Positions 1-64,000 of a DNA stretch of 64,000 bases are shown piece by piece. The DNA is taken from assembly GCF_014647755.1 (NCBI RefSeq), contig NZ_BMPU01000002.1:124001-188000 (forward strand). The letters run 5' to 3'. The position numbers and the translations under genes are program-made. The notes beneath the pieces are model-generated. The model was not told the DNA's origin. It saw nothing but the letters and a program-made list of their open reading frames with translations, and did not search any database. Position 1 is the first letter of the stretch; each line of letters begins with the position of its first letter. The stretch is from Porphyromonas pasteri (lineage in GTDB: Bacteria > Bacteroidota > Bacteroidia > Bacteroidales > Porphyromonadaceae).

Positions 1-308
1 TAGCCATTAGCACCGAGACGGATACCAATACCAGGGGTGAACCACTTACCGAAGTAAGCTTCGAAGTTAGGAGTGATACGATCGACAAAACGCATCTGCT
101 TGTCGTGGTCACCAAAATACATCTGTGCACCAGCACCAATACCAGCGAACCAGTTAGCGCCGAAGCGATTCGTTTCAACACGATACTTGTCAGCATCCTT
201 CACCTCTACCGTATATACGGAATCGGTCGTCTGCTGAGCACGCAGAGCAGGAGCCAGTGAGAGGCATGCAACTGCAGCAATTAAACTCTTTCTTAACATC
301 ATATTCAT
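1..308 (-). CDS. OmpA-like outer membrane protein, N-terminal part (runs off the left edge)
   Basis: Translating the minus strand from the ATG at 308 gives a signal peptide (MNMMLRKSLIAAVACLSLAP, then ALRAQ with likely cleavage near AQ/Q), followed by a mature N-terminus containing GANWFAGIGAGAQMYFGD and FGKWFTPGIGIRLG. Alternating aromatic and glycine residues of this kind are typical of the first beta-strands of Bacteroidota OmpA-family porins such as the Omp40/41 pair of P. gingivalis. The C-terminal peptidoglycan-binding domain is outside the window, so assignment rests on about 100 residues. Alternative ATG codons at residues 3 and 4 are possible. A good promoter lies about 215 bp upstream, which implies a long leader. 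Confidence 0.75.
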   Translation of the reverse strand, partial: MNMMLRKSLIAAVACLSLAPALRAQQTTDSVYTVEVKDADKYRVETNRFGANWFAGIGAGAQMYFGDHDKQMRFVDRITPNFEAYFGKWFTPGIGIRLGANG

Positions 309-515
309 ATTTAATTATTGAGTATACGTTCTTTTTCACACTCACAGATGGGCTACGGCAGACAGCGTGAGGCACACGCAAAGTCCTTGAGAGAGGCGAC
401 CTTGAGTTGTTTTACAAGGATCTATCATTCACCTATGAGAGGCGGAGTAAGTCCCTAAAGCGGCAAGCCGCAAGCAGGGACACATCCTGTGGCCCTTCGC
501 ATAGGGTCACATTTA
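309..515 (-). other. Long structured 5' leader of the OmpA-like gene
   Basis: No gene is seen between the OmpA-like start and the rnc stop at 629. Read on the minus strand, the stretch holds two clear hairpins. One pairs TGTGACCCT with AGGGCCACA (488-511, one mismatch). The other pairs GTCCCT with AGGGAC (451-481) around an inner GCGG/CCGC stem. A weaker CCTTG/CAAGG pair lies near 390-420. The hairpins could also be read as an rnc terminator, but neither is followed by a U-run. Confidence 0.4.
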
Positions 516-522
516 CACACGG

Positions 523-553
523 CAAAGATAACGTTTTTATACGTAAATGCAAT
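523..553 (-). promoter_or_regulatory. Promoter for the OmpA-like gene
   Basis: On the minus strand a -33 ATTG (550-553) is followed after 19 bp by TATCTTTG (523-530), a full match to the Bacteroidota -7 consensus TAnnTTTG. Transcription would start near 516 and give a leader of about 205 nt before the ATG at 308. Confidence 0.6.
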
Positions 554-628
554 AGATCCCACTTATTGACAACATCAATATCGGGGGATCAAGGTTGCTT
601 GAGGCGGCAAATAAGGTGGACTCCCCTG

Positions 629-1426
629 TTAAGGCAAGTCGATCACACCCAATTCTCCCTGGGGGATACTCAGCTCTTCTGCTACCGAAGGATCAGCCTG
701 ACAGAGAGCCAAGAGCGCACGATGCGCAGCATCCTGGTGGGCGACCTTTTTATTCGGACCACTCCCTACACCGACCTTGCGCTCATCGACATAGACCCCA
801 CAGACGAAGGGAGCTCCACTGCGCTTCGGCTCCTGGAGCATACGGAAGTCAAGAGTAAGGTGGTGCTTCTGCGTCCACTCCAAGAGCAGCGACTTATAAT
901 TCGTAGTCTGCTCTCGTAGGCTTGCCTCAAGCTCCATAAAGAGGGGCACCATACGCTGGTGGACGAACGCCTCGGCACGGGCATAGCCCTGATCAAGGAA
1001 GATTGCCCCGATGAGCGCCTCCAGCGTATTACCATATATATCGGTACTCCCCTGACGAGCCTCGCGGCGGATCTGAAGCAGGCGATCAAGCCCCATACGC
1101 TGGGCGACAGCATTATTGACCTTACGCCCGACGATAGCACCACGACGCTTACTCATCTCACCCTCGTTCCAGTGTGGGTGACGCTGGTAGAGGTAATGAC
1201 TCATTGCCGTGGCCAGCACCGAGTCACCAAGGAACTCCAAGCGCTCATTATTGAGCTTGAAACCCTCCTTGTCGGTCTTACTCACCGAGCTATGGCGGAA
1301 AGCCAAGTCGTAGAGCTCGGGGTCACGTGGCTCGAAGCCGAGGAGCTCGACGAGTAGGAAGAGAGGCTCCTTGGGCTTGCGCCCAAAGAGCCTCATAAGT
1401 CCGTCTCGCACGATACGTATAATCAT
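629..1426 (-). CDS. rnc: Ribonuclease III
   Basis: Endonuclease that cleaves double-stranded RNA during rRNA and mRNA processing. The 265-residue protein has the family signature NERLEFLGDSVL (residues 60-71, with the acidic metal ligands) and GNTLEALIGAIFLDQG (about 132-147). A C-terminal double-stranded RNA-binding domain starts at TNYKSLLLEW and ends with the KKVAHQDAAHRALL helix. At the position matching E. coli Asp114 there is Asn (N133); from memory this GNxLEA form is common in Bacteroidota, so I do not treat it as inactivating. It is the last gene of acpP-fabF-rnc, 45 bp after fabF, an order also known from P. gingivalis. Confidence 0.95.
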   Translation of the reverse strand: MIIRIVRDGLMRLFGRKPKEPLFLLVELLGFEPRDPELYDLAFRHSSVSKTDKEGFKLNNERLEFLGDSVLATAMSHYLYQRHPHWNEGEMSKRRGAIVGRKVNNAVAQRMGLDRLLQIRREARQGSTDIYGNTLEALIGAIFLDQGYARAEAFVHQRMVPLFMELEASLREQTTNYKSLLLEWTQKHHLTLDFRMLQEPKRSGAPFVCGVYVDERKVGVGSGPNKKVAHQDAAHRALLALCQADPSVAEELSIPQGELGVIDLP

Positions 1427-1471
1427 AGAGCTATAGAGGGAGTCTTGATAATACGTGGCTGTGGAGCCGTA

Positions 1472-2728
1472 TTACTTCTCGTACTTCTTGAAGATGACAC
1501 TCGCGTTGTGCCCACCGAAGCCGAAGGTGTTCGACAGAGCAGCACGGACGGTACGACGCTGAGCCTGGTTGAAGGTGAAGTTCAGCTTGTAGTCGATCTC
1601 GGGATCTTCGTCGTCGGCAGCATGGTTGATCGTGGGGGGGACAATGTCCTCCTCTACGGCCTTGAGCGCGAAGACAGCCTCGATAGCACCAGCGGCGCCG
1701 AGGAGGTGACCCGTCATAGACTTCGTAGAGCTGATATTCAGCTTATAGGCAGCGTCACCGAAGACTTCCTTAATAGCCTTGGACTCGGAGATATCCCCGA
1801 CAGGCGTAGAAGTCCCGTGTACATTGATGTAGTCAATATCTTCAGGGGAGAGCCCTGCATCCTCGAGCGCATTGGTCATCACCAGCTTGGCTCCCAGCCC
1901 ATCAGGGTGAGTAGCCGTGAGGTGGTAAGCATCAGCCGAGAGGCCGGTACCTACGAGCTCAGCGTAGATGTGTGCACCACGAGCGATGGCGTGCTCGAGC
2001 TCCTCGACGACGAGGCAAGCAGCACCTTCGGCCATGACGAAGCCATCACGCGAAGCGCTGAAGGGGCGCGAAGCACCCTGAGGATCGTCATTGCGAGTGG
2101 AGAGGGCGTTCATCGCATTGAATCCACCGACACCAGCAGCGCAGATAGAGGCTTCGGCACCACCAGTGATGATGACGTCGGCCTTACCGAGGCGAATGAG
2201 GTGACAGGCATCGATCAGTGCGTTCGTAGACGAAGCACAGGCCGAAGCCGTGGAGTAGTTGGGCCCGTGGAAACCATACTTCATCGACACCTGACCTGCG
2301 GAGATATCCGAGATCATCTTGGGGATGAAGAAGGGATTGAAGCGAGGACCTGCTTCGGCGTCATAGCCGCGCACTTCCTCTTCAAAGGTCCCGAGACCAC
2401 CGATACCGGAGGCGATGATGACCCCGACACGGTTCTTATTTACTGTCTCTACGTCAAGCTTGGAATCGGCGATACTCTCTTCGGCTGCCACCATGGCAAA
2501 CTGAGCATAGCGATCTAAGCGGCGAGCCTCCTTCTTATCGATATACTTGCTGACATCAAATTCCTTGACTTCGCAAGCAAACGTGGTCTTGAACTTTGAG
2601 GCATCGAAGAGCGTGATGGGGCCTGCCCCACTCTTCCCCGCTACGACAGCCTCCCACGTCTCGCGGGCCGTAGCCCCGAGTGGTGAGATAGCGCCTATTC
2701 CAGTGATGACGACTCTCTTGAGTTCCAT
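1472..2728 (-). CDS. fabF: Beta-ketoacyl-ACP synthase II
   Basis: Condensing enzyme of type II fatty acid synthesis, extending acyl-ACP with malonyl-ACP in the cytoplasm. The protein of 418 residues shows the active-site cysteine in STASACASST (Cys164) and the two catalytic histidines in NVHGTSTPVGD (His304) and SSTKSMTGHLLG (His341, with Lys336). I chose the ATG at 2728, which is preceded by an AAAGGAAT-like ribosome site; an in-frame TTG six bases further out is less likely. It follows acpP by 32 bp and the two are almost certainly cotranscribed, linking the carrier protein to its elongation enzyme. Confidence 0.96.
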   Translation of the reverse strand: MELKRVVITGIGAISPLGATARETWEAVVAGKSGAGPITLFDASKFKTTFACEVKEFDVSKYIDKKEARRLDRYAQFAMVAAEESIADSKLDVETVNKNRVGVIIASGIGGLGTFEEEVRGYDAEAGPRFNPFFIPKMISDISAGQVSMKYGFHGPNYSTASACASSTNALIDACHLIRLGKADVIITGGAEASICAAGVGGFNAMNALSTRNDDPQGASRPFSASRDGFVMAEGAACLVVEELEHAIARGAHIYAELVGTGLSADAYHLTATHPDGLGAKLVMTNALEDAGLSPEDIDYINVHGTSTPVGDISESKAIKEVFGDAAYKLNISSTKSMTGHLLGAAGAIEAVFALKAVEEDIVPPTINHAADDEDPEIDYKLNFTFNQAQRRTVRAALSNTFGFGGHNASVIFKKYEK

Positions 2729-2760
2729 CAGCAAATTCCTTTATCTCGACGAGAGGGCTA

Positions 2761-2997
2761 TTAAGCCTTCTTGCTTTCGATGTAGTTGATAGCGTCGCCG
2801 ACCGTCTTGATCGTCTGAGCGTCCTGATCGGGGATCTGGATGTCGAAAGCCTTTTCGAATTCCATGATGAGCTCTACGGTGTCGAGAGAGTCAGCACCGA
2901 GGTCGCTGGAGAAGTTTGCCTCAGGGGTTACTTCGCTTGCTTCGCAGTTGAGCTTTTCGACGATGATTTCGACTACCTTTTCGTTGATCTGTGACAT
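2761..2997 (-). CDS. acpP: Acyl carrier protein
   Basis: Small acidic carrier of acyl chains in fatty acid synthesis. The 78 residues match the family length, with the phosphopantetheine attachment serine in [10 protein letters not shown] (Ser37) at the start of helix II. It is first in the acpP-fabF-rnc operon and is divergent from purN. Low-risk assignment from length, charge and motif. Confidence 0.97.
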
Positions 2998-3048
2998 GAT
3001 TCTTTTTCTTTACTTAGTTATGTATTCTTTCTTTACACTGCATTGCTC

Positions 3049-3056
3049 TACCTTTG
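3049..3056 (+). promoter_or_regulatory. Possible -7 box for purN
   Basis: TACCTTTG matches the Bacteroidota -7 consensus about 107 bp before the purN ATG. No convincing -33 element is visible. Confidence 0.35.
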
Positions 3057-3144
3057 TACCATATAATGAGCGGCACTTAGGGGAGTAGCTCGGAGTATTC
3101 CCGCGCGGCGCTTATCGCACTGCACAGATACGCTCCATTTGTGC

Positions 3145-3152
3145 ACAAAGAT
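3145..3152 (-). promoter_or_regulatory. Possible -7 box for acpP-fabF-rnc
   Basis: The minus strand reads TATCTTTG here, a full match to TAnnTTTG. It would give acpP a leader of about 140 nt. A plus-strand TACCTTTG at 3049-3056 could serve purN in the opposite direction, so the two divergent promoters would overlap. Confidence 0.4.
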
Positions 3153-3162
3153 ACAACTATTT

Positions 3163-3732
3163 ATGAAACAAATAGCAATACTTGCTTCTGGCAATGGCTC
3201 AAACGCCGAAGCTATCGTCCATCATTTCCGCGCTACAGGCGAGGCGGAGGTGGCTATGATCATCACAAACAAGCCTCAGGCAGGGGTCATCCAGCGGGCT
3301 GAAAGACTGGGTGTACCTTGTCATTATTTTACAAGCACAGAGCTTCGTGAAGGCACGCGCCCGATAGCTCTGATGAAGGAGCACGGCGTCGAGCTCATCA
3401 TCTTGGCGGGCTATCTCTGCCTCATCACTCCTATATATATAATGGAGTACCCCGAGCGCATCATCAACATCCACCCTGCGCTCCTCCCCTCTTTCGGCGG
3501 TCAAGGCATGTACGGCAACCGAGTGCATGCTGCCGTCATCGCCTCGGGAGCGAAGGAGAGTGGTATCACCATCCACCTCGTAGACGAAGACTATGACCAC
3601 GGGCGCCACCTCCTGCAGGCGACCTGCCCCGTGCGTCCTGATGACACCGTCGATACGCTCGCCGCACGCATCCACGAGCTGGAGCACCGCTTCTTCCCCA
3701 CAACTATCGCCCAATACCTGCGCTTCCTCTAA
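3163..3732 (+). CDS. purN: Phosphoribosylglycinamide formyltransferase
   Basis: Transfers the formyl group of 10-formyl-tetrahydrofolate to GAR in purine synthesis. The protein (189 residues from the ATG at 3163) begins MKQIAILASGNGSN, the phosphate-binding start of the family. It carries the catalytic pair in NIHPALLPSF (Asn102, His104) and the catalytic aspartate in DEDYDHG (Asp145). A longer frame from TTG at 3139 adds residues that do not resemble the family start, so the ATG is preferred. The gene stands alone, followed by a strong terminator. Confidence 0.95.
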   Translation: MKQIAILASGNGSNAEAIVHHFRATGEAEVAMIITNKPQAGVIQRAERLGVPCHYFTSTELREGTRPIALMKEHGVELIILAGYLCLITPIYIMEYPERIINIHPALLPSFGGQGMYGNRVHAAVIASGAKESGITIHLVDEDYDHGRHLLQATCPVRPDDTVDTLAARIHELEHRFFPTTIAQYLRFL

Positions 3733-3756
3733 GGAGGCTCCTCCCATACATCACTA

Positions 3757-3807
3757 AGCCGCCCCACAGCGAGTCACCGACGAGACCTGCTGTGGGGTGG
3801 CTCTTTT
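3757..3807 (+). terminator. Rho-independent terminator after purN
   Basis: A 14-bp stem (AGCCGCCCCACAGC with GCTGTGGGGTGGCT, one G-U pair) is followed directly by TTTTT. Confidence 0.85.
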
Positions 3808-3907
3808 TCTCACGCGTGGCGCGCGGGCGCACATATATATAATGTGTATATGCGTGCACTAAGGGGATGAGAAAGCACACCTGCGGAAGGCGAGAAAAAC
3901 GCCCGTT

Positions 3908-3938
3908 TTTCGCAGTACGGGCTAAGTAAGTACTTTTG
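3908..3938 (+). promoter_or_regulatory. polA: Promoter for polA
   Basis: TACTTTTG at 3931-3938 matches TAnnTTTG, with a T-rich partial -33 element about 20 bp upstream. Just downstream, at the expected start of transcription, lies the palindrome ACCTATATATAGGT (3941-3954), related to the TATA array units elsewhere in the window. Confidence 0.5.
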
Positions 3939-4043
3939 TATACCTATATATAGGTCCCTGTGAGCCGACTGCATCCCCCGCAGGCGCGCCCTCAGACAAT
4001 CCATCATCTCTCCCACTCCACAAGCCCCTCACATCCCACCGAT

Positions 4044-6803
<2,760 letters not shown>

Positions 6804-6842
6804 GCCTCTCGCCCCCGATTTATATTCCACAAAGACTGAATA

Positions 6843-7649
6843 ATGAAACTATTAGCACTTGATATTGACGGCACGCTGATCACCAAGGAGCACGTCCTCA
6901 CCGAGGGCGTCCGCTCGGCCCTGCTCCGTGCCCAGAGAGACTACGACACCCGCATCATCCTCGCTTCGGGTCGCCCCACCCCAGCCCTCGGAGCCCTGGC
7001 CGAAGCTCTGCAGATAGCGGACTACGGTGGCTACCTCATGCCCTTCAACGGCGGGAAGATCCTCGAGGCGGGCTCCAAGCGCCTCCTCAGCGCCCAGCTC
7101 CTCGATGCCGACCTCATCCCCCAGCTCTACCACCTCGTGCAGGAGCATGGGGCAAACATCCTCACCTACACCGAGGAGCACATCCTCACCGAGCGCGAAG
7201 ATGACCCGTATGCAGAGAAGGAAGTCGTCATCACAGGTATGCCTCTCAAGCGTGTACCCAGCTTCGTCGAGGCTGCTACGGAAAGCCTCCCTAAGTGCCT
7301 CGCTGTCGGCCCTCTGGAGAAGCTCATCCCGCTCGAGGCCGCTGTCAAGGAGCAGCTCGGCACGCGTGTCGGCGCCTTCCGCTCGAGCGACTACTTCCTC
7401 GAGCTCGTCCCCCTTGGTGTGAATAAGGGTAGTGCACTCGCTCGCCTCCTCGATGTCCTCGGCATGACCCCGCAGGACCTCATCGCCATCGGTGACAACT
7501 ACAACGACCTCGAGATGATCGAGCTGGCCGGCACGGGCATCGCCATGGGCAATGCCCCCGAGGATATCCAGCGCCGTGCAGACTTCGTCACCCGCTCCAA
7601 TGCCGAGGACGGTGTGGCCTACGCCCTCGAGCAGCTCCTCTTCGTCTAA
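6843..7649 (+). CDS. Cof-type HAD family hydrolase
   Basis: Haloacid dehalogenase superfamily phosphatase of the Cof/IIB type, acting on sugar phosphates or flavin/pyridoxal phosphates; the substrate cannot be told from sequence. Motif I is LLALDIDGTLI at the N-terminus (nucleophile Asp8, acid/base Asp10). Motif II falls in ILASGRP. The C-terminal metal motif is GDNYNDLEMI, followed by GIAMGNAPEDIQ. The 268 residues fit the family. It lies 39 bp after polA on the same strand and is closed by a terminator, so it is probably cotranscribed with polA. Confidence 0.9.
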   Translation: MKLLALDIDGTLITKEHVLTEGVRSALLRAQRDYDTRIILASGRPTPALGALAEALQIADYGGYLMPFNGGKILEAGSKRLLSAQLLDADLIPQLYHLVQEHGANILTYTEEHILTEREDDPYAEKEVVITGMPLKRVPSFVEAATESLPKCLAVGPLEKLIPLEAAVKEQLGTRVGAFRSSDYFLELVPLGVNKGSALARLLDVLGMTPQDLIAIGDNYNDLEMIELAGTGIAMGNAPEDIQRRADFVTRSNAEDGVAYALEQLLFV

Positions 7650-7666
7650 GCCCCCCACCCCCTTCA

Positions 7667-7715
7667 GCGCGCGGGCTGCAGTACACCTTCGGTACTGCAG
7701 CCCGTGCGCTTCTAT
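7667..7715 (+). terminator. Terminator after polA and the Cof-type hydrolase gene
   Basis: An 18-bp stem (GCGCGCGGGCTGCAGTAC with GTACTGCAGCCCGTGCGC, one mismatch) encloses a short loop and is followed by TTCTATA. Confidence 0.8.
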
Positions 7716-7798
7716 AGGACTTGCACCCACAAATCACTATAGGAAAAAGCCTGATCCTCCGCGAGAAAAAGCTCCGAAGTCGTATTCCACTCCCTCGA

Positions 7799-7875
7799 TC
7801 TACGTACGTAGACGATAGGACAAGGCACGTGGATTTTAGAGCGCTCGTACGTGGACAAATGATCCACGTACGTAG
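7799..7875. repeat. Palindrome array, TACGTA family, four units (reverse orientation)
   Basis: Read on the minus strand, the 13-bp unit CTACGTACGTGGA occurs four times. The plus-strand unit ends are 7811, 7832, 7854 and 7875, so the steps are 21, 22 and 21 bp. The outer two units are nearly perfect (12/13 and 13/13); the inner two are weaker (8/13 and 9/13). The same steps occur in the arrays at 33258 and 43172. The array lies between the polA-cof terminator and the purH promoter. Confidence 0.8.
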
Positions 7876-8127
7876 ACCGAACTTTTCCCATAGATGAGCC
7901 AAAGAATCTCTCCTCAAGGGACGAAGTTAGGAGTAGTGCTCTGCGATAGTTCTCGCGCTGAATGAAGGCATCTATCCGTATAGATGTAAGCGACTTACCC
8001 GACGAGGAGGACGACAAAACAAGCGGGGGTAGTAGGGCCGAAGTAATAGTGTGATTCGGGGCATACTCACGGGCAAGATAGAAGCCCTCACGATACGCGT
8101 GAGATAGGTACACTGCGGGAAAATCGT
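7876..8127. other. Gene-free stretch between the array and the purH promoter
   Basis: No credible gene. A perfect small hairpin CATCTAT-CCGT-ATAGATG sits at 7969-7986. A minus-strand open frame across 7712-8113 runs through the palindrome array and has no family resemblance, so I leave it out. Confidence 0.5.
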
Positions 8128-8135
8128 TATTTTTG
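8128..8135 (+). promoter_or_regulatory. Probable -7 box for the purH-mre operon
   Basis: TATTTTTG matches TAnnTTTG about 95 bp before the purH ATG. The leader then contains a hairpin (8152-8186) with an outer AGCAC/GTGCT and inner CCTCC/GGAGG pairing. No known purine riboswitch core is recognisable. Confidence 0.45.
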
Positions 8136-8229
8136 TGTGGCTTAGTAGCTTAGCACGGATAGCCTCCGAGTGGAGGTGAGGTGCTGATCGCCGTATTTTA
8201 CATCACACTTTGACTTAGCTTAGTAACTC

Positions 8230-9747
8230 ATGGAGAAGGTCATACGTCGAGCACTTGTCTCGGTATACCACAAGGAAGGATTAGCAGAAATCTTAAAGCT
8301 CCTGCACGAGCAGGGCGTAGAGTTCGTCTCCACGGGGGGCACCAGCACCTTCATCGAAGGGCTCGGGTACCCTTGTGTTGCCGTCGAAGATCTGACTAAG
8401 TATCCCTCGATGCTCGGGGGGCGCGTCAAGACCCTTCACCCCGCTATCCAGGGCGGTATCCTCGCCCGCCGCGGACACGAGACCGACCAAAAGGAGGTCC
8501 TCGAATACGGCCTATCCCTCATCGACCTGGTGATCGTAGACCTCTATCCCTTCGAAGCTACGGTAGCCTCGGGCGCCAGCGAAGAAGATATCATCGAGAA
8601 GATCGACATCGGCGGTATCAGCCTCATCCGTGGGGCAGCGAAGAACTTCGAGGACGTCGTCATCATCCCTTCGCAGGCAGACTATGCTACACTGCTTGAG
8701 ATCCTCCGTGAGCGTGGTGCTCGCACGACCCTTGAGGAGCGTCGCCACTTTGCTCGCCGCGCCTTCGCTGTGAGCTCGCACTACGACTCGGCTATCTTCC
8801 GCTACTTCGACGGCGAGGAGCGCTCGGCTCTCCGCCTCACGGCAGACGAAGCTAAGCCCCTGCGCTACGGCGAGAACCCCCACCAGAAGGGCGTCTTCTA
8901 TGGCGACCTCGACCGCTACTTCGAGCAGCTCCACGGCAAGGAGCTCTCCTACAACAACCTCCAGGATGTCGAGGCAGCTGTCTCACTCATCCAGGACTTC
9001 TCTGAGCCCACCTTCGCCATCCTCAAGCACAACAACGCTTGTGGCTGCGCCTCTCGCCCCACCCTCCTCGAGGCTTGGACGGATGCGCTGGCAGGTGACC
9101 CCGTCTCTGCCTTCGGTGGCGTGCTCGTAGCCAACCGCCCCATCGACGTGGCGACGGCGCATGAGATCGACAAACTCTTCCTCGAGGTGCTCATCGCTCC
9201 CGACTTCGAAGCCGAGGCGCTCACCATCCTCGAAGGCAAGAAGAACCGCATCCTCCTGCGTCAGAAGGAGGCCATCGATGCCCGCTGGTCTTACCGCTCG
9301 ATGCTCGGTGGTGTGCTGGCTCAGGAGACCGACCGCGCAGTAGAGACTACGGCTGAGATGAAGCCCGTTACTAAGGTAGCACCCACGGCTGAAGAGCTTA
9401 CGGATCTGGTCTTCGCGACCAAGCTCGTCAAGCACAGCAAGAGCAACGCTATCGTCCTCAGCAAGGGCGGTCAGCTCATCGCCTCAGGTGTCGGACAGAC
9501 CTCACGTGTCGATGCGCTCAAGCAAGCCATCGAGAAGGCACGCCACTTCGGCTTCGACCTCAAGGGAGCTGTACTGGCGAGCGATGCCTTCTTCCCCTTC
9601 GACGACTGCGTCACCCTCGCTGCCGAAGCTGGCATCACCGCTATCGCTCAGCCTGGTGGCTCAGTACGTGACGCTGACAGCATCGCCGCTGCAGATCGCC
9701 TGGGCGTAGCTATGGTGATGACGGGGGTGCGTCACTTCAAGCACTAA
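8230..9747 (+). CDS. purH: Bifunctional AICAR transformylase / IMP cyclohydrolase
   Basis: Catalyses the last two steps of IMP synthesis. The N-terminal MGS-like cyclohydrolase domain (about 1-190) shows FVSTGGTSTFIEGLG and MLGGRVKTLHPAIQGGILA. The transformylase domain includes LRYGENPHQKGVFYG and VKHSKSNAIVLSKGGQLI. At 505 residues it is near the usual length. It is the first gene of a long plus-strand run: mreB follows after 26 bp, an arrangement common in Bacteroidota. Confidence 0.96.
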   Translation: MEKVIRRALVSVYHKEGLAEILKLLHEQGVEFVSTGGTSTFIEGLGYPCVAVEDLTKYPSMLGGRVKTLHPAIQGGILARRGHETDQKEVLEYGLSLIDLVIVDLYPFEATVASGASEEDIIEKIDIGGISLIRGAAKNFEDVVIIPSQADYATLLEILRERGARTTLEERRHFARRAFAVSSHYDSAIFRYFDGEERSALRLTADEAKPLRYGENPHQKGVFYGDLDRYFEQLHGKELSYNNLQDVEAAVSLIQDFSEPTFAILKHNNACGCASRPTLLEAWTDALAGDPVSAFGGVLVANRPIDVATAHEIDKLFLEVLIAPDFEAEALTILEGKKNRILLRQKEAIDARWSYRSMLGGVLAQETDRAVETTAEMKPVTKVAPTAEELTDLVFATKLVKHSKSNAIVLSKGGQLIASGVGQTSRVDALKQAIEKARHFGFDLKGAVLASDAFFPFDDCVTLAAEAGITAIAQPGGSVRDADSIAAADRLGVAMVMTGVRHFKH

Positions 9748-9773
9748 GAATACGAATCGACTAATAGATAAGC

Positions 9774-10793
9774 ATGGGACTATTTTCCTTTAGGCAGGAG
9801 CTGGCGATGGACCTGGGTACTGCCAATACCATTATCATCAAGGACGACAAGATCGTACTCGATGAGCCCTCAGTAGTAGCCTTCGACAACCGCACGGGCG
9901 AGATGATCGCCGTCGGGACCAAGGCCCGCGAGATGTACGAGAAGGGCAACGCCAACATCCGCACGATCCGCCCCCTGCGCGAAGGAGTCATCGCAGACTT
10001 CGATGCCGCTGAGCATATGATCCGCGGGATGATCCGTATGATCAGCCGCCGCCGTGGGTGGTTCACCCCCTCACTGCGCATGGTCGTCTGTATCCCCTCA
10101 GGGAGCACGGAGGTAGAGATCCGTGCCGTACGCGACTCCAGCGAGCACGCTGGTGGCCGTGACGTCTACATGATCTACGAGCCTATGGCAGCAGCTATCG
10201 GCGTCGGCATCGACGTCCTCGCCCCCGAAGGCCACATGATCGTGGACATCGGTGGTGGTACGACGGAGATCGCTGTCATCTCGCTCGGTGGTATCGTCGA
10301 GGATCAGTCCATCGACACCGCTGGCGACGAGCTGACGCAGGACATCATGGACCACATGCGCGAGAAGCACCAGATCAAGGTCGGGGAGCGTACCGCTGAG
10401 CAGATCAAGATCCAGGTAGGTGCTGTCTACGCCGACCTCGACGAAGCTCCCGCAGACTTCACCGTCTGGGGTGCGAACATGATGGACACCATGCCCCGCA
10501 AGGTAGAGGTCAACTATCGTGAGATCGCCGAGTGCCTCGACAACTCGATCGGCAAGATCGAGAGCGCTATACTTCGCACTCTCGAGGCTACGCCTCCCGA
10601 GCTCTACGCCGACATCGTCGCCAATGGTGTCGTCCTCACCGGTGGTGGTGCCCTCCTGCGTGGTCTCGACAAGCGCCTCTCTAAGCGCTTCGGTCTTGAC
10701 TTCAAGATCGCTGAGAACCCCCTGCACTCTGTAGCTCTCGGTACGGGCATTGCGCTGAAGAACATCCACAACTTCAACTTCCTCTTCCGCTAA
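9774..10793 (+). CDS. mreB: Rod-shape-determining actin homologue MreB
   Basis: Actin-like filament protein that guides lateral wall synthesis on the inner face of the membrane. The 339 residues start MGLFSFRQELAMDLGTANT with the phosphate-1 motif. The phosphate-2 motif is in HMIVDIGGGTTEIAVISLG and the adenosine motif in VVLTGGGALLRGLDKRL. It heads the mreB-mreC-mreD-mrdA-rodA elongasome block; the intact block suggests an elongating rod or coccobacillus. Confidence 0.96.
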   Translation: MGLFSFRQELAMDLGTANTIIIKDDKIVLDEPSVVAFDNRTGEMIAVGTKAREMYEKGNANIRTIRPLREGVIADFDAAEHMIRGMIRMISRRRGWFTPSLRMVVCIPSGSTEVEIRAVRDSSEHAGGRDVYMIYEPMAAAIGVGIDVLAPEGHMIVDIGGGTTEIAVISLGGIVEDQSIDTAGDELTQDIMDHMREKHQIKVGERTAEQIKIQVGAVYADLDEAPADFTVWGANMMDTMPRKVEVNYREIAECLDNSIGKIESAILRTLEATPPELYADIVANGVVLTGGGALLRGLDKRLSKRFGLDFKIAENPLHSVALGTGIALKNIHNFNFLFR

Positions 10794-10814
10794 GCCCCGT
10801 AGCCTACTCCGCCC

Positions 10815-11684
10815 GTGGATAAGCTCTTAGAGTTCCTCCAGAAGCATAGACACTGGTTCGTCTTCCTCATCTTGGAGACGATCGCTCTCGTCACGTACCT
10901 AAGTGGCTCCCTCTACTCGAGGAGCCTCGGCTGGTACGCGACGAGTGCCGTCTTTGGGCGGGTCAATGAGCTGATGACCGAGGGCTGGAGCTATGTAGGC
11001 CTGCGCCCTCGCAATGAGGAGCTGCTGAGGGAGAATGCGCGTCTACGTACGGCCTATACCCTCCTGGCACGTCAGATGCAGGACGCCGAAGCCCACGGCC
11101 TGCTGCCTCGTCTGCACGCTACCGACAGCCTCCCCATCGATCCCTCGGCAGTCATCATCGCCCGAGTGGTCAATCGTGTGACGCACACCAGTGAGGTCTA
11201 CTACACCATCAACAAGGGGCGCCGTGACGGCATCGAGACCGACATGGGCGTGATGAGTGCCTCGGGCGTCGTCGGCGCCGTGATGGCGGTCTCCGACCAC
11301 TACGCGCTCGTCATCCCCGTCCTCAACCCGAAGATTCGCCTGGCATGTACCCTCCTCGGGCAGGAGGTCAGTGGCACCCTCACAGCCTCCTCGAGCCCGA
11401 ATGCCAATGAGGCGATCCTCAGCAACGTCCCCCCACACGCCCACCCCCAGATCGGTGACACCATCACCACGAGTGGCTACTCCTACCTCTTCCCCGAGGG
11501 GATGATGGTCGGGACGATCGCCGACTCCGTCCCCGCTCGCGTCAAGGGCAGCGCTGGGACCTTCGCCAACTATCCTGTGCACCTCTCCACGGACTTCCAG
11601 GGTCTACGCTACGTCTACGTGATCCGTGAGAAGCCCACCCATGAGGTACGCGCCCTCGAAGACTCGATCAGACCCAATGAATAG
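10815..11684 (+). CDS. mreC: Rod-shape-determining protein MreC
   Basis: Periplasmic scaffold of the elongasome, anchored by one N-terminal membrane helix (about residues 13-31). A coiled-coil region around 60-85 precedes the beta-rich MreC domain. The start is a GTG at 10815 (DKLLEFLQKHRHWFVFLIL), 21 bp after mreB. The stop overlaps the mreD start by 8 bp, which supports translational coupling. Confidence 0.9.
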   Translation: MDKLLEFLQKHRHWFVFLILETIALVTYLSGSLYSRSLGWYATSAVFGRVNELMTEGWSYVGLRPRNEELLRENARLRTAYTLLARQMQDAEAHGLLPRLHATDSLPIDPSAVIIARVVNRVTHTSEVYYTINKGRRDGIETDMGVMSASGVVGAVMAVSDHYALVIPVLNPKIRLACTLLGQEVSGTLTASSSPNANEAILSNVPPHAHPQIGDTITTSGYSYLFPEGMMVGTIADSVPARVKGSAGTFANYPVHLSTDFQGLRYVYVIREKPTHEVRALEDSIRPNE

Positions 11685-12201
11685 CTCCACCTATCTGCGC
11701 TTCATCCTCTTCGCCCTCCTTCTGGTGGCCCTGCAGGTGTGGGTACTGAGTCCCATCGCCCTCTTCCGTGTGGCGACCCCTTACCTCTATCCCTTCGTGC
11801 TGCTGCTCCTGCCCGTAGACACGAACCGCACCGTACTCTCGATCTCGGGCTTCGCCGTAGGGATGCTCATCGATATCTTCAGCCTCACGCCTGGCCTACA
11901 CGCCTCGGCCTTCACGCTGACAGCCTTCATGCGCCAGCCTATCCTCTCACTGCTCACGGACAAGAACACGATACCGCACGCCCTGCCCCTCTTCCCCACG
12001 CTACGTGGAGGCTCGGTGATGCTCATCACGCTGCTCCTGCTCGTGCACCATGTCACGCTCTATATCCTCCAGGCCGCAGGGATGCGCATGGGGGCCCTAC
12101 ATATCATCATCAGCTTCGCCTCGGGCTATGCCTTCTCATGGGTGCTGGCGGTGATGACCCTCTTCTTCTTCGGCACGGGAGAAGGGGCTCGCTCGAAGTG
12201 A
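11677..12201 (+). CDS. mreD: Rod-shape-determining protein MreD
   Basis: Small polytopic membrane protein of the elongasome. From the ATG at 11677 it has 174 residues with five or six hydrophobic segments (starting SSTYLRFILFALLLVALQVW). Upstream in-frame codons lie inside mreC and add residues of mreC-overlapping composition, so the ATG that overlaps the mreC stop is preferred. Assignment depends partly on position between mreC and mrdA. Confidence 0.85.
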   Translation: MNSSTYLRFILFALLLVALQVWVLSPIALFRVATPYLYPFVLLLLPVDTNRTVLSISGFAVGMLIDIFSLTPGLHASAFTLTAFMRQPILSLLTDKNTIPHALPLFPTLRGGSVMLITLLLLVHHVTLYILQAAGMRMGALHIIISFASGYAFSWVLAVMTLFFFGTGEGARSK

Positions 12202-12210
12202 TGCTCTCCT

Positions 12211-14070
12211 ATGGTCAACGACGAGCTCTTCCGTAGACGGTGGCTGATCATCGGCCTCACCTTCGCCATCGTCACCATCTTCATCATCCGCCTCTTTACC
12301 CTGCAGGTAGCCAGCAATGACTACAAGCGCCGGGCGGAGAATAATGCCTACTTCATCCTCTCTACCATCCCCTCGCGTGGCGTCATCTACGATCGCAAGG
12401 GACAGCTCCTTGTGGCCAATCGCCCCATCTACGACCTGATGATCGTGAACCACGAGGCGAAGGGAAAGCTCGACACCACACTACTTGCAAATACGCTTGG
12501 CCTACCTCGCGAGGAGATCGTCCAGAAGCTCACCGCCGTACGTGACCGCAGTATCAATCGTGGCTACAACCCCTACACCCCGCAGGTCTTCCTCTCACAG
12601 CTTGAGCCCGAGGAAGTAGGACGCTTCGAGGAGCAGCTGTATAAGTTCCCAGGCTTCTCGGTGCGCTCCCGTACCGTCCGACAGTACAACTACCACAATG
12701 CCGCCCACCTCTTGGGCTACCTCTCCGAAGCCAGCCTTACCGACCTCGAGCGTGACAGCACGATCATGCGAGGGGACTTCGTCGGACGAAGCGGGGTAGA
12801 GCGCACCTACGAAGAGGTACTGCGTGGCATCAAGGGTGAGGAGATCTTCTACCGCGATGCCCGTGGCCGTATCCAAGGACGTCTGGATGGCGGTTCGCAC
12901 GACCGTGCTCCCGTCCCAGGGCGTGACCTCACACTCTCCATCGATGCTGGCCTGCAAGAGCTGGGCGAGCGCATGATGCGCGGTAAGCGTGGTGCTATCG
13001 TCGCCATCGAGCCCGAGACGGGTGAGGTCCTTGCCCTCGTCACGGCACCGAACTACGATCCCGAGCTCCTCGCAGGCAAGAGCAAGGGGACCAACCACCG
13101 CATGCTCGAGGAGACCTTCGGTAAGCCCCTCCTCAACCGCGCGATCCAAGGGAACTACCCTCCAGGCTCAACCTTCAAGCCCTCGCAGGGAGCTATCTTC
13201 CTCGAGGAAGGAGTCCTCACACCCTCCACAGCGCTTGCCTGTCATCACGGTTACCCACCACTGGGCAACCGACCCAAATGCCACAGCCACGGCTCGCCCA
13301 TCTCACTCATCCCCGCACTCTCCACCTCGTGTAATGCGTACTTCAGCTGGGGCCTGCACTTCATGCTCGACGACCGCCGCTATTACCCCTCGGCAGCCGT
13401 CGCTCTGGAGCACTGGAAGCAGCGTATGGTCTCCCTCGGCTTCGGCTACCGCCTCGGTATTGACCTGCCGGGTGAGAAGCGCGGATATATCCCCAATAGC
13501 GGCGTCTACGATAAGTTCTACAAGGGCGCATGGAACGGCCACACCATCATCTCCATTGCCATCGGGCAGGGGGAAGTGCTCGCCACGCCCCTGCAGATAG
13601 CGAATCTCGCTGCCCTCATAGCCAACCGCGGCTACTACATCCGCCCGCACGTCGTGCACTCCATCGGCGGTATGCCTCTGGACTCGATGTACCACAACCA
13701 CCAGCCCTCAGGGATCTCCCGCGAGAACTGGGAGTATATCGTCGCAGGGATGGCTGGCGCTGTCACGGGCGGTACGTGTCGTGCTGCGAACTTCGCTCCT
13801 GGTGAGATCGAGGTATGTGGTAAGACCGGTACGGCAGAGAATCCCCACGGTAAGGACCACTCGGCCTTCATCGGCTTCGCGCCTCGCTCCAAGCCACGCA
13901 TCGCTGTCTCGGTCTATGTCGAGAACGGGGGCTTCGGGGCGCAGTTCGGTGTACCTATCGGCCGTGTGATGATGGAATACTACCTCCGTGACGGCAAGCT
14001 CTCGGGCAGTGGCGAGGCCATCGCCTCCTCGATGGAGCACCGCAGTATCTCCTACCTCAACGATATATAG
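12211..14070 (+). CDS. mrdA: Penicillin-binding protein 2 (elongation transpeptidase)
   Basis: Class B transpeptidase that cross-links peptidoglycan during elongation. One N-terminal membrane helix (about 11-31) anchors it. The non-catalytic dimerisation domain occupies about 50-230. The active-site motifs are SxxK in GSTFKP (Ser320, Lys323), SxN in STSCN (Ser373, Asn375) and KTG in CGKTGTAEN (Lys538). The length (619) is normal. It works with RodA, whose gene follows after 8 bp. Confidence 0.95.
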   Translation: MVNDELFRRRWLIIGLTFAIVTIFIIRLFTLQVASNDYKRRAENNAYFILSTIPSRGVIYDRKGQLLVANRPIYDLMIVNHEAKGKLDTTLLANTLGLPREEIVQKLTAVRDRSINRGYNPYTPQVFLSQLEPEEVGRFEEQLYKFPGFSVRSRTVRQYNYHNAAHLLGYLSEASLTDLERDSTIMRGDFVGRSGVERTYEEVLRGIKGEEIFYRDARGRIQGRLDGGSHDRAPVPGRDLTLSIDAGLQELGERMMRGKRGAIVAIEPETGEVLALVTAPNYDPELLAGKSKGTNHRMLEETFGKPLLNRAIQGNYPPGSTFKPSQGAIFLEEGVLTPSTALACHHGYPPLGNRPKCHSHGSPISLIPALSTSCNAYFSWGLHFMLDDRRYYPSAAVALEHWKQRMVSLGFGYRLGIDLPGEKRGYIPNSGVYDKFYKGAWNGHTIISIAIGQGEVLATPLQIANLAALIANRGYYIRPHVVHSIGGMPLDSMYHNHQPSGISRENWEYIVAGMAGAVTGGTCRAANFAPGEIEVCGKTGTAENPHGKDHSAFIGFAPRSKPRIAVSVYVENGGFGAQFGVPIGRVMMEYYLRDGKLSGSGEAIASSMEHRSISYLNDI

Positions 14071-14078
14071 CGCCCGCC

Positions 14079-15551
14079 ATGCGACAGTCCTCCTCACAGC
14101 CTTTCTATAAGTCCATCGACTGGGTGACGATCTTGATGTACCTCATCATGGTCTTCTTCGGCTGGCTCTCCATCTGTGGCGCCTCGTACAACTTCGAGAC
14201 GGAGGCGCTGCTAAGCCCTGGCGGTCGCCCGATGATGCAGCTGCTGTGGATCGGCCTCGGGCTGGTCTTAGGCTTCGCTGTCATCTCGCTCGACACCGAT
14301 ATCTATGAGGTGGGAGCCCCGATCTTCTATGGGGCGATGATGCTCCTCTTGATGGTGACGATCGTCATCGCACCGGATATCAAGGGCTCACGCTCGTGGC
14401 TCGTCTTAGGGCCGGTGCGCCTACAGCCGGCGGAGTTTGCGAAGGTCGCCACCGCCCTCACGCTGGCGTGGCTATGCAATCAGTATGACTTCAAGATCGA
14501 GTCGATACGCAGCTATCTGAAGATCTTCGCTATCATCTTCTTCCCCATCGGGCTCATCCTCCTACAGCAGGAGACGGGCTCGGCACTGGTCTTCCTCGCG
14601 CTCTTCCTTGCTCTCTTCCGCGAAGGCTTCTCGGGGCTCTTCATGGGGCTCAGTGCCTCGGCAGCGGTGTACTTCATCGGGGCGCTTGTCTTAGAGGACA
14701 CGCTGTGGTGGAGTGCTACGGACGCAGACCTCTTCTTCGTCTCGAACGCTATCCTCGTCTTCACCACCACCCTCTACGCCGTCTATACCCAGGACTGGCG
14801 CAACCGCTGGCGCTACCTCCTCTATGCCGTAGGTGCTGTCCTCGGCGTGTATCTCATCGCAGGAGTAGTGAACTTCTTCGTCGCCTTCAACCTCGCCTAT
14901 GTGGCTGTAGCCCTCGTCGTCATCGCCGTAGGTACACTCTTCTACCTCGCCCTGCGCGAATACCTCCTGCGCTACCTCTTGATGGCCATCTTCGCCATCG
15001 GATCGCTCGGCTTCTTCTACTCGGTGAACTACGTCTTCAACGATATCCTCCAACCCCACCAGCAGGTACGTATCAAGATCGCCCTCGGCATCGAGAGCGA
15101 CCTCAAGGGGAAGGGCTACAATGTCGACCAGTCGAAGATCGCTATCGGCTCGGGTGGGCTCACCGGTAAGGGCTTCCTCAAGGGCACACAGACGAAGCTG
15201 AACTACGTACCCGAGCAGGAGACGGACTTCATCTTCTGCACCGTCGGAGAGGAGTCGGGCTTCGTAGGCTCGACGGCGCTACTCATCATGTACGCCGTCT
15301 TCATCCTGCGTATCGTGGCGCTTGCCGAGCGGCAGGTGACACGCTTCGGGCGGGTCTATGGCTACTGTGTGGCCTCGATCTTCCTCTTCCACCTCTTCAT
15401 CAATGTGGGGATGGTGCTGGGGCTCGTCCCCGTCATCGGTATCCCCCTACCCTTCTTCAGCTATGGGGGCTCCTCGCTATGGGGCTTCACATTCCTGCTC
15501 TTCATCTTCCTCGGCATCGACTCCCGTCGCAAGCAGCACACCGCCCGCTAA
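14079..15551 (+). CDS. rodA: SEDS glycosyltransferase RodA
   Basis: Membrane glycosyltransferase that polymerises lipid II in the elongasome with PBP2. The protein has about ten membrane segments. Family motifs include GSRSWLVLGPVRLQPAEFAK and, near the C-terminus, GIPLPFFSYGGSSLWG. At 490 residues it is about 100 longer than E. coli RodA; the extra length lies in the middle (about 215-310) and adds predicted helices. I recall similar length in other Bacteroidota. Confidence 0.94.
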   Translation: MRQSSSQPFYKSIDWVTILMYLIMVFFGWLSICGASYNFETEALLSPGGRPMMQLLWIGLGLVLGFAVISLDTDIYEVGAPIFYGAMMLLLMVTIVIAPDIKGSRSWLVLGPVRLQPAEFAKVATALTLAWLCNQYDFKIESIRSYLKIFAIIFFPIGLILLQQETGSALVFLALFLALFREGFSGLFMGLSASAAVYFIGALVLEDTLWWSATDADLFFVSNAILVFTTTLYAVYTQDWRNRWRYLLYAVGAVLGVYLIAGVVNFFVAFNLAYVAVALVVIAVGTLFYLALREYLLRYLLMAIFAIGSLGFFYSVNYVFNDILQPHQQVRIKIALGIESDLKGKGYNVDQSKIAIGSGGLTGKGFLKGTQTKLNYVPEQETDFIFCTVGEESGFVGSTALLIMYAVFILRIVALAERQVTRFGRVYGYCVASIFLFHLFINVGMVLGLVPVIGIPLPFFSYGGSSLWGFTFLLFIFLGIDSRRKQHTAR

Positions 15552-15631
15552 GGCAAGAGTGTGCCGCTCTGGATGCCGTAGACGCACGTATCCCCCGCCA
15601 CCATCTCGTGGCACCAACACATAGACATACG

Positions 15632-15847
15632 ATGAAAAAAGACTTGACCTATAAGGAAGCGGCAAGCCGTCTCGACGAGATCGTCCGCCGCATCGAGAGC
15701 GAGAGCCCCGATGTAGACGAGCTCACGGGTCTCGTGAAGGAGGCTGTCGAGCTCTCGAAGCACTGCCGTGAGAAACTCACGCAGGCTGACAAGCAGCTCA
15801 CGAGCCTCATGGCACAGCTCAGCGAAGACCCTCAAGCCGAAGGCTAA
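15632..15847 (+). CDS. xseB: Exodeoxyribonuclease VII small subunit
   Basis: Small helical subunit of the single-strand DNA exonuclease. The 71 residues from the ATG at 15632 (KKDLTYKEAASRLDEIVRRI) show the typical LEEIV-like helix and a second helix ending in a charged tail. A longer open frame exists upstream but lacks family resemblance. The stop overlaps the ispD start by one base. The large subunit xseA is not in this window. Confidence 0.9.
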   Translation: MKKDLTYKEAASRLDEIVRRIESESPDVDELTGLVKEAVELSKHCREKLTQADKQLTSLMAQLSEDPQAEG

Positions 15848-16512
15848 TGGCACATCGCTACGCTATCATCGTCGCTGGCGGGCGCGGCCTGCGTATGGGT
15901 GCCGACCTGCCGAAGCAGTTCCTCCCCCTGCGTGGTGAGCCGGTCCTGATGCACACGCTACGGCAGTTCGCCCCCGAGGTCGAGGAACTCATCCTCGTGC
16001 TCCCCGCAGAGCAGCAAGACCTCTGGCAAGAGCTTTGTGCCGAGCATCACTTCACCCTCCCACACCGTATCACCACGGGTGGCGCCACGCGCTTCGACTC
16101 CGTACGCTTGGGGCTGAGCAAGCTCCCCGCTGAGGGCCTCGTTGCCGTCCACGACGGGGTGCGTCCGCTCGTGTCACGCACGCTGATTCGCCGCACCTTC
16201 GAGGTAGCCGAAGAGACGGGCGCCGCTCTACCAGCCTGCCCCGTCACCGATAGCCTGCGCTTCCTCGGTGAGGACGACACGAACGAGGCGGTCGATAGAG
16301 CCCACTACCGTGCGGTACAGACCCCACAGACCTTCGACCTCGAGCGCCTACACCGTGCCTATGAGCAGCCCTTCAGCCCGCAGTTCACCGACGACGCTTC
16401 GGTCTACGAAGCTGCTGGCCTCGGCGCTATCACGCTCGTCGAAGGCGAAGAGACGAATATCAAGCTCACCACACCGAGAGACCTCCTCTTGGCTGATCTC
16501 CTTCTGGACTAA
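15847..16512 (+). CDS. ispD: 2-C-methyl-D-erythritol 4-phosphate cytidylyltransferase
   Basis: Makes CDP-methylerythritol in the MEP isoprenoid pathway. The CTP-binding loop IIVAGGRGLRMGADLPKQFL is at residues 7-26. VHDGVRPLVS (about 98-107) and TPQTFDLERL are conserved further on. The 221 residues match the family. It overlaps xseB and is followed after 27 bp by recG. Confidence 0.94.
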   Translation: MAHRYAIIVAGGRGLRMGADLPKQFLPLRGEPVLMHTLRQFAPEVEELILVLPAEQQDLWQELCAEHHFTLPHRITTGGATRFDSVRLGLSKLPAEGLVAVHDGVRPLVSRTLIRRTFEVAEETGAALPACPVTDSLRFLGEDDTNEAVDRAHYRAVQTPQTFDLERLHRAYEQPFSPQFTDDASVYEAAGLGAITLVEGEETNIKLTTPRDLLLADLLLD

Positions 16513-16539
16513 CCCCGCCCACGAAGGGCAGGCGCTACG

Positions 16540-18639
16540 ATGGCTAAGGACTTCCTCCTCACCCCACTGACCTACCTCCCAGGTGTCGGACCACGGAGAG
16601 CGAAAGCGCTCGCCGAGGAGCTGGACCTATATACCTACCTCGACCTCCTGCATTACTTCCCTACGAAGTACGTCGACCGCTCACGCATCTACCAGATCCG
16701 TGAGCTCCGAGGCGAGATGCCCCACGTGGAGCTGAAGGGCTATATCCGCGACTTCAAGGAGGTGGGCGAGGGGCGTAAAAAGCGCCTCGTCGCGTACTTC
16801 ACCGATGGCACGGGCACGATCGAGCTGGTATGGTTCCGCTCCATGCCCTACATCCGCCAGCGCTACATCCCGGGGCAGTGGTACCTCGTCTTCGGCAAGC
16901 CCGTCTTCTTCAACGGCGCCTACAGCATCAGCCACCCCGAGATCGATGAGGAGTCGAAGGCCGCACAGGTTAGCGGTGGCCTCATGCCCGTCTATCCACT
17001 CACCGAGAAGCTCACCCGCGCTGGGCTGAATAGCCGCCAGATGCGCCAGCTCCTCTATGTGCTGAAGGAGGCCTGCGTCCCCCACATCACCGAGACGCTC
17101 ACCCCCGAGATCATCGAGCGGGCACGCCTTATGTCCTACGCCGAGGCCATCGAGCAGATCCACTTCCCCGTGACGAAGGAGGGACTGGAGGCAGCACGCA
17201 GACGATTGAAGTTCGACGAACTCTTCTTCATCCAGCTCCGTCTCCTCGGTATGAAGCGTGACCGTAAGGCCGCTTCTCCTGGGCTTCTCCTGCCACGTGT
17301 CGGCGATGCCATACGTGGGCTCTATGAGAGTCTGCCCTTTGACCTGACGGATGCGCAGAAGCGTGTCATCCGCGAGATCCAAGCCGATGTCATCAGCGGC
17401 CGTCAGATGAATCGCCTCATCCAAGGGGATGTAGGGAGCGGGAAGACCCTCGTAGCGCTCTTCTCCATGCTTCTCAGCGTGGACAACGGCTATCAGGCGT
17501 GTATGATGGCGCCCACCGAGATCCTCGCCCGTCAGCACTACGCTTCTCTCTGCGAATACCTCGCACCGCTGGGTATCGAGGTAGGCCTACTGATCGGGAG
17601 CACGAAGAAGAAGGAGCGCACACGCCTCCTCGCAGACCTCAGCACAGGCGCGCTGAAGATCATCGTCGGCACGCATGCCCTCTTAGAGCCCGTGGTACAG
17701 TTCGCCCATCTTGGGCTGGCAGTCATCGACGAGCAGCACCGCTTCGGTGTCGTGCAGCGCTCGGGGCTGTGGCAGAAGGGCGAGCAGATCCACCCGCACA
17801 TCCTCATCATGAGCGCTACGCCCATCCCACGTACGCTCGCTATGACCCTCTACGGCGATCTCGATATCTCCGTAATCGACGAGCTCCCACCCGGGCGCAA
17901 GCCTATCGAGACCTACCACCAGAGTGAGAGCGAGATGTATCGGGTATATCAGTTCCTCGAGCGTCAGCTGGAGGAGGGCCGTCAGGCCTATGTCGTCTTC
18001 CCTATGATCGAGGAGAGCGAAGAGGAGTCGATGCGCACGCTCGACGAAGGCTTCCGTAGATACAGCGAGCACTTCGCCCACCGCAAGATCGTGCGTGTAC
18101 ATGGTAAGATGAAGCCCGATGAGAAGGACGAGGCCATGCGTAGCTTCGTCTCGGGCGAAGCACAGATACTCCTGGCGACCACCGTCATCGAGGTCGGTGT
18201 GAACGTGCCCAACGCCTCGGTGATGGTCATCGAGGGTGCCAACCGCTTCGGGCTCTCCCAGCTCCATCAGCTCCGTGGACGTGTCGGCCGTGGTGCCAGC
18301 CAGAGCTATTGCATCCTCGTCACGGGCAAGGACCTCGGCGAAGATGCCAAGCGCCGCATCGCTATCATGGTAGAGACGAATGATGGCTTCGTCATCGCCG
18401 AAGAGGATATGCGTCTGCGTGGCTTCGGGGAGATCGACGGCACGCGTCAGAGCGGTCAGCAGCTGAGCCTGCGTATCGCCAACCCTGCCCTCGATGGCGC
18501 TATGGTGCAGTACACCCGCACACTCGCCGAGGAGATCCTCAGCGAAGACCCCGACCTACAGCTCCCGAAGAACGAGATCCTGCGCCATCGCCTCCACGAG
18601 ATCTACTACGAGCGCCCCTCCTGGAGCCAGATCTCCTAA
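16540..18639 (+). CDS. recG: ATP-dependent DNA helicase RecG
   Basis: Branch-migrating helicase that remodels stalled forks and Holliday junctions. The N-terminal wedge/OB domain (about 60-160) is followed by helicase motifs I (GDVGSGKTLVA), II (VIDEQHRFGV, the DExH-like box), III (MSATPIPRTLAM) and VI (QLRGRVGRG). The protein ends YYERPSWSQIS. Its last 35-67 bp are repeated twice downstream (18852-18886 and 19614-19680). Last gene of the purH run. Confidence 0.95.
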   Translation: MAKDFLLTPLTYLPGVGPRRAKALAEELDLYTYLDLLHYFPTKYVDRSRIYQIRELRGEMPHVELKGYIRDFKEVGEGRKKRLVAYFTDGTGTIELVWFRSMPYIRQRYIPGQWYLVFGKPVFFNGAYSISHPEIDEESKAAQVSGGLMPVYPLTEKLTRAGLNSRQMRQLLYVLKEACVPHITETLTPEIIERARLMSYAEAIEQIHFPVTKEGLEAARRRLKFDELFFIQLRLLGMKRDRKAASPGLLLPRVGDAIRGLYESLPFDLTDAQKRVIREIQADVISGRQMNRLIQGDVGSGKTLVALFSMLLSVDNGYQACMMAPTEILARQHYASLCEYLAPLGIEVGLLIGSTKKKERTRLLADLSTGALKIIVGTHALLEPVVQFAHLGLAVIDEQHRFGVVQRSGLWQKGEQIHPHILIMSATPIPRTLAMTLYGDLDISVIDELPPGRKPIETYHQSESEMYRVYQFLERQLEEGRQAYVVFPMIEESEEESMRTLDEGFRRYSEHFAHRKIVRVHGKMKPDEKDEAMRSFVSGEAQILLATTVIEVGVNVPNASVMVIEGANRFGLSQLHQLRGRVGRGASQSYCILVTGKDLGEDAKRRIAIMVETNDGFVIAEEDMRLRGFGEIDGTRQSGQQLSLRIANPALDGAMVQYTRTLAEEILSEDPDLQLPKNEILRHRLHEIYYERPSWSQIS

Positions 18640-18712
18640 GCCGCTCTTTCCCACAAGCTTTCTATCCTTCATACCTCCTCTATGAGTGATTCTTGCTCAT
18701 AGGGGAAAAGTA
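18640..18712. other. Spacer after recG with a weak hairpin
   Basis: CCTCTATGAG (18677-18686) can pair with CTCATAGGGG (18696-18705), with one G-U pair. No U-run follows on either strand, so I do not call a terminator. Confidence 0.3.
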
Positions 18713-18813
18713 ACCAGTACTGGTCAGTGATCCGAGCAGTACTGGTCGACGCGCGAAGTAGTAGTGGTCACTATATGTTACCAGTACTGGTCCGATCGCT
18801 GACCAGTACTGGT
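18713..18813. repeat. Palindrome array, CAGTACTG family, five units
   Basis: Units modelled on ACCAGTACTGGT start at 18713, 18735, 18757, 18780 and 18802, so the steps are 22, 22, 23 and 22 bp. Units 1, 4 and 5 are perfect, unit 2 has one change, and unit 3 (AGTAGTAGTGGT) is degenerate. Spacer 1 and spacer 4 are complementary at 8 of 10 positions. The array is framed by GGGGAAAAGTAACC on the left and TTCGCATCAGCCCCTCC on the right; similar flanks frame the array at 63306 in reverse. Confidence 0.9.
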
Positions 18814-18851
18814 TCGCATCAGCCCCTCCCGAGGCCCGCTAAGGATAGGCG

Positions 18852-18945
18852 CTACGAACGCCCCTCCTGGAGTCAGATCTCCTAAGCCTTACTTCCGCTC
18901 TTCACCTTACGCTTCTTCCCCCACTCCGTCAGCGGGATTTACTAT
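18852..18945. repeat. Copy of the recG end joined to a copy of the PepSY gene end
   Basis: 18852-18886 repeats the last 35 bp of recG with two changes. It runs straight into 18887-18945, which repeats the 3' end of the PepSY gene (compare 19681 onward) with a gap of about 25 bp. The copy is non-coding debris between recG and the lipoprotein gene. Confidence 0.75.
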
Positions 18946-18956
18946 CGTTGTATCTA

Positions 18957-19000
18957 AAAGAAGTGCGTTCGATATAAGCCACCGCTTATACCGAACGCAC
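18957..19000 (-). terminator. Terminator of the lipoprotein gene at 19024
   Basis: GTGCGTTCG (18963-18971) pairs with CGAACGCAC (18992-19000), with an inner TATAAGC/GCTTATA stem. On the minus strand it is followed by TTCTTTTA. Confidence 0.8.
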
Positions 19001-19023
19001 TAAAGTTGTTGAGGTAGATGAAG

Positions 19024-19398
19024 CTACTGCTTCCTGTATTCTTCTCCTTGATCTGTCATAATCCCCTTGTCAAAGTCTACATACATACCATAACGAGGGT
19101 CATTACCTCTATAGAGACGCACACGCCACTTACCATCGTGTTTTACTATATCGTAACGCCCCTTGAGCTCAATCTCAGTAAGGACAGCATTCTTATCCAG
19201 AATACGCTTCTCATATTGCATTCCTGAAAGGAAGCGAAAGGACGTATACTCTCCATCATCCGACATTGAAGAAGTCCAGGTTGTTCCATCCAAACTATAG
19301 GGTTTCCCACCATATACGGCATCTTCATCTTTCTTACAGGAGATAAAGGTGCAAACCAGAGCTAACGTGAGTGTTAGCAGTCGAATGAATTTACTCAT
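19024..19398 (-). CDS. Small lipoprotein, function unknown
   Basis: The 124-residue product has a lipoprotein signal peptide (SKFIRLLTLTLALVCTFISC) with lipobox FISC and Cys21 followed by KKDED, a charged stretch often seen in exported Bacteroidota lipoproteins. The rest (LDGTTWTSS, YDIVKHDGKWRVRLYRGND) resembles a small beta-barrel of the lipocalin type, similar in plan to the lipoprotein at 32374. It has its own promoter and terminator. It is more AT-rich than recG and lies between two copies of the recG tail, which suggests a recent insertion. Confidence 0.7.
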   Translation of the reverse strand: MSKFIRLLTLTLALVCTFISCKKDEDAVYGGKPYSLDGTTWTSSMSDDGEYTSFRFLSGMQYEKRILDKNAVLTEIELKGRYDIVKHDGKWRVRLYRGNDPRYGMYVDFDKGIMTDQGEEYRKQ

Positions 19399-19472
19399 AC
19401 AAGTTGCTTATAGTAATAACGATTTGTCTTTACTGGAACAAAGCCCAGATATCTGAGATTGATTTTCCGGCA

Positions 19473-19502
19473 CAAAGATATTGAAGATATGCTTTCTTGC
19501 AA
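19473..19502 (-). promoter_or_regulatory. Promoter of the lipoprotein gene at 19024
   Basis: On the minus strand a -33 TTG (19500-19502) precedes TATCTTTG (19473-19480) by 19 bp. Confidence 0.55.
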
Positions 19503-19613
19503 GAATGATATTTTAGGAGCGCACATTCGAGTTAGCCTGACAGGAGATTGACATAGCTGAATACATCGGATCACTGCCGAACCTACACATAGCCGACCCA
19601 GGGCTTTCACTCC

Positions 19614-19680
19614 TGATCCTCCGCCATCGCCTCCACGAGATCTACTACGAGCGCCTATCCTGGAGTCAGATCTCCTAAGC
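19614..19680. repeat. Second copy of the recG 3' end
   Basis: This stretch repeats the last 67 bp of recG (18574-18640) with about four changes, including the stop codon. It abuts and overlaps by a few bases the end of the PepSY gene. Together with the copy at 18852 it brackets the lipoprotein gene as a direct repeat. Confidence 0.8.
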
Positions 19681-20844
19681 CTTACTTCCGCCCTTAGCCT
19701 TACGCTTCTTCCCCCACTTACGCTGGTAGAAGATATAGTAGCCCGTCAGCGGGAGCGATGCACCGAAGAGTGCCGCTAAGAAGTAGCAGATACGCGTGAA
19801 GAGACCGCCCCAAGCTCCCGTGTGAATTGAATAGATCCAGCCGCGGAGCTTCTTGTCTCGCTTGACCTCACGATAAGCCTTGTACTCGGTCATCTGCCCC
19901 GTCTTTTTGTTGAAGCGAAAGCTATCCGCAGCACGGCTATTGCCCAGCCCTGCAAGGGGGACTTCGACCTCCCCATCCTTGACCGTGATCTCTGTATAGT
20001 CTGCTTCGGAGACCTCTATGACATACTCCACGACCTCTTCCCAATAGATATAGGAGGCAGGGAGCTTGGCCTGCTCGGCGCCCTCCTCACGGGGGGCATC
20101 CTTGCTCTTATCCTTCTTGGAGCCCTTATCACCCTTGCCCGCCTCGGCCATCTCGGCACCAAAGACCTTATAGAAGCCCGTGCGATACCACTCGAAGGAC
20201 CACGTAAGCCCCGTCATAGCCATCGCCAAGAGGAGTACGAAGACATACACCCCACCGACCGTATGCAGGTCAGTGAAGAGGCGCTGACGCCCGTGACCAA
20301 GCGAGATCTTCAGGCGCTTCCCTACGCCCTTGAGCTTCTTCGGCCACCAGAGGAAGAGCCCCGTGAGGAGGATGAAGACGAAGAGGAGGGTACTTGTCCC
20401 CACGATGACGCGCCCCCAGAAGATCCCTTCGCTATCCGGCTTCATACTATCGAGTAGCCAGCGATGTAGCTCGCGTACCGTAGTGAAGAAGGGGAGGCGC
20501 CCGCTCTGCCCCACGATCTTTCCCGTATAGGGATCGACAAGGACTCCCGCACGACGAGGCTTAGAGAGCCCCACGGTATAGGCGCGGCGGAAGTCAGAGG
20601 GTATGGTGACGCTCGTGATCTGCACGCTATCGGGCGTCTCGCGGGCGACCCGCTCCAGGAGGGACTGGAGGGAGAGTCTCTGCATCTTGCGCACGGGTAT
20701 CGTATAGCTATCGTGACGAACCAACTCGGTGATTTCCTTCTCGAAGACGAGCAGAGCCCCCGTGAGGCAGGTCGTCATAATGATAAGCCCAAAGGGCAGG
20801 GAGAGCCACAGATGGAGCTTCTTGAAGAGTTTGCGTACAGTCAT
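19675..20844 (-). CDS. PepSY-associated membrane protein
   Basis: Inner membrane protein of the PepSY_TM family, often found near iron or heme uptake genes in Gram-negative bacteria. From the ATG at 20844 it has 389 residues: helix 1 (LHLWLSLPFGLIIMTTCLTG), a PepSY-like periplasmic segment (YTVGLSKPRRAGVLVDPYTG), helix 2 (VIVGTSTLLFVFILLTGLFL), helix 3 (GGVYVFVLLLAMAMTGLTWS), a Lys/Glu-rich loop (about 235-265) and a final helix. A start 29 codons further upstream is open, but the family normally begins just before helix 1. Conserved histidines in KLHLW, LHRWLLD, DLHTVGG and IHTG could bind heme, which is an inference. Confidence 0.8.
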   Translation of the reverse strand: MTVRKLFKKLHLWLSLPFGLIIMTTCLTGALLVFEKEITELVRHDSYTIPVRKMQRLSLQSLLERVARETPDSVQITSVTIPSDFRRAYTVGLSKPRRAGVLVDPYTGKIVGQSGRLPFFTTVRELHRWLLDSMKPDSEGIFWGRVIVGTSTLLFVFILLTGLFLWWPKKLKGVGKRLKISLGHGRQRLFTDLHTVGGVYVFVLLLAMAMTGLTWSFEWYRTGFYKVFGAEMAEAGKGDKGSKKDKSKDAPREEGAEQAKLPASYIYWEEVVEYVIEVSEADYTEITVKDGEVEVPLAGLGNSRAADSFRFNKKTGQMTEYKAYREVKRDKKLRGWIYSIHTGAWGGLFTRICYFLAALFGASLPLTGYYIFYQRKWGKKRKAKGGSKA

Positions 20845-20973
20845 AACTCGGCTATCTAAGTAAAAGGCTCCCTCCTCGGGGAGCTGGGGAACCTGATCGA
20901 ATGCGCCTCGCTTATGCGCCTCACGGTGCATATCGAGGAGAGAGGGCTATAGGCATAGCCGCTCCTTGAGGGT

Positions 20974-20981
20974 CAAAGATA
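20974..20981 (-). promoter_or_regulatory. Likely -7 box of the PepSY gene
   Basis: TATCTTTG on the minus strand, about 130 bp before the chosen ATG. No -33 match is visible. Confidence 0.4.
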
Positions 20982-21050
20982 TATATTATACCTTTTCCAC
21001 CCCCTACTGATAGAGCCGAGCTGGAGGAAGCTATACAGGAGGATAAATCA

Positions 21051-21150
21051 TCCTATATGGATCGCTGAGTCAACCTATATAGGTCCGTGAAGCGATCTAT
21101 ATAGGTCGGCGTGATGACCTATATAGGTTGACTCAGCGACCAATATAGGT
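21051..21150. repeat. Palindrome array, CTATATAG family, five units
   Basis: Units modelled on ACCTATATAGGT start at 21051, 21073, 21095, 21117 and 21139, exactly 22 bp apart. Units 2 and 4 are perfect. Spacer 1 (CGCTGAGTCA) is the exact reverse complement of spacer 4, so with units 2 and 4 the array forms a long imperfect inverted repeat. Flanks are CAGGAGGATAAATCA on the left and TTCGCACCACCCCCCTCC on the right; both recur in reverse around the array at 63104. Confidence 0.92.
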
Positions 21151-21201
21151 TCGCACCACCCCCCTCCCGAAGTCCACTAAGGATAGACACTACGAGTGCG
21201 G

Positions 21202-21325
21202 AGCAATAGTCGTTTGCGAGCAAACCAGTAGTGATACGAGGTGCGAACCAGTAGTTGTTTGGATGCAAACGAATAGTTGTTCGCACCTCGAACTTATAGT
21301 TGTTTGCATACAGACGAGTAGTTGT
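21202..21325. repeat. Degenerate array, TAGTTGT family, six units
   Basis: Units of the form ACnAnTAGTTGT start at 21202, 21224, 21247, 21269, 21292 and 21314, so the steps alternate 22, 23, 22, 23, 22. Spacers 1, 3 and 5 have a TTG....CAA-like self-complementary form (spacer 5 ends CAG). Spacers 2 and 4 are complementary to each other at 10 of 11 positions. It sits directly after the CTATATAG array, between the divergent PepSY and queA genes. Confidence 0.7.
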
Positions 21326-21420
21326 TCATCTACGAGGCACTATGATTAGGTATTCCCTCTATCCACACCTCGGCGGTCGGAGCTACGGTGCGGGGCAGAG
21401 GCACTTGGGGCGCTTTTGCG

Positions 21421-21428
21421 TACTTTTG
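21421..21428 (+). promoter_or_regulatory. queA: Likely -7 box of queA
   Basis: TACTTTTG matches TAnnTTTG about 40 bp before the queA ATG. Confidence 0.5.
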
Positions 21429-21468
21429 TGCCACCCACATCAGGGATATTTCCCCCTAAGAGAGTAAG

Positions 21469-22689
21469 ATGAATATACGACCCCAAGAGATCCAGATAGC
21501 CGACTACGACTACCCCCTGCCCGACGAGCGCATCGCCAAGTACCCCCTTGCCGACCGCAGCAGCTCCAAGCTCCTCCGCTACCAAGCTGGCGAGATCGAA
21601 GAATTTACCTTCCGTGACCTGCCCCGTCTCCTGCCCGAGGGTGCCGTACTCGTGCGCAATAACTCCAAGGTCATCCGTGCCCGCCTCCTCTTCCACAAGG
21701 ACTCAGGCGCACGCATTGAGATCTTCTGCCTCGACCCCGCCTCCCCCACCTCCTACGAGCTCTCCCTTGGGGAGCGCCACCGCTGCTCCTGGCACTGCCT
21801 CATCGGCAACGCCAAGCGCTTCAAGGAGGGCACGCAGCTCACCCGCCTCCTCCACCGCGAGGGACAGGGCGAAGTGACGCTGACGGCTGAGCGTGGCGAG
21901 GAGGGCGTCATCCACTTCTCTTGGGACAATGATGCCTATACCTTCGGCGAACTCTTAGAGCTGATGGGTATCCTCCCCATCCCACCCTACCTCGGGCGCG
22001 AGACAGAGGAGCAGGATCTGACGACCTATCAGACGGTCTATGCCGAGACCGAAGGCTCGGTAGCAGCCCCCACAGCGGGCCTGCACTTCACCCCCGCAGT
22101 CTTCGAAGAGCTACGCGCTCAGGGCACGCCCGTGCTGGACGTCACGCTCCACGTAGGCGCTGGCACCTTCCGCCCTGTCAAGGCCGAACACATCGGCGAG
22201 CACGAGATGCACGCGGAGCTGATCAGCGTCAGCCGCTCGACGCTCCTTGCCCTTCGTGAGCATATCGGGCAGATCATCGCTGTGGGTACGACGAGCGTCC
22301 GCACGCTGGAGAGCCTCTATCATCTGGCCATCGCCCTACGTCGTCAGCCCGACACGCCCCCGACCGCCCTGCACGTAGAGCAATGGCTCCCCTACGAAGA
22401 AGGTGCGAACGAAGAGCTGACGACAGAGGAAGCTCTTGATACGCTCCTCACCTATCTCGATGCGCAGGGAGAGGATACCCTCGTCTTCCCCACGAGTATC
22501 ATCATCGCCCCCAGCTACCGCTACCGCGTCATCCGCGGTATGGTGACGAACTTCCACCAGCCCCACAGCACGCTCCTGCTGCTCATCGCTGCCCTCATCG
22601 GTGACGACTGGCACCGCGTCTACGACTGGGCACTCACCCACGACTTCCGCTTCCTCAGCTACGGCGACAGCTCGCTGCTCCTGCCTTAG
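21469..22689 (+). CDS. queA: S-adenosylmethionine:tRNA ribosyltransferase-isomerase
   Basis: Transfers and isomerises the ribosyl group of SAM onto 7-aminomethyl-7-deazaguanine in tRNA, making epoxyqueuosine. The N-terminus DYDYPLPDERIAKYPLADR is diagnostic. Further conserved stretches are SVAAPTAGLHFTPAVFEEL and LHVGAGTFRPVKAEHI, and the C-terminal MVTNFHQPHSTLLLLIAA. The 406 residues are longer than the E. coli enzyme, with extra residues in the middle and near EQWLPYEEG. It stands alone between an array region and a bidirectional terminator. Confidence 0.95.
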   Translation: MNIRPQEIQIADYDYPLPDERIAKYPLADRSSSKLLRYQAGEIEEFTFRDLPRLLPEGAVLVRNNSKVIRARLLFHKDSGARIEIFCLDPASPTSYELSLGERHRCSWHCLIGNAKRFKEGTQLTRLLHREGQGEVTLTAERGEEGVIHFSWDNDAYTFGELLELMGILPIPPYLGRETEEQDLTTYQTVYAETEGSVAAPTAGLHFTPAVFEELRAQGTPVLDVTLHVGAGTFRPVKAEHIGEHEMHAELISVSRSTLLALREHIGQIIAVGTTSVRTLESLYHLAIALRRQPDTPPTALHVEQWLPYEEGANEELTTEEALDTLLTYLDAQGEDTLVFPTSIIIAPSYRYRVIRGMVTNFHQPHSTLLLLIAALIGDDWHRVYDWALTHDFRFLSYGDSSLLLP

Positions 22690-22714
22690 CGAAGCCGATA
22701 CCTATATAAAGCAG

Positions 22715-22758
22715 AGCGCCTCCCGCCTGAGTCCTCGGACTCGTAGGCGGGAGGCGCT
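22715..22758. terminator. Bidirectional terminator between queA and susD
   Basis: A 14-bp perfect stem (AGCGCCTCCCGCCT with AGGCGGGAGGCGCT) with an inner GAGTC/GACTC stem lies between the two converging genes. Flanking CCTATA and TATAGG add outer pairs. Confidence 0.8.
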
Positions 22759-22790
22759 TGCCTTATAGGTAAGGGGTGGAGGAAGCGAGC

Positions 22791-24713
22791 TTACTGCTTC
22801 TTCTTAGCCCAGTAGATGGGCGTGAAGACCTTATCCTCGCCACCGAGCGCCTTGATAGCAGATTCATAGCCGGGCTTATTGCCGTTGACGATGCTGCTGG
22901 GCAGGGGCAGACGCTGAGGATAGTAGTCGACCGACACCGTGGAGTAAGTAGAGGCGGTGAGCTGGGGCATATTGTCCAGCGCCTTCTCTACCGCAGGCGT
23001 TTCGAAGAAGGGAAGACCCAGACGACGGTGGTCACTCCACGTCTCGAGAGGCAGCCAAGGCGTGTTGGCGATGAACTTCTGCGTGATGATCTTCGTCAGG
23101 TGGTCGTTCATAGCTGCCTTATAGAGGCGGCTCTTCATCTCAGGATAGCGGTAGGTGTAGTTCTCCGTCTGACCCGTGTAGCCGTTCGTGCACTTCATCG
23201 TCACGGTAGCAGCAGGCTCCGTGGTGTGATCCCAAGCGACGGACGTCCCTACGCGGTTGTAGGTCTGCGAAGTGAGGTAGCTATCGACGGAGCCAGCACC
23301 CTGATAGGCGAAGCTCGCGCGGATACCCTTCTCATAGGCGTCCTTACCCGTCAGAGGCACCGTCCAGCCACGTACAGCAGCCTCAGCGATGAGGAAGTAA
23401 GTCTCCCATTCGCCGAAGAAGACACGCTTATTCGTGCTGTTGCGGTACTTCAGACCAAGGCGGGGCATCGTACCGACCTGCACGAGGTCGTTGATGGCAT
23501 TGAGGTCACCCCAAGAGCCACCTACCCACGCATTCCACGTGTACTTAGCATTGATCGTCTTGAAGTCCTTCTCCTTGTCGGTAGCATCCTTCAGCTTGTA
23601 CTCGGTCGTCGTAGCGGCCTTGCTCCACGAGGGATAGAAGCAGAAGTCGGGGTTCTCCGTATCGCCCGCGATGATGAAGGTCTTATAGGCACGAGGGTCG
23701 ATGATGCCTGGTAGGCCGTCCATATAGAAGCCTGCCGAGGGGTCAGTCGTCGTCAGAGGGAAGTGCTTATCGTAGCGCACGCCGAGGTAGTCAGCAGGCT
23801 TGATATGGCTTGCATAGCGAGCGTCGGTGAGCTGCATAGCAGAGCTGACACCACCCAGACCGAGGACGAGGTTGCTGTACGTAGGAGAGAGGATCTGGTG
23901 ATTCCACTGACGGCTCATAACGCCCGTCAGGTCGTCCCAGCCGTCCTTCTCCTGGACCTCGAAGCGGTCGCTTGCCGAGGTGATACCCCCTGCAGCAGCA
24001 GCTTCCTCGAAGTGCGTCTTAGCCGTCGTAGGGTCGACCTCAGAGAGGCGCATCGAGAGGCGCATACGCATCGAGTTGGCATACGCACGCCACTTAGCGG
24101 TGTTGTAGCCATAGGCACGGTCGAGCTTATTCGTCTCGCCGTTGTCTGAGCCAGGAGCGGTAGCGAGGATGTCAGCGGCCTCCTTCAGCTCGGTGAGCAT
24201 ATAGGCATAAGCCTCCTTAGCACCGACGTAGGTGGGGTTAGCACCCTGATAGCCGTCGATGGAGACGACACCGAAGTTGTCACAGAGCTCGGAGAGCATA
24301 TAGACACGCCAGATACGAGCTACCTGCTGGAGGCTCTTGTCATAGGTGCGTGCTGTGCCGTCCTTGATACGCTTCTCGCACATAGCGATAGCGTCGGTGA
24401 GGGGCTTAAGGCATTCCTCAGCCATACGGCTGTAATAGTCGGAGCTCCAGCCGTCACTGAAGCCACCTACGGCAAGACCACCACCACGGTGCTGATGACC
24501 GCCCGTCTTCCAGTAGAGGACGAAGGCACGCTCCGCCACGTGGGGATTCTGCTGAGCAGCTATGATCGCGCGGTTGATGAGGTACTCGGGGAGTACCTGA
24601 TCCTGCGAAGCGGCAGTGGGGTTGGTATTGACTTCGTCGAAGTCGCGGCACGAGGCGATACCCATCGTAGCGCACAGGCACAGACCCCAGAGGAGAATAT
24701 TCTTCTTGTTCAT
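22791..24713 (-). CDS. SusD/RagB-family outer membrane lipoprotein
   Basis: Surface lipoprotein that captures nutrients for its SusC partner. From the ATG at 24713 (NKKNILLWGLCLCATMGIAS) it has a lipobox IASC and a mature N-terminus CRDFDEVNTNPTAAS. The sequence layout (DVNTNP start, long helical TPR region, then YFLIAEAAVRGW and a C-terminal WLPLETWSDHRRLGLP) fits the SusD-like-2 branch. The 640 residues are on the long side. It follows susC by 19 bp. No glycosidase or sulfatase gene is adjacent, so the substrate is unknown; peptides are plausible for a Porphyromonas-like organism. Confidence 0.9.
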   Translation of the reverse strand: MNKKNILLWGLCLCATMGIASCRDFDEVNTNPTAASQDQVLPEYLINRAIIAAQQNPHVAERAFVLYWKTGGHQHRGGGLAVGGFSDGWSSDYYSRMAEECLKPLTDAIAMCEKRIKDGTARTYDKSLQQVARIWRVYMLSELCDNFGVVSIDGYQGANPTYVGAKEAYAYMLTELKEAADILATAPGSDNGETNKLDRAYGYNTAKWRAYANSMRMRLSMRLSEVDPTTAKTHFEEAAAAGGITSASDRFEVQEKDGWDDLTGVMSRQWNHQILSPTYSNLVLGLGGVSSAMQLTDARYASHIKPADYLGVRYDKHFPLTTTDPSAGFYMDGLPGIIDPRAYKTFIIAGDTENPDFCFYPSWSKAATTTEYKLKDATDKEKDFKTINAKYTWNAWVGGSWGDLNAINDLVQVGTMPRLGLKYRNSTNKRVFFGEWETYFLIAEAAVRGWTVPLTGKDAYEKGIRASFAYQGAGSVDSYLTSQTYNRVGTSVAWDHTTEPAATVTMKCTNGYTGQTENYTYRYPEMKSRLYKAAMNDHLTKIITQKFIANTPWLPLETWSDHRRLGLPFFETPAVEKALDNMPQLTASTYSTVSVDYYPQRLPLPSSIVNGNKPGYESAIKALGGEDKVFTPIYWAKKKQ

Positions 24714-24732
24714 GATATACATGGCTTAGCGA

Positions 24733-27700
24733 CTAGAAGCCGAGGGTGATATTGAAGAGGAAGGAGCGGGTCGTGGGAGAAGAGGCGAACTCATACCCCG
24801 TAGCGTTGGAGCCCGTAGCGAAGACCGACTCAGGGTCGATGCCGTTCATATAGCTCTTGATCATCCATACATTGTTGCAGGAGATACCGAGCTTAGCCTT
24901 CGTGATAGGCGTGTTCTTCAGCAGGCTCTTGGGGAGCGTGTAGCTGAGGGCGATATTACGCAGACGTACGCTCGTAGCGTCGTAGATATTCGCTTCGTTA
25001 ATACCGAGGTTCCCGCTACGACCGACGATAGCACCCCAGTAGTCCTGAGGCGTGACTTCGACGGTATTCTTCGTGTAGACCGTCTTACCAGCGACTTCGC
25101 TCTCGACGGCGCCGTCGACGACGAACTTATCGCGAGCACCATTGACGACGGTAGCAGCAGCGGCACCACCGGCCTGCAGGGCGTGGTTCGTACCAGAGAA
25201 CATCTTACCGCCGAAGCGAGCATCGATGAGGAAGCTCAGGTCGAAGCCAGCGAAGGAGAAGCTGTTCGTCAGACCAGCCAGAAGGTCGGGCTGCTGGTCA
25301 CCGAGCTTCTTCTCATCGCCTGCGATAGGCAGACCGTTCTCGTCGGTAATGATCTTACCATAGAGGTCGCTCGTCTTATCCTCGACGCGCTTGTAGCTTG
25401 AGCCCCAGATTTCACCGTACTTACCGCCTTCGCGAGCGAGGATCTTCAGGTTGTCGTACGTACCGAGGTTGTACTCCGTCACGGGGGACTCGATACCACC
25501 GCCATCGTAGAGCTTGATGATACGGTTCTCGTTGTGCGAGAGGTTCAGCTGAGCATTCCACTTCAGCCCTTCGCTGCGGATGATGTCAGCGGTGACCATG
25601 AACTCAATACCTTCGTTCTGGATATTACCTGCGTTGATCATCTTAGCATCGTAGCCGCTGGCGGGGTCCATGCCGAGGCGGATGAGCTGGTTGGTAGCGT
25701 TCGTGCGATACCAAGCGAAGTCTACACCAAAGCGGCTATCGAAGAAGCGCATTTCCAGACCCAGCTCGTAGGACTTGATGAGCTCACTGCGGACCTTGTC
25801 GTTGTAGAGGACGTTGTCGATGTTGGCCATCGTACCGCCGAGGGGGTCCTTCTCGATGCGGTAAGCGCTGTAGAGCTGGTAAGGCTCGAGGTCATTACCC
25901 ACCTGAGCAGCCGAGGCACGCACCTTAGCGAAGGAGAGCCATGAGGGAGCATTCACATCCATCTTACGGAGCATGTCGGTGATGACCAGTGACGTGCTGA
26001 TAGAGGGATAGAGGAAGGAGCGGTTAGCCTTCGCCAGCGAAGACGACCAGTCATTACGCAGCGTACCGTCGAGGAAGAAGTACCCATCCCAGTTCAGCTG
26101 TGCCGTACCGTAGAGTGAGTTGATCTTCTTGTGGCTGTATGACTCGTAGTTGTCGGGCTTGTCGGTACCGTTGGTCAGCGAGAAGAGGTTAGGCACGATG
26201 AGCTGGCTGACGCTGGCACGAAGGCCATTGTGCTTGCGCTCCATGAGGTTACCCCCGACAGAGCCCGAGAGGCCGAGCTTACCGAAGACGTTGTCACGCT
26301 GTGCTGAGACGAGGAAGCTATAGTTGTTCTCATAGAACTTGATCTGCTCCGTCTCATACTTACCCCCACCACCTGCGATAGGCGAGCCAGCGTAGGTCTT
26401 ACGCTCGATGCGCGTAGAGTACTGGTCAGAGCCCACACGCAGCTCAGCATTGAGCCAGTCGGTGATCTTGTACTTCAGCGCTGCACTGATGAGGAAGCGG
26501 TCACGCGTATCGTTGTTGAGGTTGTACTTGCTTGCCCAGTAGGGGTTCGTCTGATTACCTACACCATACCAGCGCATAGCACCCTGAGGCGTACGGGCTT
26601 CCTCGAAGTCGCGGATGTCCATACTGCGGGGCAGTGAGTACATGGTATAGAAGGCATTGGAGGCATTAGCACCATTGAGCGGACGGTTCTGCACGAAGGA
26701 GCGGATGTACTGGACCTTCGTATCGGTGCTCCAGCGGTCGCTGGGGCCAAACTTAGTCGTGGCGCGCAGCGTCATATTCGTACGGCCGAGCGAAGCGCCA
26801 GGGATGTGGCTCTTATTGTCGGTACGTGTCAGAGAGGAGTAGATCGACGTGCGGTCGTACATCTGAGAGAAGGCGATGTTCTCCGTCAGGTCGATCCCAG
26901 GAGACTTGAAGTAGCTGGCGACGTTGTCATAGGCCTGCATGTTGGTCTTCGTGCCGTCCCACTTCGTGTACTCCTGCCCTTCGATACGAGGACCCCAGCT
27001 GGAGGAGACATCGTTCTTATAGGCGCCGTCAGTACCTTGACCGAACTGGCTCTGCAGTCTGGGCACCATGAAGAGGCGCTCTACACCTACTGAGGAAGAG
27101 ATCGTGACACCGAGGCCGTTGTTCTTACGACCACTCTTGGTGATGATCTGGATGACCCCATTACCAGCGCGCGAGCCGTAGAGGGCAGCTGCCGAAGCAC
27201 CCTTCAGCACGGTCATGCTCTCGATATCTTCGGCATTGATATCGGAGAGACCGTTACCCATGTCGGCTGCGGGATTCCAGAAGTCATTGTTAGTAGTACC
27301 TGTCGTGTTGTCCATAGGCACACCGTCGACGACGATGAGGGGCTGGTTACTGCCCGAGAGTGAGCTATTACCACGCAGTACGATCTTCGAGGAGGAGCCG
27401 GGGCTGCTGGAGCCCTTGATGATCTGGATACCAGATACCTTACCCGAGAGAGCGTTGGTGATGTTGGGCTCGCGTACAGCCATGAGCTGGTCACCCTTGA
27501 CCTCCTGCATGGCGTAGCCGAGGGCTTTCTTTTCACGGCGGATACCGAGTGCAGTGACGACGACACCACTGAGCTGGGTCATCTCATCCTCAAGTGTGAT
27601 GGTGAGGGGCGTACCCGTCCAGCGGACGGTCTGGGTCTTATAGCCCACACAGGAGATGACGAGTTCGGACCCTACCTTGAGTCCGCTTAGGACAAAGTGT

Positions 27701-27933
27701 CCCTTGGGGTCGGTCAGTGTCCCCTTGCCCTTAGCCTGGCCTTTGACCAGGATAGTAGCACCGATGATTGCCTCGCCCTTGGAGTCCTGTACGGTCCCTG
27801 TGAAGGCGACCTTACGATCCTGAGTCTGTGTCATGGCGGTCTCTACCGGCGTGGCATAGGCATTTTCTAAGGCGAGTCCTGGCAGCGAAAGACCCACGAG
27901 GAGCACGCTGCAGACTGTCTTCATTCGTTTCAT
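24733..27933 (-). CDS. SusC/RagA-family TonB-dependent outer membrane transporter
   Basis: TonB-dependent transporter of 1066 residues. A signal peptide (KRMKTVCSVLLVGLSLPGLA) is followed by a carboxypeptidase-regulatory-like domain (about 43-125, FTGTVQDSKGEAIIGATI), the plug domain (about 130-245, with NALSGKVSGIQIIKGSSSPG and the SusC signature region AALYGSRAGNGVIQIITKSG), then the beta-barrel. The last residue is aromatic (FNITLGF), as in outer membrane barrels. It is first in the susC-susD operon. Confidence 0.94.
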   Translation of the reverse strand: MKRMKTVCSVLLVGLSLPGLALENAYATPVETAMTQTQDRKVAFTGTVQDSKGEAIIGATILVKGQAKGKGTLTDPKGHFVLSGLKVGSELVISCVGYKTQTVRWTGTPLTITLEDEMTQLSGVVVTALGIRREKKALGYAMQEVKGDQLMAVREPNITNALSGKVSGIQIIKGSSSPGSSSKIVLRGNSSLSGSNQPLIVVDGVPMDNTTGTTNNDFWNPAADMGNGLSDINAEDIESMTVLKGASAAALYGSRAGNGVIQIITKSGRKNNGLGVTISSSVGVERLFMVPRLQSQFGQGTDGAYKNDVSSSWGPRIEGQEYTKWDGTKTNMQAYDNVASYFKSPGIDLTENIAFSQMYDRTSIYSSLTRTDNKSHIPGASLGRTNMTLRATTKFGPSDRWSTDTKVQYIRSFVQNRPLNGANASNAFYTMYSLPRSMDIRDFEEARTPQGAMRWYGVGNQTNPYWASKYNLNNDTRDRFLISAALKYKITDWLNAELRVGSDQYSTRIERKTYAGSPIAGGGGKYETEQIKFYENNYSFLVSAQRDNVFGKLGLSGSVGGNLMERKHNGLRASVSQLIVPNLFSLTNGTDKPDNYESYSHKKINSLYGTAQLNWDGYFFLDGTLRNDWSSSLAKANRSFLYPSISTSLVITDMLRKMDVNAPSWLSFAKVRASAAQVGNDLEPYQLYSAYRIEKDPLGGTMANIDNVLYNDKVRSELIKSYELGLEMRFFDSRFGVDFAWYRTNATNQLIRLGMDPASGYDAKMINAGNIQNEGIEFMVTADIIRSEGLKWNAQLNLSHNENRIIKLYDGGGIESPVTEYNLGTYDNLKILAREGGKYGEIWGSSYKRVEDKTSDLYGKIITDENGLPIAGDEKKLGDQQPDLLAGLTNSFSFAGFDLSFLIDARFGGKMFSGTNHALQAGGAAAATVVNGARDKFVVDGAVESEVAGKTVYTKNTVEVTPQDYWGAIVGRSGNLGINEANIYDATSVRLRNIALSYTLPKSLLKNTPITKAKLGISCNNVWMIKSYMNGIDPESVFATGSNATGYEFASSPTTRSFLFNITLGF

Positions 27934-27965
27934 AGGCTTATATCGTGTTAGTGATAAAAGGTCTA

Positions 27966-27995
27966 TAAAGGTAGATATTCTTTTAATAAAGCAAT
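27966..27995 (-). promoter_or_regulatory. Promoter of susC-susD
   Basis: On the minus strand ATTG (27992-27995) precedes TACCTTTA (27966-27973) by 18 bp. The -7 box differs from TAnnTTTG at the last base. Confidence 0.5.
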
Positions 27996-28220
27996 GGCGT
28001 AATCACCTATAACTAAAAACTTTACAAATGAATACAATTACCTAATCCCTAAGGAAGATATCCAACTCATTATAGCTCGGTGCCTTACACCTTCGATAGA
28101 TCGACCACTACCCTACCCAAAGCGCGCGACCGAGACGCCACGCTCGCCCCACACTTCTCCCCCGAGAAGCTATGTCTTAGTACCAGCTACGCTACCCCAC
28201 TCTATGGAGACGAAAAAGCG

Positions 28221-28321
28221 ACCACTACTGGTCGCTGACGGAAGCAGTACTGGTCACCGCGCGAAGCAGTACTGGTTGGTAATAGTGACCAGTACTGGTC
28301 AGACGACGAAGTAGTACTGGT
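28221..28321. repeat. Palindrome array, CAGTACTG family, five units
   Basis: Units start at 28221, 28243, 28265, 28288 and 28310, steps 22, 22, 23 and 22 bp, the same as at 18713 and in the same orientation. Unit 4 is perfect; the others have one or two changes. Spacer 2 (CACCGCGCGA) matches spacer 2 at 18747 in 8 of 10 positions. The outermost flanks AAAGCGACCA and TGGTCGCTTT are perfect complements. The array lies between the susC promoter and the terminator of the next gene. Confidence 0.88.
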
Positions 28322-28334
28322 CGCTTTACCCCAT

Positions 28335-28391
28335 ATATAAAAGGACTCCCCCTGAGGTGGTACGTATCGGCGTACCTACCTCAGGGGGAGT
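28335..28391 (-). terminator. Terminator of the phosphoethanolamine transferase gene
   Basis: A stem of about 20 bp (28345-28364 with 28371-28391, one bulge) closes on a six-base loop and is followed on the minus strand by CCTTTTATAT. Confidence 0.85.
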
Positions 28392-28411
28392 AGTATATGT
28401 AGCGTGTGGGG

Positions 28412-30145
28412 CTACTCGTTCGGCAGGGGACCTAAGTGCAGTCCCTTCTCACGGAAGAGGCGGATATCCTCCTCGGGAAGCTCCAGCGCCTCGATGGGCA
28501 CGCATTCGTAGCGGTCATTGAGGTAGAAGCGCACACCGCCCTTGAAACGCGAGCTGACGACCGAGAGGTCATCACGGCGATAGCGTGTACGGATACCTGC
28601 CAGCTCGAGGAGCGTGTGGAAGACGGAGTTCGACGAGACGGCCTCACGACTATTGGAGCGCCCCTGAGCGAAGAGTTGTGGGTGGGCATCTCGCCAGCGC
28701 TTGTCGCCCCAGATGAGGAGCGGTACGTGGAGCTGGTAGTAGGAGACGTCGGGCGAGGAGTGGAGGAAGCGCTCGCGGTCATCATCATAAACGTCCTCCC
28801 CGTGGTCGGAGATATAGACCATCGAAGCGGCACGATCGCCTCCCTCGAGGACGCGGATGACGGAGTCGACGAACTTATCCGTCTGGCGCACGGCATTGTC
28901 ATAGGCATTGCGCAGGACGAGGCTGTCGGCCTCCGAACCCGAGTAATGACCCTTCACAGGGAAGAAGGTATCCTCCTTCGGATAGCGGTCACGGTAGCTG
29001 AAGTGACTGCCGTAAGTGTGCAGCACGACAAAGAGCTTCGGGTGCTCACTCGCCATAAGACGCTGCAGATAGGGGATCATATCGCTATCGTAGAGACGGC
29101 GCTTCTCACGGCGAAGCTCCTTACGGATGGGGTGATGCTCGTCCCCTTGCATAGCGAAGAAGTCCACATAGCTGTGGTTCCCTGGCTGATTGGAGATGAA
29201 GGCCGTATAGAAGCCCGCTTCACGGAAGGCCGAGAGGATCCCCTGTACATGGGGCAGATTCTCCGCCGAAGACGCATCGGCAGGCGAGAGGATGATGGGG
29301 ATACTCTTATACGTCGTATTCGACTGCGTCAGGACATCAGCGAAGGCGATAAGCCCACCATCACGATGGAGCGAATCGATATGCGGGGTCGTCTCACGGG
29401 GATAGCCGTAGAGGCTCCAGCTGTGCGCACGTGACGTCTCACCGAGGATGAGGACGTAGATCTCACGCTCGTCCTTGGCACGCTCGGAGGTAGCCTTGTA
29501 GCAGAAGTCCTGGCTGGTGCGGTCGTAGTGCAGCACCTCATAGAGCTTCGTCGTCGCCAGATACATATTGTAGAAGACACTCATCGGATAGACCTCCGCA
29601 CGCAGATGCACGTAGGGGAAGCGCTTCTTCGCCCCTATATATATAGGTAGGGCGACGAGAAGGATGAGCGCAGAGACGAGGGCCATACGGCGACGGAAGC
29701 GTGGCGAGAGGCTCTCACGGCTACGAGCCGAAAGCGTCGCCACGACGAAGGTCAGGGCGTAGAAGCCCCCGCTGGCGAGGATGGGCCAGAGGATGTTGGA
29801 GAGGAGTTCGCCCGCTTCATCAGGCTCCGAGGTGAAGATATTCAGGAGCATATCCACCGCGACGACGGAGCCACTGAATATCGTCAGGAGCACGAGCTGG
29901 AAGGCATGGAGCAAGACCAGGACGAAGAGCCCCCAGTAGACACGCCCAGGACGCTTCGCCGAGAGCAGGAGAAGCATGTACACCGGTAGCATCAGCAGGA
30001 TGTTCAGCACACGCCCTACGGCAGGCTGCTGCATGACGACGGAGAGCACGACATTGGGCAGGAGAAGCGCCAGCGTCAGTATCCAGTAGTAGCATCGCTG
30101 GTCAGCACGGCTTACCCAAGCCTGGAGCCGATCCCATATACGCAT
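28412..30145 (-). CDS. Lipid A phosphoethanolamine transferase-like sulfatase-domain protein
   Basis: Inner membrane enzyme of the EptA/CptA type that adds phosphoethanolamine to lipid A or core sugars from the periplasmic side. About five membrane helices occupy residues 20-185. The periplasmic sulfatase-fold domain starts near YVLILGETSRAHSWSLYGY (metal-binding Glu). The likely nucleophile threonine lies in SNTTYKSIP, and the distal metal site is in VYISDHGEDVYDD. The 577 residues are typical. Enzymes of this family alter polymyxin sensitivity; here this is inferred from family only. rlmH lies 55 bp upstream. Confidence 0.88.
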   Translation of the reverse strand: MRIWDRLQAWVSRADQRCYYWILTLALLLPNVVLSVVMQQPAVGRVLNILLMLPVYMLLLLSAKRPGRVYWGLFVLVLLHAFQLVLLTIFSGSVVAVDMLLNIFTSEPDEAGELLSNILWPILASGGFYALTFVVATLSARSRESLSPRFRRRMALVSALILLVALPIYIGAKKRFPYVHLRAEVYPMSVFYNMYLATTKLYEVLHYDRTSQDFCYKATSERAKDEREIYVLILGETSRAHSWSLYGYPRETTPHIDSLHRDGGLIAFADVLTQSNTTYKSIPIILSPADASSAENLPHVQGILSAFREAGFYTAFISNQPGNHSYVDFFAMQGDEHHPIRKELRREKRRLYDSDMIPYLQRLMASEHPKLFVVLHTYGSHFSYRDRYPKEDTFFPVKGHYSGSEADSLVLRNAYDNAVRQTDKFVDSVIRVLEGGDRAASMVYISDHGEDVYDDDRERFLHSSPDVSYYQLHVPLLIWGDKRWRDAHPQLFAQGRSNSREAVSSNSVFHTLLELAGIRTRYRRDDLSVVSSRFKGGVRFYLNDRYECVPIEALELPEEDIRLFREKGLHLGPLPNE

Positions 30146-30200
30146 ATAGAGAGAAATAAAATCTTAGTGATATGTGTAGAGATAAGACATAGGCACTACC

Positions 30201-30674
30201 CTACTCGTGGTGATAAGGCTCGCCTCTCAAGATCGTCTGGGCGCGATAGAGCTGCTCCACAGCGAAGAGGCGTACCATCTGATGAGAGAAGGTCATCTGA
30301 CTCAGCGACACACGGTCATCCGCCCGCTTATAGACCTCCTCCGAGAAGCCGTAGGGACCTCCGATGACGAAGACCAGACGGCGCGCACCCGATACCATCA
30401 CCCGCTCGAGATACGAGGCGAAGGCGGTACTTGAGAACTCTCGTCCGCGCTCATCGAAGAGCACTACCCTATCCGACGTACTCGTCTGCCGCAAGATCTC
30501 CGCTCCCTCCATCTGCTTCTGCAGATCAGGGGTGAGCTTGCTGGAGCGGCGGATATCGGGGATGATCTGCAGGGTGAAGGGCAGGTAATGGCCGAGGCGA
30601 TCGGCGTAGAGCTTCGTCAGCTCTTCGATCGCACGGCTATCGGTCTTGCCCACAGCGAGGAGAAGGAGGTGCAT
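30201..30674 (-). CDS. rlmH: 23S rRNA (pseudouridine1915-N3)-methyltransferase
   Basis: SPOUT-class methyltransferase that modifies pseudouridine 1915 of 23S rRNA. The 157 residues match the family length. Conserved regions are LFDERGREFSSTAFA, FVIGGPYGFSEEV (SAM-binding knot) and SLSQMTFSHQMVRLFAVEQL at the C-terminus. It lies between an inverted repeat that ends the upstream DUF3127 gene and the phosphoethanolamine transferase gene. Confidence 0.95.
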   Translation of the reverse strand: MHLLLLAVGKTDSRAIEELTKLYADRLGHYLPFTLQIIPDIRRSSKLTPDLQKQMEGAEILRQTSTSDRVVLFDERGREFSSTAFASYLERVMVSGARRLVFVIGGPYGFSEEVYKRADDRVSLSQMTFSHQMVRLFAVEQLYRAQTILRGEPYHHE

Positions 30675-30722
30675 CGGCTATGAAGTAGCGGGGTTCAGGC
30701 GAGGGGTAAGTGTCTATATCCA

Positions 30723-30783
30723 CCAGACCCATTAGACTTCACTCTTGGGCACAGGGCTCGACGGGATCGTCTAATGGGTCTGG
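30723..30783 (-). terminator. Large-loop inverted repeat after the DUF3127 gene
   Basis: A perfect 15-bp stem (CCAGACCCATTAGAC with GTCTAATGGGTCTGG) encloses a 31-base loop. No U-run follows on the minus strand, so it could be a terminator or another structured element. Confidence 0.5.
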
Positions 30784-30814
30784 CGTCTACAGGCGGTAGT
30801 CTACCACCAGTAGC

Positions 30815-31225
30815 TTAGAAGGGCAGATCATCTGCAGCACCAGCGGGAGCTACAGGCTGGGCAGCAGGAGCTGCGGCAGGTGCCGCTGCGGGAGCAGCGG
30901 GAGGCTGAGGTGCGCTGTAAGCAGCAGGAGCGGGAGCAGCTACACCGGGGAGCTGGATGCCCTGGACTACGTTCCAAGCGCGGACAGACGTGTACCAGCG
31001 GCCATTGAACTCACGGCTCTCTACGTCGATAGATACCGTCACTTCCTGACCCACCTGCATGGGGAACTTATTCACATTGTCGCCGAAAACTTCGAAGCAG
31101 ACCTTGCGGGGGTACTGCGTGCCGAGCGTCTCGAGGATGTATTCTTGTACTTGCCAGGGGTTGCCAGCCTTGCTGGTACCCGTGCGCAGGGGGAGTACCT
31201 GGACGATTTTACCGATTAATTCCAT
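30815..31225 (-). CDS. DUF3127 domain protein with an SSB-like acidic tail
   Basis: The 136-residue protein matches the Bacteroidota DUF3127 family: an OB-like core (ELIGKIVQVLPLRTGTSKAG, YPRKVCFEVFGDNVNKFPM, REFNGRWYTSVRAWNV; about 1-90), then an Ala/Pro-rich linker (about 95-130) and the C-terminal tip DDLPF. This plan mirrors single-strand DNA-binding protein, whose acidic tip binds partner proteins, but the core is not a typical SSB sequence. Role unknown; nucleic acid binding is inferred. It follows trpS by 33 bp and may be cotranscribed. Confidence 0.8.
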   Translation of the reverse strand: MELIGKIVQVLPLRTGTSKAGNPWQVQEYILETLGTQYPRKVCFEVFGDNVNKFPMQVGQEVTVSIDVESREFNGRWYTSVRAWNVVQGIQLPGVAAPAPAAYSAPQPPAAPAAAPAAAPAAQPVAPAGAADDLPF

Positions 31226-31258
31226 GGGGAGTATCTTATCTAAATTGAATGATTTTGC

Positions 31259-32248
31259 TTAGCGGGGGCGGAAGCCGATGATATGGCGCACCTCGTCGAT
31301 CGTCTTCGAGGCGGACTCACGAGCCTTCTCAGCACCGATGCGAGCCACACGGGAGAGGAGCTCCTTGTCGCCCTGGATGTCGAGGATGCGCTCACGGATA
31401 GGCGCGCAGAAGGCGTTGATATCGGCAGCGAGCTGCTTCTTCATATCGCCGTAGCGGATAGCGCAGTCGTTGTAGAGTCCATCGAAGTGCTGGTAGACCT
31501 CGGGGGTGGAGACGATCTCCATCAGCGTGAAGAGGTTCTGGATAGGCTCGGGCTTCTCGCTGTTAGGCTCCGTAGGACCAGCGTCCGTGACGGCACGCAT
31601 GACCTTCTTCGAGATCGTCTTCTCGTCGTCGATGAGGTAGATCGCATTGCCTTCGCTCTTGCCCATCTTCCCTGAGCCGTCGAGGCCGGGGACCTTCAGT
31701 GCACGCTCTCCGAGGGAGAAGGACTGGGGCTCGGTGAAGAAGTCCACGCCGTAGATGGTGTTGAAGCGGCGGGCGAACTTACGCGCCATCTCCATATTCT
31801 GCTCCTGGTCCTTACCGACGGGTACCTTGACTGCCTTGTGCATAAGGATGTCGGCAGCCATAAGGGAGGGATAAGTGAGCAGACCAGCGTTGACGTTGTC
31901 GGGCTGCTGGCGTGCCTTGTCCTTGAAGGAGGTCGTACGCTCCAGCTCACCGAGGTAAGCGTTCATATTGAGGTAGAGATAGAGCTCCAGCACCTCACGC
32001 ACGTCGCTCTGCACGTAGATCGTAGCCTTCTCAGGGTCGATACCACACGCCAGGTATTCAGCGAGGATGGTATTCGTACTACGGATGATATCATCGGGAT
32101 GCGGATGGGTCGTCAGCGAATGCCAGTCAGCGATGAAGAAATAGCAGTTATACTCATTCTGCATCTGCGTGAAGGCACGTACAGCACCGAAGTAGTTACC
32201 TAAGTGAAGATTACCTGTGGGACGGATCCCGCTGACTACTGTTTGCAT
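31259..32248 (-). CDS. trpS: Tryptophanyl-tRNA synthetase
   Basis: Class I synthetase charging tRNA-Trp. The HIGH-type motif is PTGNLHLGNYFGA near the N-terminus and the KMSKS-type motif is KMGKSEGN (about 195-202). The length (329) is typical. The upstream region carries one copy of the TATA palindrome (32277-32288) next to a weak -7 box. Confidence 0.95.
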   Translation of the reverse strand: MQTVVSGIRPTGNLHLGNYFGAVRAFTQMQNEYNCYFFIADWHSLTTHPHPDDIIRSTNTILAEYLACGIDPEKATIYVQSDVREVLELYLYLNMNAYLGELERTTSFKDKARQQPDNVNAGLLTYPSLMAADILMHKAVKVPVGKDQEQNMEMARKFARRFNTIYGVDFFTEPQSFSLGERALKVPGLDGSGKMGKSEGNAIYLIDDEKTISKKVMRAVTDAGPTEPNSEKPEPIQNLFTLMEIVSTPEVYQHFDGLYNDCAIRYGDMKKQLAADINAFCAPIRERILDIQGDKELLSRVARIGAEKARESASKTIDEVRHIIGFRPR

Positions 32249-32276
32249 CGTCTACTAACTATGATCTATAATGTGG

Positions 32277-32298
32277 TCCTATATAGGTTGCGAAGATA
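32277..32298 (-). promoter_or_regulatory. trpS: Possible trpS promoter with a single TATA palindrome
   Basis: The minus strand reads TATCTTCG at 32291-32298 (one change from TAnnTTTG). It is followed directly, at the expected start of transcription, by the unit TCCTATATAGGT (32277-32288), one base away from a perfect array unit. Confidence 0.35.
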
Positions 32299-32324
32299 GC
32301 TAATAATTCACAATCCTACCCCTT

Positions 32325-32366
32325 TTATATAAAGCAACTGGCTCTCCATCGGGGTGGAAAGCCAGT
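32325..32366 (-). terminator. Terminator of the lipoprotein gene at 32374
   Basis: A 12-bp stem with one mismatch (ACTGGCTCTCCA with TGGAAAGCCAGT) is followed on the minus strand by TGCTTTATATAAAAGG. Confidence 0.75.
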
Positions 32367-32373
32367 CACTTTG

Positions 32374-32829
32374 CTAAGACTTCTTATAGAGCGTTATCGG
32401 TTCTTTTATCACTGCTCCACGCAAATAAATATAGTCCCTAAAATCAACCCCTTGAGGAGTAGGATCCCAGACCATAGTCTTCTCTGTCCTCTTCCTTATG
32501 ATCCACGTAGACTTTACCTCCTCAGTTATGATGCCATCAGGGGATAGTACCCATACTGTATGCTTTAGAATATTCTTATTCAGTGAGTACTCCCCCCTCA
32601 TATTATTACGAGTAAACCTAGGTCCAACTAAATAAACTCTCACCTCATCCTCAGAGTTAAAGTAGAAAGTCAACTTCGCTGGGACTTTCCCATCCTCCGT
32701 ATCAACCTTGAATTCTGACTCCCAGATCGTACCAGACAGATCCTGAGTTGTGGGGATAGGAAGCTCCTTCTCGGTACATGACACGCATGCCAAGAGGAAG
32801 AGTATGATACCAGATAAGTAAGTACGCAT
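32374..32829 (-). CDS. Small lipoprotein, function unknown
   Basis: The 151-residue product begins with a lipoprotein signal (RTYLSGIILFLLACVSC) with lipobox VSC and Cys18. The mature part starts TEKELPIPTTQDLSGTIWES and has alternating short beta-strands (KLTFYFNSEDEVRVYLVG), in the style of small lipocalin-like lipoproteins such as the one at 19024. I do not recognise a named family. It is AT-rich compared with trpS. A possible -7 box (TACCATTG on the minus strand) lies at 32853-32860. Confidence 0.65.
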   Translation of the reverse strand: MRTYLSGIILFLLACVSCTEKELPIPTTQDLSGTIWESEFKVDTEDGKVPAKLTFYFNSEDEVRVYLVGPRFTRNNMRGEYSLNKNILKHTVWVLSPDGIITEEVKSTWIIRKRTEKTMVWDPTPQGVDFRDYIYLRGAVIKEPITLYKKS

Positions 32830-33104
32830 AATGATTACTATTTAGAGTTAGACAATGGTACACTTCGTTGGTAGCTCGAGACCAGCTGATCCACGGGCTC
32901 GTTTGGAGTTTCAGAGGACAGCGCATATCCTTTTGCTTGAGAAAGGTATGAATTATTTTTCAGAGAGCAAGTGAAGTACAATATCTCCAATACAATCGCA
33001 CCTAAGAGCAGCTAATTAGTGCTACACACAGCTTACCAACCGAGGGGGTACGGATCGCTCTTATCCAAGGGGAGTGGAGCGAAGCAATAAGGGGGCTACG
33101 GATA

Positions 33105-33204
33105 AGTAATAGTGGTTTGCCCTTGGACCAATAGTCGTTCGGATGCAAACCTATATTGGTCGCTGAGTGAAGCTATATAGGTCACTGCGACGACCTATAT
33201 TAGT
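33105..33204. repeat. Hybrid palindrome array: TAGTnGT-type then CTATATAG-type units
   Basis: Five units start at 33105, 33127, 33149, 33171 and 33193, exactly 22 bp apart. The first two (AGTAATAGTGGT, ACCAATAGTCGT) resemble the degenerate family at 21202; the last three (ACCTATATTGGT, AGCTATATAGGT, ACCTATATTAGT) belong to the CTATATAG family. Spacer 2 (TCGGATGCAA) matches spacer 3 of the array at 21202, and spacer 3 (CGCTGAGTGA) matches spacer 1 of the array at 21051 at 9 of 10 positions. This looks like a recombinant array. Confidence 0.8.
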
Positions 33205-33257
33205 TCATTGCCTCGCGTAAGGATAAAAGTTGCGAACGAGTGGCAGATAAGTTTGGA

Positions 33258-33334
33258 CTACGTACGTGGATCTAATATCTACGTACGTGGATATTTGGAT
33301 TTACGTGCCTAGTCTTTAAATCTACGTGCATAGA
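33258..33334. repeat. Palindrome array, TACGTA family, four units
   Basis: Units modelled on CTACGTACGTGGA start at 33258, 33279, 33301 and 33322, steps 21, 22 and 21 bp. The first two are perfect; the third (TTACGTGCCTAGT) and fourth (CTACGTGCATAGA) are degenerate. The left flank AGTTTGGA matches AGTTCGGT beside the reversed array at 7799. Confidence 0.85.
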
Positions 33335-33575
33335 CAGAGGAAAAACACTACGGGAAGGCGCTTTTTTCTTCACGAGTAGGACACTTTTCCCTCCGCAGGA
33401 TAAGAGGAATACTTGTGATAAGGCGAAGGGAAAAGCGTATCACTTCGGAGAGGCATATCGGAGAGCCGCGTGCGATGCCTTAGCACTCTAAATAGAGGGC
33501 AGAACTCTCGGCAACAGTCTCCAAAGAAGGACTATACTCCCCTACTCTATCTCGTAGAAAGGTACGGATACAAAG
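33335..33575. other. Gene-free stretch with one long hairpin
   Basis: No gene recognised. CTTTTCCCTCCGC (33384-33396) pairs with GCGAAGGGAAAAG (33423-33435) at 12 of 13 positions around a 26-base loop. Confidence 0.4.
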
Positions 33576-33625
33576 CGGGCTGAGCATCCCACATTCCACG
33601 CAGGAGAGGTGAGGCACTCAGCCCG
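33576..33625 (-). terminator. Possible terminator of the alpha/beta hydrolase gene
   Basis: CGGGCTGAG pairs perfectly with CTCAGCCCG across a 32-base loop, 29 bp after the stop. The minus strand then reads CTTTGTATCC, a weak U-run. Confidence 0.45.
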
Positions 33626-33653
33626 TCTATGATTTGGCTGGTGTAGGCGGAGG

Positions 33654-35003
33654 CTACTTCAAAGCGGTCAGCGAACGCGCTAAGAAGTCAAGCGCATCGG
33701 CAGAGAAGTGCCCTCTCAGTGTAGGATATTCCATAGGTGAGCCCGTAGACGAAGGTAGGAAGAGATGATTGAGCTTAGGGAAGACCTGCACCTGAGCCTT
33801 GGGCTGGAGACGCAGTAGCTCGGCCGCATTGGTGGGTAAGACCTGCTTATCCATCTCGCCAAAGAGCCCGATAACGGGGCACTTGACGGCACGCCACGTC
33901 CCCGCGATATCCAGACTGAGGAGCTGTCGGAGGTAGGGCGTGAGCTGGCTCATGATCTGCGTACGGATCGTCTCGTGGGTGCTCTTGTCGGGGCTAAAGA
34001 CGGGGAGGAGTGGATCGATCACCTTTGCCGCACGTGCCTTCACTTCGTCCAGCGAGAGGCGCTTATCCTGCATCAGGCGATAGATCTCGAGGTTGGCTTT
34101 GCTGAGCGTAGCACACTCACTCTCGCTCTTCCCCGCGAGGATATTGAGGGCATCCATCTGATCCAGAAGGATGCGATCCATCGCGAAGGCAGGGCCCGCT
34201 AAGGACACGACCCCAGCTATCGAGCGGTCTTGACCAGCGACCTTTGCAGCTATATAGCCCCCTTCGCTATGCCCGACGAGGAAGATACGCTGCGCCTGGA
34301 CGCTCTTATTCGCCTTGAGAGCAGCGACGACAGCCTCAGCATCGTGCACGAAGTCCGTGATACTTGAGGCGAGGAAGACACCCGTGCTCTTCCCCACTCC
34401 ACGGTCGTCATAGCGGAAGACAGCGAAGCCCGCCTCGGTCAGTCGGCGGGTGATATCCAAGAAGGGCTTACAGCCGAAGATCGTCTCATCCCGATCCTGC
34501 GGGCCACTGCCCGTGATCAGGACGAGCGTAGGATAAGGTGCCTGCCCCGTCTTAGGCAGAGCAAGGCTACCCGAGAGAATGACAGACGAGCCCGAGACGG
34601 GGATGCTTAGCTCCTCCTCCGTATAGGTGGCAGGTGCTTGGGGAGCATCTTGCTTCTCGGTCGAGCGCTCCATATCCAGCGGGAGACTCATACCTCCCTG
34701 CTGGAAGTTGCCCGAGAGCTTGTCATCTGCCGTGCGTACGGCGGTATAGGTCAGGCGTAGGCTACGAAGCTCCATACGCAGGCTATCGCCCGAGACGTGC
34801 ACCTCATCGGCACGTAGCCCGTAGGCACCTTGGTCTGGGCTATCCAGGGTAGCCGACCAGCGCCCCGCCTCTTCGGTGAGGTGGATGACCATACGGAGCT
34901 TGCCCATAGGGAGCGAGAGCTTACCCGACCAATCCCCACGGAGGCTCTGTGCGCTCACGACGAAGGGGAGGAGAAGAAGGAGAGAGAGAAGGAAGCGTTT
35001 CAT
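33654..35003 (-). CDS. Exported alpha/beta hydrolase (dienelactone-hydrolase or S9-like)
   Basis: The 449-residue protein has a signal peptide (KRFLLSLLLLLPFVVSAQS). A beta-rich N-terminal domain of about 115 residues comes next (GDWSGKLSLPMGKLRMVIHL). The alpha/beta-hydrolase domain then has the oxyanion region LVLITGSGPQDRDETI, the nucleophile elbow VGHSEGGYIA (Ser near residue 245) and a late PVIGLFGEMDKQV with the acid residue; the histidine is probably in PKLNHLFLP. Esterase or peptidase activity is likely, substrate unknown. It is followed upstream by a BASS-type transporter and a Nudix gene on the same strand. Confidence 0.85.
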   Translation of the reverse strand: MKRFLLSLLLLLPFVVSAQSLRGDWSGKLSLPMGKLRMVIHLTEEAGRWSATLDSPDQGAYGLRADEVHVSGDSLRMELRSLRLTYTAVRTADDKLSGNFQQGGMSLPLDMERSTEKQDAPQAPATYTEEELSIPVSGSSVILSGSLALPKTGQAPYPTLVLITGSGPQDRDETIFGCKPFLDITRRLTEAGFAVFRYDDRGVGKSTGVFLASSITDFVHDAEAVVAALKANKSVQAQRIFLVGHSEGGYIAAKVAGQDRSIAGVVSLAGPAFAMDRILLDQMDALNILAGKSESECATLSKANLEIYRLMQDKRLSLDEVKARAAKVIDPLLPVFSPDKSTHETIRTQIMSQLTPYLRQLLSLDIAGTWRAVKCPVIGLFGEMDKQVLPTNAAELLRLQPKAQVQVFPKLNHLFLPSSTGSPMEYPTLRGHFSADALDFLARSLTALK

Positions 35004-35039
35004 AGTGGTAGAGATAGTAGTGCGTAGTGGTGTGGGGCC

Positions 35040-35948
35040 TCAGCCTTTGGGACGGCTTCGGCGATTCATGTAGTAGGTGAGGAAGAAGTTCTGCCAAGCG
35101 ATGTAGCCCGCTATACCAGGAGCGACGAGCGGATGCATGAAGGTGATGCAGAGCCAGAGCGTCAGGGCAGTATTCTTCTGCCCCATAGACTGACGGCATG
35201 CGACCTCCTCGACACCAATACGGCGCGCCAGATGACTGCCGAGTGTGAACTGAATAGCGCACGCCAAGAGCCCGACAGCGAAGGAGGCGATGAGTAGACC
35301 GACCTGCTCCGACCCTTCCTTCAAGACGAAGGAGACGCTCTTCCCCAAGATGAAGAGCAGCGAGGAGAGCCACAAGAGGTAGGTGAGTTTCTTCGGAGGG
35401 TGAGGGGTCTTCCCCATACTCTTCATCACACCGCGCACGAGCCATGCCAGCACGATAGGTAGCATGACCATACGGATCACCAGGAGCGCTATCTGCCCTG
35501 AGAGCGTCCAGAAGGGTAGATGGCTGTGCGAATCAAGTAGGGGGAGTAGGAAGGGTGCTACCAGGCAGATCAGCCCGTGTGTGACGATGGTGTAGCCCGT
35601 AGCGAAGCCTGTATCACCATCCATGAGGCTCGTCATCGCTCCCGCAGCGGCAGCAGCTGGTGCGAGGAAGCACATGAAGAGACTCGTAGCGATGACGTGA
35701 TCCCACGCCGAGAGAATGAAGTAGAGCGTCCCCCCGATAGCTATCTGGAGGACGAAAAGAAGGAGGTGCTTCGGTCGTGGAGCCGCTGCGCTGGGTGGCA
35801 TATTGAGCACAGCGAAGAAGAGCATCGCCGAGATGATCCACGGCGCCAGCCAACCATAGGGCGCGGTGATACGCCACGATAAGAGCCCCACCGCAATGAA
35901 GAAGAGCGGTGTAAAGCCCTTCAGCCGACTCCAAAGGCTACCGAGCAT
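35040..35948 (-). CDS. BASS-family (bile acid:sodium symporter-like) transporter
   Basis: Inner membrane protein of 302 residues with about nine or ten helices. Features that fit the bile acid/Na+ symporter superfamily are LLSWRITAPYGWLAPWIISA at the start and, near the end, CRQSMGQKNTALTLWLCITF followed by PLVAPGIAGYIAWQNFF. The crossover helices characteristic of the fold are expected around residues 95-130 and 230-260. Substrate cannot be inferred. It is 17 bp after the Nudix gene and 36 bp before the hydrolase gene, so the three probably form an operon. Confidence 0.75.
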   Translation of the reverse strand: MLGSLWSRLKGFTPLFFIAVGLLSWRITAPYGWLAPWIISAMLFFAVLNMPPSAAAPRPKHLLLFVLQIAIGGTLYFILSAWDHVIATSLFMCFLAPAAAAAGAMTSLMDGDTGFATGYTIVTHGLICLVAPFLLPLLDSHSHLPFWTLSGQIALLVIRMVMLPIVLAWLVRGVMKSMGKTPHPPKKLTYLLWLSSLLFILGKSVSFVLKEGSEQVGLLIASFAVGLLACAIQFTLGSHLARRIGVEEVACRQSMGQKNTALTLWLCITFMHPLVAPGIAGYIAWQNFFLTYYMNRRSRPKG

Positions 35949-35964
35949 AGGACAAATAGGTACG

Positions 35965-36501
35965 TTATCCGATGAGCTTAGGATCGGCTACGATGCGCTC
36001 TACACCGGCACGTATCGAGCGCAGACCAAAGGCCTCGGGACGGAGGTCTGCTGGGTCGACGATGACCAACTCACCAGCATCATCCATAGCCGTCGCGCCG
36101 TCGAAGCTCTTCACACGCGTCAGGTAGAAGAGATCCGCCGTATAGACATCGACACCCGAATAGGGGTAGACATTAGGGATCGAGAAGAGTAGACGCACCT
36201 CCGTTGCCTCGAGACCCGTCTCTTCGCGCAGCTCACGACGCACGGCATCATCCACCGTCTCCTCGGGATCTACGAAGCCCCCAGGGAGGTCCAGCGTGCC
36301 CTTCTCCGGATCACGTGCACGGCGCACAGTGAGAAGACGCCCCGCCTCATCGAGGACGAAGCAAGCGACAGCAGAGGCGACATTGTGGAAGTAAGTGAGG
36401 TCACAGCTCGGGCAGTGGATAGCACGGCCGTGTACATGCTCCAGCCCCTTCTGCCCGCAGCGAGGGCAGTAGCTGAAGCTCGATAGTGGATGTGTATGCA
36501 T
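35965..36501 (-). CDS. Nudix hydrolase with N-terminal zinc ribbon
   Basis: The 178-residue protein starts with a four-cysteine zinc ribbon (YCPRCGQKG and IHCPSCDLTYFHN), like NADH pyrophosphatase relatives. The complete Nudix box is GGFVDPEETVDDAVRRELRE followed by ETGLE (about 76-100). Such enzymes hydrolyse nucleoside diphosphates linked to another group; the exact substrate is unknown. First gene of the Nudix-transporter-hydrolase group, separated from the upstream kinase gene by a terminator. Confidence 0.88.
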   Translation of the reverse strand: MHTHPLSSFSYCPRCGQKGLEHVHGRAIHCPSCDLTYFHNVASAVACFVLDEAGRLLTVRRARDPEKGTLDLPGGFVDPEETVDDAVRRELREETGLEATEVRLLFSIPNVYPYSGVDVYTADLFYLTRVKSFDGATAMDDAGELVIVDPADLRPEAFGLRSIRAGVERIVADPKLIG

Positions 36502-36540
36502 AGGGAATAAGGGATAGGGAAGGCGTGTGGGGGAAAGACA

Positions 36541-36574
36541 ACAGACGAGCGCGGCAGTGCGCCGGCTCGTCTGT
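36541..36574 (-). terminator. Terminator of the ROK kinase gene
   Basis: ACAGACGAGC pairs with GCTCGTCTGT (10 bp perfect) around a GC-rich loop. The minus strand continues TGTCTTTCCC. Confidence 0.65.
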
Positions 36575-36595
36575 CATCATAGGGATCGAAGGAGA

Positions 36596-37558
36596 TTAGA
36601 TTTCCTTGGCTTCCCAGCCGAGAGCGCTGGCACCGAGGACGGCAGCGTCGCTCTCCTTGAGCTGAGAGACGAGGAGCTTGGTCTTGCCTTCGTAGATCTT
36701 GAGGATGTTCTTCTCCATGTGGTGACGGATGGGGTTCATCAGGAGGTCACCAGCCTTGGTGAGACCACCGAAGAAGATGATCGCTTCGGGAGAGGAGAAG
36801 GTGACGAAGTCCGCGCAGGCTTCGCCGAGGATAGCCCCCGTAGACTCGAAGATCTCGAGAGCGAGACGGTCGCCAGCCGAAGCAGCATCGAAGACGTCCT
36901 TACTCGTGATCGTGTCGATATCCAGCTCACGGAGCTTGCTCTCGTCGGAGCGGATGGTGAGGTATTCGCGAGCCGTACGTGCTACACCCGTAGCCGACGT
37001 GTAGGTCTCGAGACAGCCCTGACGGCCACAGCCGCACATACGGCCATTGCGACGGACGATCATATGACCGAGTTCGCCAGCGAAACCATCGTGCCCGTAG
37101 ACGAGCTGACCACCGACGACGATACCGCTACCGACGCCCGTACCGAGCGTGATGACGATGAAGTCCTTCATACCGCGTGCAGCACCATAGGTCATCTCAC
37201 CGATAGCGGCAGCGTTAGCGTCGTTGGTGAGTGCCACGGGGATACCGATGCGATCCTGGATCATCTGAGCCAAGGGTATCTTACCCTTCCAAGGGAGGTT
37301 GGGGGCGAACTCGATAGAGCCGTTGAAGTAGTTACCGTTAGGCGCACCTACACCGATACCACGGATCTTCTCCTTGCCACCGACCTGCTCGATGAGCATA
37401 TTGAGTCCTGTGACGAGGTCATTCAGGTAGAGCTCAATATCGATGTGCGTACCAGTCTTGATCGAGGCGTTGACGACGACATTACCACGGGCGTCGACGA
37501 CACCGAAGACGGTGTTCGTCCCACCGAGGTCTACACCTATTACATAGGGCTTTTCCAT
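36596..37558 (-). CDS. ROK-family sugar kinase (glucokinase-like)
   Basis: The 320-residue protein starts EKPYVIGVDLGGTNTVFGVV with the ATP-binding loop. It holds the ROK cysteine motif GHMIVRRNGRMCGCGRQGCL, which binds zinc, and the catalytic aspartate in NDANAAAIGE. Phosphorylation of glucose or a related hexose is the likely role. I chose the ATG at 37558; a longer frame upstream would run into the promoter. It is monocistronic. Confidence 0.9.
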   Translation of the reverse strand: MEKPYVIGVDLGGTNTVFGVVDARGNVVVNASIKTGTHIDIELYLNDLVTGLNMLIEQVGGKEKIRGIGVGAPNGNYFNGSIEFAPNLPWKGKIPLAQMIQDRIGIPVALTNDANAAAIGEMTYGAARGMKDFIVITLGTGVGSGIVVGGQLVYGHDGFAGELGHMIVRRNGRMCGCGRQGCLETYTSATGVARTAREYLTIRSDESKLRELDIDTITSKDVFDAASAGDRLALEIFESTGAILGEACADFVTFSSPEAIIFFGGLTKAGDLLMNPIRHHMEKNILKIYEGKTKLLVSQLKESDAAVLGASALGWEAKEI

Positions 37559-37603
37559 TAGCTGTGCTTGTGTACTATGATGTGAGATATTCTTGTTGTT
37601 GAA

Positions 37604-37611
37604 CAAAGATA
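37604..37611 (-). promoter_or_regulatory. -7 box of the ROK kinase gene
   Basis: TATCTTTG on the minus strand, 46 bp before the ATG at 37558. Confidence 0.5.
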
Positions 37612-37619
37612 GTTTTTTT

Positions 37620-38185
37620 CACCGATCAGTTGGCTCCGCCCCCCACGCACTCCCCGCGTGGAGTCCCCCAGGTCGGTACCATAAGACACCTGCATAGGGC
37701 AGTAGCTCGCCTTACATCCAGGCCTCCCGCCACTGACGGCTCGACTTATCCCCAGTGCTTAATATAAGTGAAGTATATAGAGGAAGAATAAATTTTTTTC
37801 TCTCTATCTCCTACTGTTATTATAGTCGGTGGAATCGTGGGTAATCCTATTAAGGCTTCACTTCCTTCACTCAGCTCCTCCACGGACTTATCCTAATGCT
37901 TTGCGCTTCCTGCCCACAGGGTATTCACAGGTGACTTCCCGCTTATAGCTGGGCTTTGGGTGCAGTCGAGGGGAAGGCATCCACATCTCGGGGGATTACA
38001 CTGCTCGCTCTCGCTCTTCTCGGTATGTGTATTGGAGTGGGATAATCTTGCGAGTTATCTACACCCCGAGGGAAGGGGGGAGAGGGGAGTAAGGTCGTCG
38101 CTGGAGGGGTGGGGATGAGTCTCCTATTTATCCCATGCTTACCCACTTGTTTTCCCCAGCTCACAGAGGGGGTGGAGTAGGGTGC
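37620..38185. other. Large gene-free region with near-match DnaA boxes (possible oriC)
   Basis: No ORF or RNA gene was recognised in this unusually long gap. It contains an AT-rich stretch (37786-37834) and three nine-base sequences one change from TTATnCACA: TTATCCCCA (37746-37754), GTATTCACA (37921-37929) and TTATCTACA (38055-38063). Weaker forms occur at 37888 and 38128. Replication origins look like this, but the motif is short and neither dnaA nor a gene divergence is present. Signature sequences of tmRNA, SRP RNA and RNase P RNA were looked for by eye and not seen. Confidence 0.25.
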
Positions 38186-39316
38186 TTATCGTGCTTCGTG
38201 GAGGTAGCTCAGGATAGCTCTTGCAGCGCGTGGGGCGCTGGGCTCCGTGCCCATCAGCTCCTGCAGCTGGGCCAGTGCCTGTAGCTGGTCCGTGCGGCGG
38301 TGGTCCTCCTCAGGGATGAGGCGGGAGAGGATCGAGAGGATCTGTACGGAGTGGGCGCGGTCAGCGAGGAGCTCGGGGACGGCGGAGCGGTCTAGGATGA
38401 GGTTGACCAGCGAGAAGTAAGGCACACGGAAGAGGCGCTCGAAGGCCAGGCGAGCGATGCGCCTACCGCCCATACGATAGCAGACGACCATAGGGATGCC
38501 CCATAAGCCTGCCTCCAGCGTCGCCGTCCCCGAGGTGACGAGGGCAGCATGGGCACGGCGCATGAGTCCGTAGGTATCTCCGAAGAGGATGGGGGTATCG
38601 CTGTACTTACCGAGGTGGGGGGCGTAGTCTGCTGCGGTAAGCCCTGGAGCACCAGCGATGACGACACGCCAGCCCAACTGAGAATAAGCAGCGGTAGCAG
38701 CGAGCATCTCGGGGAGGTTGTCCCGTAGCTCAGACTGACGGCTCCCCGGTACGAGGAGGAGCATCTGCTCACGCTCTACGGGCTCGGGGTGCTCAGCGAG
38801 GTAAGTGAGCTTCGCATCGACACAAGGGTTGCCTATATATGCTGTACGAAGGCCGCGGTCGCTGAAGTAGCTGGTCTCGAAGGGCAGGATACTCAGCCCG
38901 AGGTCTACATAGCGGCGGAGCTGGCGTATGCGTCCTGCTCTCCACGCCCAGAGCTTGGGGAGGATGTAGTAGATGACGGGGCAGCGTAGCTCCTTCTTGG
39001 CGTAAGGGATGATGAAGCGGAAGTTGAAGTCTGCGTAGTCCACAGGGATGACCACATCGGGGGCGAAGTCACGCATAGCAGCCTGTATCTGCCGGCCGAT
39101 GCGGGTGAGCTTCCCGAGGTTCTTGACGACGCTGACGATGCCCATGAAGGCGACCTCACGGTAGTGGACGATGGGGGCGACACCTGCTGCGGCCTCCATC
39201 TTGTCTCCACCCATAAAAGCAAACGAAGCCTCTGGATCCTCAGCCCGCAGCGCCCGTATGAGCGCCGAGGCGTGGAGGTCGCCAGAGGCTTCGCCTGCGA
39301 CTAAGAAGTAGCGCAT
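38186..39316 (-). CDS. lpxB: Lipid-A-disaccharide synthase
   Basis: GT19 glycosyltransferase that joins UDP-2,3-diacylglucosamine and lipid X at the inner membrane. The N-terminus RYFLVAGEASGDLHASALIR is diagnostic. Other conserved stretches are YYILPKLWAWRAGRIRQL and LLLVPGSRQSELRDNLPEML, and the C-terminal GTATLEAGLWGIPMVVCYRM. The 376 residues are normal. It is the last gene of glyS-lipoprotein-surE-lpxB, 4 bp after surE. Confidence 0.95.
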   Translation of the reverse strand: MRYFLVAGEASGDLHASALIRALRAEDPEASFAFMGGDKMEAAAGVAPIVHYREVAFMGIVSVVKNLGKLTRIGRQIQAAMRDFAPDVVIPVDYADFNFRFIIPYAKKELRCPVIYYILPKLWAWRAGRIRQLRRYVDLGLSILPFETSYFSDRGLRTAYIGNPCVDAKLTYLAEHPEPVEREQMLLLVPGSRQSELRDNLPEMLAATAAYSQLGWRVVIAGAPGLTAADYAPHLGKYSDTPILFGDTYGLMRRAHAALVTSGTATLEAGLWGIPMVVCYRMGGRRIARLAFERLFRVPYFSLVNLILDRSAVPELLADRAHSVQILSILSRLIPEEDHRRTDQLQALAQLQELMGTEPSAPRAARAILSYLHEAR

Positions 39317-39320
39317 AGTG

Positions 39321-40079
39321 CTATGCTGAGCGTTCGGCCAGGGCTTCGAGTTCCCCGAGCCACTGATAGTTCGTGCAGTCGAGCTGGAGAGGCGTGAGCG
39401 TCGCCCAGCCCTCCTTGAGGTAGTGCCAGTCGGCTTCCTTGGTATCCTCGGCGGGATCTTGACGACCCGTGAGCCAGTGGATACGCTTACCCCTGCCGTC
39501 CTCTGAGTGGACGAACTCCTCGACGAAGCGCCCTACAGTCATAGGGCATACCTTCAGACCCTTGGGCTTCGTCTTGGGGACGTTCAGCGAGAGCATCGTC
39601 TGCCAGGGTAGGGGCTTCTCAAGCATCATCTTCACGACACGCACGGTGTAGTCGATGCTGTCGGAGAAGTCGGGGTGCCAAGCGGTGTCATCGAGCGACA
39701 CGGCCAGCGAAGGGATTCCGTAGATACAGCCTTCGCGGGCAGCACCGAGCGTGCCGGAGTAGCTCACGCAGATACCCTCGTTGCTCCCGTGGTTGATGCC
39801 CGAGATGATGAGGTCGGGGCGCTGGTCTGGGAAGAGGGTGTTCAGTGCGAGCTTGACGCAGTCCACAGGCGTACCCTCGCAGCTATATACAGCGAGGTTG
39901 CCTTCGGTGGTGCGGTGCTTGAGGCGCAGAGGTTGGGTCGTGGTGATAGCGCCAGAGAAGCCCGAGCGGGGCCCGTCTGGAGCGACGATAGTCACCTGAC
40001 CGAAGGCGAGCATCGCCTGAGCGAGCTCTTGGATACCTGCGGCGCGGAAGCCGTCGTCATTGCTGAGGAGTATATGCAT
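39321..40079 (-). CDS. surE: 5'/3'-nucleotidase SurE
   Basis: Survival protein acting as a nucleoside monophosphate phosphatase. The metal-binding start HILLSNDDGFRAAGI is intact (Asp8, Asp9 region). Conserved GINHGSNEGICVSYSGTLGA supplies further ligands. The 252 residues are normal. The surE-lpxB pair is seen in other Bacteroidota, and the 4-bp gap indicates coupling. Confidence 0.95.
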   Translation of the reverse strand: MHILLSNDDGFRAAGIQELAQAMLAFGQVTIVAPDGPRSGFSGAITTTQPLRLKHRTTEGNLAVYSCEGTPVDCVKLALNTLFPDQRPDLIISGINHGSNEGICVSYSGTLGAAREGCIYGIPSLAVSLDDTAWHPDFSDSIDYTVRVVKMMLEKPLPWQTMLSLNVPKTKPKGLKVCPMTVGRFVEEFVHSEDGRGKRIHWLTGRQDPAEDTKEADWHYLKEGWATLTPLQLDCTNYQWLGELEALAERSA

Positions 40080-40097
40080 CTATAGGGTATAAGGTCC

Positions 40098-40628
40098 TTA
40101 GTTCGTGGAGGGCTTGATGACGCTCCCGAGGCGGACGCGGTAATATAGTGAGGTATAGCTCTCGGTACGCTCCACCATATTGTTGGTATTGAGGTACCAA
40201 GGCACTACGATAGAGGCTTCCGCTCCCTGATGGAGGTTCTGCACAGCGATCTGCAGGCCTACGGGGAGGCTGGCGACGGTCTCCTGCTGGACGGAGTTGA
40301 GGTCAAGGGTCTGGCGCACACGCATAGCCTTGAGGTTGTCCTTGATCCAGTCGCTCGTCGAGTAGGCGTCACGGAAGAGCGTGACGGCATCGGTATAGTC
40401 CACCCCGACAGACGCATCGCCTGCCTTGGTGACCTTCATATAGATGAAGCCACTACCCGTGATACCGGGTACAGTGACGCGCTGGAAGTCCGTGCTGTCG
40501 GCGAAGGCGCGGAAGGCCCGCTCATTCGTGGCACGGCGCTCCTGGGCGACGTCGATAGTGCTATTGCAGCTCGTGAGGCCAAGGAGCGTAAGCAGGGCGA
40601 GGCCTGTGGTGATCTTGCTTATCATCAT
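40098..40628 (-). CDS. Lipoprotein, possibly FKBP-like
   Basis: The 176-residue product has a lipoprotein signal (ISKITTGLALLTLLGLTSC) with lipobox LTSC. The mature part has GSGFIYMKVTKAGDASVGVD followed by YTDAVTLFRDAYSTSDW and LPVGLQIAVQNLHQGAEASI. This order resembles a diverged FKBP-type peptidyl-prolyl isomerase domain, but the catalytic pocket is not convincingly conserved. A role in the cell envelope is inferred from the lipobox only. It is cotranscribed with glyS and surE by position. Confidence 0.65.
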   Translation of the reverse strand: MMISKITTGLALLTLLGLTSCNSTIDVAQERRATNERAFRAFADSTDFQRVTVPGITGSGFIYMKVTKAGDASVGVDYTDAVTLFRDAYSTSDWIKDNLKAMRVRQTLDLNSVQQETVASLPVGLQIAVQNLHQGAEASIVVPWYLNTNNMVERTESYTSLYYRVRLGSVIKPSTN

Positions 40629-40670
40629 TGTCTCTTAGATGAAGTGGTGGGCACCTCTCTTGGGTGGGGG

Positions 40671-42212
40671 TTAGATCTTGCGCAGCAGGCTCTTCAGCGA
40701 AGTAGCCTCGTAGAGTACGCGGGAGAGCTCGCTGATAGCGACGCGCTCCTGCTGCATCGTGTCGCGGTGACGCAGGGTGACGGTATCATCCTCCATCGTC
40801 TGGTGGTCGATGGTGACGCAGTAGGGCGTACCGATAGCGTCCTGACGGCGGTAGCGCTTACCGATAGAGTCCTTCTCATCGAGCTGGCAGTTGAAGTCGA
40901 ACTTCAGCTCGTCGTAGATCTCCTGTGCCTTGGCATCGAGGCCGTCCTTACGTACCAGGGGTAGGATAGCGAGCTTGACAGGAGCGAGAGCTGCGGGCAG
41001 GCGCAGTACCGTGCGCTTCTCACCACCCTCGAGGGCTTCCTCTTCGTAGGAGCCACAGACGAGGCTGAGGAACATACGGTCGACACCGATAGAGGTCTCG
41101 ATGACGTAGGGCACATAGCTCTCACCCAGCTCGGGATCGAAGTACTGCATCTTCTTGCCGCTGAACTCCTCGTGACGCTTCAGGTCGAAGTCCGTACGGC
41201 TGTGGATACCCTCTACTTCCTTGAAGCCGAAGGGCATCTCAAACTCGATGTCCGTAGCTGCGTTGGCGTAGTGCGCCAGCTTCTCGTGGTCGTGGTAGCG
41301 GTACTTCTTGTCGCCGAGGCCGAGGGCCTTGTGCCAGCGAAGACGCAGGTCCTTCCAGAAGTCGAACCACTTGAGCTCCTCACCGGGACGGACGAAGAAC
41401 TGCATCTCCATCTGCTCGAACTCGCGCATACGGAAGATGAACTGACGGGCGACGATCTCATTGCGGAAGGCCTTACCGATCTGTGCGATACCGAAGGGCA
41501 CCTTCATACGACCCGTCTTCTGCACATTGAGGAAGTTCACGAAGATCCCCTGAGCCGTCTCGGGGCGCAGATAGACCTTCATCGCACCGTCGGCTGTGGA
41601 GCCCATCTCGGTGGCGAACATAAGGTTGAACTGGCGGACCTCCGTCCAGTTGCGCGTGCCACTGATGGGGCAGACGATCTCGTAGTCGAGGATGATCTGA
41701 CGCAGCTCCTCGAGGTTGGTATCGTTCATAGCAGCAGCGAAGCGACTGTGCAGCTCTTCCCACTTAGCCTGATACTCGAGTACACGGCCATTGGTGGAGC
41801 GGAACTGCGCTTCGTCGAAGCTCTCGCCGAACTTCTTCGCAGCCTTGGCTACCTCCTTATTGATCTTCTCCTCGATCTTCGCCAGCTGATCCTCGATGAG
41901 GACGTCAGCGCGGTAGCGCTTCTTCGAGTCCTTGTTGTCGATGAGGGGGTCATTGAAGGCGTCGACGTGGCCAGAGGCCTTCCAGATCTTGGGGTGCATG
42001 AAGATCGCTGAGTCGATCCCTACGACGTTAGGAGCCAAGAGGGTCATCGCCTCCCACCAGTAGCGCTTGATGTTGTTCTTCAGTTCGCTACCGAGCTGTC
42101 CGTAGTCGTAGACAGCGCCGAGGCCGTCGTAGATTTCGGAGGAGGGGAAGACGAAGCCGTATTCCTTACAGTGGGCGATCACCTTCTTAAAGAGGTCTTC
42201 TTGCTGTGCCAT
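40671..42212 (-). CDS. glyS: Glycyl-tRNA synthetase (dimeric type)
   Basis: Class II synthetase of the single-chain alpha2 type, related to archaeal and eukaryotic enzymes. The protein has 513 residues. The N-terminus (KKVIAHCKEYGFVFPSSEIY) is followed by YWWEAMTLLAPNVVGIDSAI. Motif 2 lies in FGIAQIGKAFRNEIVARQFI and motif 3 in YVIETSIGVDRMFLSLV. The C-terminal anticodon-binding domain runs from about 385. In dual-type nomenclature glyS can also mean the tetrameric beta chain; that form is not present here. Confidence 0.94.
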   Translation of the reverse strand: MAQQEDLFKKVIAHCKEYGFVFPSSEIYDGLGAVYDYGQLGSELKNNIKRYWWEAMTLLAPNVVGIDSAIFMHPKIWKASGHVDAFNDPLIDNKDSKKRYRADVLIEDQLAKIEEKINKEVAKAAKKFGESFDEAQFRSTNGRVLEYQAKWEELHSRFAAAMNDTNLEELRQIILDYEIVCPISGTRNWTEVRQFNLMFATEMGSTADGAMKVYLRPETAQGIFVNFLNVQKTGRMKVPFGIAQIGKAFRNEIVARQFIFRMREFEQMEMQFFVRPGEELKWFDFWKDLRLRWHKALGLGDKKYRYHDHEKLAHYANAATDIEFEMPFGFKEVEGIHSRTDFDLKRHEEFSGKKMQYFDPELGESYVPYVIETSIGVDRMFLSLVCGSYEEEALEGGEKRTVLRLPAALAPVKLAILPLVRKDGLDAKAQEIYDELKFDFNCQLDEKDSIGKRYRRQDAIGTPYCVTIDHQTMEDDTVTLRHRDTMQQERVAISELSRVLYEATSLKSLLRKI

Positions 42213-42296
42213 GAGAGCAGTTGCTTATTCTATTATCTATTTGGATTGTATCGATGTGATAGCTGCGACGCACCGATGCGAGGTGCGCACAGTCCA

Positions 42297-42304
42297 CAAA
42301 GTTA
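42297..42304 (-). promoter_or_regulatory. glyS: -7 box of the glyS operon
   Basis: TAACTTTG on the minus strand. The leader of about 80 nt contains a small CGCACC/GGTGCG hairpin at 42269-42287. Confidence 0.5.
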
Positions 42305-42494
42305 CACATTCTCCTCTACTTACGTACGCTACGGATCGGCTCCGAAAGGCCCGCTCGCTGACCGCACTTCGGGCGGGTGACTCCCGTCCGTGTAGAAGTC
42401 AGCACCTCATCAATAAGCTGGAGGTCCTCCAGCTACCTAATTAGCCTTCTTCTGAGTACCGAAGTAGCCCTACCATACGCCCTAGATAAACACT
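42305..42494. other. Gene-free stretch with a perfect 9-bp inverted repeat
   Basis: AGCTGGAGG (42416-42424) and CCTCCAGCT (42426-42434) are perfect complements around one base, giving a 19-bp palindrome upstream of glyS. It could be a protein-binding site; a hairpin with a one-base loop is less likely. Confidence 0.4.
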
Positions 42495-42535
42495 CGTGCG
42501 GGATGCCCTTGGCTTAGCCGAAAGCATCCCGCACG
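42495..42535 (-). terminator. Terminator of the lipoprotein gene at 42573
   Basis: A perfect 12-bp stem (CGTGCGGGATGC with GCATCCCGCACG) has an inner GGCT/AGCC stem. It is nearly identical to the hairpin at 43376, with paired base changes. The minus strand then reads AGTGTTTATC. Confidence 0.75.
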
Positions 42536-42572
42536 GAGTAGGGTGAGTACCCTGAGTATGATAGGATGGAGC

Positions 42573-43010
42573 TTATTTTGCTCGCTGGATGACCGTCATA
42601 CTTGGGGAGGCGAGACCCTTGTGGTTATCCTGGGCAACGAAGTCAACTGACCTATCCTGTCCCGTTTCATTCTTCTGGACTTCGACATCGATCACGGACT
42701 TGTTCTCTCTGACGATAAAGGCTACCCAGTCGTAAGATATCTTGAGGTCTCCATTCGATAGGGTGTCGATCTTCTTCGTTAAGTAGGTCTCAGACTTTGG
42801 ATCTAGTATACCGATGATATGCCAATCTATTTTATGGTTGTACGGCTTTCCTGAGGCCGTCAACACACGGAAGGACTTTTGCTGGGCTTGGCTATCGAAG
42901 AACTTATTCATTTTACCCTCAATAGTGGGCTCATCCGTGACTCGGTCACAAGACGTGAGTACGAAGGTGAGCGCCATAACTACTGCCCAAAGGAGCTTAG
43001 ATGCTTTCAT
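42573..43010 (-). CDS. Small lipoprotein, function unknown
   Basis: From the ATG at 43010 (KASKLLWAVVMALTFVLTSC) the product has 145 residues, lipobox LTSC and a mature start DRVTDEPTIEGKMNKFFDSQ. The remainder alternates short strands (YNHKIDWHIIGIL, LKISYDWVAFIV, SVIDVEVQKNETG) and suggests a beta-sandwich. I recognise no family. It is AT-rich, stands alone with its own promoter and terminator, and lies next to a palindrome array. Confidence 0.65.
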   Translation of the reverse strand: MKASKLLWAVVMALTFVLTSCDRVTDEPTIEGKMNKFFDSQAQQKSFRVLTASGKPYNHKIDWHIIGILDPKSETYLTKKIDTLSNGDLKISYDWVAFIVRENKSVIDVEVQKNETGQDRSVDFVAQDNHKGLASPSMTVIQRAK

Positions 43011-43061
43011 AAGAGTCTTTATACCTGAATGTGTTTTAGGTTTGTGAGTTCGTTTCGATAC

Positions 43062-43093
43062 CAAATATAGATATATCCTTTCAGTTTCTACAA
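43062..43093 (-). promoter_or_regulatory. Promoter of the lipoprotein gene at 42573
   Basis: On the minus strand TTG (43091-43093) precedes TATATTTG (43062-43069) by 21 bp. Confidence 0.5.
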
Positions 43094-43171
43094 GGTGTCT
43101 CTGTGAGCACTGCAGGAAAACTCCCGCACGCGTGGTGGAAAAGTCTCTTAGGACTACGGCTAAAGCTTTAT

Positions 43172-43248
43172 CTCGGTACGTGGATCTTAGGACTACGTAG
43201 GTGGATGATAGGATCTACGTGCAGAGTCTATAAATCTACGTACCTGGA
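43172..43248. repeat. Palindrome array, TACGTA family, four units
   Basis: Units modelled on CTACGTACGTGGA start at 43172, 43193, 43215 and 43236, steps 21, 22 and 21 bp. All four are imperfect (CTCGGTACGTGGA, CTACGTAGGTGGA, CTACGTGCAGAGT, CTACGTACCTGGA), so this looks like an older copy of the arrays at 7799 and 33258. Confidence 0.75.
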
Positions 43249-43375
43249 TAGAGGATATGCTGTATAGGAGGGGACTTATAGCACTGCGGGTAGGGCGTTA
43301 GTTCTTCTATGCGGAAAGGAAAAAGGCTGTATAGTCCGCCACATCATCGCCGTAGTGAAGGGATCTATAAAAGCC

Positions 43376-43414
43376 GTGCGGGACGCCCTCGGCTCAGCCG
43401 AAAGCGTCCCGCAC
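43376..43414 (-). terminator. Terminator of the lipoprotein gene at 43434
   Basis: GTGCGGGACGC pairs perfectly with GCGTCCCGCAC around an inner CGGCT/AGCCG stem. The minus strand continues GGCTTTTATAG. It is a sister of the hairpin at 42495. Confidence 0.8.
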
Positions 43415-43433
43415 AAGGTAGGGGAATGTACTA

Positions 43434-43904
43434 TTAGTACAGGATGCTGATCTCGCCTTCTCTGGTGAAGAGGTCCCACATACCTTCCTGTCCATTCGGG
43501 GATGAGTGGGCATTGCAGATGAGCATAAATTGCTCGTAGAAGGGGATCTCACGCGGGCGACTGATAGAGAGGGAGCTGACCCATGCGCGCCCAGTGGTGT
43601 CGTCCGAATCGATGACGCATTGGGCCGACTCGCTCAGCTTCGTATTGATCTTGGGGGAGACGAATAGCTTCACAGCTTTGTCCAGTGTGCTGATGGCCTT
43701 CTCTTTGCTCTTAGGATCGGTGGAGTCATACGTGGCGGTGAAAGCGCTGAGCTCGCTTTCGGAGAAGTTCTCCAAGCTGGATAGATGCCCTCTCTTTGCT
43801 TCTCTTTGGGAGGTAGGTAGGGCTTGCTTTGCGTTCTTCTCACAGCCCAAGTTGGGGAGAAGAAGGAAGAGAGCAAGTCCCCCTATAAGGAGCTTACTAT
43901 TCAT
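43434..43904 (-). CDS. Small lipoprotein, function unknown
   Basis: The 156-residue product starts NSKLLIGGLALFLLLPNLGC with lipobox NLGC, then EKNAKQALPTSQREAKRG, a charged linker. The middle (LSAFTATYDSTDPKSKEKAI, LDKAVKLFVSPKINTKL) looks helical and the end (PREIPFYEQFMLICNAHSS) beta-rich. No family recognised. It has its own -7 box and a hairpin terminator and is separate from the AlkD-like gene upstream. Confidence 0.65.
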   Translation of the reverse strand: MNSKLLIGGLALFLLLPNLGCEKNAKQALPTSQREAKRGHLSSLENFSESELSAFTATYDSTDPKSKEKAISTLDKAVKLFVSPKINTKLSESAQCVIDSDDTTGRAWVSSLSISRPREIPFYEQFMLICNAHSSPNGQEGMWDLFTREGEISILY

Positions 43905-43940
43905 AGGTTCGTCAGAGTTAGGTAGTGAGTATTGCTACTC

Positions 43941-43948
43941 CAAAGATA
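43941..43948 (-). promoter_or_regulatory. -7 box of the lipoprotein gene at 43434
   Basis: TATCTTTG on the minus strand, 37 bp before the ATG. Confidence 0.5.
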
Positions 43949-43986
43949 GAGAATAGTAGGAATCTCTACGCCTTCGCTGAAGGGGG

Positions 43987-44733
43987 CTATTTCGAGGCCT
44001 TTACGCGCAGGGCCTTGAGTAGGGTCTTGGTGTCGGGATCGATGCGACGCGACTCGCAGATCTTCTGGATGGCCTTGTTGTGCACCCACGGCTCGAAGCG
44101 CTTCTCAGCGAGGTAGGGGTGGGTCTCGGTGGGGTAGAAGGTGTAGCATTCAGCGATAGCCCACGCCAGCGCCATACGCACGTAGTAGCCCTCATGGCTC
44201 ACGGCGAGGTAGTGACGTAGTAGCTCGTCTATATGCTCATCGTCGATGAAGTACTGCATAAGGGCGACGATGCCGAAGCGCACCTCGTACTCCCCGCTGT
44301 GCTGGAGGTAGGGGAGGAAGAACGCCCAGAGCTCGGGGCCATGCTCACGGAGTAGCTTCTTCGGCTGGGGGAGGCTGAAGGAGTCGCAGACCGACCAGGA
44401 GTGGATGACCCGCACCCAGCGCGAGAGGTGGGTGAGGTAGTCGGAGAAGTCATTCACAGGGAGCATACCGAGGACAAGGCCCTGCAGGGTACGTGCCTCC
44501 ATGAAGTCCTCCTCTTCGGGGCGCTCGCCACGCTCAGCTTCGTCGAGGTAAGCAGGCCAGCTGCCACTACGCACGATACGCCGAGCGAGTGCACGTAGGT
44601 CGGATAGACGTACGCCGAGTACGCCTGCTATATAGGGATGTAGTCGCTGGGTAAAGGGCTGATTGCCCTGCTGAGCAAGCTCCAGAAGGTGCTCTGTGAT
44701 GCTTCGCTCGTCGATGCGATAGGGGCTGGACAT
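43987..44733 (-). CDS. AlkD-like DNA alkylation repair protein (HEAT-repeat fold)
   Basis: The 248 residues fit the DNA alkylation repair family of HEAT-like glycosylases. Characteristic stretches are LRALARRIVRSGSWPAY near the N-terminus, YLQHSGEYEVRFGIVALMQY, YYVRMALAWAIAECYTFYP and, at the end, NKAIQKICESRRIDPDTKTL. Removal of alkylated bases is the known role; whether this copy is active cannot be told. It follows the MoaF-like lipoprotein gene by 32 bp and may be the last gene of the ftsZ transcript. Confidence 0.85.
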   Translation of the reverse strand: MSSPYRIDERSITEHLLELAQQGNQPFTQRLHPYIAGVLGVRLSDLRALARRIVRSGSWPAYLDEAERGERPEEEDFMEARTLQGLVLGMLPVNDFSDYLTHLSRWVRVIHSWSVCDSFSLPQPKKLLREHGPELWAFFLPYLQHSGEYEVRFGIVALMQYFIDDEHIDELLRHYLAVSHEGYYVRMALAWAIAECYTFYPTETHPYLAEKRFEPWVHNKAIQKICESRRIDPDTKTLLKALRVKASK

Positions 44734-44765
44734 AGGCCTTAGACAGCAAAGGCCCCCGTGGGGAA

Positions 44766-45233
44766 TTAGTCTAAGAGTAGGTGATTGGCATCCTCGATCT
44801 TCTCGATGGTGCCAGAGAGGACGGAGGTACTACGCGAGGTCTGGTTGCGCGAATAGACATTCGAGGTGATGAATGCCTGACAGGTGCGCTCACTGAGGTC
44901 AAGGACCTGGCTCACGGTCGTGCCATCGGCCTCGACCCAGTTGATGAAGAAGACACTCTTGCCGATACGTATGGCGCTGTAGTTGTCTTCGCCTTCCTTG
45001 CTACCGTGGACGGAGTCCTTACTTCTCCAGAAGAGGTGCTTGTGCGATAGGTACTCGACGGTAGAGAAGTTATCGGGGAAGCGCAGGTGTAGGCGCTTCC
45101 CGACGAGTGTCGTATCCGTAGTCTGTACGGGAGGTGCGTCCTCTTGGCTCGTCTTAGTGTCAGAGGAGTCCCCACTGCACGCTGTGAGGAGCAAGAGCGC
45201 AGCGACAAGAGTGAAGAGAGGGCGTAGATGCAT
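44766..45233 (-). CDS. Lipoprotein with a MoaF-like domain
   Basis: The 155-residue product has a lipoprotein signal (HLRPLFTLVAALLLLTAC), lipobox LTAC, and a Ser/Asp/Thr-rich linker. The domain (GKRLHLRFPDNFSTVEYLSH, then DNYSAIRIGKSVFFINWVEA and TTVSQVLDLSERTCQAFI) resembles the MoaF C-terminal/phenolic-acid-decarboxylase-like barrel, in which a small ligand binds inside a lipocalin-like fold. The resemblance is by eye only. It lies 39 bp after the HAD gene and 32 bp before the AlkD-like gene. Confidence 0.65.
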   Translation of the reverse strand: MHLRPLFTLVAALLLLTACSGDSSDTKTSQEDAPPVQTTDTTLVGKRLHLRFPDNFSTVEYLSHKHLFWRSKDSVHGSKEGEDNYSAIRIGKSVFFINWVEADGTTVSQVLDLSERTCQAFITSNVYSRNQTSRSTSVLSGTIEKIEDANHLLLD

Positions 45234-45272
45234 GATAGATCTATGGCTAATGTGTAGTAGGTGTGGTGCGGC

Positions 45273-45704
45273 TTAGTCACGCGAGAAGAGACGCGAGAAG
45301 AAGCCACGCTTCTCCTCCTCCTCTTCGTAGAGACCCAGTCGGTGCCACTCGCCGTCGAGCGCCTTACCCGCCTGGATGCGGTGGTAGATCGTACCCCAGT
45401 CGGGCAGCCCACCGAAGCTGCGGTCATCGAGGAAGAGATCGGCCTTGAGCTTGCGCGAGAAGCCCGACCCCGTAGCGTCTTCCTCGGGGAAGTCTCTATT
45501 GATAGCGTAGAACTCTACGCCACGCTGACGGCACCACTCCACGGCTTCGTCCAGGAGAGCGCCCTCACGGACGGTCCAGAGGATGAGACGATGCCCATCA
45601 CGGATCAGCATCGCGAGGGTCTGGGTGGCGAAGGGGATTTCCTCGCCGATCTTGGGATAACGGTGACGCACGATCGTGCCGTCGAAGTCAACAGCTATAA
45701 TCAT
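45273..45704 (-). CDS. Small HAD-like hydrolase (BT0820 type)
   Basis: The 143-residue protein has HAD motif I at its very start (IIAVDFDGTIVRHRYP; Asp6, Asp8), motif II in RLILWTVREG and the distal acidic motif in KADLFLDDRSFGG. The cap domain is minimal, as in small Bacteroides phosphatases. The C-terminus is basic and aromatic (KRGFFSRLFSRD). It follows ftsZ by 29 bp, and no link to division is evident from sequence. Confidence 0.8.
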   Translation of the reverse strand: MIIAVDFDGTIVRHRYPKIGEEIPFATQTLAMLIRDGHRLILWTVREGALLDEAVEWCRQRGVEFYAINRDFPEEDATGSGFSRKLKADLFLDDRSFGGLPDWGTIYHRIQAGKALDGEWHRLGLYEEEEEKRGFFSRLFSRD

Positions 45705-45733
45705 TAGTAGAGTGGGGGAGTATAGGGTAGAGT

Positions 45734-47221
45734 TTAGAATCCAGAGAAGCGGATGACGTTCTCAGGCGTCTCCTCGGTCTTCTCTTCTTCGGGCTGAGTG
45801 ACCTCCTCTACGGGCTCTGGACGTGACGGTGTAGAGGTGGTGAAGGTCGTCGAGCTCGTCGTGTACTGCGAAGGCTCGGGGCGGGGCGTATGCAGGTCGA
45901 AGGCCGACAGCGTGCTACGCTCACGAGCACTCTGGCTGGCCGTACCATAGTTGTTAATACGGATCGCTCTGTTGCTACTCTTATCGATGCGCTTGCTCTC
46001 GAAGATGCGGTGATCGCGGCGGAAGGAAGGCGTCTCCTCGAGGATGAGGAGGAGCTCTTCGTCATCGAGCTCATCGATGTTCAGGGCGACAGGCTCGGCC
46101 TTTGTGCGCTTGGTGGCGGCACCACCATAGACACGCTCGATGAGGCGCTGCTGCTCGTCGCGCTCCTTCTCTTCGCTGATCTTGGCCAGCGGATCCTTGG
46201 CCTTGGGCGTCGTGGGCAGGAAGATATCTTCGTCAAAGCCGAAGCCCGAGGCGAGGATTGTCACACCGATCTTCTTGCCGATACCTTCGACGCGAGCCGT
46301 ACCATAGATCGTCTTGACCTCGTCGGAGAAGTCCTCGGTGAAGGCCTGGAGCTCGGTGAGCTCGGGGATAGTGAGAGGCTCTTCATCACCCTCATAGACG
46401 TTGATCAGGAGGTGACGTGCCTTGCTGATATTGTTGTTGTTCAGGAGAGGCGAATTGAGTGCCTCCTGGATAGCCAGAGTCATACGCTCGGGCCCTTCAG
46501 CGTAGCCGGTGTTGATGACAGCTACACCGCCATTGCGCAGGGTCGTATCGACGTCAGCGAAGTCAAGGTTGATCGTACCGGCGATATTCACCAGGTCGGA
46601 GATACCGCGTGCAGCATTGCTCAGCGTATCGTCCGCCTTGGCGAAGGCTTCGGAGACGGTGAAGTCCTTGTACACCTCGATGAGGCGCTGGTTGTTGATG
46701 ACGAGGAGAGCGTCTACACTCTCGCGCATCTGCTTGACCCCTTCGAGTGCCTGGAGGATCTTAGCCGTACCTTCAAAGAGGAAGGGGATCGTGACGATAC
46801 CGATAGTCAGTAGGCCCGCCTGCATGGCGATCTTGCCGATGACGGGTGCTGCACCCGTACCCGTACCACCACCCATACCAGCCGTGATGAAGACCATGCG
46901 TGTATCGCCCTCGATGAGGGCATCACGGATAGCCTGCTCACTCTCGAGAGCAGCTTCCTTAGCGCGCTCAGGTTTGGCACCAGCACCGAGACCCTTGGTG
47001 ACGGTGGGACCGATCGTGATCTTGTCTACCACAGGGCTGCGGTCGAGAGCCTGGGTATCTGTGTTACATAGGAGGAAGGACACCCCAGGGACGGAGCCAC
47101 TGGTGCACATCTTCGTGACAGCGTTACCACCACCACCACCTACGCCCACTACCTTGATGAGCTGCTTGATCTGACTTTCGCTGTATCCGTAGTTGATACT
47201 GCCTCGTTCTATTGTATCCAT
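45734..47221 (-). CDS. ftsZ: Cell division GTPase FtsZ
   Basis: Tubulin homologue that forms the division ring. The GTP-binding region shows VVGVGGGGGNAVTKM (about 24-38) and the tubulin signature GGGTGTGAAPVIG (about 117-129). The T7 synergy loop is in NLDFADVDTTLRNGG. After the globular core (about 320) come a long linker rich in charged and Thr/Ser residues and a conserved-looking C-terminal end (PENVIRFSGF). The 495 residues are longer than E. coli FtsZ because of the linker. Last dcw gene here. Confidence 0.96.
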   Translation of the reverse strand: MDTIERGSINYGYSESQIKQLIKVVGVGGGGGNAVTKMCTSGSVPGVSFLLCNTDTQALDRSPVVDKITIGPTVTKGLGAGAKPERAKEAALESEQAIRDALIEGDTRMVFITAGMGGGTGTGAAPVIGKIAMQAGLLTIGIVTIPFLFEGTAKILQALEGVKQMRESVDALLVINNQRLIEVYKDFTVSEAFAKADDTLSNAARGISDLVNIAGTINLDFADVDTTLRNGGVAVINTGYAEGPERMTLAIQEALNSPLLNNNNISKARHLLINVYEGDEEPLTIPELTELQAFTEDFSDEVKTIYGTARVEGIGKKIGVTILASGFGFDEDIFLPTTPKAKDPLAKISEEKERDEQQRLIERVYGGAATKRTKAEPVALNIDELDDEELLLILEETPSFRRDHRIFESKRIDKSSNRAIRINNYGTASQSARERSTLSAFDLHTPRPEPSQYTTSSTTFTTSTPSRPEPVEEVTQPEEEKTEETPENVIRFSGF

Positions 47222-47239
47222 GTCGTCTAAAGGTATGGG

Positions 47240-48721
47240 CTAATAATCATCACCACCATCACTCTCACCGAAGAGGCTGCTAATACCCTTTGATAAGCCA
47301 CTCTTGAGGCGCTCAAAGGCCGACGGACCCTTCTCCTTAGGCTCGCGCTTCTCTTCGTGTTTGTAGGACTCTTCGCGGTAGTCGAAGAAGTCGTCTTCAT
47401 CATCATCCAGCGGGAGGTGCTGGGCTTCGCTGATGGTCGTGTAGGTGTAGGACTCTTCCTCCTCTTCCTTGGGCTGGAGCACGGGCTCAGCAGACTCGCT
47501 GGAGCGTGTCGTGGGCTGCTCCTGAAGGAGTGACTCGAGGGGACGGAGTTCGTATGTCACACCGGGCTCGCTGGCCTGAGCGGCGAGGGCTATCTCGGTG
47601 ATATAATTTGCGAGGAGGTTATTGTCGACACCTTCCTCGTAGATGTCTCGGCGGAGAGAAGCCTTGCGGTACTCGGGAGAGAGCTTACGCAGGGTCTCGA
47701 AGAAGTAGTTGGTCTTCGTCACGCCACCAGCGAAGACGAAGCCCTTGGGGATGCTCTCACCGCAGCCAGCTTCGTGGATGATGCTGACCACATTGTTCAG
47801 GATCTCGAGGATACGTGCGCTGATGTAGCGGTTGACCTCGAGCTGGCTGAAGTGCTTCGTAGAGCTACCGTCAGCGGAGGTAGCGATGATCTCCTCGGTG
47901 CGCGACACGGAGAGATTCATCGAGCCCTGATTGATCTTTAGGTTCTCAGCGTCGGACTCCAGGAGGGGTACACTGAGCTGCGTGAGGTCGCGCGTCACAT
48001 TGTTCCCACCGAGAGGCAGGACAAAGAGGGCGACGGGGAAGCGCTCCTGATAGATAGCTATGGAGGTCGTACCGCCGCCGATGTTGACGTAGGCACAGCC
48101 GAGGGCCATCTCCTCCATCGTCATCGTAGCGGCTGCTTCGGCGATGGGGGTGGGGAGGATACCCAGCAGGCGTAGGCCTAAGCGATCTTCGATGGTCTCA
48201 CGGACGTTGACGATGATGTTCTGTCGGGCTACGATGAGTAGGTACTGGGCCTCAAGACGGCGGCAACGCACACCTCTGGGGTTGGGCTCGCGCTTGCCAT
48301 CACATCGGTAGCGGGGCTCTGTGATGGAGAGGATCGTCATGCCGGGATAGCTGGCATCACTGACCTGATCCTTGAGGGTGAGTAGGTGCTCGGGGGTGAC
48401 GACGCTACCTTCTTCACCGAGGTCGATGAAGGAGTCATAGCGCTCGGAGCGCATAGAGCGGCACTCCAGTCCTACATACACGCCAGAGATCTGTGCCTCC
48501 TGGGGTAGGGCGGTGCTGAGCTTATCGAGGAGCGAAGAGATACGCTTGGCAGCCTCCTCGATGTTGTGTATAGAACCTTGGCGCACGCAGCCTGCCGTGG
48601 GGACACGGTGGGCGGCGATGGGCACGACGCGTCCCTGTGGGGACTTCGTGGCGAGCATCCCAGAGAGGGAGGTGCTGCCTATGTTGATGACGGCGTATAT
48701 GCTATCCCTACGATCGTTCAT
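47240..48721 (-). CDS. ftsA: Cell division protein FtsA
   Basis: Actin-like protein that anchors FtsZ to the membrane. The N-terminal ATPase motif is YAVINIGSTSLSGMLATKSP and the second phosphate motif is CAYVNIGGGTTSIAIYQE. FVFAGGVTKTNYFFETL carries the adenosine motif. A charged linker (about 410-465) leads to a C-terminal segment AFERLKSGLSKGISSLFGES that fits an amphipathic membrane-binding helix. Start overlaps the ftsQ stop by four bases (ATGA). Confidence 0.93.
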   Translation of the reverse strand: MNDRRDSIYAVINIGSTSLSGMLATKSPQGRVVPIAAHRVPTAGCVRQGSIHNIEEAAKRISSLLDKLSTALPQEAQISGVYVGLECRSMRSERYDSFIDLGEEGSVVTPEHLLTLKDQVSDASYPGMTILSITEPRYRCDGKREPNPRGVRCRRLEAQYLLIVARQNIIVNVRETIEDRLGLRLLGILPTPIAEAAATMTMEEMALGCAYVNIGGGTTSIAIYQERFPVALFVLPLGGNNVTRDLTQLSVPLLESDAENLKINQGSMNLSVSRTEEIIATSADGSSTKHFSQLEVNRYISARILEILNNVVSIIHEAGCGESIPKGFVFAGGVTKTNYFFETLRKLSPEYRKASLRRDIYEEGVDNNLLANYITEIALAAQASEPGVTYELRPLESLLQEQPTTRSSESAEPVLQPKEEEEESYTYTTISEAQHLPLDDDEDDFFDYREESYKHEEKREPKEKGPSAFERLKSGLSKGISSLFGESDGGDDY

Positions 48722-49833
48722 TTCTTTTGTGGCTTGTTAGGTTTGCCCTTCTCGGCGGGCTTATTGGGTTTCTTGGGGGTGGGGGCTTGCTGAGGAGCGG
48801 GCTTCTTAGGATCCTTCTTGGGGTCCTTCTTCGGCTCTTTCTTATCGGTCTTCGCCTTGTCGCTGGGCTTGCTTGCGGGCTTATCCTTGGGCTTGTCCTT
48901 CGGGGTTTCCTTAGCCTTCTCGCGGGGCTTCTCTACGGCGGTGGGCTTCTTCGGAGCAGGAGCCGCATTGGCCACTGGCGCAGGCTTGGGGGAGAGAGCG
49001 GGAGTGGGTGCAGGCGCTGGTGCTGGAGCAGCGACGACTTCGCCTTCTTCGTCGAAGGTCTCGCCCTCGGGGGCATAGCGGCTGCATGCGATGATCTGTG
49101 TGCCGTAGTCGAGGTTGACGTAGCTGAAGGCGTTCATCCCGCGCTTGGGGAGCACGCTCTCTGCGAAGATGCGCCACTTACGGAGCTTCTCACTCCAGTT
49201 CGACTCGCGACCTATGATGACGCGCGTCGTGCCGATACGTGGGATGAGCACGATACCGTCGGTCTCGTCGACGTAGACCTGCCCGAAGTAGTCGGTGAAG
49301 TAGGGATCTTCGCGCAGGGCAGCCATGAGGTCGTAGACGGGACCCGTAGCCATCTTGAGGTCTACAGCACCGCTGACGATGGGGAGGTAAGCTGCGAAGG
49401 TGGGGTTCACCGTGATCGTACCCTTGCCCTGCGTGACGTAGTAACTCTTACCCGAAGGCTCCTGCACGATGTAGAGGGGGTGCTTCTCCGTCAGGCGTAT
49501 CTGCACGGAGGAGGAGGAGGGGGCGATGAAGGCCTCAGCACGCTTGTAGATAGGCATGCTGAGCAGGGTACGCTCGATCTTTCTGAGGTCGATGGAGTCA
49601 AGGCGTTTCCCACGTAGCTGGATGCCACGACGGGCAAGCTCATCGGTGATGCGGTCGCCAGTGAGGAAGAGTGGTTCACCACCCGCCTCGGTCTTTATCT
49701 CGACGGTAACAGCCTCGCAGCGGTCGGTGGAGGTGACGCGTGGGGAGCGGATGAGTAGGTACGCGATACCTCCTATCAGTGAGACTGACAGGAGGAGCAG
49801 GAGTAGGTTGCGTACGAAGGCTCTATTCTTCAT
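48718..49833 (-). CDS. ftsQ: Cell division protein FtsQ/DivIB with a long basic tail
   Basis: Single-pass division protein linking early and late divisome parts. One membrane helix (about 8-27) is followed by a POTRA-like region (TVEIKTEAGGEPLFLTGDRI) and the beta domain. After residue about 265 the protein continues with roughly 105 residues made almost only of Ala, Pro, Lys, Asp and Glu (for example PAPAPAPTPALSPKP and KKEPKKDPKKDPKKPAP). Such a periplasmic tail is not part of the usual family. Both ends overlap neighbours by four bases (murC and ftsA). Confidence 0.88.
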   Translation of the reverse strand: MKNRAFVRNLLLLLLSVSLIGGIAYLLIRSPRVTSTDRCEAVTVEIKTEAGGEPLFLTGDRITDELARRGIQLRGKRLDSIDLRKIERTLLSMPIYKRAEAFIAPSSSSVQIRLTEKHPLYIVQEPSGKSYYVTQGKGTITVNPTFAAYLPIVSGAVDLKMATGPVYDLMAALREDPYFTDYFGQVYVDETDGIVLIPRIGTTRVIIGRESNWSEKLRKWRIFAESVLPKRGMNAFSYVNLDYGTQIIACSRYAPEGETFDEEGEVVAAPAPAPAPTPALSPKPAPVANAAPAPKKPTAVEKPREKAKETPKDKPKDKPASKPSDKAKTDKKEPKKDPKKDPKKPAPQQAPTPKKPNKPAEKGKPNKPQKK

Positions 49834-51212
49834 AGCCTGCGGCGGATCTCATCTGCTACCTGGGGCACCAGGCGGTCAATATCTCCAGCGCCGACCATCA
49901 GGATGACTTCGGGGAGCTCCTGACGCTTCTTGAGCTCGGGGAGCAGGCCTTCCTTAGGCAGCACAAGCACATCCTTGTGCTTCATCACGTCGGCGATCAT
50001 CTGCGAAGTGACGCCTGGGATGGGGAGCTCGCGAGCGGGATAGATATCGAGGAGAATGACTTCGTCGAGCTGGTCAAGGCTTGCGGCGAACTCCCGATAG
50101 AAGTCCTGCGTACGGCTATAGAGGTGCGGCTGGAAGATGCCGAGGATCTTGCGGTCGGGATAGAGCTCACGCACCGAGCGGATGCTGGGGTCAAGCTCAT
50201 TGGGGTGGTGGGCGTAGTCATCGATGAGCACGCAGCGGGGATCATTGATGAGGCGGTCGAAGCGGCGATAGACCCCACGGAAGGAGGCTACACCTGCGGC
50301 CAGCTCCTCGAGGGTAGCTCCACAGAGGTAAGCTACGGCCATAGCTGCTACGGCATTCTCTACATTGATGAGGAGGGGCACACCGAGCTCGACGTGGAGC
50401 GTACCTGCGGGGTGCCCTTCGATAGCGGGATAGTGCCAGTCGAAGAAGAGATGCCCATCACGGATCTCGATGCCGTCGGCACGGAAGTCCGCTTCGTCAG
50501 CTCCTGTGGTGTAGGTGAAGAGGCGCGTACCTTTCTTGAGGCGGGGCGTCACGGGGATACCCTTCTTCATTACCAGAGCACCCTCTGCGCTGACGAGCGA
50601 GGTGAAGTGCTCGAAGCTCTCCCGATAGGCCTCGGGCGTATGGTAGATGTCGAGGTGGTCGGGATCCGCGGAGGTGATCACCGCGATGTATGGAGAGAGA
50701 TGGTGGAAGGAGCGGTCGAACTCATCGGCCTCGATCACGGCATAGTCGCTGTGCTCGGAGATGAGGCAGTTGGTCTGGTAGTTATTCGAGATACCGCCGA
50801 GGAAGGCGTGGCAGTCGACGTGGCTCGAGCGCAGGAGGTGTGCCAGTAGGGTAGAGGTCGTAGTCTTGCCGTGGGTACCAGCGATGCAGAGCCCGCGCTC
50901 ACGGCGAGTCAGTTCGCCGAGGAGCTCAGCACGCTTCATCACACGGTTGCCCTGTGCGCGGAAGAAAGCCAGCTCGCGGTGGTCGTGGGGAACGGCTGGA
51001 GTGAAGACGACGAGGGTATCCTTCGTGCGGAAAGGCTCGGGGATTAGCTCGGGATCGTCTTCGTAGTGGATCGTAGCACCCTCTTCACTCAAGGCGTGTG
51101 TGAGGGGTGAAGGCGTCAAGTCATACCCTGCTACGCTATCTCCCTTGCTGAGGAAGTAGCGCACGAGAGCGCTCATGCCTATGCCACCGATACCAATAAA
51201 ATACAGCTTCAT
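49830..51212 (-). CDS. murC: UDP-N-acetylmuramate-L-alanine ligase
   Basis: Adds the first alanine of the peptidoglycan stem peptide. The N-terminal Rossmann loop is FIGIGGIGMSALVRYFLSKG. The ATP-binding loop is GTHGKTTTSTLLAHLL (about 114-129). YAVIEADEFDRSFHHL and LIDDYAHHPNEL are further family motifs. The 460 residues are normal. First gene of murC-ftsQ-ftsA-ftsZ; the upstream dcw genes (murG, ftsW and others) are not adjacent. Confidence 0.96.
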   Translation of the reverse strand: MKLYFIGIGGIGMSALVRYFLSKGDSVAGYDLTPSPLTHALSEEGATIHYEDDPELIPEPFRTKDTLVVFTPAVPHDHRELAFFRAQGNRVMKRAELLGELTRRERGLCIAGTHGKTTTSTLLAHLLRSSHVDCHAFLGGISNNYQTNCLISEHSDYAVIEADEFDRSFHHLSPYIAVITSADPDHLDIYHTPEAYRESFEHFTSLVSAEGALVMKKGIPVTPRLKKGTRLFTYTTGADEADFRADGIEIRDGHLFFDWHYPAIEGHPAGTLHVELGVPLLINVENAVAAMAVAYLCGATLEELAAGVASFRGVYRRFDRLINDPRCVLIDDYAHHPNELDPSIRSVRELYPDRKILGIFQPHLYSRTQDFYREFAASLDQLDEVILLDIYPARELPIPGVTSQMIADVMKHKDVLVLPKEGLLPELKKRQELPEVILMVGAGDIDRLVPQVADEIRRRL

Positions 51213-51239
51213 GCACTATCTCTATTTTACCATTTTACG

Positions 51240-51247
51240 CAAAGGTA
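51240..51247 (-). promoter_or_regulatory. -7 box of the murC-ftsQAZ operon
   Basis: TACCTTTG on the minus strand, 28 bp before the murC ATG. Confidence 0.55.
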
Positions 51248-51439
51248 CAAAGAAAGTAACACCGAGCGCCAGCGTACTTATATAAAGCGGGTAAGTCGGC
51301 TTCTCTGCAAGGCGAGAAAATCGACTCATACTAGTTCCTTTTTCTCTGCGGTTCAGTTTCTACTTAGCCGAAATGTATGCAGGGGAATAAGTCCCTGCTC
51401 ACCAGAGGCATCGGCTGGAGGATATACCTCTCTTTGTTG

Positions 51440-51447
51440 TACCTTTG
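51440..51447 (+). promoter_or_regulatory. -7 box of the acyltransferase gene
   Basis: TACCTTTG on the plus strand, 33 bp before the ATG at 51480. It rules out the longer frame that begins at GTG 51447. Confidence 0.5.
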
Positions 51448-51479
51448 TGTACCACAACTACTTCACATTAATTGGCTAC

Positions 51480-52556
51480 ATGGGTAAGAAACGATTACTA
51501 TCGCTTGATGCGCTCAAGGGCTTCGCTATACTGCTGGTGATTTTTGGGCATGTCTATCTGGGTGCAGACTCAGATATTTTTGCTACAAAAAGCTATCTGC
51601 ATCGCTTTATATTAGCGGTACATATGCCATTGTTCGTTCTTGTATCTGGGTACTTTGCTCAGCGGAAAGTTGACAGCTTATCATCCCTCAAACAGTTCTT
51701 TCAAGACAAGTTTGTGCGGCTTATCTTACCTGCTATGCTGTGGTACCCTTTCTGGAGACTATGGAATGATGGTCAGATAGAGTGGGTGGGAATCTTCGGT
51801 AACCAGTATTGGTTTACACTCCATCTGTTTATTTATGTTGCTCTTTTTCTTGTCCAACGTAGTGTCGTTGACCTTGTGCTCCACGCTTTACCCAAGAAGA
51901 AAGCACTTGCCTGGGAAGTTATACTTCATATTGTCTTTACAATAGGGATCTATTACTTCATTCATGATGGGATTCTGCGCTTGTATCCAGCTGCAGCGAA
52001 TATACTGCCTATTGTGCGTACACGCTTGGCTTGCCTATATCCCTATTTAGTGATTGGATGGATCATTGGGCGACTAGATCTCCTAGATAAGCTACGTTCA
52101 CAGGGAGTTGTCGCTATCGCTTTTATACTTTTTGTTGTCTGTATAGGGCACTTGATTCAAGATCCTAATGGGGATCAGTATTTGGCAGAATACTTGGGTT
52201 ATGGGCTGTGGCACATCAATCGTCTAATGGCTCTCTCGTTCACCATCTTGATGATCTATGTGCTGGATGTACTGACGATAGGCGAAGGACGCCTTGGACG
52301 CTGGCTTGTATTATTGGGACAGTGGTCACTACCCATTTACTTTGTGCACTATTTCTTCTTACCAGTCTTCCCTGGAGTGCATGCCTTCCTTGGGAGAATT
52401 ACTCCAAGTAACCAGCTTTCACTTGACATATTTATCGGACTTGCTGGCACGCTGATGACCCTCTTGCCATCGCTTGCCGTCATCTACTGCATCCGCCTCA
52501 ATCCTTATCTGGACTTTGCGCTCTTCGGTGAGAAGGGCCGTCTGATGAAGAAGTAA
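51480..52556 (+). CDS. Acyltransferase-3 family membrane protein
   Basis: Integral membrane O-acyltransferase of the OatA/fucose-acetylase type, which acetylates cell-surface sugars. The protein of 358 residues begins GKKRLLSLDALKGFAILLVI with the conserved FGH histidine (IFGHVYLG). It has about ten hydrophobic helices and the family stretch PLFVLVSGYFAQRK. The substrate is unknown; lipopolysaccharide, capsule or peptidoglycan are possible. The gene is the only plus-strand gene between 22.7 and 64 kb and is markedly more AT-rich than its neighbours, both signs of transfer. Confidence 0.87.
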   Translation: MGKKRLLSLDALKGFAILLVIFGHVYLGADSDIFATKSYLHRFILAVHMPLFVLVSGYFAQRKVDSLSSLKQFFQDKFVRLILPAMLWYPFWRLWNDGQIEWVGIFGNQYWFTLHLFIYVALFLVQRSVVDLVLHALPKKKALAWEVILHIVFTIGIYYFIHDGILRLYPAAANILPIVRTRLACLYPYLVIGWIIGRLDLLDKLRSQGVVAIAFILFVVCIGHLIQDPNGDQYLAEYLGYGLWHINRLMALSFTILMIYVLDVLTIGEGRLGRWLVLLGQWSLPIYFVHYFFLPVFPGVHAFLGRITPSNQLSLDIFIGLAGTLMTLLPSLAVIYCIRLNPYLDFALFGEKGRLMKK

Positions 52557-52579
52557 GTATTGCTCTATATCCTAAAGCA

Positions 52580-52627
52580 CATAGCCCCGAGACACCTCAA
52601 ATAGAGTGCCTCGGGGCTATGGCTTTT
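52580..52627 (+). terminator. Terminator of the acyltransferase gene
   Basis: A perfect 12-bp stem (CATAGCCCCGAG with CTCGGGGCTATG) is followed by GCTTTTA. It may also serve the converging gene at 52644. Confidence 0.85.
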
Positions 52628-52643
52628 ACGGGATAACGTCCTC

Positions 52644-53636
52644 TTACTCTGCCTTACCTGAGCCTATGTGGTAGTAGGCGCAGTGGGGGTATTCGTAGGC
52701 GTCAAGGCCAAGGTAATCTACCTCCATCTTATAGAGACGGCTACCATCTTCTTCGTACTTCTGCCCAGGGACTATACGAATATATGCCCTTATATAGAAG
52801 GTCTGCAGATCCAATCCCAGTGTATTCTTGCGCTTCTCAAAGCTCTCTGCTCGGTCAGCGGGGACGCTGATGAAGGGAACATTCTTCTTATATGTTAGGA
52901 AGGGGTGGATCGGGAGATCTCCCTTTGTAGCGAGGAAGGGTAATGCATAGCCAAGACGCTCATCCCATGGGTAGCCCCCGCGCACAAAGTCGTATCCCTT
53001 GGTGTGGAGCTTGTGCCGCACGTAGTAGACCCGATTGAGATCGAACTTCTCGACGGCTGCTTTCAGCTTCTCCAGTAAGGTTGCTCGCTGTCTCTGATAC
53101 TCGAAGGGATTGCTTGTCGCATCCGACAGCTGCTCTGGGCTTCCCGTAGATTCGGCGTATACCTTGATCGCTTGATCTGTGTAGGTTAGGCAACCAGCCT
53201 TGATAAGTGCGGGTATATAGTCCTCTTGGAGTAGCTCTACAGCCTCAGGATAGAGCGTTTTGTGCTCTATGGGGGCCGTTATAATTTCCCCCTTTTGTAT
53301 GGCATGCTCGGGATAAACGATGAGGCTGTCCTTGGGGAATTGTGGCAGGCTTAGGAAATATATGATCTGTGGTTGACCGATGGGATCTCCGAAGAAGTCC
53401 TTCTCTGCTGGGATGATGCGCTTCTTGAGCTTGCCTTTTGCGAAGGCGGGGATCTTCATATCCCCTTTACTCCAACCCATAGTTTGGTACCTTTCGCCTG
53501 GCTCATGCGGCAGGCCTATGGTGAGGCTATCGCCTACGTGGAAGGTGTGGCCATTGATCGTAGTGACGGATTCTTGGGCGACAATAGAGCCTGTGCCAAG
53601 CAGAAGGAATAGGAAAAGATAGAGGTAGTTACGCAT
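52644..53636 (-). CDS. Secreted protein of unknown function, paralogue A
   Basis: The 330-residue product has a signal peptide (RNYLYLFLFLLLGTGSIVAQ). The mature part contains TTINGHTFHVGDSLTIGLP, IPAFAKGKLKKRIIP and, near the end, NVPFISVPADRAESFEKR and YKMEVDYLGLDAYEYPH. The next gene (53719) encodes a close relative sharing these segments in the same order. No known domain is recognised; the two define their own small family here. Residues about 190-210 contain a charged helix (ATLLEKLKAAVEKFDLNRVY). Confidence 0.7.
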   Translation of the reverse strand: MRNYLYLFLFLLLGTGSIVAQESVTTINGHTFHVGDSLTIGLPHEPGERYQTMGWSKGDMKIPAFAKGKLKKRIIPAEKDFFGDPIGQPQIIYFLSLPQFPKDSLIVYPEHAIQKGEIITAPIEHKTLYPEAVELLQEDYIPALIKAGCLTYTDQAIKVYAESTGSPEQLSDATSNPFEYQRQRATLLEKLKAAVEKFDLNRVYYVRHKLHTKGYDFVRGGYPWDERLGYALPFLATKGDLPIHPFLTYKKNVPFISVPADRAESFEKRKNTLGLDLQTFYIRAYIRIVPGQKYEEDGSRLYKMEVDYLGLDAYEYPHCAYYHIGSGKAE

Positions 53637-53693
53637 AAGTAATAGGTTGTAGTTGTGTGAATTGGAGGTGCATCAAAGCCTTTCTCCTATGGC

Positions 53694-53701
53694 TAAAGTT
53701 A
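53694..53701 (-). promoter_or_regulatory. Probable -7 box of paralogue A
   Basis: TAACTTTA on the minus strand. The sequence around it is repeated upstream of paralogue B. Confidence 0.35.
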
Positions 53702-53718
53702 CTTCTTTTTCGCGGGGG

Positions 53719-54738
53719 CTATGGGCAGTAGTGCACTTCCTCCGTCTTGCTGGAGCCGAGGTGGTAGTAGGCGCAGTGGGGGAATTCGTAGGCATCAAGA
53801 CCGAGGTAATTTACGGGAATGATGTAGATGGGGGGCTGATCCGCTACGTAGAATCTCCCTGGGACGATACGGATATAGGACTTGACGTAGAATGCCTGCA
53901 TACCCATTCCTTGGGTATCTGTGCGCTTCTCAAAGCGCTCTGCTCGGTCAGTAGGGACGCTGATGAAGGGAACTTTCTTTTCTGTAAAGAAGTGTGGTCT
54001 GATCGCTTCCTCCCCCACAATATAGGGTTGGGGTAATGGACCATCCACTCCTGGCTCCCAAGCATAGCCTGAGCGCTTGGAGTCATATCCCCTGGTGATG
54101 ACCTTGTGTCGCAGGTAGTAGACCCGATCGAGATCAAACTTCTCGACGGCTGCTTTCAGCTTCGCCAATAGGGTCGCTCGCTGTCTCTGAAACTCGCGGG
54201 GATCGTCGATGTCATCGCTCGTCTGCGCTCTGTCCTTCAAGTTTTTGGCGTATACCTGGATGACTTCGTCGGTGTAGGTTAGGGTGCCGATCTTGATAAG
54301 AGCCACGATATAGTCTGAGGGGCGCAGCTCTACGGCCTCTGGATAGAGCGTCTTATCCTCCCGTATGGGCTCCGTCAGGATCTCCCCACGCTCTACCGCT
54401 TCCTTGAGGTCGATGATGAGGCTATCCTTGGGGTACTGTGGGAGGCTGAGGAAGTACACGGTATCTGGCTCATTGATCCTCTCGCCGAATACATTCATTT
54501 TAAAGGGCTTGATATGTATCTTGAGTTCGCCTTTTGCGAAGGCGGGGATCTCCATATCTTCCTGCGACCAAGAGAGTGCTTTGTAAATTTCGCTGGGATC
54601 ATTATCATGGGGCAGACCTATGGTGAGGCTATCGCCGAGGTGGAAGGCGTGTCCGTGGATCGTGGCGACAGGCTTTTGGGCTGAGGTACAGCTTATCCCA
54701 AGAAGAAGGAATGGGATGATATAGAGGTGATTATGCAT
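53719..54738 (-). CDS. Secreted protein of unknown function, paralogue B
   Basis: The 339-residue product has a signal peptide (HNHLYIIPFLLLGISCTSAQ) that includes a Cys, so it may be a lipoprotein, unlike paralogue A. Shared segments are ATIHGHAFHLGDSLTIGLP, IPAFAKGELKIHIKP, KVPFISVPTDRAERFEKR and PVNYLGLDAYEFPHCAYYH. It carries a short C-terminal extension (SSKTEEVHYCP) lacking in paralogue A. Tandem duplication is clear, but function is unknown. Confidence 0.7.
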   Translation of the reverse strand: MHNHLYIIPFLLLGISCTSAQKPVATIHGHAFHLGDSLTIGLPHDNDPSEIYKALSWSQEDMEIPAFAKGELKIHIKPFKMNVFGERINEPDTVYFLSLPQYPKDSLIIDLKEAVERGEILTEPIREDKTLYPEAVELRPSDYIVALIKIGTLTYTDEVIQVYAKNLKDRAQTSDDIDDPREFQRQRATLLAKLKAAVEKFDLDRVYYLRHKVITRGYDSKRSGYAWEPGVDGPLPQPYIVGEEAIRPHFFTEKKVPFISVPTDRAERFEKRTDTQGMGMQAFYVKSYIRIVPGRFYVADQPPIYIIPVNYLGLDAYEFPHCAYYHLGSSKTEEVHYCP

Positions 54739-54796
54739 AGTGGATAGCCTGTATTTGTTTGAGTTAATTCGGAGGGATGATGTACTTTCTTTAGGG

Positions 54797-54804
54797 TAAA
54801 GTTA
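54797..54804 (-). promoter_or_regulatory. Probable -7 box of paralogue B
   Basis: TAACTTTA on the minus strand, in the same local sequence as upstream of paralogue A. A better box (TACCTTTG, 54882-54889) lies further upstream. Confidence 0.35.
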
Positions 54805-54881
54805 CTCTTTTTCCGAAGAGTCGGGTAGGCGATAGGTCGAGTGCGAATCGATGCCCTTTCGTGCGATGTGACCCGCTGTGA

Positions 54882-54889
54882 CAAAGGTA
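54882..54889 (-). promoter_or_regulatory. Alternative -7 box upstream of paralogue B
   Basis: TACCTTTG on the minus strand; would give a leader of about 140 nt. Confidence 0.35.
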
Positions 54890-54953
54890 TTTAGCTCAGC
54901 CGTGGCGGCCGTCGGGGAGAGCCCCGTGAGCTGCAAGAGCCGCGTATATATGA

Positions 54954-54987
54954 CACGTCCCGACAGTCAGATGACTGCCGGGACGTG
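54954..54987 (-). terminator. Terminator of glgP
   Basis: CACGTCCCG pairs with CGGGACGTG around an inner CAGTCA/TGACTG stem, 31 bp after the glgP stop. The U-run is weak. Confidence 0.65.
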
Positions 54988-55017
54988 CTGTATAAAGTGA
55001 TGGGGTAGGGGAGCGCC

Positions 55018-57594
55018 TTACTGAAGGGCTACCCAGCGCACGAGCGCGAAGTCCATACGATGTGGGAGCTCGGGGTGCGAAGGTAGGATGCGCAGAGCAC
55101 GCTTGTAGTGCCCAGGACGAGCCTGCTTGAAGCGGAGCTCATAGACCTCACGTGAGCCATTGCGCTCGACGAGTGTCAGGGCAGTCTTCGCTACGAAGCG
55201 GAGTCGACCCTGAGCGTCTTCGCGTGCGTCGACGAGCTCGACCTCAAGATCCGAGGTAAGTGCACCCTTGTCGAGGACAAGGCGTACCGTCTCTTCGTCG
55301 CCCGTGTGGCGCTCGTTGGACATGTATGCTGCGCTCTCGGAGCACTCGACAGAGACGACCTGCATGCTATCCCAAGCCTCGGCGGTAGCGCGCTTCCACT
55401 CGGTGAGTTCGCGGGCGATACGGTTCGAGTCAGCGTGCAGGCGAGCTGAGCGCTCAGCGAGCTTCGTGTAGAAGCGCTCGTAGTAATCGTCCATCATGCG
55501 GCGCATAGTGTAGTGAGGAGCGATGAAGTTCATCGAGTTCTTCATCGTCTGTACCCAACCATCGGAGTAGGGCTTGCCATCGCGCTGGAAGTAGAGGGGT
55601 ACGATCTCCTTCTCGAGAAGGTCGTAGATCGTCGTAGCGTCGAGCTTGTCCTGCAGCGACTGATCAGCGAAGGTGCGCTTGTCGGTGAGTGCCCAACCAG
55701 CACCCTTACGGTAGCCTTCGTACCACCATCCGTCTAGGACGGAGAGGTTAAGGACACCGTTCATCTCGGCCTTTTCGCCCGAGGTACCCGAGGCTTCGAG
55801 AGGACGAGTAGGGGTATTCATCCAGATATCTACGCCAGCGATGAGCTTGCTGGCAAGGCGCATATCGTAGTTCTCGAGGAAGATGATCTTCCCGAGGAAC
55901 TGGGGCAGGCGGCTGATCTCGAGGATGTGCTTGATGAGGCCCTGACCACCACCATCGGCGGGGTGTGCCTTACCTGTGAAGAGGAACTGTACGGGGTACT
56001 TGGGGTTATTGACGATACGCTCCAGACGCTCGAGGTCGGTGAAGAGGAGGTGCGCACGCTTGTAGGTAGCGAAGCGACGACCGAAGCCGATGATCAGAGC
56101 GTTGGGGTTGATACCTTCGAGGACGGATACCGTCGTCTCGGGGTTGCCGCTGTTGCGGATCCACTTCTCGCCGTAGAAGGTGCGGATATGCTCGATGAGA
56201 CGGAGCTTGATAGCCTGGTGCGTCTCCCATATCGTCTCGTTGGGGAGCTGCTGGATCTTCGCCCAGGTAGCTTCCTCGGTCTGCTTCTTGAGGAAGTCCT
56301 TGCCGAAGTGCTTCGTGTAGAGCTCCTGCCACTCAGCAGAGGCCCATGTAGGCAGGTGGATGCCGTTGGTGACGTAGCCGACGTGCAGCTCTTCGGGGAA
56401 GAAGCCCTTCCATACGGGGGCGAACATCTCCTGAGAGACGCGGCCGTGCAGCAGGCTCACACCGTTGGCTTCCTGGCAGGTATTCAGTGCGAAGACGCTC
56501 ATGGAAAACTTCTCGTTGCTCTCGGGATTCTCACGGCCGAGGCTGATGAAGTCGTGCCAAGAGATGCCGAGACGCCCAGGGATGTGGCCGAGGTACTTGC
56601 CGAGGAGCTCCTCATCGAAGTAGTCGTGACCAGCGGGGACGGGCGTGTGACAGGTGTAGATCGAGGAGGCGCGGACGAGCTCGAGAGCTTCGTCGAAGGG
56701 AAGACCTTCGCCCTCGACGTAGTCCAGGAGGCGCTGTACGCTCATGAAGGCAGCGTGACCTTCGTTCATGTGGTAGACGTCCTTCGAGATGCCGAGGTGG
56801 TTGAGGAGGAGCACACCACCGATACCGAGGAGGTACTCCTGCTTCATGCGGTTCTCCCAGTCGCCGCCATAGAGCTGGTGCGTGATGGGGCGGTCCCATT
56901 CGCTATTCTGTGGAATGTCGGTGTCGAGGAGGTAGAGGCTGATACGGCCGACGTTCACCTTCCATATATGGCTGTATACGGTGTGACCAGCATAGGGCAC
57001 CTCGAGGATGAGGGGTGTCTGTCCGTCCTCTTCGAAGATCTGCTCGATGGGAAGCTGAGTGAAGTCCTGAGCTTCGTAGTTTGCCTGCTGCTGGCCTTCG
57101 GGGCTGAGGCTCTGGGTGAAGTAGCCGTAGCGATAGAGGAAGCCGACGGCGGTGAGGCGGACGTTGCTGTCGCTGGCTTCCTTGAGGTAGTCACCAGCGA
57201 GGACGCCAAGACCGCCGGAATAGATCTTGAGGATATTCGTCAGACCGTACTCCATGCTGAAGTAGGCGACGGAGGGGCGTACTGCGTCTGCAGGCTCGTT
57301 TATGTAGGCCTGGAAGTCGGTATAGACTTCGTCCAGCTGCGCCATGAAGTCCTTGTCAGCGACGAGGGCTGCCATCTCCTCAGCAGAGAGCAGGCGAGTG
57401 AGCGTGATAGGATTGCCTTCGGTCGACTCCCAGAGTTCGGGAGAGATACGGCGGAAGAGATTCTGTGCCTTGGGGGTCCATACCCACCAGAGGTTGTGGG
57501 CGATCTCGTCGAGTCTACGCAGCTCAGCGGGCAGCTGGGCATAAGCATAGATGTTCGTCCAGACGGGATCGTTGGCGCGCTTTGTTACGATCAT
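55018..57594 (-). CDS. glgP: Alpha-glucan phosphorylase
   Basis: GT35 enzyme releasing glucose 1-phosphate from glycogen or maltodextrin. From the ATG at 57594 (IVTKRANDPVWTNIYAYAQL) it has 858 residues. The N-terminal DUF3417-type region (about 10-120, RRLDEIAHNLWWVWTPKAQN) marks the bacterial/archaeal MalP-like branch. Family motifs include YFSMEYGLTNILKIYSGGLG, MNEGHAAFMSVQRL, FGRRFATYKRAHLLFTD and PTRPLEASGTSGEKAEMNG with the phosphate and PLP region. A longer start exists nine codons upstream. It implies storage or recycling of alpha-glucans. Confidence 0.92.
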   Translation of the reverse strand: MIVTKRANDPVWTNIYAYAQLPAELRRLDEIAHNLWWVWTPKAQNLFRRISPELWESTEGNPITLTRLLSAEEMAALVADKDFMAQLDEVYTDFQAYINEPADAVRPSVAYFSMEYGLTNILKIYSGGLGVLAGDYLKEASDSNVRLTAVGFLYRYGYFTQSLSPEGQQQANYEAQDFTQLPIEQIFEEDGQTPLILEVPYAGHTVYSHIWKVNVGRISLYLLDTDIPQNSEWDRPITHQLYGGDWENRMKQEYLLGIGGVLLLNHLGISKDVYHMNEGHAAFMSVQRLLDYVEGEGLPFDEALELVRASSIYTCHTPVPAGHDYFDEELLGKYLGHIPGRLGISWHDFISLGRENPESNEKFSMSVFALNTCQEANGVSLLHGRVSQEMFAPVWKGFFPEELHVGYVTNGIHLPTWASAEWQELYTKHFGKDFLKKQTEEATWAKIQQLPNETIWETHQAIKLRLIEHIRTFYGEKWIRNSGNPETTVSVLEGINPNALIIGFGRRFATYKRAHLLFTDLERLERIVNNPKYPVQFLFTGKAHPADGGGQGLIKHILEISRLPQFLGKIIFLENYDMRLASKLIAGVDIWMNTPTRPLEASGTSGEKAEMNGVLNLSVLDGWWYEGYRKGAGWALTDKRTFADQSLQDKLDATTIYDLLEKEIVPLYFQRDGKPYSDGWVQTMKNSMNFIAPHYTMRRMMDDYYERFYTKLAERSARLHADSNRIARELTEWKRATAEAWDSMQVVSVECSESAAYMSNERHTGDEETVRLVLDKGALTSDLEVELVDAREDAQGRLRFVAKTALTLVERNGSREVYELRFKQARPGHYKRALRILPSHPELPHRMDFALVRWVALQ

Positions 57595-57655
57595 AAATAT
57601 ATTCCTTCTTCTAAGCAATCGGAGACAGTCGGTCGACTATCCTTTTTTGATGGTG

Positions 57656-57663
57656 CAAAGGTA
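57656..57663 (-). promoter_or_regulatory. glgP: -7 box of glgP
   Basis: TACCTTTG on the minus strand, about 60 bp before the ATG at 57594. Confidence 0.5.
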
Positions 57664-57673
57664 CTGATAATAA

Positions 57674-57722
57674 ACCACTGCCCCTTACTTTACGACAAGA
57701 TAGTAAAGCAAGGGGTAGTGGT
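57674..57722 (-). terminator. Terminator of cca
   Basis: A 20-bp stem with two mismatches (57674-57693 with 57703-57722) and a nine-base loop lies 29 bp after the cca stop. The minus strand continues TTATTATC. Confidence 0.8.
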
Positions 57723-57750
57723 GTCTCTGTGCAGTGGAGTGGGGGAGCGC

Positions 57751-59226
57751 CTATTTCTTCGCAGGGGTGAGCCCGAGAGCGGCTGCTTCGCGGAGCATAA
57801 ATTCGTAGGCGGGCTCGTATTCGTTGGGGATCGTGCCGTCGAGGATAGCGTCCTTGATAGCGTCCTTGATGAGCCCTACCTCGCGGCAAGGCGTGAGGGC
57901 GAAGGTATCCATGATGAGCTGTCCCGAGATGGGCGGCTGGAAGTTGCGGATGCGATCCTTCTCCTCGATGTCGACGAGCTTCTGACGAACGACCTTATAG
58001 TTGTCGAGGTACTTGCGTACGCGCTGGGGGTTCTTGCTCGTGATGTCGGCTTCGACGAGGAGCATGAGGTCGTCGATATCGTCTCCCGCCTCGAAGAGCA
58101 GACGGCGCACAGCGGAGTCCGTCACGCCCTCATCGACGAGGGTGGCGGGGCGCATGTGCAGATCGACGAGCTTCTCCACGTAGTGCATCTTGTGATCAAG
58201 CGGTAGGCGGAGGCGGCGGAAGATCTTCGACACCATCTTCATGCCGATGAAGTTGTGGTTGTGGAACGTCCAGCCGAGGCGCTGGTCAAAGCGCTTGGTG
58301 CGGGGCTTCCCGATGTCATGGAGGAGTGCTGCCCAGAGGAGCCAGAGGTTCATTTCGTGCCCAGGGCGGGCGGTGGAGAGTGCCTTGGCCATATTGTCCA
58401 CGACCTTGTAGGTGTGGGTGAGATTGTCCTTGTGGCCGATGCCGTCACGCGTCTCGGCCCCCTTGAGCTCGAGGAGCTCGGGGAAGACGAGCTTCATCAG
58501 ACCGGTCTTCTCGAAGAGCTCGAGGCCGATGGATGGGCGAGGGGAGAGGAGGATCTTATTGAACTCTGTGGCGATGCGCTCGGCGGAGATGATCTCGATG
58601 CGCCCAGCATTTCGCCCGATAGCAGCGAAGGTGTCGGGGTCGATGAAGAAGCCGAGCTGCGAGGCGAAGCGTATGGCACGCATCATGCGCAGCGGGTCGT
58701 CGCTGAAGGTGATGTCGGGATCGAGTGGCGTGCGCAGGGTGAGCGCCTCCATGTCGTGCAGGCCGTCGAAGGGGTCGACGAGCTGACCGAAGCGGTCGGC
58801 GTTCAGGCAGATGGCCAGAGCATTGACCGTGAAGTCACGGCGCTCCTGATCTTCCTCCAGCGTACCATCCTCGACAAAGGGCTTGCGACTGTCGGGTGTG
58901 TAGCTCTCGCGACGAGCGCCTACGAATTCGATCTCCAGGTCGCCCTGCTTGACCTGTGCCGTGCCGAAGCGAGCGAAGACCGAGATGTGTGCACCACGCC
59001 CGAGGCGCCCCGCTACAGCCTGTGCCAGGTCGATGCCGCGCCCGATGGAGACGATGTCGATATCCTTCGAGGGGCGGTAGAGGAGGAGGTCACGCACATA
59101 GCCCCCGACGATGTAGGCGTCTACACCGAGTTCGTCCGCGGCTTCGCCGATGAGGTGAAAGAGGGGGGTGTCTACCTTGTCGTAGATCTCATCTTCCTTT
59201 TCGTAGAGCAAGTCTTCGCTGAGCAT
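57751..59226 (-). CDS. cca: tRNA nucleotidyltransferase / poly(A) polymerase family with HD domain
   Basis: Class II nucleotidyltransferase that adds or repairs the CCA end of tRNA, or adds poly(A). The catalytic start is AYIVGGYVRDLLLYRPSKDI followed by DIVS with the metal-binding DxD. RRDFTVNALAICLN is the second conserved motif. An HD domain follows (DGIGHKDNLTHTYKVVDNMA and WAALLHDIGKPRT). The 491 residues fit the HDIG-type branch common in Bacteroidota. CCA addition is more likely than polyadenylation, but sequence alone does not decide. Confidence 0.9.
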   Translation of the reverse strand: MLSEDLLYEKEDEIYDKVDTPLFHLIGEAADELGVDAYIVGGYVRDLLLYRPSKDIDIVSIGRGIDLAQAVAGRLGRGAHISVFARFGTAQVKQGDLEIEFVGARRESYTPDSRKPFVEDGTLEEDQERRDFTVNALAICLNADRFGQLVDPFDGLHDMEALTLRTPLDPDITFSDDPLRMMRAIRFASQLGFFIDPDTFAAIGRNAGRIEIISAERIATEFNKILLSPRPSIGLELFEKTGLMKLVFPELLELKGAETRDGIGHKDNLTHTYKVVDNMAKALSTARPGHEMNLWLLWAALLHDIGKPRTKRFDQRLGWTFHNHNFIGMKMVSKIFRRLRLPLDHKMHYVEKLVDLHMRPATLVDEGVTDSAVRRLLFEAGDDIDDLMLLVEADITSKNPQRVRKYLDNYKVVRQKLVDIEEKDRIRNFQPPISGQLIMDTFALTPCREVGLIKDAIKDAILDGTIPNEYEPAYEFMLREAAALGLTPAKK

Positions 59227-59253
59227 CCTTTCTTAGTTGGGTTTCTTCGGCTG

Positions 59254-59261
59254 CAAAGATA
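59254..59261 (-). promoter_or_regulatory. cca: -7 box of cca
   Basis: TATCTTTG on the minus strand, 28 bp before the cca ATG. Confidence 0.5.
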
Positions 59262-59299
59262 CGGGTTTCTTGCGTGGGGAGTGCGGTCACCCACGCTTT

Positions 59300-59347
59300 G
59301 CGAAAGAAAAACATCGGGTGCGTTTCACGTGGAACCCGCACCCGATG
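59300..59347 (-). terminator. Terminator of maa, with a parS-like loop
   Basis: CATCGGGTGCG (59312-59322) pairs perfectly with CGCACCCGATG (59337-59347). The minus strand continues TTTTTCTTTCGC, a good U-run. The loop holds the parS-like sequence at 59322-59335. Confidence 0.8.
59322..59335. other. parS-like site 1
   Basis: GTTTCACGTGGAAC differs by one base from the palindrome GTTCCACGTGGAAC at 60019 and by one base from the core GTTTCACGTGAAAC of the B. subtilis ParB site. It lies inside a terminator hairpin, so the match could serve both roles. Confidence 0.4.
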
Positions 59348-59393
59348 CCCTCTCGCGCTTTCGCGCTTTCGCGCGCGTACGTATATAATATGC

Positions 59394-59981
59394 TTAGGGC
59401 TCGATGTCGTGGAGTACGCGATCGGCGTCGGTGATCTCGCGAAGCACACGGCAGGGATTGCCAACGGCGATGACGCCTGCAGGGATGTCGCGTGTGACGA
59501 CGCTGCCTGCTCCGATCACGGCGCCTTCGCCGATGGTGATGCCGCCGAGGATCGTCACCGAGCCGCCGATCCACACGTTGTCACCGATCTTCACGGGCTT
59601 ACCTTGCTCGTAGCCTGTGTTGCGCTCCTCGGCGAGTAGCGGATGGGTTGGGGTGTAGATGCTGACGTTGGGGCCGATGAAGACGTGGCGGCCGATGTCG
59701 ATACGTCCCGCATCAAGCGCGGTGAAGTTGCTGTTGACGAAGCTGAAGTCCCCGATGTGGACATTCGATCCGTAGTCAAAGAAGATGGGAGGTACGAAGT
59801 GACATCGCTCACCCATTGTGCCGAGGAGCGAGTGGATGATTTCGTTGGCTTCTTCGTGTTGGTCGGGGCGCAAGGCGTTGTATCGCTGGATGAGGTCTTG
59901 TGCTCGCAGTCGCTCCTCGTGGATCTCAGCGTCGATGGCGCAGAAGTATAGCCCTGCTTGGCGTCGCTCTCTCTGGGTCAT
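59394..59981 (-). CDS. maa: Maltose/galactoside O-acetyltransferase family protein
   Basis: Left-handed beta-helix acetyltransferase using acetyl-CoA. The 195 residues begin TQRERRQAGLYFCAIDAEIH, the family's helical start. Hexapeptide repeats follow (FSFVNSNFTALDAGRIDIG, KIGDNVWIGGSVTILGGI, IGAGSVVTRDIPAGVIAVG). The catalytic histidine is in TPTHPLLAEERNTGYEQ. The true substrate may be any small sugar. It is downstream of dtd and uvrC, separated from dtd by 94 bp that contain a parS-like site. Confidence 0.88.
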   Translation of the reverse strand: MTQRERRQAGLYFCAIDAEIHEERLRAQDLIQRYNALRPDQHEEANEIIHSLLGTMGERCHFVPPIFFDYGSNVHIGDFSFVNSNFTALDAGRIDIGRHVFIGPNVSIYTPTHPLLAEERNTGYEQGKPVKIGDNVWIGGSVTILGGITIGEGAVIGAGSVVTRDIPAGVIAVGNPCRVLREITDADRVLHDIEP

Positions 59982-60017
59982 AGGGTGGGGTGGTGATGTG
60001 TGGGTGGGGTGAGTGAG

Positions 60018-60033
60018 TGTTCCACGTGGAACG
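60018..60033. other. parS-like site 2
   Basis: TGTTCCACGTGGAACG holds the perfect 14-bp palindrome GTTCCACGTGGAAC (60019-60032). This equals the ParB-binding site of Pseudomonas and differs by two bases from the Bacillus core. It lies in the gap between dtd and maa, 0.7 kb from site 1. No other CACGTG in the window has this context. Confidence 0.55.
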
Positions 60034-60075
60034 TACCTCTGTTTTCTTCGCTTTCTTGTGTGTGCGCTTCGCTGT

Positions 60076-60531
60076 TTACTCGCGCGCCTTGCTGTCGATC
60101 CAGATGGTCACGGGGCCGTCGTTCGTGAGAGATACCTGCATGTCGGCGCCGAAGCGACCCGTGCCAATGGGGCGCCCGAGTCGCTCCTCAAGGGCTCGAA
60201 TGACCTCGTCATAGAGGGGCTCGGCGACCTCAGGGCGGGCGGCACGGATGTAGGATGGGCGGTTGCCTTTCTTCGTCTCCGCCATGAGGGTGAACTGCGA
60301 TACAGCGATGATATCCCCACCGACGTCGAGGATGCTGCGGTTCATCACCCCGTCTTCGTCGTCGAAGATACGCAGCTGTGTAGCCTTCTTCACGAGGTAC
60401 TCGATGTCCTCTGCGGTGTCTTCGGGGGAGATGCCGATGAGGATGAGTATGCCGAGGCTGTGGCTCTCGGCGACGGCTATTCCGTCGATGTGGACGGCTG
60501 CGGAGCGGGTGCGTTGGATGAGGAAGCGCAT
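60076..60531 (-). CDS. dtd: D-aminoacyl-tRNA deacylase
   Basis: Removes D-amino acids (and glycine) from mischarged tRNA. The 151 residues match the family. The two active-site motifs are SQFTLMAET (about 78-86) and TNDGPVTIWID (about 136-146, family NxGPVT). The N-terminal RFLIQRTRSAAVHIDG is also typical. It follows uvrC by 13 bp and is probably cotranscribed with it. Confidence 0.95.
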   Translation of the reverse strand: MRFLIQRTRSAAVHIDGIAVAESHSLGILILIGISPEDTAEDIEYLVKKATQLRIFDDEDGVMNRSILDVGGDIIAVSQFTLMAETKKGNRPSYIRAARPEVAEPLYDEVIRALEERLGRPIGTGRFGADMQVSLTNDGPVTIWIDSKARE

Positions 60532-60544
60532 GGATATGAGTGGG

Positions 60545-62368
60545 TTATCCTTCGGGGTGGAAGGCGGTGTAGATGATGCGGGCCTTGGCGGGACCGATGA
60601 CGGCGGTTAGGTCGTCGAGGCTCGCGGAGGCAATGGCTTGCACGCTGCGGAAGGCCGTGAGGAGCTCGTCCTTCGTCTTCGGGCCGATGCCCTTGATGTA
60701 GTCGAGGCGCGAGGAGAGCTGGCTCTTACTGCGCTTGTCGCGGTGGAAGGTGATGGCGAAGCGGTGCACCTCCGCCTGGATCTGCTCGAGGAGACGGAAG
60801 GTAGGGCTGTGGTGACGCACGGGGATCTCGTCGAGGGTGTCCGTGCCGAAGAGGAGCCCTGCCGTGCGGTGGCGGTCGTCCTTCACCAGCCCCGCTACGG
60901 GGATGGTGAGGCCCAGCTCGGCGAGGGCTTCGCGTATGGCACCTATCTGCCCCTTACCTCCGTCGGCGAGGATGAGGTCAGGGAGACCTTCGCCTCCGGC
61001 TTCTTCGCTCAGACGGCGGTAGCGGCGTGTGACGACTTCGCGCATGGAGGCGTAGTCGTCGGGCCCTTCGACCGAACGGATGTTGAACTTCCTATAATCC
61101 TTCTTCGACGGGCGCCCGCGCTTGAAGACGACGCAGGCGGCTACGGGGTCGGAGCCTTGGATATTCGAGTTGTCGAAGCACTCGATATGTAGGGGGAGCT
61201 TGTCCAGATGTAGGAGGTCCTTCAGCTCGGTGACGATCTGCATGAGGCGCTGGTCGGGGTTGAGTCGCTCTGCACGCTTGTACTTGTCGACCTTGTACTG
61301 GCGGACGTTGCGCTCGGAGAGCTCGAGGAGCTTCTTCTTGTCGCCACGCTGGGGGATGGTGATCGTCACGCTGGCATCGTCCTGCCACCCGGGGTCGAAG
61401 GGCAGGATCAGCTCCTTGGCGTGTGAGGCGAAGCGCTGGCGTAGCTCGGTGATGGCGCTGGCGAAGAGCTCCTCGCGCGTCTCGCCCTCGATGAGGCTAC
61501 GGTACTCGATGGTATAGACCTGCGTGACCATCCCTTGGGTGAGGTGCATGAAGTTCACGTAGGTCGCGCCATCTTCGTCCTCGTCGAAGCTGAAGACGTC
61601 GACATTGTGGATGTGGTGCGGGGCGACGGTGTGCTTGACCTGATAGTTCTCGAGGTACTGAAGGCGCTCCTTGTAGATCTGCGCTTCCTCGAAGCGAAGC
61701 TCCTCGCTGAGGCGAAGCATCTCCTCGCGATAGAGGTCGATGACGTCACGGAGGTTCCCACGCAGGAGGCTCGTGATCTCGCGGATGTTGTGCGCGTAGT
61801 CCTCGGCGGTCTGGTAGCCGACACAGGGCGCCTTGCACTTCTTCATGTGGTACTCGAGGCAGACCTTGTACTTGCCCTGGGCGATCTTGTGCGGTGAGAG
61901 GTCGAGGTCGCAGGTGCGAATAGGGTAGAGGTCGCGCACCATGGCTACGGCGGCGTGCGCCATACCGACGTTGGGGTACGGGCCGAAGCGCACCGAGCCA
62001 TCGTGGGCGGGGCGGCGCTCGACGCGGACGCGGGGGAAGGGCTCGTGGCGGATGACGACCTCGGGATAGGTCTTGTCGTCCTTGAGAAGGATGTTGTAGC
62101 GGGGCTGGTGCTCCTTGATGAGGGAGTTCTCGAGGATAAGGGCCTCAGCTTCGGAGCCCACGACGACGTACTCGATACCGCGGATCTGGCGCACCAGAAG
62201 GCGGGTCTTCGAGCTGGGTACGTCGCGCTGGAAGTAGCTACTGACGCGGCGACGCAGGTTCTTCGCCTTCCCGACGTAGATGATCGTGCCCTCCTGGCCG
62301 ATGTACTTGTAGCAGCCGGGGGCTTCGGGGAGCGTAGGGAGGATCTTGCGTATTTCGTCGAGCGTCAT
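60545..62368 (-). CDS. uvrC: Excinuclease ABC subunit C
   Basis: Makes both incisions in nucleotide excision repair. The GIY-YIG domain is at the N-terminus (PGCYKYIGQEGTIIYVGKAK). A UVR motif occurs near 200-235. The RNase H-like second nuclease domain shows HIECFDNSNIQGSDPVAACV and ILADGGKGQIGA. Helix-hairpin-helix motifs close the protein (LDYIKGIGPKTKDELLTAF). The 607 residues are normal. First gene of uvrC-dtd(-maa). Confidence 0.95.
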   Translation of the reverse strand: MTLDEIRKILPTLPEAPGCYKYIGQEGTIIYVGKAKNLRRRVSSYFQRDVPSSKTRLLVRQIRGIEYVVVGSEAEALILENSLIKEHQPRYNILLKDDKTYPEVVIRHEPFPRVRVERRPAHDGSVRFGPYPNVGMAHAAVAMVRDLYPIRTCDLDLSPHKIAQGKYKVCLEYHMKKCKAPCVGYQTAEDYAHNIREITSLLRGNLRDVIDLYREEMLRLSEELRFEEAQIYKERLQYLENYQVKHTVAPHHIHNVDVFSFDEDEDGATYVNFMHLTQGMVTQVYTIEYRSLIEGETREELFASAITELRQRFASHAKELILPFDPGWQDDASVTITIPQRGDKKKLLELSERNVRQYKVDKYKRAERLNPDQRLMQIVTELKDLLHLDKLPLHIECFDNSNIQGSDPVAACVVFKRGRPSKKDYRKFNIRSVEGPDDYASMREVVTRRYRRLSEEAGGEGLPDLILADGGKGQIGAIREALAELGLTIPVAGLVKDDRHRTAGLLFGTDTLDEIPVRHHSPTFRLLEQIQAEVHRFAITFHRDKRSKSQLSSRLDYIKGIGPKTKDELLTAFRSVQAIASASLDDLTAVIGPAKARIIYTAFHPEG

Positions 62369-62413
62369 CGTGTCTTATCTGAGGGAGGTGGGGCAAAGTC
62401 GCCCCCATTACAA

Positions 62414-62421
62414 CAAAGATA
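62414..62421 (-). promoter_or_regulatory. uvrC: -7 box of uvrC
   Basis: TATCTTTG on the minus strand, 46 bp before the uvrC ATG. Confidence 0.5.
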
Positions 62422-62504
62422 AGGGAAAGATGGTGCGCTCCCGCTCGCGCGCAAGCCGTCAGCTCGTGAAGTGGCTAAAGGTGGGGCTTCTTCGCCGTAA
62501 GATT

Positions 62505-62654
62505 AGCCCTTTCGGCGGGGAGTACGGCGGGGCGCAGAGGCGCCCTAGAATGCGGGCTTGCGGAGGGAGGCATATCACTACTCGTTCGTAGTGCAGACCT
62601 ATAGTGGTTCGCGCGTCGACCTATATAGGTCGCGACCTTTAAACCAATAGAGGC
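62505..62654. repeat. Decayed CTATATAG-family array with its left flank
   Basis: Units can be seen at 62597 (ACCTATAGTGGT) and 62619 (perfect ACCTATATAGGT), 22 bp apart. Weaker units start near 62575 and 62643. The left flank (TTAGCCCTTTCGGCGGGG, then AGTACGGCGGGG and, further on, GCGGGCTTG) is shared with 63028-63085 beside the intact array at 63104. This looks like an older copy of the same element. Confidence 0.65.
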
Positions 62655-62709
62655 ACAACTCTATGCATTTCACTGGACTTTCTTCTCCCTTTTTTATTGC
62701 GGAAGTACA

Positions 62710-62967
62710 CTATTTAACATTGCGACTTTCCTCTATTAGCCTTTCTTTTGATGGCAACTTCTCCACGTTAAGAACAAAGGCTGTGGTATCATCATACACT
62801 ATAGTTAAGTATCCCTTATGTTCCCACACCTTTAAGACAGGAAGTATTCTTTCTCTTTCCCTATATATAATAGGAGGAAAGGCATCCCATGTATAAGTAG
62901 GACTATAGGCAAATGGATCATGGCAAATATAAGTTGCCAACAAACGAATGATCTTTATCCTCTTCAT
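62710..62967 (-). CDS. Small hypothetical protein between two array regions
   Basis: An 85-residue frame starting KRIKIIRLLATYICHDPF, with Lys/Arg and aromatic residues and a beta-like stretch (KGYLTIVYDDTTAFVLNV). No family is recognised and no signal peptide is clear. Support for a real gene is indirect: a good -7 box lies 56 bp upstream, and the frame is AT-rich like the accessory lipoprotein genes. The ORF is bounded on both sides by palindrome arrays, so it could be cargo or an unrelated gene. Confidence 0.45.
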   Translation of the reverse strand: MKRIKIIRLLATYICHDPFAYSPTYTWDAFPPIIYRERERILPVLKVWEHKGYLTIVYDDTTAFVLNVEKLPSKERLIEESRNVK

Positions 62968-63022
62968 TTTACTTAAATGTTATTACCTCTCCTGTTTTAA
63001 GGTAGTCCCCCCAATTTGTGGT

Positions 63023-63030
63023 CAAAGTTA
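63023..63030 (-). promoter_or_regulatory. -7 box upstream of the small ORF
   Basis: TAACTTTG on the minus strand. It overlaps the start of the flank shared by the two CTATATAG elements. Confidence 0.4.
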
Positions 63031-63103
63031 GCCCTTTCGGCGGGAGTACGGCGGGGGAGCTACGGGAGGGACAGGTGCGGGCTTGTGGATGGGGGTAGTG
63101 TGA

Positions 63104-63203
63104 ACCTATATTGGTCGGCGGGCTGACCTATATAGGTCGTCATCGCGACCTATATAGCTTCGTCGTCGGACCAATATAGGTCAGCCCGCCGACCTATATA
63201 GGT
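63104..63203. repeat. Palindrome array, CTATATAG family, five units (reverse orientation)
   Basis: Units start at 63104, 63126, 63148, 63170 and 63192, exactly 22 bp apart. Units 2 and 5 are perfect ACCTATATAGGT; units 1 and 4 are ACCTATATTGGT and its reverse complement; unit 3 has one change. Spacer 1 (CGGCGGGCTG) is the exact reverse complement of spacer 4. Flanks are GGATGGGGGTAGTGTGAA on the left and TGATTTATCTTCCTG on the right, matching the array at 21051 in reverse. Confidence 0.93.
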
Positions 63204-63305
63204 TGATTTATCTTCCTGCGGTAGGGTGGTGGTGCAAGCGGTGTCTATCATAGATAGAGCTATAGCGAAAAGCTACCACGACAAGAAGAGGAGGGGGATA
63301 TGCGA

Positions 63306-63406
63306 ACCAGTACTGGTCGCCGAAGTGACCAGTACTGGTAACTGATATCAACTAGTACTACTTCGCGCTGCGACCAGTACTGGTCAGCCGAGTGACCAGT
63401 ACTGGT
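63306..63406. repeat. Palindrome array, CAGTACTG family, five units (reverse orientation)
   Basis: Units start at 63306, 63328, 63351, 63373 and 63395, steps 22, 23, 22 and 22 bp, the mirror image of the arrays at 18713 and 28221. Four units are perfect ACCAGTACTGGT; the middle one (ACTAGTACTACT) is degenerate, as in the array at 18713. The left flank GGAGGGGGATATGCGAA and right flank GGTTACTTTCCC match, in reverse, those of the array at 18713. Confidence 0.93.
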
Positions 63407-63547
63407 TACTTTCCCATCCTTGTACGGGGTGCGGTATGGGGTTGTAGTACAGAGCGTTGTGATATGTTCGCTCGGAGAGCCTTTTCCCAGCTGAGAAAAA
63501 GAAACCTCCCCGAGGAGCGGGATCGTCGGCTTGGTGTGAGGTGGAGG

Positions 63548-64000
63548 CTACTCCAGCTCGATGGGATTGAAGGGGATCGTCCAGGAGAGTGCTTCGGCTT
63601 TCGTCAGGAAATTCCCCTGCGCATCCTGTGGATATACCCGCTGGCCATTGGCCTCAAAGGTCTGTATCGGGTGCTTGTGTAGTCGCTGATAGTAGTCCCT
63701 GAACTGTGCACGACTGACCGACTTCACCAAGCGAATCTTCCACTCCACGATGTCCGCACTACGCTGACATAGGGCGTCGAGTACGAAGTGATGCGCTCCA
63801 TCCATGCTGTGCAGCTCGAGGATCAGCCCAGGGAGGCCGCCAAAGAAGTTCGGGCCAGCGGAGATCGGGATGCTGGGAGTAAACCAAGCTTCGTAGCTTC
63901 TCCCGCGGAACTGGCACGTGGCACGCTGTGCCTCGTAGCCAGAGATGACCTTCTTCTTACCTGTCAGCGTCCATGAGAACGTCGGGGTGTCGGTGTACTT
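63548..64000 (-). CDS. GLPGLI family protein, C-terminal part (runs off the right edge)
   Basis: The frame is open from the right edge to the stop at 63548, giving 150 residues. It contains the family signature FFGGLPGLILELHSMDG (about residues 59-75 of this part), preceded by YEAWFTPSIPISAGP, exactly as in Bacteroidota GLPGLI proteins. These are exported proteins of unknown function, often beside TonB-dependent receptors. The start lies beyond the window. An ATG at 63805 within the frame is internal and not the start. Confidence 0.88.
   Translation of the reverse strand, partial: KYTDTPTFSWTLTGKKKVISGYEAQRATCQFRGRSYEAWFTPSIPISAGPNFFGGLPGLILELHSMDGAHHFVLDALCQRSADIVEWKIRLVKSVSRAQFRDYYQRLHKHPIQTFEANGQRVYPQDAQGNFLTKAEALSWTIPFNPIELE

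What the first reader, a model, noticed from the sequence alone, without database searches (positions are those of the whole stretch)
7799..63406. A class of helically phased palindrome arrays with interchangeable cores
Eleven arrays (7799, 18713, 21051, 21202, 28221, 33105, 33258, 43172, 62575, 63104, 63306) share one design: a 12-13 bp palindromic or near-palindromic unit repeated four to six times every 21-23 bp, about two helical turns, so all units face the same side of the helix. Within an array the units share one core (CAGTACTG, CTATATAG, TACGTA or a looser TAGTTGT), while spacing and unit number are kept within each core family. All lie between operons and none is inside a gene. The core changing as a set while the geometry stays fixed suggests recognition by related multimeric DNA-binding proteins with different specificities, or gene conversion within arrays. 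I know of no described repeat class with this pattern. Function is inference.
Basis: partly seen in the sequence, partly recalled or inferred. Interest (0 to 1): 0.92.

Follow-up and report, generated by a model that had tools for sequence, protein, structure and literature searches.

The report
Phased palindrome arrays in mobile elements
Gaps between genes in this Porphyromonas genome, and in several other Bacteroidales, hold hundreds of copies of small mobile DNA elements built from 4-6 copies of a short palindrome placed exactly about 22 bases apart; the palindrome differs between species while the spacing does not, which suggests that something reads these sites on one face of the DNA.

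Summary
The arrays are real. Ten of the eleven are clear; the one at 62575 is degenerate. They form a genome-wide class: 61 arrays in a 464-kb sample, nearly all between genes, with no preference for promoter or terminator sides. Three cores each form an element of fixed anatomy: CAGTACTG, 5 units, always 101 bp; TACGTA, 4 units at 21-22-21; CTATATAG, mostly 5 units at 22. Spacers diverge 46-60% while units diverge 9-26%. The same geometry with other cores occurs in congeners (GTATAC, ACCTACNGTAGGT, GGGATATCCC), in P. gingivalis (TCTCATATGAGA, the BrickBuilt repeat) and, at high copy, in Bacteroides-type genomes (ACRTACGTAYGT, 174 unit pairs; TCACTNNAGTGA; AAACTGNCAGTTT). Of all constant steps from 13 to 60 bp, essentially only 22-23 and their doubles occur. 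Many TACGTA and CTATATAG arrays lie inside a 526-592-bp MITE with IS5-type ends and target duplications, and MITE and IS copies also insert into CTATATAG units. Arm-to-arm covariation is absent, or weak in one family, so a hairpin is not the main conserved feature. Best reading: BrickBuilt-like mobile elements carrying phased dimer-binding sites whose core specificity turns over between lineages. The binding protein is inferred, not found. New variant of a known kind.

The parts
7800..7875 (.). TACGTA-core array, 4 units, steps 21-22-21
18713..18813 (-). CAGTACTG-core element, 5 units, 101 bp, with G-run/C-run arms outside it; strand defined by the position of the 11-bp spacer
21029..21150 (.). 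CTATATAG-core array, 6 units at 22 bp
21202..21325 (.). TAGT-type array, 6 units, 22-23-22-23-22, loosely palindromic
28221..28321 (-). CAGTACTG-core element, 5 units, 101 bp; no array found in the orthologous gap of oral taxon 278
33105..33204 (.). mixed array: two TAGT-type then three CTATATAG-type units at 22 bp
33173..33521 (-). fragment of the 0.53-0.59-kb MITE: IS5-type terminal repeat GAGACTGTTGC (33511-33521, minus strand), body, TACGTA array, joined to CTATATAG units
33258..33333 (.). TACGTA-core array inside the MITE fragment, 4 units, 21-22-21
43172..43247 (.). TACGTA-core array, 4 units, 21-22-21
62575..62654 (.). degenerate CTATATAG/TAGT array, about 3-4 units, irregular step (22, 22, 24)
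63104..63203 (.). CTATATAG-core array, 5 units at 22 bp; first and fourth spacers are reverse complements
63306..63406 (+). CAGTACTG-core element, 5 units, 101 bp; with the array at 63104 repeated at three further places 7-10 kb apart

Best explanation
The arrays are the bodies of small dispersed elements of the MITE kind. Each carries 4-6 dyad-symmetric recognition sites for a dimeric DNA-binding protein, set about two helical turns apart. Shown: the elements spread as whole units between genes; some lie inside a MITE with IS5-family ends and target duplications; units are kept while spacers drift; the step stays at 22-23 bp while the core is different in other species. Inferred: (1) IS5-family transposase moves the composite in trans; (2) the units are kept because a protein dimer binds them cooperatively from nearly one side of the helix, the protein and its specificity changing between lineages. 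For CTATATAG units, a role as landing sites for IS and MITE insertion is directly visible.
For: Dispersal: 76/72 matches of the CAGTACTG pair pattern in this genome and none in 30 relatives; 61 arrays in 464 kb, flanking-gene orientations as expected from gap lengths. Whole-element copying: same-position spacers more alike (0.54) than different-position spacers (0.67). Unit conservation: mean divergence of units vs spacers 0.09/0.54 CAG, 0.26/0.46 ACG, 0.16/0.60 TAT, 0.14/0.37 SW299, 0.20/0.46 G041. MITE: 526-592 bp, TIR GAGACTGTTGC/GCAATGGTCTC, duplications AATAT, ATATAT, AAGGG, ATAAG; at least 27 copies, this genome only; likely parent IS5 transposase with TIR GAGACCATTGCA and TATAT duplicated, inserted in a CTATATAG unit. 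Insertion into units: 7 of 23 MITE left flanks end in half a unit, expected 0.009. Step: 22-23 privileged in this genome, in relatives and in other Bacteroidales; cores species-specific. Hairpin not the conserved feature in most families: no excess own-partner pairing.
Against: No binding protein is identified. Spread of the compact CAGTACTG element (no IS5 ends, no target duplication seen) is inferred from copies only. The CTATATAG family does show weak arm pairing (s1-s4 P=0.03, U2-U4 P=0.01, 9 elements), and folds are very stable. At 10.5 bp per turn a 22-bp step drifts about 34 degrees per unit, so 'same face' is approximate. A selfish element needs no host binding protein.
Confidence: 0.5

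Rival explanations
1. Long hairpin elements: the array is a by-product of selection for a long RNA or single-stranded DNA stem (mRNA 3' end stability, bidirectional termination, or cruciform). A 22-bp step is exactly two turns of A-form RNA.
For: Whole arrays fold into long stems; outer arms GGGG..AAAA and TTTT..CCCC are complementary by consensus; weak arm covariation in the CTATATAG family; long stem loops are also predicted for BrickBuilt.
Against: No excess pairing between own partners in CAG (21 distinct elements), ACG (11), SW299 (6) and G041 (8); a stem does not require every unit to be a palindrome or all units to be alike; all four flanking-gene orientations occur; no Rfam family matches in the window.
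Confidence: 0.2
2. Landing pads: the arrays are kept or spread as preferred targets for IS5-type IS and MITE insertion, like REP sequences that are targets of particular IS.
For: MITE and IS copies sit inside CTATATAG units with duplicated TATAT/AATAT; strong excess of half-units at MITE ends; precedent for REPs as IS targets (PMC1525189).
Against: Seen only for CTATATAG; the CAGTACTG elements sampled are intact 5-unit arrays. Target preference does not explain conservation of the other cores.
Confidence: 0.13
3. Purely selfish MITE and minisatellite sequence with no binding protein; unit conservation reflects recent spread only.
For: Known precedent (BrickBuilt); lineage-specific amplification.
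Against: Spacers in the same elements have already diverged by 37-60% while units have not; the same step recurs with unrelated cores in other genera.
Confidence: 0.12
4. Sites of a chromosome-organising protein (ParB, Noc, SlmA or MatP type) with domain-restricted distribution.
For: Tens to hundreds of palindromic sites per genome.
Against: CAGTACTG arrays are evenly spread on the 914-kb contig (KS P=0.80); several unrelated cores per genome; cores differ between species.
Confidence: 0.05

Closest known systems
BrickBuilt MITE of Porphyromonas gingivalis (PMC4596501)
   Same: Intergenic, dispersed, tandem unit of 23 bp with palindromic core TCTCATATGAGA; IS5-type terminal repeats like those of the MITE here.
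   Different: BrickBuilt keeps its spacer and varies from 1 to 22.8 repeats; here unit number is fixed by family and spacers drift. The published text does not use the word palindrome. The CAGTACTG elements have no IS5 ends.
REP/REPIN elements with RAYT (Y1) transposases
   Same: Intergenic palindromes in high copy, species-specific, some serving as IS targets.
   Different: No Y1_Tnp gene found in this genome; units are 12-13 bp palindromes in phased arrays, not 20-40-bp single or paired stem-loops.
MITEPgRS/MITE464 and ISPg1/ISPg4/ISPg9 of P. gingivalis
   Same: Terminal repeats GAGACTGTTGCA and GAGACCATTGCA match the ends of the MITE and IS here.
   Different: PgRS carries 41-bp repeats; the bodies are different.
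CRISPR arrays
   Same: Repeats separated by variable spacers of fixed length.
   Different: Units of 12-13 bp with 9-11-bp spacers, dispersed in tens of copies, often in MITEs.

Membership tests
MITE (IS5-type, BrickBuilt/PgRS kind): the TACGTA + CTATATAG composite | terminal inverted repeats matching a full-length IS | tested here: met
   GAGACTGTTGC/GCAATGGTCTC ends; IS5 transposase (NF033581) with GAGACCATTGCA ends in the same genome
MITE (IS5-type, BrickBuilt/PgRS kind): the TACGTA + CTATATAG composite | target site duplication | tested here: met
   AATAT, ATATAT, AAGGG, ATAAG at 4 copies; absent or untestable at others
MITE (IS5-type, BrickBuilt/PgRS kind): the TACGTA + CTATATAG composite | no transposase gene, dispersed multicopy, 50-1000 bp | tested here: met
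   526-592 bp, at least 27 copies
MITE: the compact CAGTACTG element | terminal inverted repeats of a known IS and target duplication | tested here: not met
   arms are G-rich/C-rich and differ between near-identical copies; no IS5 end or duplication seen
BrickBuilt | 23-bp direct repeat with conserved spacer | tested here: not met
   spacers vary; steps 21-23 by family
REPIN/RAYT | cognate Y1 transposase in the genome | tested here: not met
   PF01797 gave no match in this genome; 3 of 26 congeners have one
CRISPR | repeats of about 21-48 bp with about 30-bp spacers | tested here: not met
   12-13-bp units, 9-11-bp spacers
Intrinsic terminators | position at 3' ends of operons | tested here: not met
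   all four flanking-gene orientations near expectation
Operator array of a dimeric DNA-binding protein | a protein that binds the unit | not testable with these tools
   needs pull-down or footprinting
Operator array of a dimeric DNA-binding protein | dyad units conserved against free spacers at a fixed helical step | tested here: met

The most novel reading that the evidence does not exclude
A general class of Bacteroidales genome repeats, phased palindrome arrays, in which an arbitrary lineage-specific palindrome is placed 4-6 times at exactly two turns by one conserved machinery (a family of DNA-binding or mobility proteins with swappable specificity); BrickBuilt would be one member.
Probability: 0.4. 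Interest if true: 0.88.

Novelty: new variant of a known kind. Interest (0 to 1): 0.72.

Why it matters
If the step is constant while the core turns over between species, some molecular ruler, probably a protein, reads or builds these arrays across an order of major human gut and oral bacteria. Arrays are frequent: about 285 are extrapolated for this 2.17-Mb genome, and about half as many arrays as gaps of 130 bp or more were counted in the sample. They are insertion targets and may mark rearrangement points. The class gives ready bait DNA, with natural core variants as controls, for finding the protein.

Tried and rejected
RAYT/REPIN origin: no Y1 transposase found in this genome. RNA family: no Rfam match in the window at gathering thresholds. 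Arm covariation: first run unoriented, where the apparent deficit in some families could come from mixed orientation, so it was rerun oriented; no excess except CTATATAG, where it is weak. An apparent deficit in G041 before orientation was treated as the same artefact. In-place core switching: of 31 orthologous gaps against oral taxon 278 only one had arrays in both species, one in this genome only, four in the relative only, too few to decide (P=0.30). Mobile cargo between GTATAC arrays 6-7 kb apart: only ORFs were listed, the genes were not identified and the idea was not pursued. Phage and plasmid collections: no match; one viral contig has a two-unit pair only. A pattern search for AGCTATATAGCT arrays failed because I set the gap one base short. 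Local copies of the 63104 + 63306 pair are not explained by tandem gene duplication at DNA level, but protein-level paralogy was not excluded. The strain-level comparison that would show empty sites was not possible (one genome per species).
Full report
Observation. I read all eleven places out of the window. Ten are clear arrays; 62575 is degenerate. A core-blind detector (near-palindromic 12-mers at 21-23-bp steps, similar to each other) found 35 arrays in 464 kb of this genome, window included, and none in Markov shuffles. When every constant step from 13 to 60 bp was counted, triplets occurred only at 22 (28), 24 (1) and the double 44 (9) in this genome. Other Porphyromonas samples gave 22 (15), 23 (12), 24 (1) and the doubles 44 and 46. 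Other Bacteroidales genera gave 22 (6), with single hits at 14, 24, 41 and 44.

Anatomy. In the sample the families are not variable minisatellites. CAGTACTG elements have five units and span 101 bp, with steps 22-22-23-22 or the reverse, so each copy has an orientation. One six-unit version and one cut by the end of a fetched stretch were also listed. TACGTA elements have four units at 21-22-21. CTATATAG elements mostly have five units at 22. TAGT arrays are looser and mix with CTATATAG. CAGTACTG elements have outer arms GGGG..AAAA and TTTT..CCCC by consensus.

Genome-wide. The CAGTACTG pair pattern matches 76 times forward and 72 reverse in this genome and never in 18 congeners and 12 genomes of the same order. 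CTATATAG and TACGTA pairs add 37 and 71 matches. In the 464-kb sample I count 61 arrays, about 285 extrapolated per genome. They lie between long ORFs, and flanking-gene orientations are close to the length-weighted expectation, so they are neither promoter- nor terminator-specific. On the 914-kb contig the CAGTACTG arrays are evenly spread. Gene calls rest on long ORFs, not on a trained gene finder.

What is conserved. In 20 CAGTACTG elements the units carry 1.65-1.86 bits per site, the spacers about 0.7 and the outer flanks 0.24-0.33. Mean pairwise divergence is 9% in units and 54% in spacers. Same-position spacers are more alike than different-position spacers, so the elements spread as wholes. 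Units of one array are no more alike than units of different arrays, so local homogenisation is not supported. The same contrast holds for the other families and for two other genomes.

Hairpin or binding site. The arrays fold into long stems, but pairing between an element's own arms is not above pairing between arms of different elements in CAG, ACG, SW299 and G041. The CTATATAG family shows a weak excess. A hairpin alone also does not require each unit to be a palindrome. I therefore favour double-stranded DNA sites for a dimeric protein, set about two turns apart. This step is inferred; no protein was found. At 10.5 bp per turn a 22-bp step is not exactly in phase.

Mobility. TACGTA arrays with CTATATAG units lie in a composite with at least 27 copies found only in this genome. 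Its full form is 526-592 bp with ends GAGACTGTTGC and GCAATGGTCTC, and four copies have target duplications. The ends match MITEPgRS, ISPg4, ISPg1 and ISPg9 in the BrickBuilt paper (PMC4596501). The genome has an IS5-family transposase flanked by GAGACCATTGCA and CGCAATGGTCTC, inserted into a CTATATAG unit with TATAT duplicated. Seven of 23 MITE left flanks end in half a CTATATAG unit, against 0.009 expected. The window holds one such MITE fragment (33173-33521). The compact CAGTACTG element lacks these ends, so its mobility is inferred from copies alone.

Other species. Same geometry, other cores: oral taxon 278 (G014) has ACCTACNGTAGGT, AACGTATACGTT and CCCATGAATGGG; COT-239 (G013) has AACGTATACGTT; G011 has AGGGATATCCCT; G032 has AACTCTAGAGTT. 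AACGTATACGTT arrays are shared by five species. Outside the genus, Bacteroidales bacterium SW299 carries TCACTNNAGTGA arrays at about 14 places, an uncultured Bacteroides (G041) has 174 ACRTACGTAYGT pairs, and Candidatus Bacteroides merdavium has AAACTGNCAGTTT arrays. In G041 some arrays again lie inside a dispersed repeat of 0.6-0.85 kb, while SW299 has compact elements of about 0.11-0.16 kb. These genomes were sampled through RecG neighbourhoods, so frequencies are rough.

Orthologous gaps. Against oral taxon 278, 31 orthologous gaps could be paired; arrays were in both species once, in this genome only once, in the relative only four times. Arrays of this genome were more often at synteny breaks (4 of 8 gaps) than in syntenic gaps (2 of 22, P=0.03). 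The numbers are small.

Known or new. The nearest described thing is BrickBuilt, one species, published as a MITE with a 23-bp minisatellite; its text does not use the word palindrome. REPs, RAYTs and CRISPRs fail tested features. Literature searches of the open-access library found no description of the wider class, which is not proof of absence. I file the finding as a new variant of a known kind, with the general class as the open, more novel reading.

Noticed in passing
L267:827-2149 (G000:C2, about 288 kb): Complete IS5-family element (360-aa transposase) inserted in a CTATATAG unit with TATAT duplicated; possible parent of the MITE.
   Followed up: yes
window 19592-19681: A second copy of the last 31 codons of recG (82% identical) lies about 1 kb downstream of recG, with the 18713 array between the two copies.
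   Followed up: no
L055-L059, L086 and other stretches of G014 (oral taxon 278): At least 15 runs of N in the stretches read have ACCTAC/GTAGGT array sequence next to them, so draft assemblies may hide arrays.
   Followed up: partly
window 63104-63406 and G000:C2 about 194, 205 and 215 kb: A CTATATAG + CAGTACTG array pair with its linker is repeated four times at 7-10-kb steps without DNA similarity of the regions between; three near-identical CAGTACTG elements lie at 71.5, 79.2 and 86.4 kb. Local spread, cause unknown.
   Followed up: partly
L050:17024-17133 and L072:19448 (G015): 22-bp tandem repeats with non-palindromic or loosely palindromic units (GGAAAATGTTCC, ATCTCTGAAGAT) in a congener.
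   Followed up: no
L221, L222, L223, L224: AGCTATATAGCT/TCCTATATAGGA arrays at 22 bp in P. gingivalis, G032 and oral taxon 278; some end near GAGACCTTTGC or a similar sequence.
   Followed up: partly
window 62858-62911: Imperfect 27-bp tandem duplication between the arrays at 62575 and 63104.
   Followed up: no
L206:10605-10636: A viral contig (IMG/VR, 226 kb) with two ACCAGTACTGGT-type units 22-23 bp apart; likely chance.
   Followed up: partly

Follow-up and report, generated by a model that had tools for sequence, protein, structure and literature searches.

Dispersed arrays of five palindromes with a fixed step pattern in Porphyromonas, and a candidate HU-type partner protein

Short palindromes, either in tandem or dispersed and read by a dimeric protein, characterise the MetJ boxes, the ArgR boxes, the SlmA SBS and the matS sites of MatP, and to our knowledge each of these proteins keeps one stable motif across many species. 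HU, by comparison, is regarded as a generic DNA binder, and its canonical form has no sequence preference. Within the genus Porphyromonas, two described systems are of interest. BrickBuilt, a MITE minisatellite of Porphyromonas gingivalis, is made of 1-23 repeats framed by leader and tail segments, with terminal inverted repeats that are IS5-like, and the text of the paper contains no word beginning with 'palindrom' (PMC4596501). The HU protein PG0121 of the same species has been described as an HU with little DNA discrimination, and autoregulation of E. coli hupA is cited in the same work (PMC3969353).

The DNA analysed here, called the window, is a stretch of 64,000 nucleotides (G000:C2:124001-188000) from the 2.17-Mb genome of an oral Porphyromonas, here termed the host. 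It contains three copies of an element, family A, composed of five units of the 12-bp palindrome ACCAGTACTGGT separated by spacers of 10, 10, 11 and 10 nt; the window has 11 occurrences of CAGTACTG, where 0.84 would be expected. The features of the three copies and their surroundings are as follows.

16540..18639, plus strand: recG (699 aa), the gene preceding the 18713 array
18695..18712, plus strand: conserved 5' flank of the 18713 array, containing an A-tract, consensus GGGGAAAACGA
18713..18813, plus strand: family A array, units at 18713, 18735, 18757, 18780 and 18802, steps 22/22/23/22, weak unit 3 AGTAGTAGTGGT
18769..18779, plus strand: 11-nt AT-rich spacer cactatatgtt of the 18713 array, which is the source of the 23-bp step and sets the polarity
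18814..18830, plus strand: conserved 3' flank of the 18713 array, consensus TCGTTTTACCCC, actual letters TCGCATCAGCCCC
28221..28321, plus strand: family A array, units at 28221, 28243, 28265, 28288 and 28310, steps 22/22/23/22
28348..28391, strand not assigned: ordinary terminator-like inverted repeat between the end of the 28412 gene and the 28221 array, read from the sequence
63306..63406, minus strand (opposite orientation): family A array, units at 63306, 63328, 63351, 63373 and 63395, steps 22/23/22/22 (mirror)

The first-pass annotation of this DNA had described one 23-bp step at the matching place in the three copies, a degenerate third unit in two of them and a CGCGA ending of spacer 2 in all copies once oriented alike, and had proposed that the array is a single element with a polarity and not a group of independent sites. 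These observations were confirmed: the long step is found at the same place in the 18713, 28221 and (in mirror image) 63306 arrays, unit 3 reads AGTAGTAGTGGT in the first and ACTAGTACTACT in the last, and spacer 2 ends in CGCGA in 3/3 window arrays. The 28221 array has one or two changes in each of units 1, 2, 3 and 5. Among the 43 ACCAGTACTGGT arrays in about 1.26 Mb of the genome, 38 consist of exactly five units stepped at 22/22/23/22 or its mirror, namely 26/28 in C1:1-800000 plus the window and 12/15 across C3 and some stretches of C5, these C5 stretches having been picked since they contained matches; the position of the 23-bp step is hence conserved across copies and not random. The exceptions are one array with four 22-bp steps, one each with six, nine and four units and one split by a MITE. 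The pattern is also present in 30/30 best BLAST copies genome-wide. The number of family A arrays is estimated at about 75 per genome, scaled from 119 perfect units in 1.26 Mb. Of these units, 116 lie within arrays and three are solitary (two of the three adjoining MITE sequence), in agreement with one element and not independent sites. None of the 38 arrays overlaps a called gene, with ~82% of the DNA coding according to gene calls from a simple in-house model.

Polarity was assessed in the 46 arrays left after near-duplicate removal, with copies oriented by the 23-bp step. Units 1 to 5 are perfect in 36, 13, 15, 27 and 32 copies, and carry at least two mismatches in 3, 7, 14, 6 and 3 copies, respectively. 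Unit 3 is weaker than units 1 and 5 (Fisher p=0.0005), as is unit 2 relative to unit 4 (p=0.006). The weak third unit proposed previously is therefore conserved as a tendency (at least two mismatches in 14/46) and not as a property of every copy, being perfect in 15, and the CGCGA ending is likewise a tendency genome-wide, found in spacer 2 of 10/46 copies and in every other spacer of 0/46. The shorter ending GCGA occurs in spacer 2 of 14/46 copies and in the other spacers of 0-1 copies, and TAT or ATA occurs in the 11-nt spacer of 33/46 copies and in 0-1/46 of the others. The AT-rich long spacer, together with the weakest unit 3 and a unit 2 weaker than unit 4, indicates that the polarity of the family A element is real. 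The flanks are symmetric (GGGGAAAACGA, array, TCGTTTTACCCC), with conservation fading about 20 bp outside the array. Since unit number, step order, AT-rich long spacer, weak units 2 and 3 and flanks are common to copies whose spacers are saturated, the array is best described as one polar element.

From the perspective of selection, the units and the lengths of the spacers are constrained, the spacer lengths being nearly invariant between family A copies: pairwise divergence between copies is 0.091 (9%) in the units versus 0.547 (55%) in the spacers. Positive covariation was sought between paired segments; none was found in family A (z of -2.8 for u2:u3, -2.8 for u3:u4, -3.3 for s1:s2 and -1.4 for s1:s4), and in family B, described below, s1:s4 reaches only z=1.6. 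Spacers 1 and 4 are complementary at the consensus level, a complementarity without covariation within arrays. The lack of covariation between paired segments argues for selection on double-stranded palindromes and their spacing and not on an RNA hairpin, and covariation tests on 38, then 46 arrays led to rejection of the view that family A is selected as an RNA or cruciform hairpin. It is very improbable that the arrays act as bidirectional intrinsic transcription terminators through RNA hairpins. Single family A copies do fold strongly as predicted RNA (z=-9.5 and -6.4), the A-tract/T-tract flanks are conserved across species with different palindromes and many period-22 repeats lie at 3' ends in other Bacteroidales, but compensatory pairing is absent, neighbouring units are less complementary than shuffled units, and pairing alone would not keep many arrays on one palindrome. 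Gene context does not support gene terminators either, as the neighbouring genes are divergent for 12/38 A arrays and convergent for just 5/38, near the null set by intergenic length. The 18713 array begins 74 bp after the stop codon of recG, and 90 bp separate the 28221 array from the end of gene 28412-30145 on the minus strand; the inverted repeat at 28348..28391 means that the 28221 array is not the sole possible terminator of that gene. Comparison of the arrays with Rfam returned nothing above threshold, with one chance-level match (mir-12, E=0.95). Many arrays with saturated spacers nevertheless share one palindrome, which suggests a shared trans-acting recogniser. Self-pairing alone would let such arrays drift to differing palindromes, and the absence of this drift points in the same direction.

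Family A is one family in a wider, apparently undescribed class of near-palindromes stepped at 22 bp, on which no paper was found in the literature collection searched. A second family, B, is as numerous as family A in the host genome and shows steps of 22/22/22/22 in 32/35 arrays, with ACCTATATTGGT as first and ACCAATATAGGT as last unit. It is represented in the window by the following features.

63104..63203, plus strand: family B array, five units (the first ACCTATATTGGT), steps 22/22/22/22, some 100 bp away from the 63306 array
63104-63203 with C2:187080, 194061, 204785 and 214927: repeated locus with a B and an A array

Four copies of this locus, each with a B and an A array about 100 bp apart, are spread over ~28 kb; near-copies of the 63306 array are found at C2:194279, 204990 and 215136, and the A copies of the repeated locus show few unit changes (0-3 of 60). 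Further families of the same genome are C, D (CTATATAG), E (AACGTATACGTT), F (TTATACGTATAA), G (CGTGCGCACG) and H (AGTAATATAACA). Additional arrays of B, C or mixed type with 22/23-bp steps lie at 21029-21150, 21202-21300, 33105-33204 and 62597-62654 of the window. At C5:112779 of the host, a nine-unit array has A and B units succeeding each other in 22-bp register, and its mixed units, such as ACCAATACTGGT, resemble half-site mosaics. At C1:610596-611243 (L061), the AT-rich 11-nt spacer of one family A array contains a D-type MITE with ends GAGACCATTGC and GCAACAGTCTC, bordered by ATATAT on either side.

In a blind scan, near-palindromes stepped at almost exactly 22 bp, with other palindromes, were found in other Porphyromonas and also in other Bacteroidales, while shuffled sequence gave 0 matches. 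Among period-22 tandem repeats of a RecG-neighbourhood set, which takes in a few Porphyromonas loci, 33/41 are intergenic, and 13 are palindromic versus 2.1 expected. The nearest named relative of the host is Porphyromonas sp. oral taxon 278 W7784 (G014), with a RecG 85% identical. Its main family is ACCTAC(N)GTAGGT at a 23-bp step, that is, a 13-bp unit plus a 10-nt spacer, and these arrays have the same A-tract/T-tract flanks as family A. On its contig C36 (L121, L123, L125, L126), several ACCTAC arrays are broken by runs of ~100 N, as if the assembly broke there. The exact family A pair was not found in the GTDB r220 genomes scanned, from which the host's own records were possibly left out, and is essentially missing from 25 congeners; viral contigs gave isolated two-unit matches only. 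Family E is found in 7/38 family genomes, and in Porphyromonas sp. COT-239 an E array (AACGTATACGTT x5, 22 bp) follows recG. Two Porphyromonas species have a five-unit array in the gap after recG, with differing palindromes, E at L187:12296-12395 and A at 18713 of the window. Also after recG, L190:12192-12278 carries AAAAGTTCCCGAACTTTTTTTT x4 at 22 bp and resembles tandem intrinsic terminators, and in an uncultured Bacteroides (L244:1847-2053) two period-22 arrays with the palindromes TGTTCATTGAACA and ATACGTACGTAT adjoin each other.

These distributions bear on the possibility that copying spread the arrays as BrickBuilt-type minisatellites or MITE-like repeats, selfish or neutral, whose units are conserved without the help of a binding protein. 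Random insertion away from promoters would agree with the location of the arrays between genes, no array was found in the G014 gap orthologous to the 28221 array, one G014 family E array is 89% identical to a host E array at an unrelated locus, and D-type units are found within a MITE that has IS5-like ends. Neutral copies, however, would lose their units as quickly as their spacers, at odds with the divergences given above. Close pairs of copies are few and mostly confined to repeated segments, a search of the host genome for the Y1 (PF01797) transposase of the RAYT type gave 0 matches, and spread by copying leaves the link to HU-HIG genes, described next, unexplained. We consider this origin unlikely.

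A period-22 array lies just upstream of 26/34 non-redundant HU-HIG (PF18291) loci and downstream of 0/34, although these loci are related by descent and not independent, and 5.6% of random genes have such an array upstream. The best lag is 22 in 26/26 of the upstream arrays, with lags of 15-35 allowed, and in 4/4 relatives from viral contigs (40-46% identity), one of which scores only 26. Two arrays from the blind scan, ACGTCTAGACGT x5 at C1:60228 of G009 and GTGCAAGTGCAC x3 in G016, were later seen to lie upstream of HU-HIG genes. The family E array lies 126-127 bp upstream of the same HU-HIG gene in two genera. An E-type paralog (at least 80% identity) is encoded in six of the 38 family genomes, E arrays are present in 6/6 of these, and in five of the six an array ends 126-127 bp before the E-type gene; in G014, E arrays are present and no E-type paralog was found. 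In general, the palindrome upstream of HU-HIG genes is the same among close orthologs and different between paralogs of one genome. The host has five HU-HIG paralogs, each with its own palindrome upstream, namely A, D (CTATATAG), E (AACGTATACGTT), F (TTATACGTATAA) and H (AGTAATATAACA), and both proteins tested exceed the Pfam HU-HIG cut-off of 26.2 bits (P0003, 56.3 bits; P0002, 50.1 bits). The canonical HU of 106 aa (C1:577592) has no upstream array. Several hundred bp beyond its gene, at C1 ~578.4-578.7 kb (L381), there is a 16-unit period-22 array of AGGAATATACCT followed by AGTAATATAACA, with no HU-HIG gene seen beside it.

The candidate partner of family A is listed below.

C5:135865-136383: A-type HU-HIG protein, 173 aa, with a family A array upstream

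The array lies 260 bp upstream of the HU-HIG gene C5:136015, a placement expected by chance in about 2% of cases (in ~21/895 genes an A array lies no more than 300 bp upstream). Modelling of its structure (mean pLDDT 75.5) gave matches to HU-type proteins, with 4fmr of Bacteroides vulgatus as best PDB entry. The best match of the A-type protein in other genomes of the genus is in G014 (62%), and both proteins form a 100/99 clade with long branches; the PTGR stretch is altered in A-type proteins. The species pair with a palindrome switch in homologous arrays is therefore also a pair with fast-evolving A-type proteins. Alternatively, the arrays could be platforms for another DNA-binding protein, with the HU-HIG genes under shared control, for instance by a master regulator, and not recognising their own arrays. 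The constraint on the units demands merely some trans-acting factor, the G014 ortholog of the A-type gene (L372) shows no ACCTAC array within 420 bp upstream, and no HU-HIG partner gene was matched to families B, C and G, the first two of which count in favour of another binder. A single master regulator, however, would not yield paralog-specific palindromes that are constant among close orthologs, and we regard this alternative as rather unlikely.

Judging from sequence, the family A array is probably a five-site binding platform for the HU-HIG paralog C5:135865-136383. Weighing against this reading are the ~2% odds of a chance adjacency to C5:136015, the lack of an array seen upstream of the G014 ortholog, the G014 family E arrays with no E-type gene found, and the partnerless families B, C and G, of which B equals A in number. 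Since canonical HU binds without sequence preference, sequence specificity of HU-HIG is an assumption here. In the mechanism proposed, the dispersed intergenic element offers five palindromic sites of 12 bp, spaced at two helical turns; an HU-HIG dimer would occupy each palindrome, and the 22-bp steps would align the dimers on one face of the DNA. The AT-rich 11-nt spacer beside the weak centre could act as a hinge and give the element its direction. The array 260 bp upstream of C5:136015 would regulate that gene by feedback, and the remaining ~75 copies may act as nucleoid or regulatory sites throughout the genome. The same pairing of one paralog with one palindrome may apply to the other HU-HIG genes of Porphyromonas and its relatives. 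More tentatively, the Bacteroidales might have diversifying HU-type proteins, each paralog reading its own array of two-turn steps, with one pair expanded to dozens of arrays in some species, and with protein and palindrome changing together between sister species. If so, they would possess sequence-addressed chromatin proteins, and natural protein-DNA pairs would be available whose specificity has visibly switched between close species. Such pairing could also explain the unexplained period-22 minisatellites of Bacteroidales, including BrickBuilt-like repeats, and a repeat so far anonymous would become a protein-DNA code that can be tested.

Compared with the known systems, family A is most similar to BrickBuilt, as both belong to the same genus, occur between genes in many copies and consist of tandem repeats of ~23 nt in which some positions are conserved and others vary, with predicted stem-loops (PMC4596501); family A has the ~23-nt intergenic tandem repeat, with a period of 22-23 and 0/38 arrays overlapping a called gene. 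In contrast to BrickBuilt, family A has five units in a fixed 22/22/23/22 pattern and no leader or tail segments, the conservation of its flanks ending ~20 bp out. Nor does it have IS5-like ends: terminal inverted repeats of this type (GAGACC..) are not conserved around family A and are present around the D-type element. The REP, BIME and REPIN sequences mobilised by RAYT are also dispersed intergenic palindromes of bacteria, whereas family A is a rigid five-unit array and not a set of paired REPs, and a RAYT/REPIN identity was rejected as no Y1 transposase was found in the host genome. With HU/IHF it shares an HU-type protein and a proposed regulation via an inverted repeat upstream of a gene (PMC3969353), but here each HU-HIG paralog goes with its own 12-bp palindrome repeated at 22 bp. 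The putative joint change of HU-type protein and palindrome may be likened to co-evolving satellite DNA and its binding proteins. Finally, the arrays resemble the sites of MetJ, ArgR, SlmA and MatP in being short palindromes, tandem or dispersed, and differ from them in that the palindrome varies between species and paralogs while the step and the number of units stay constant.
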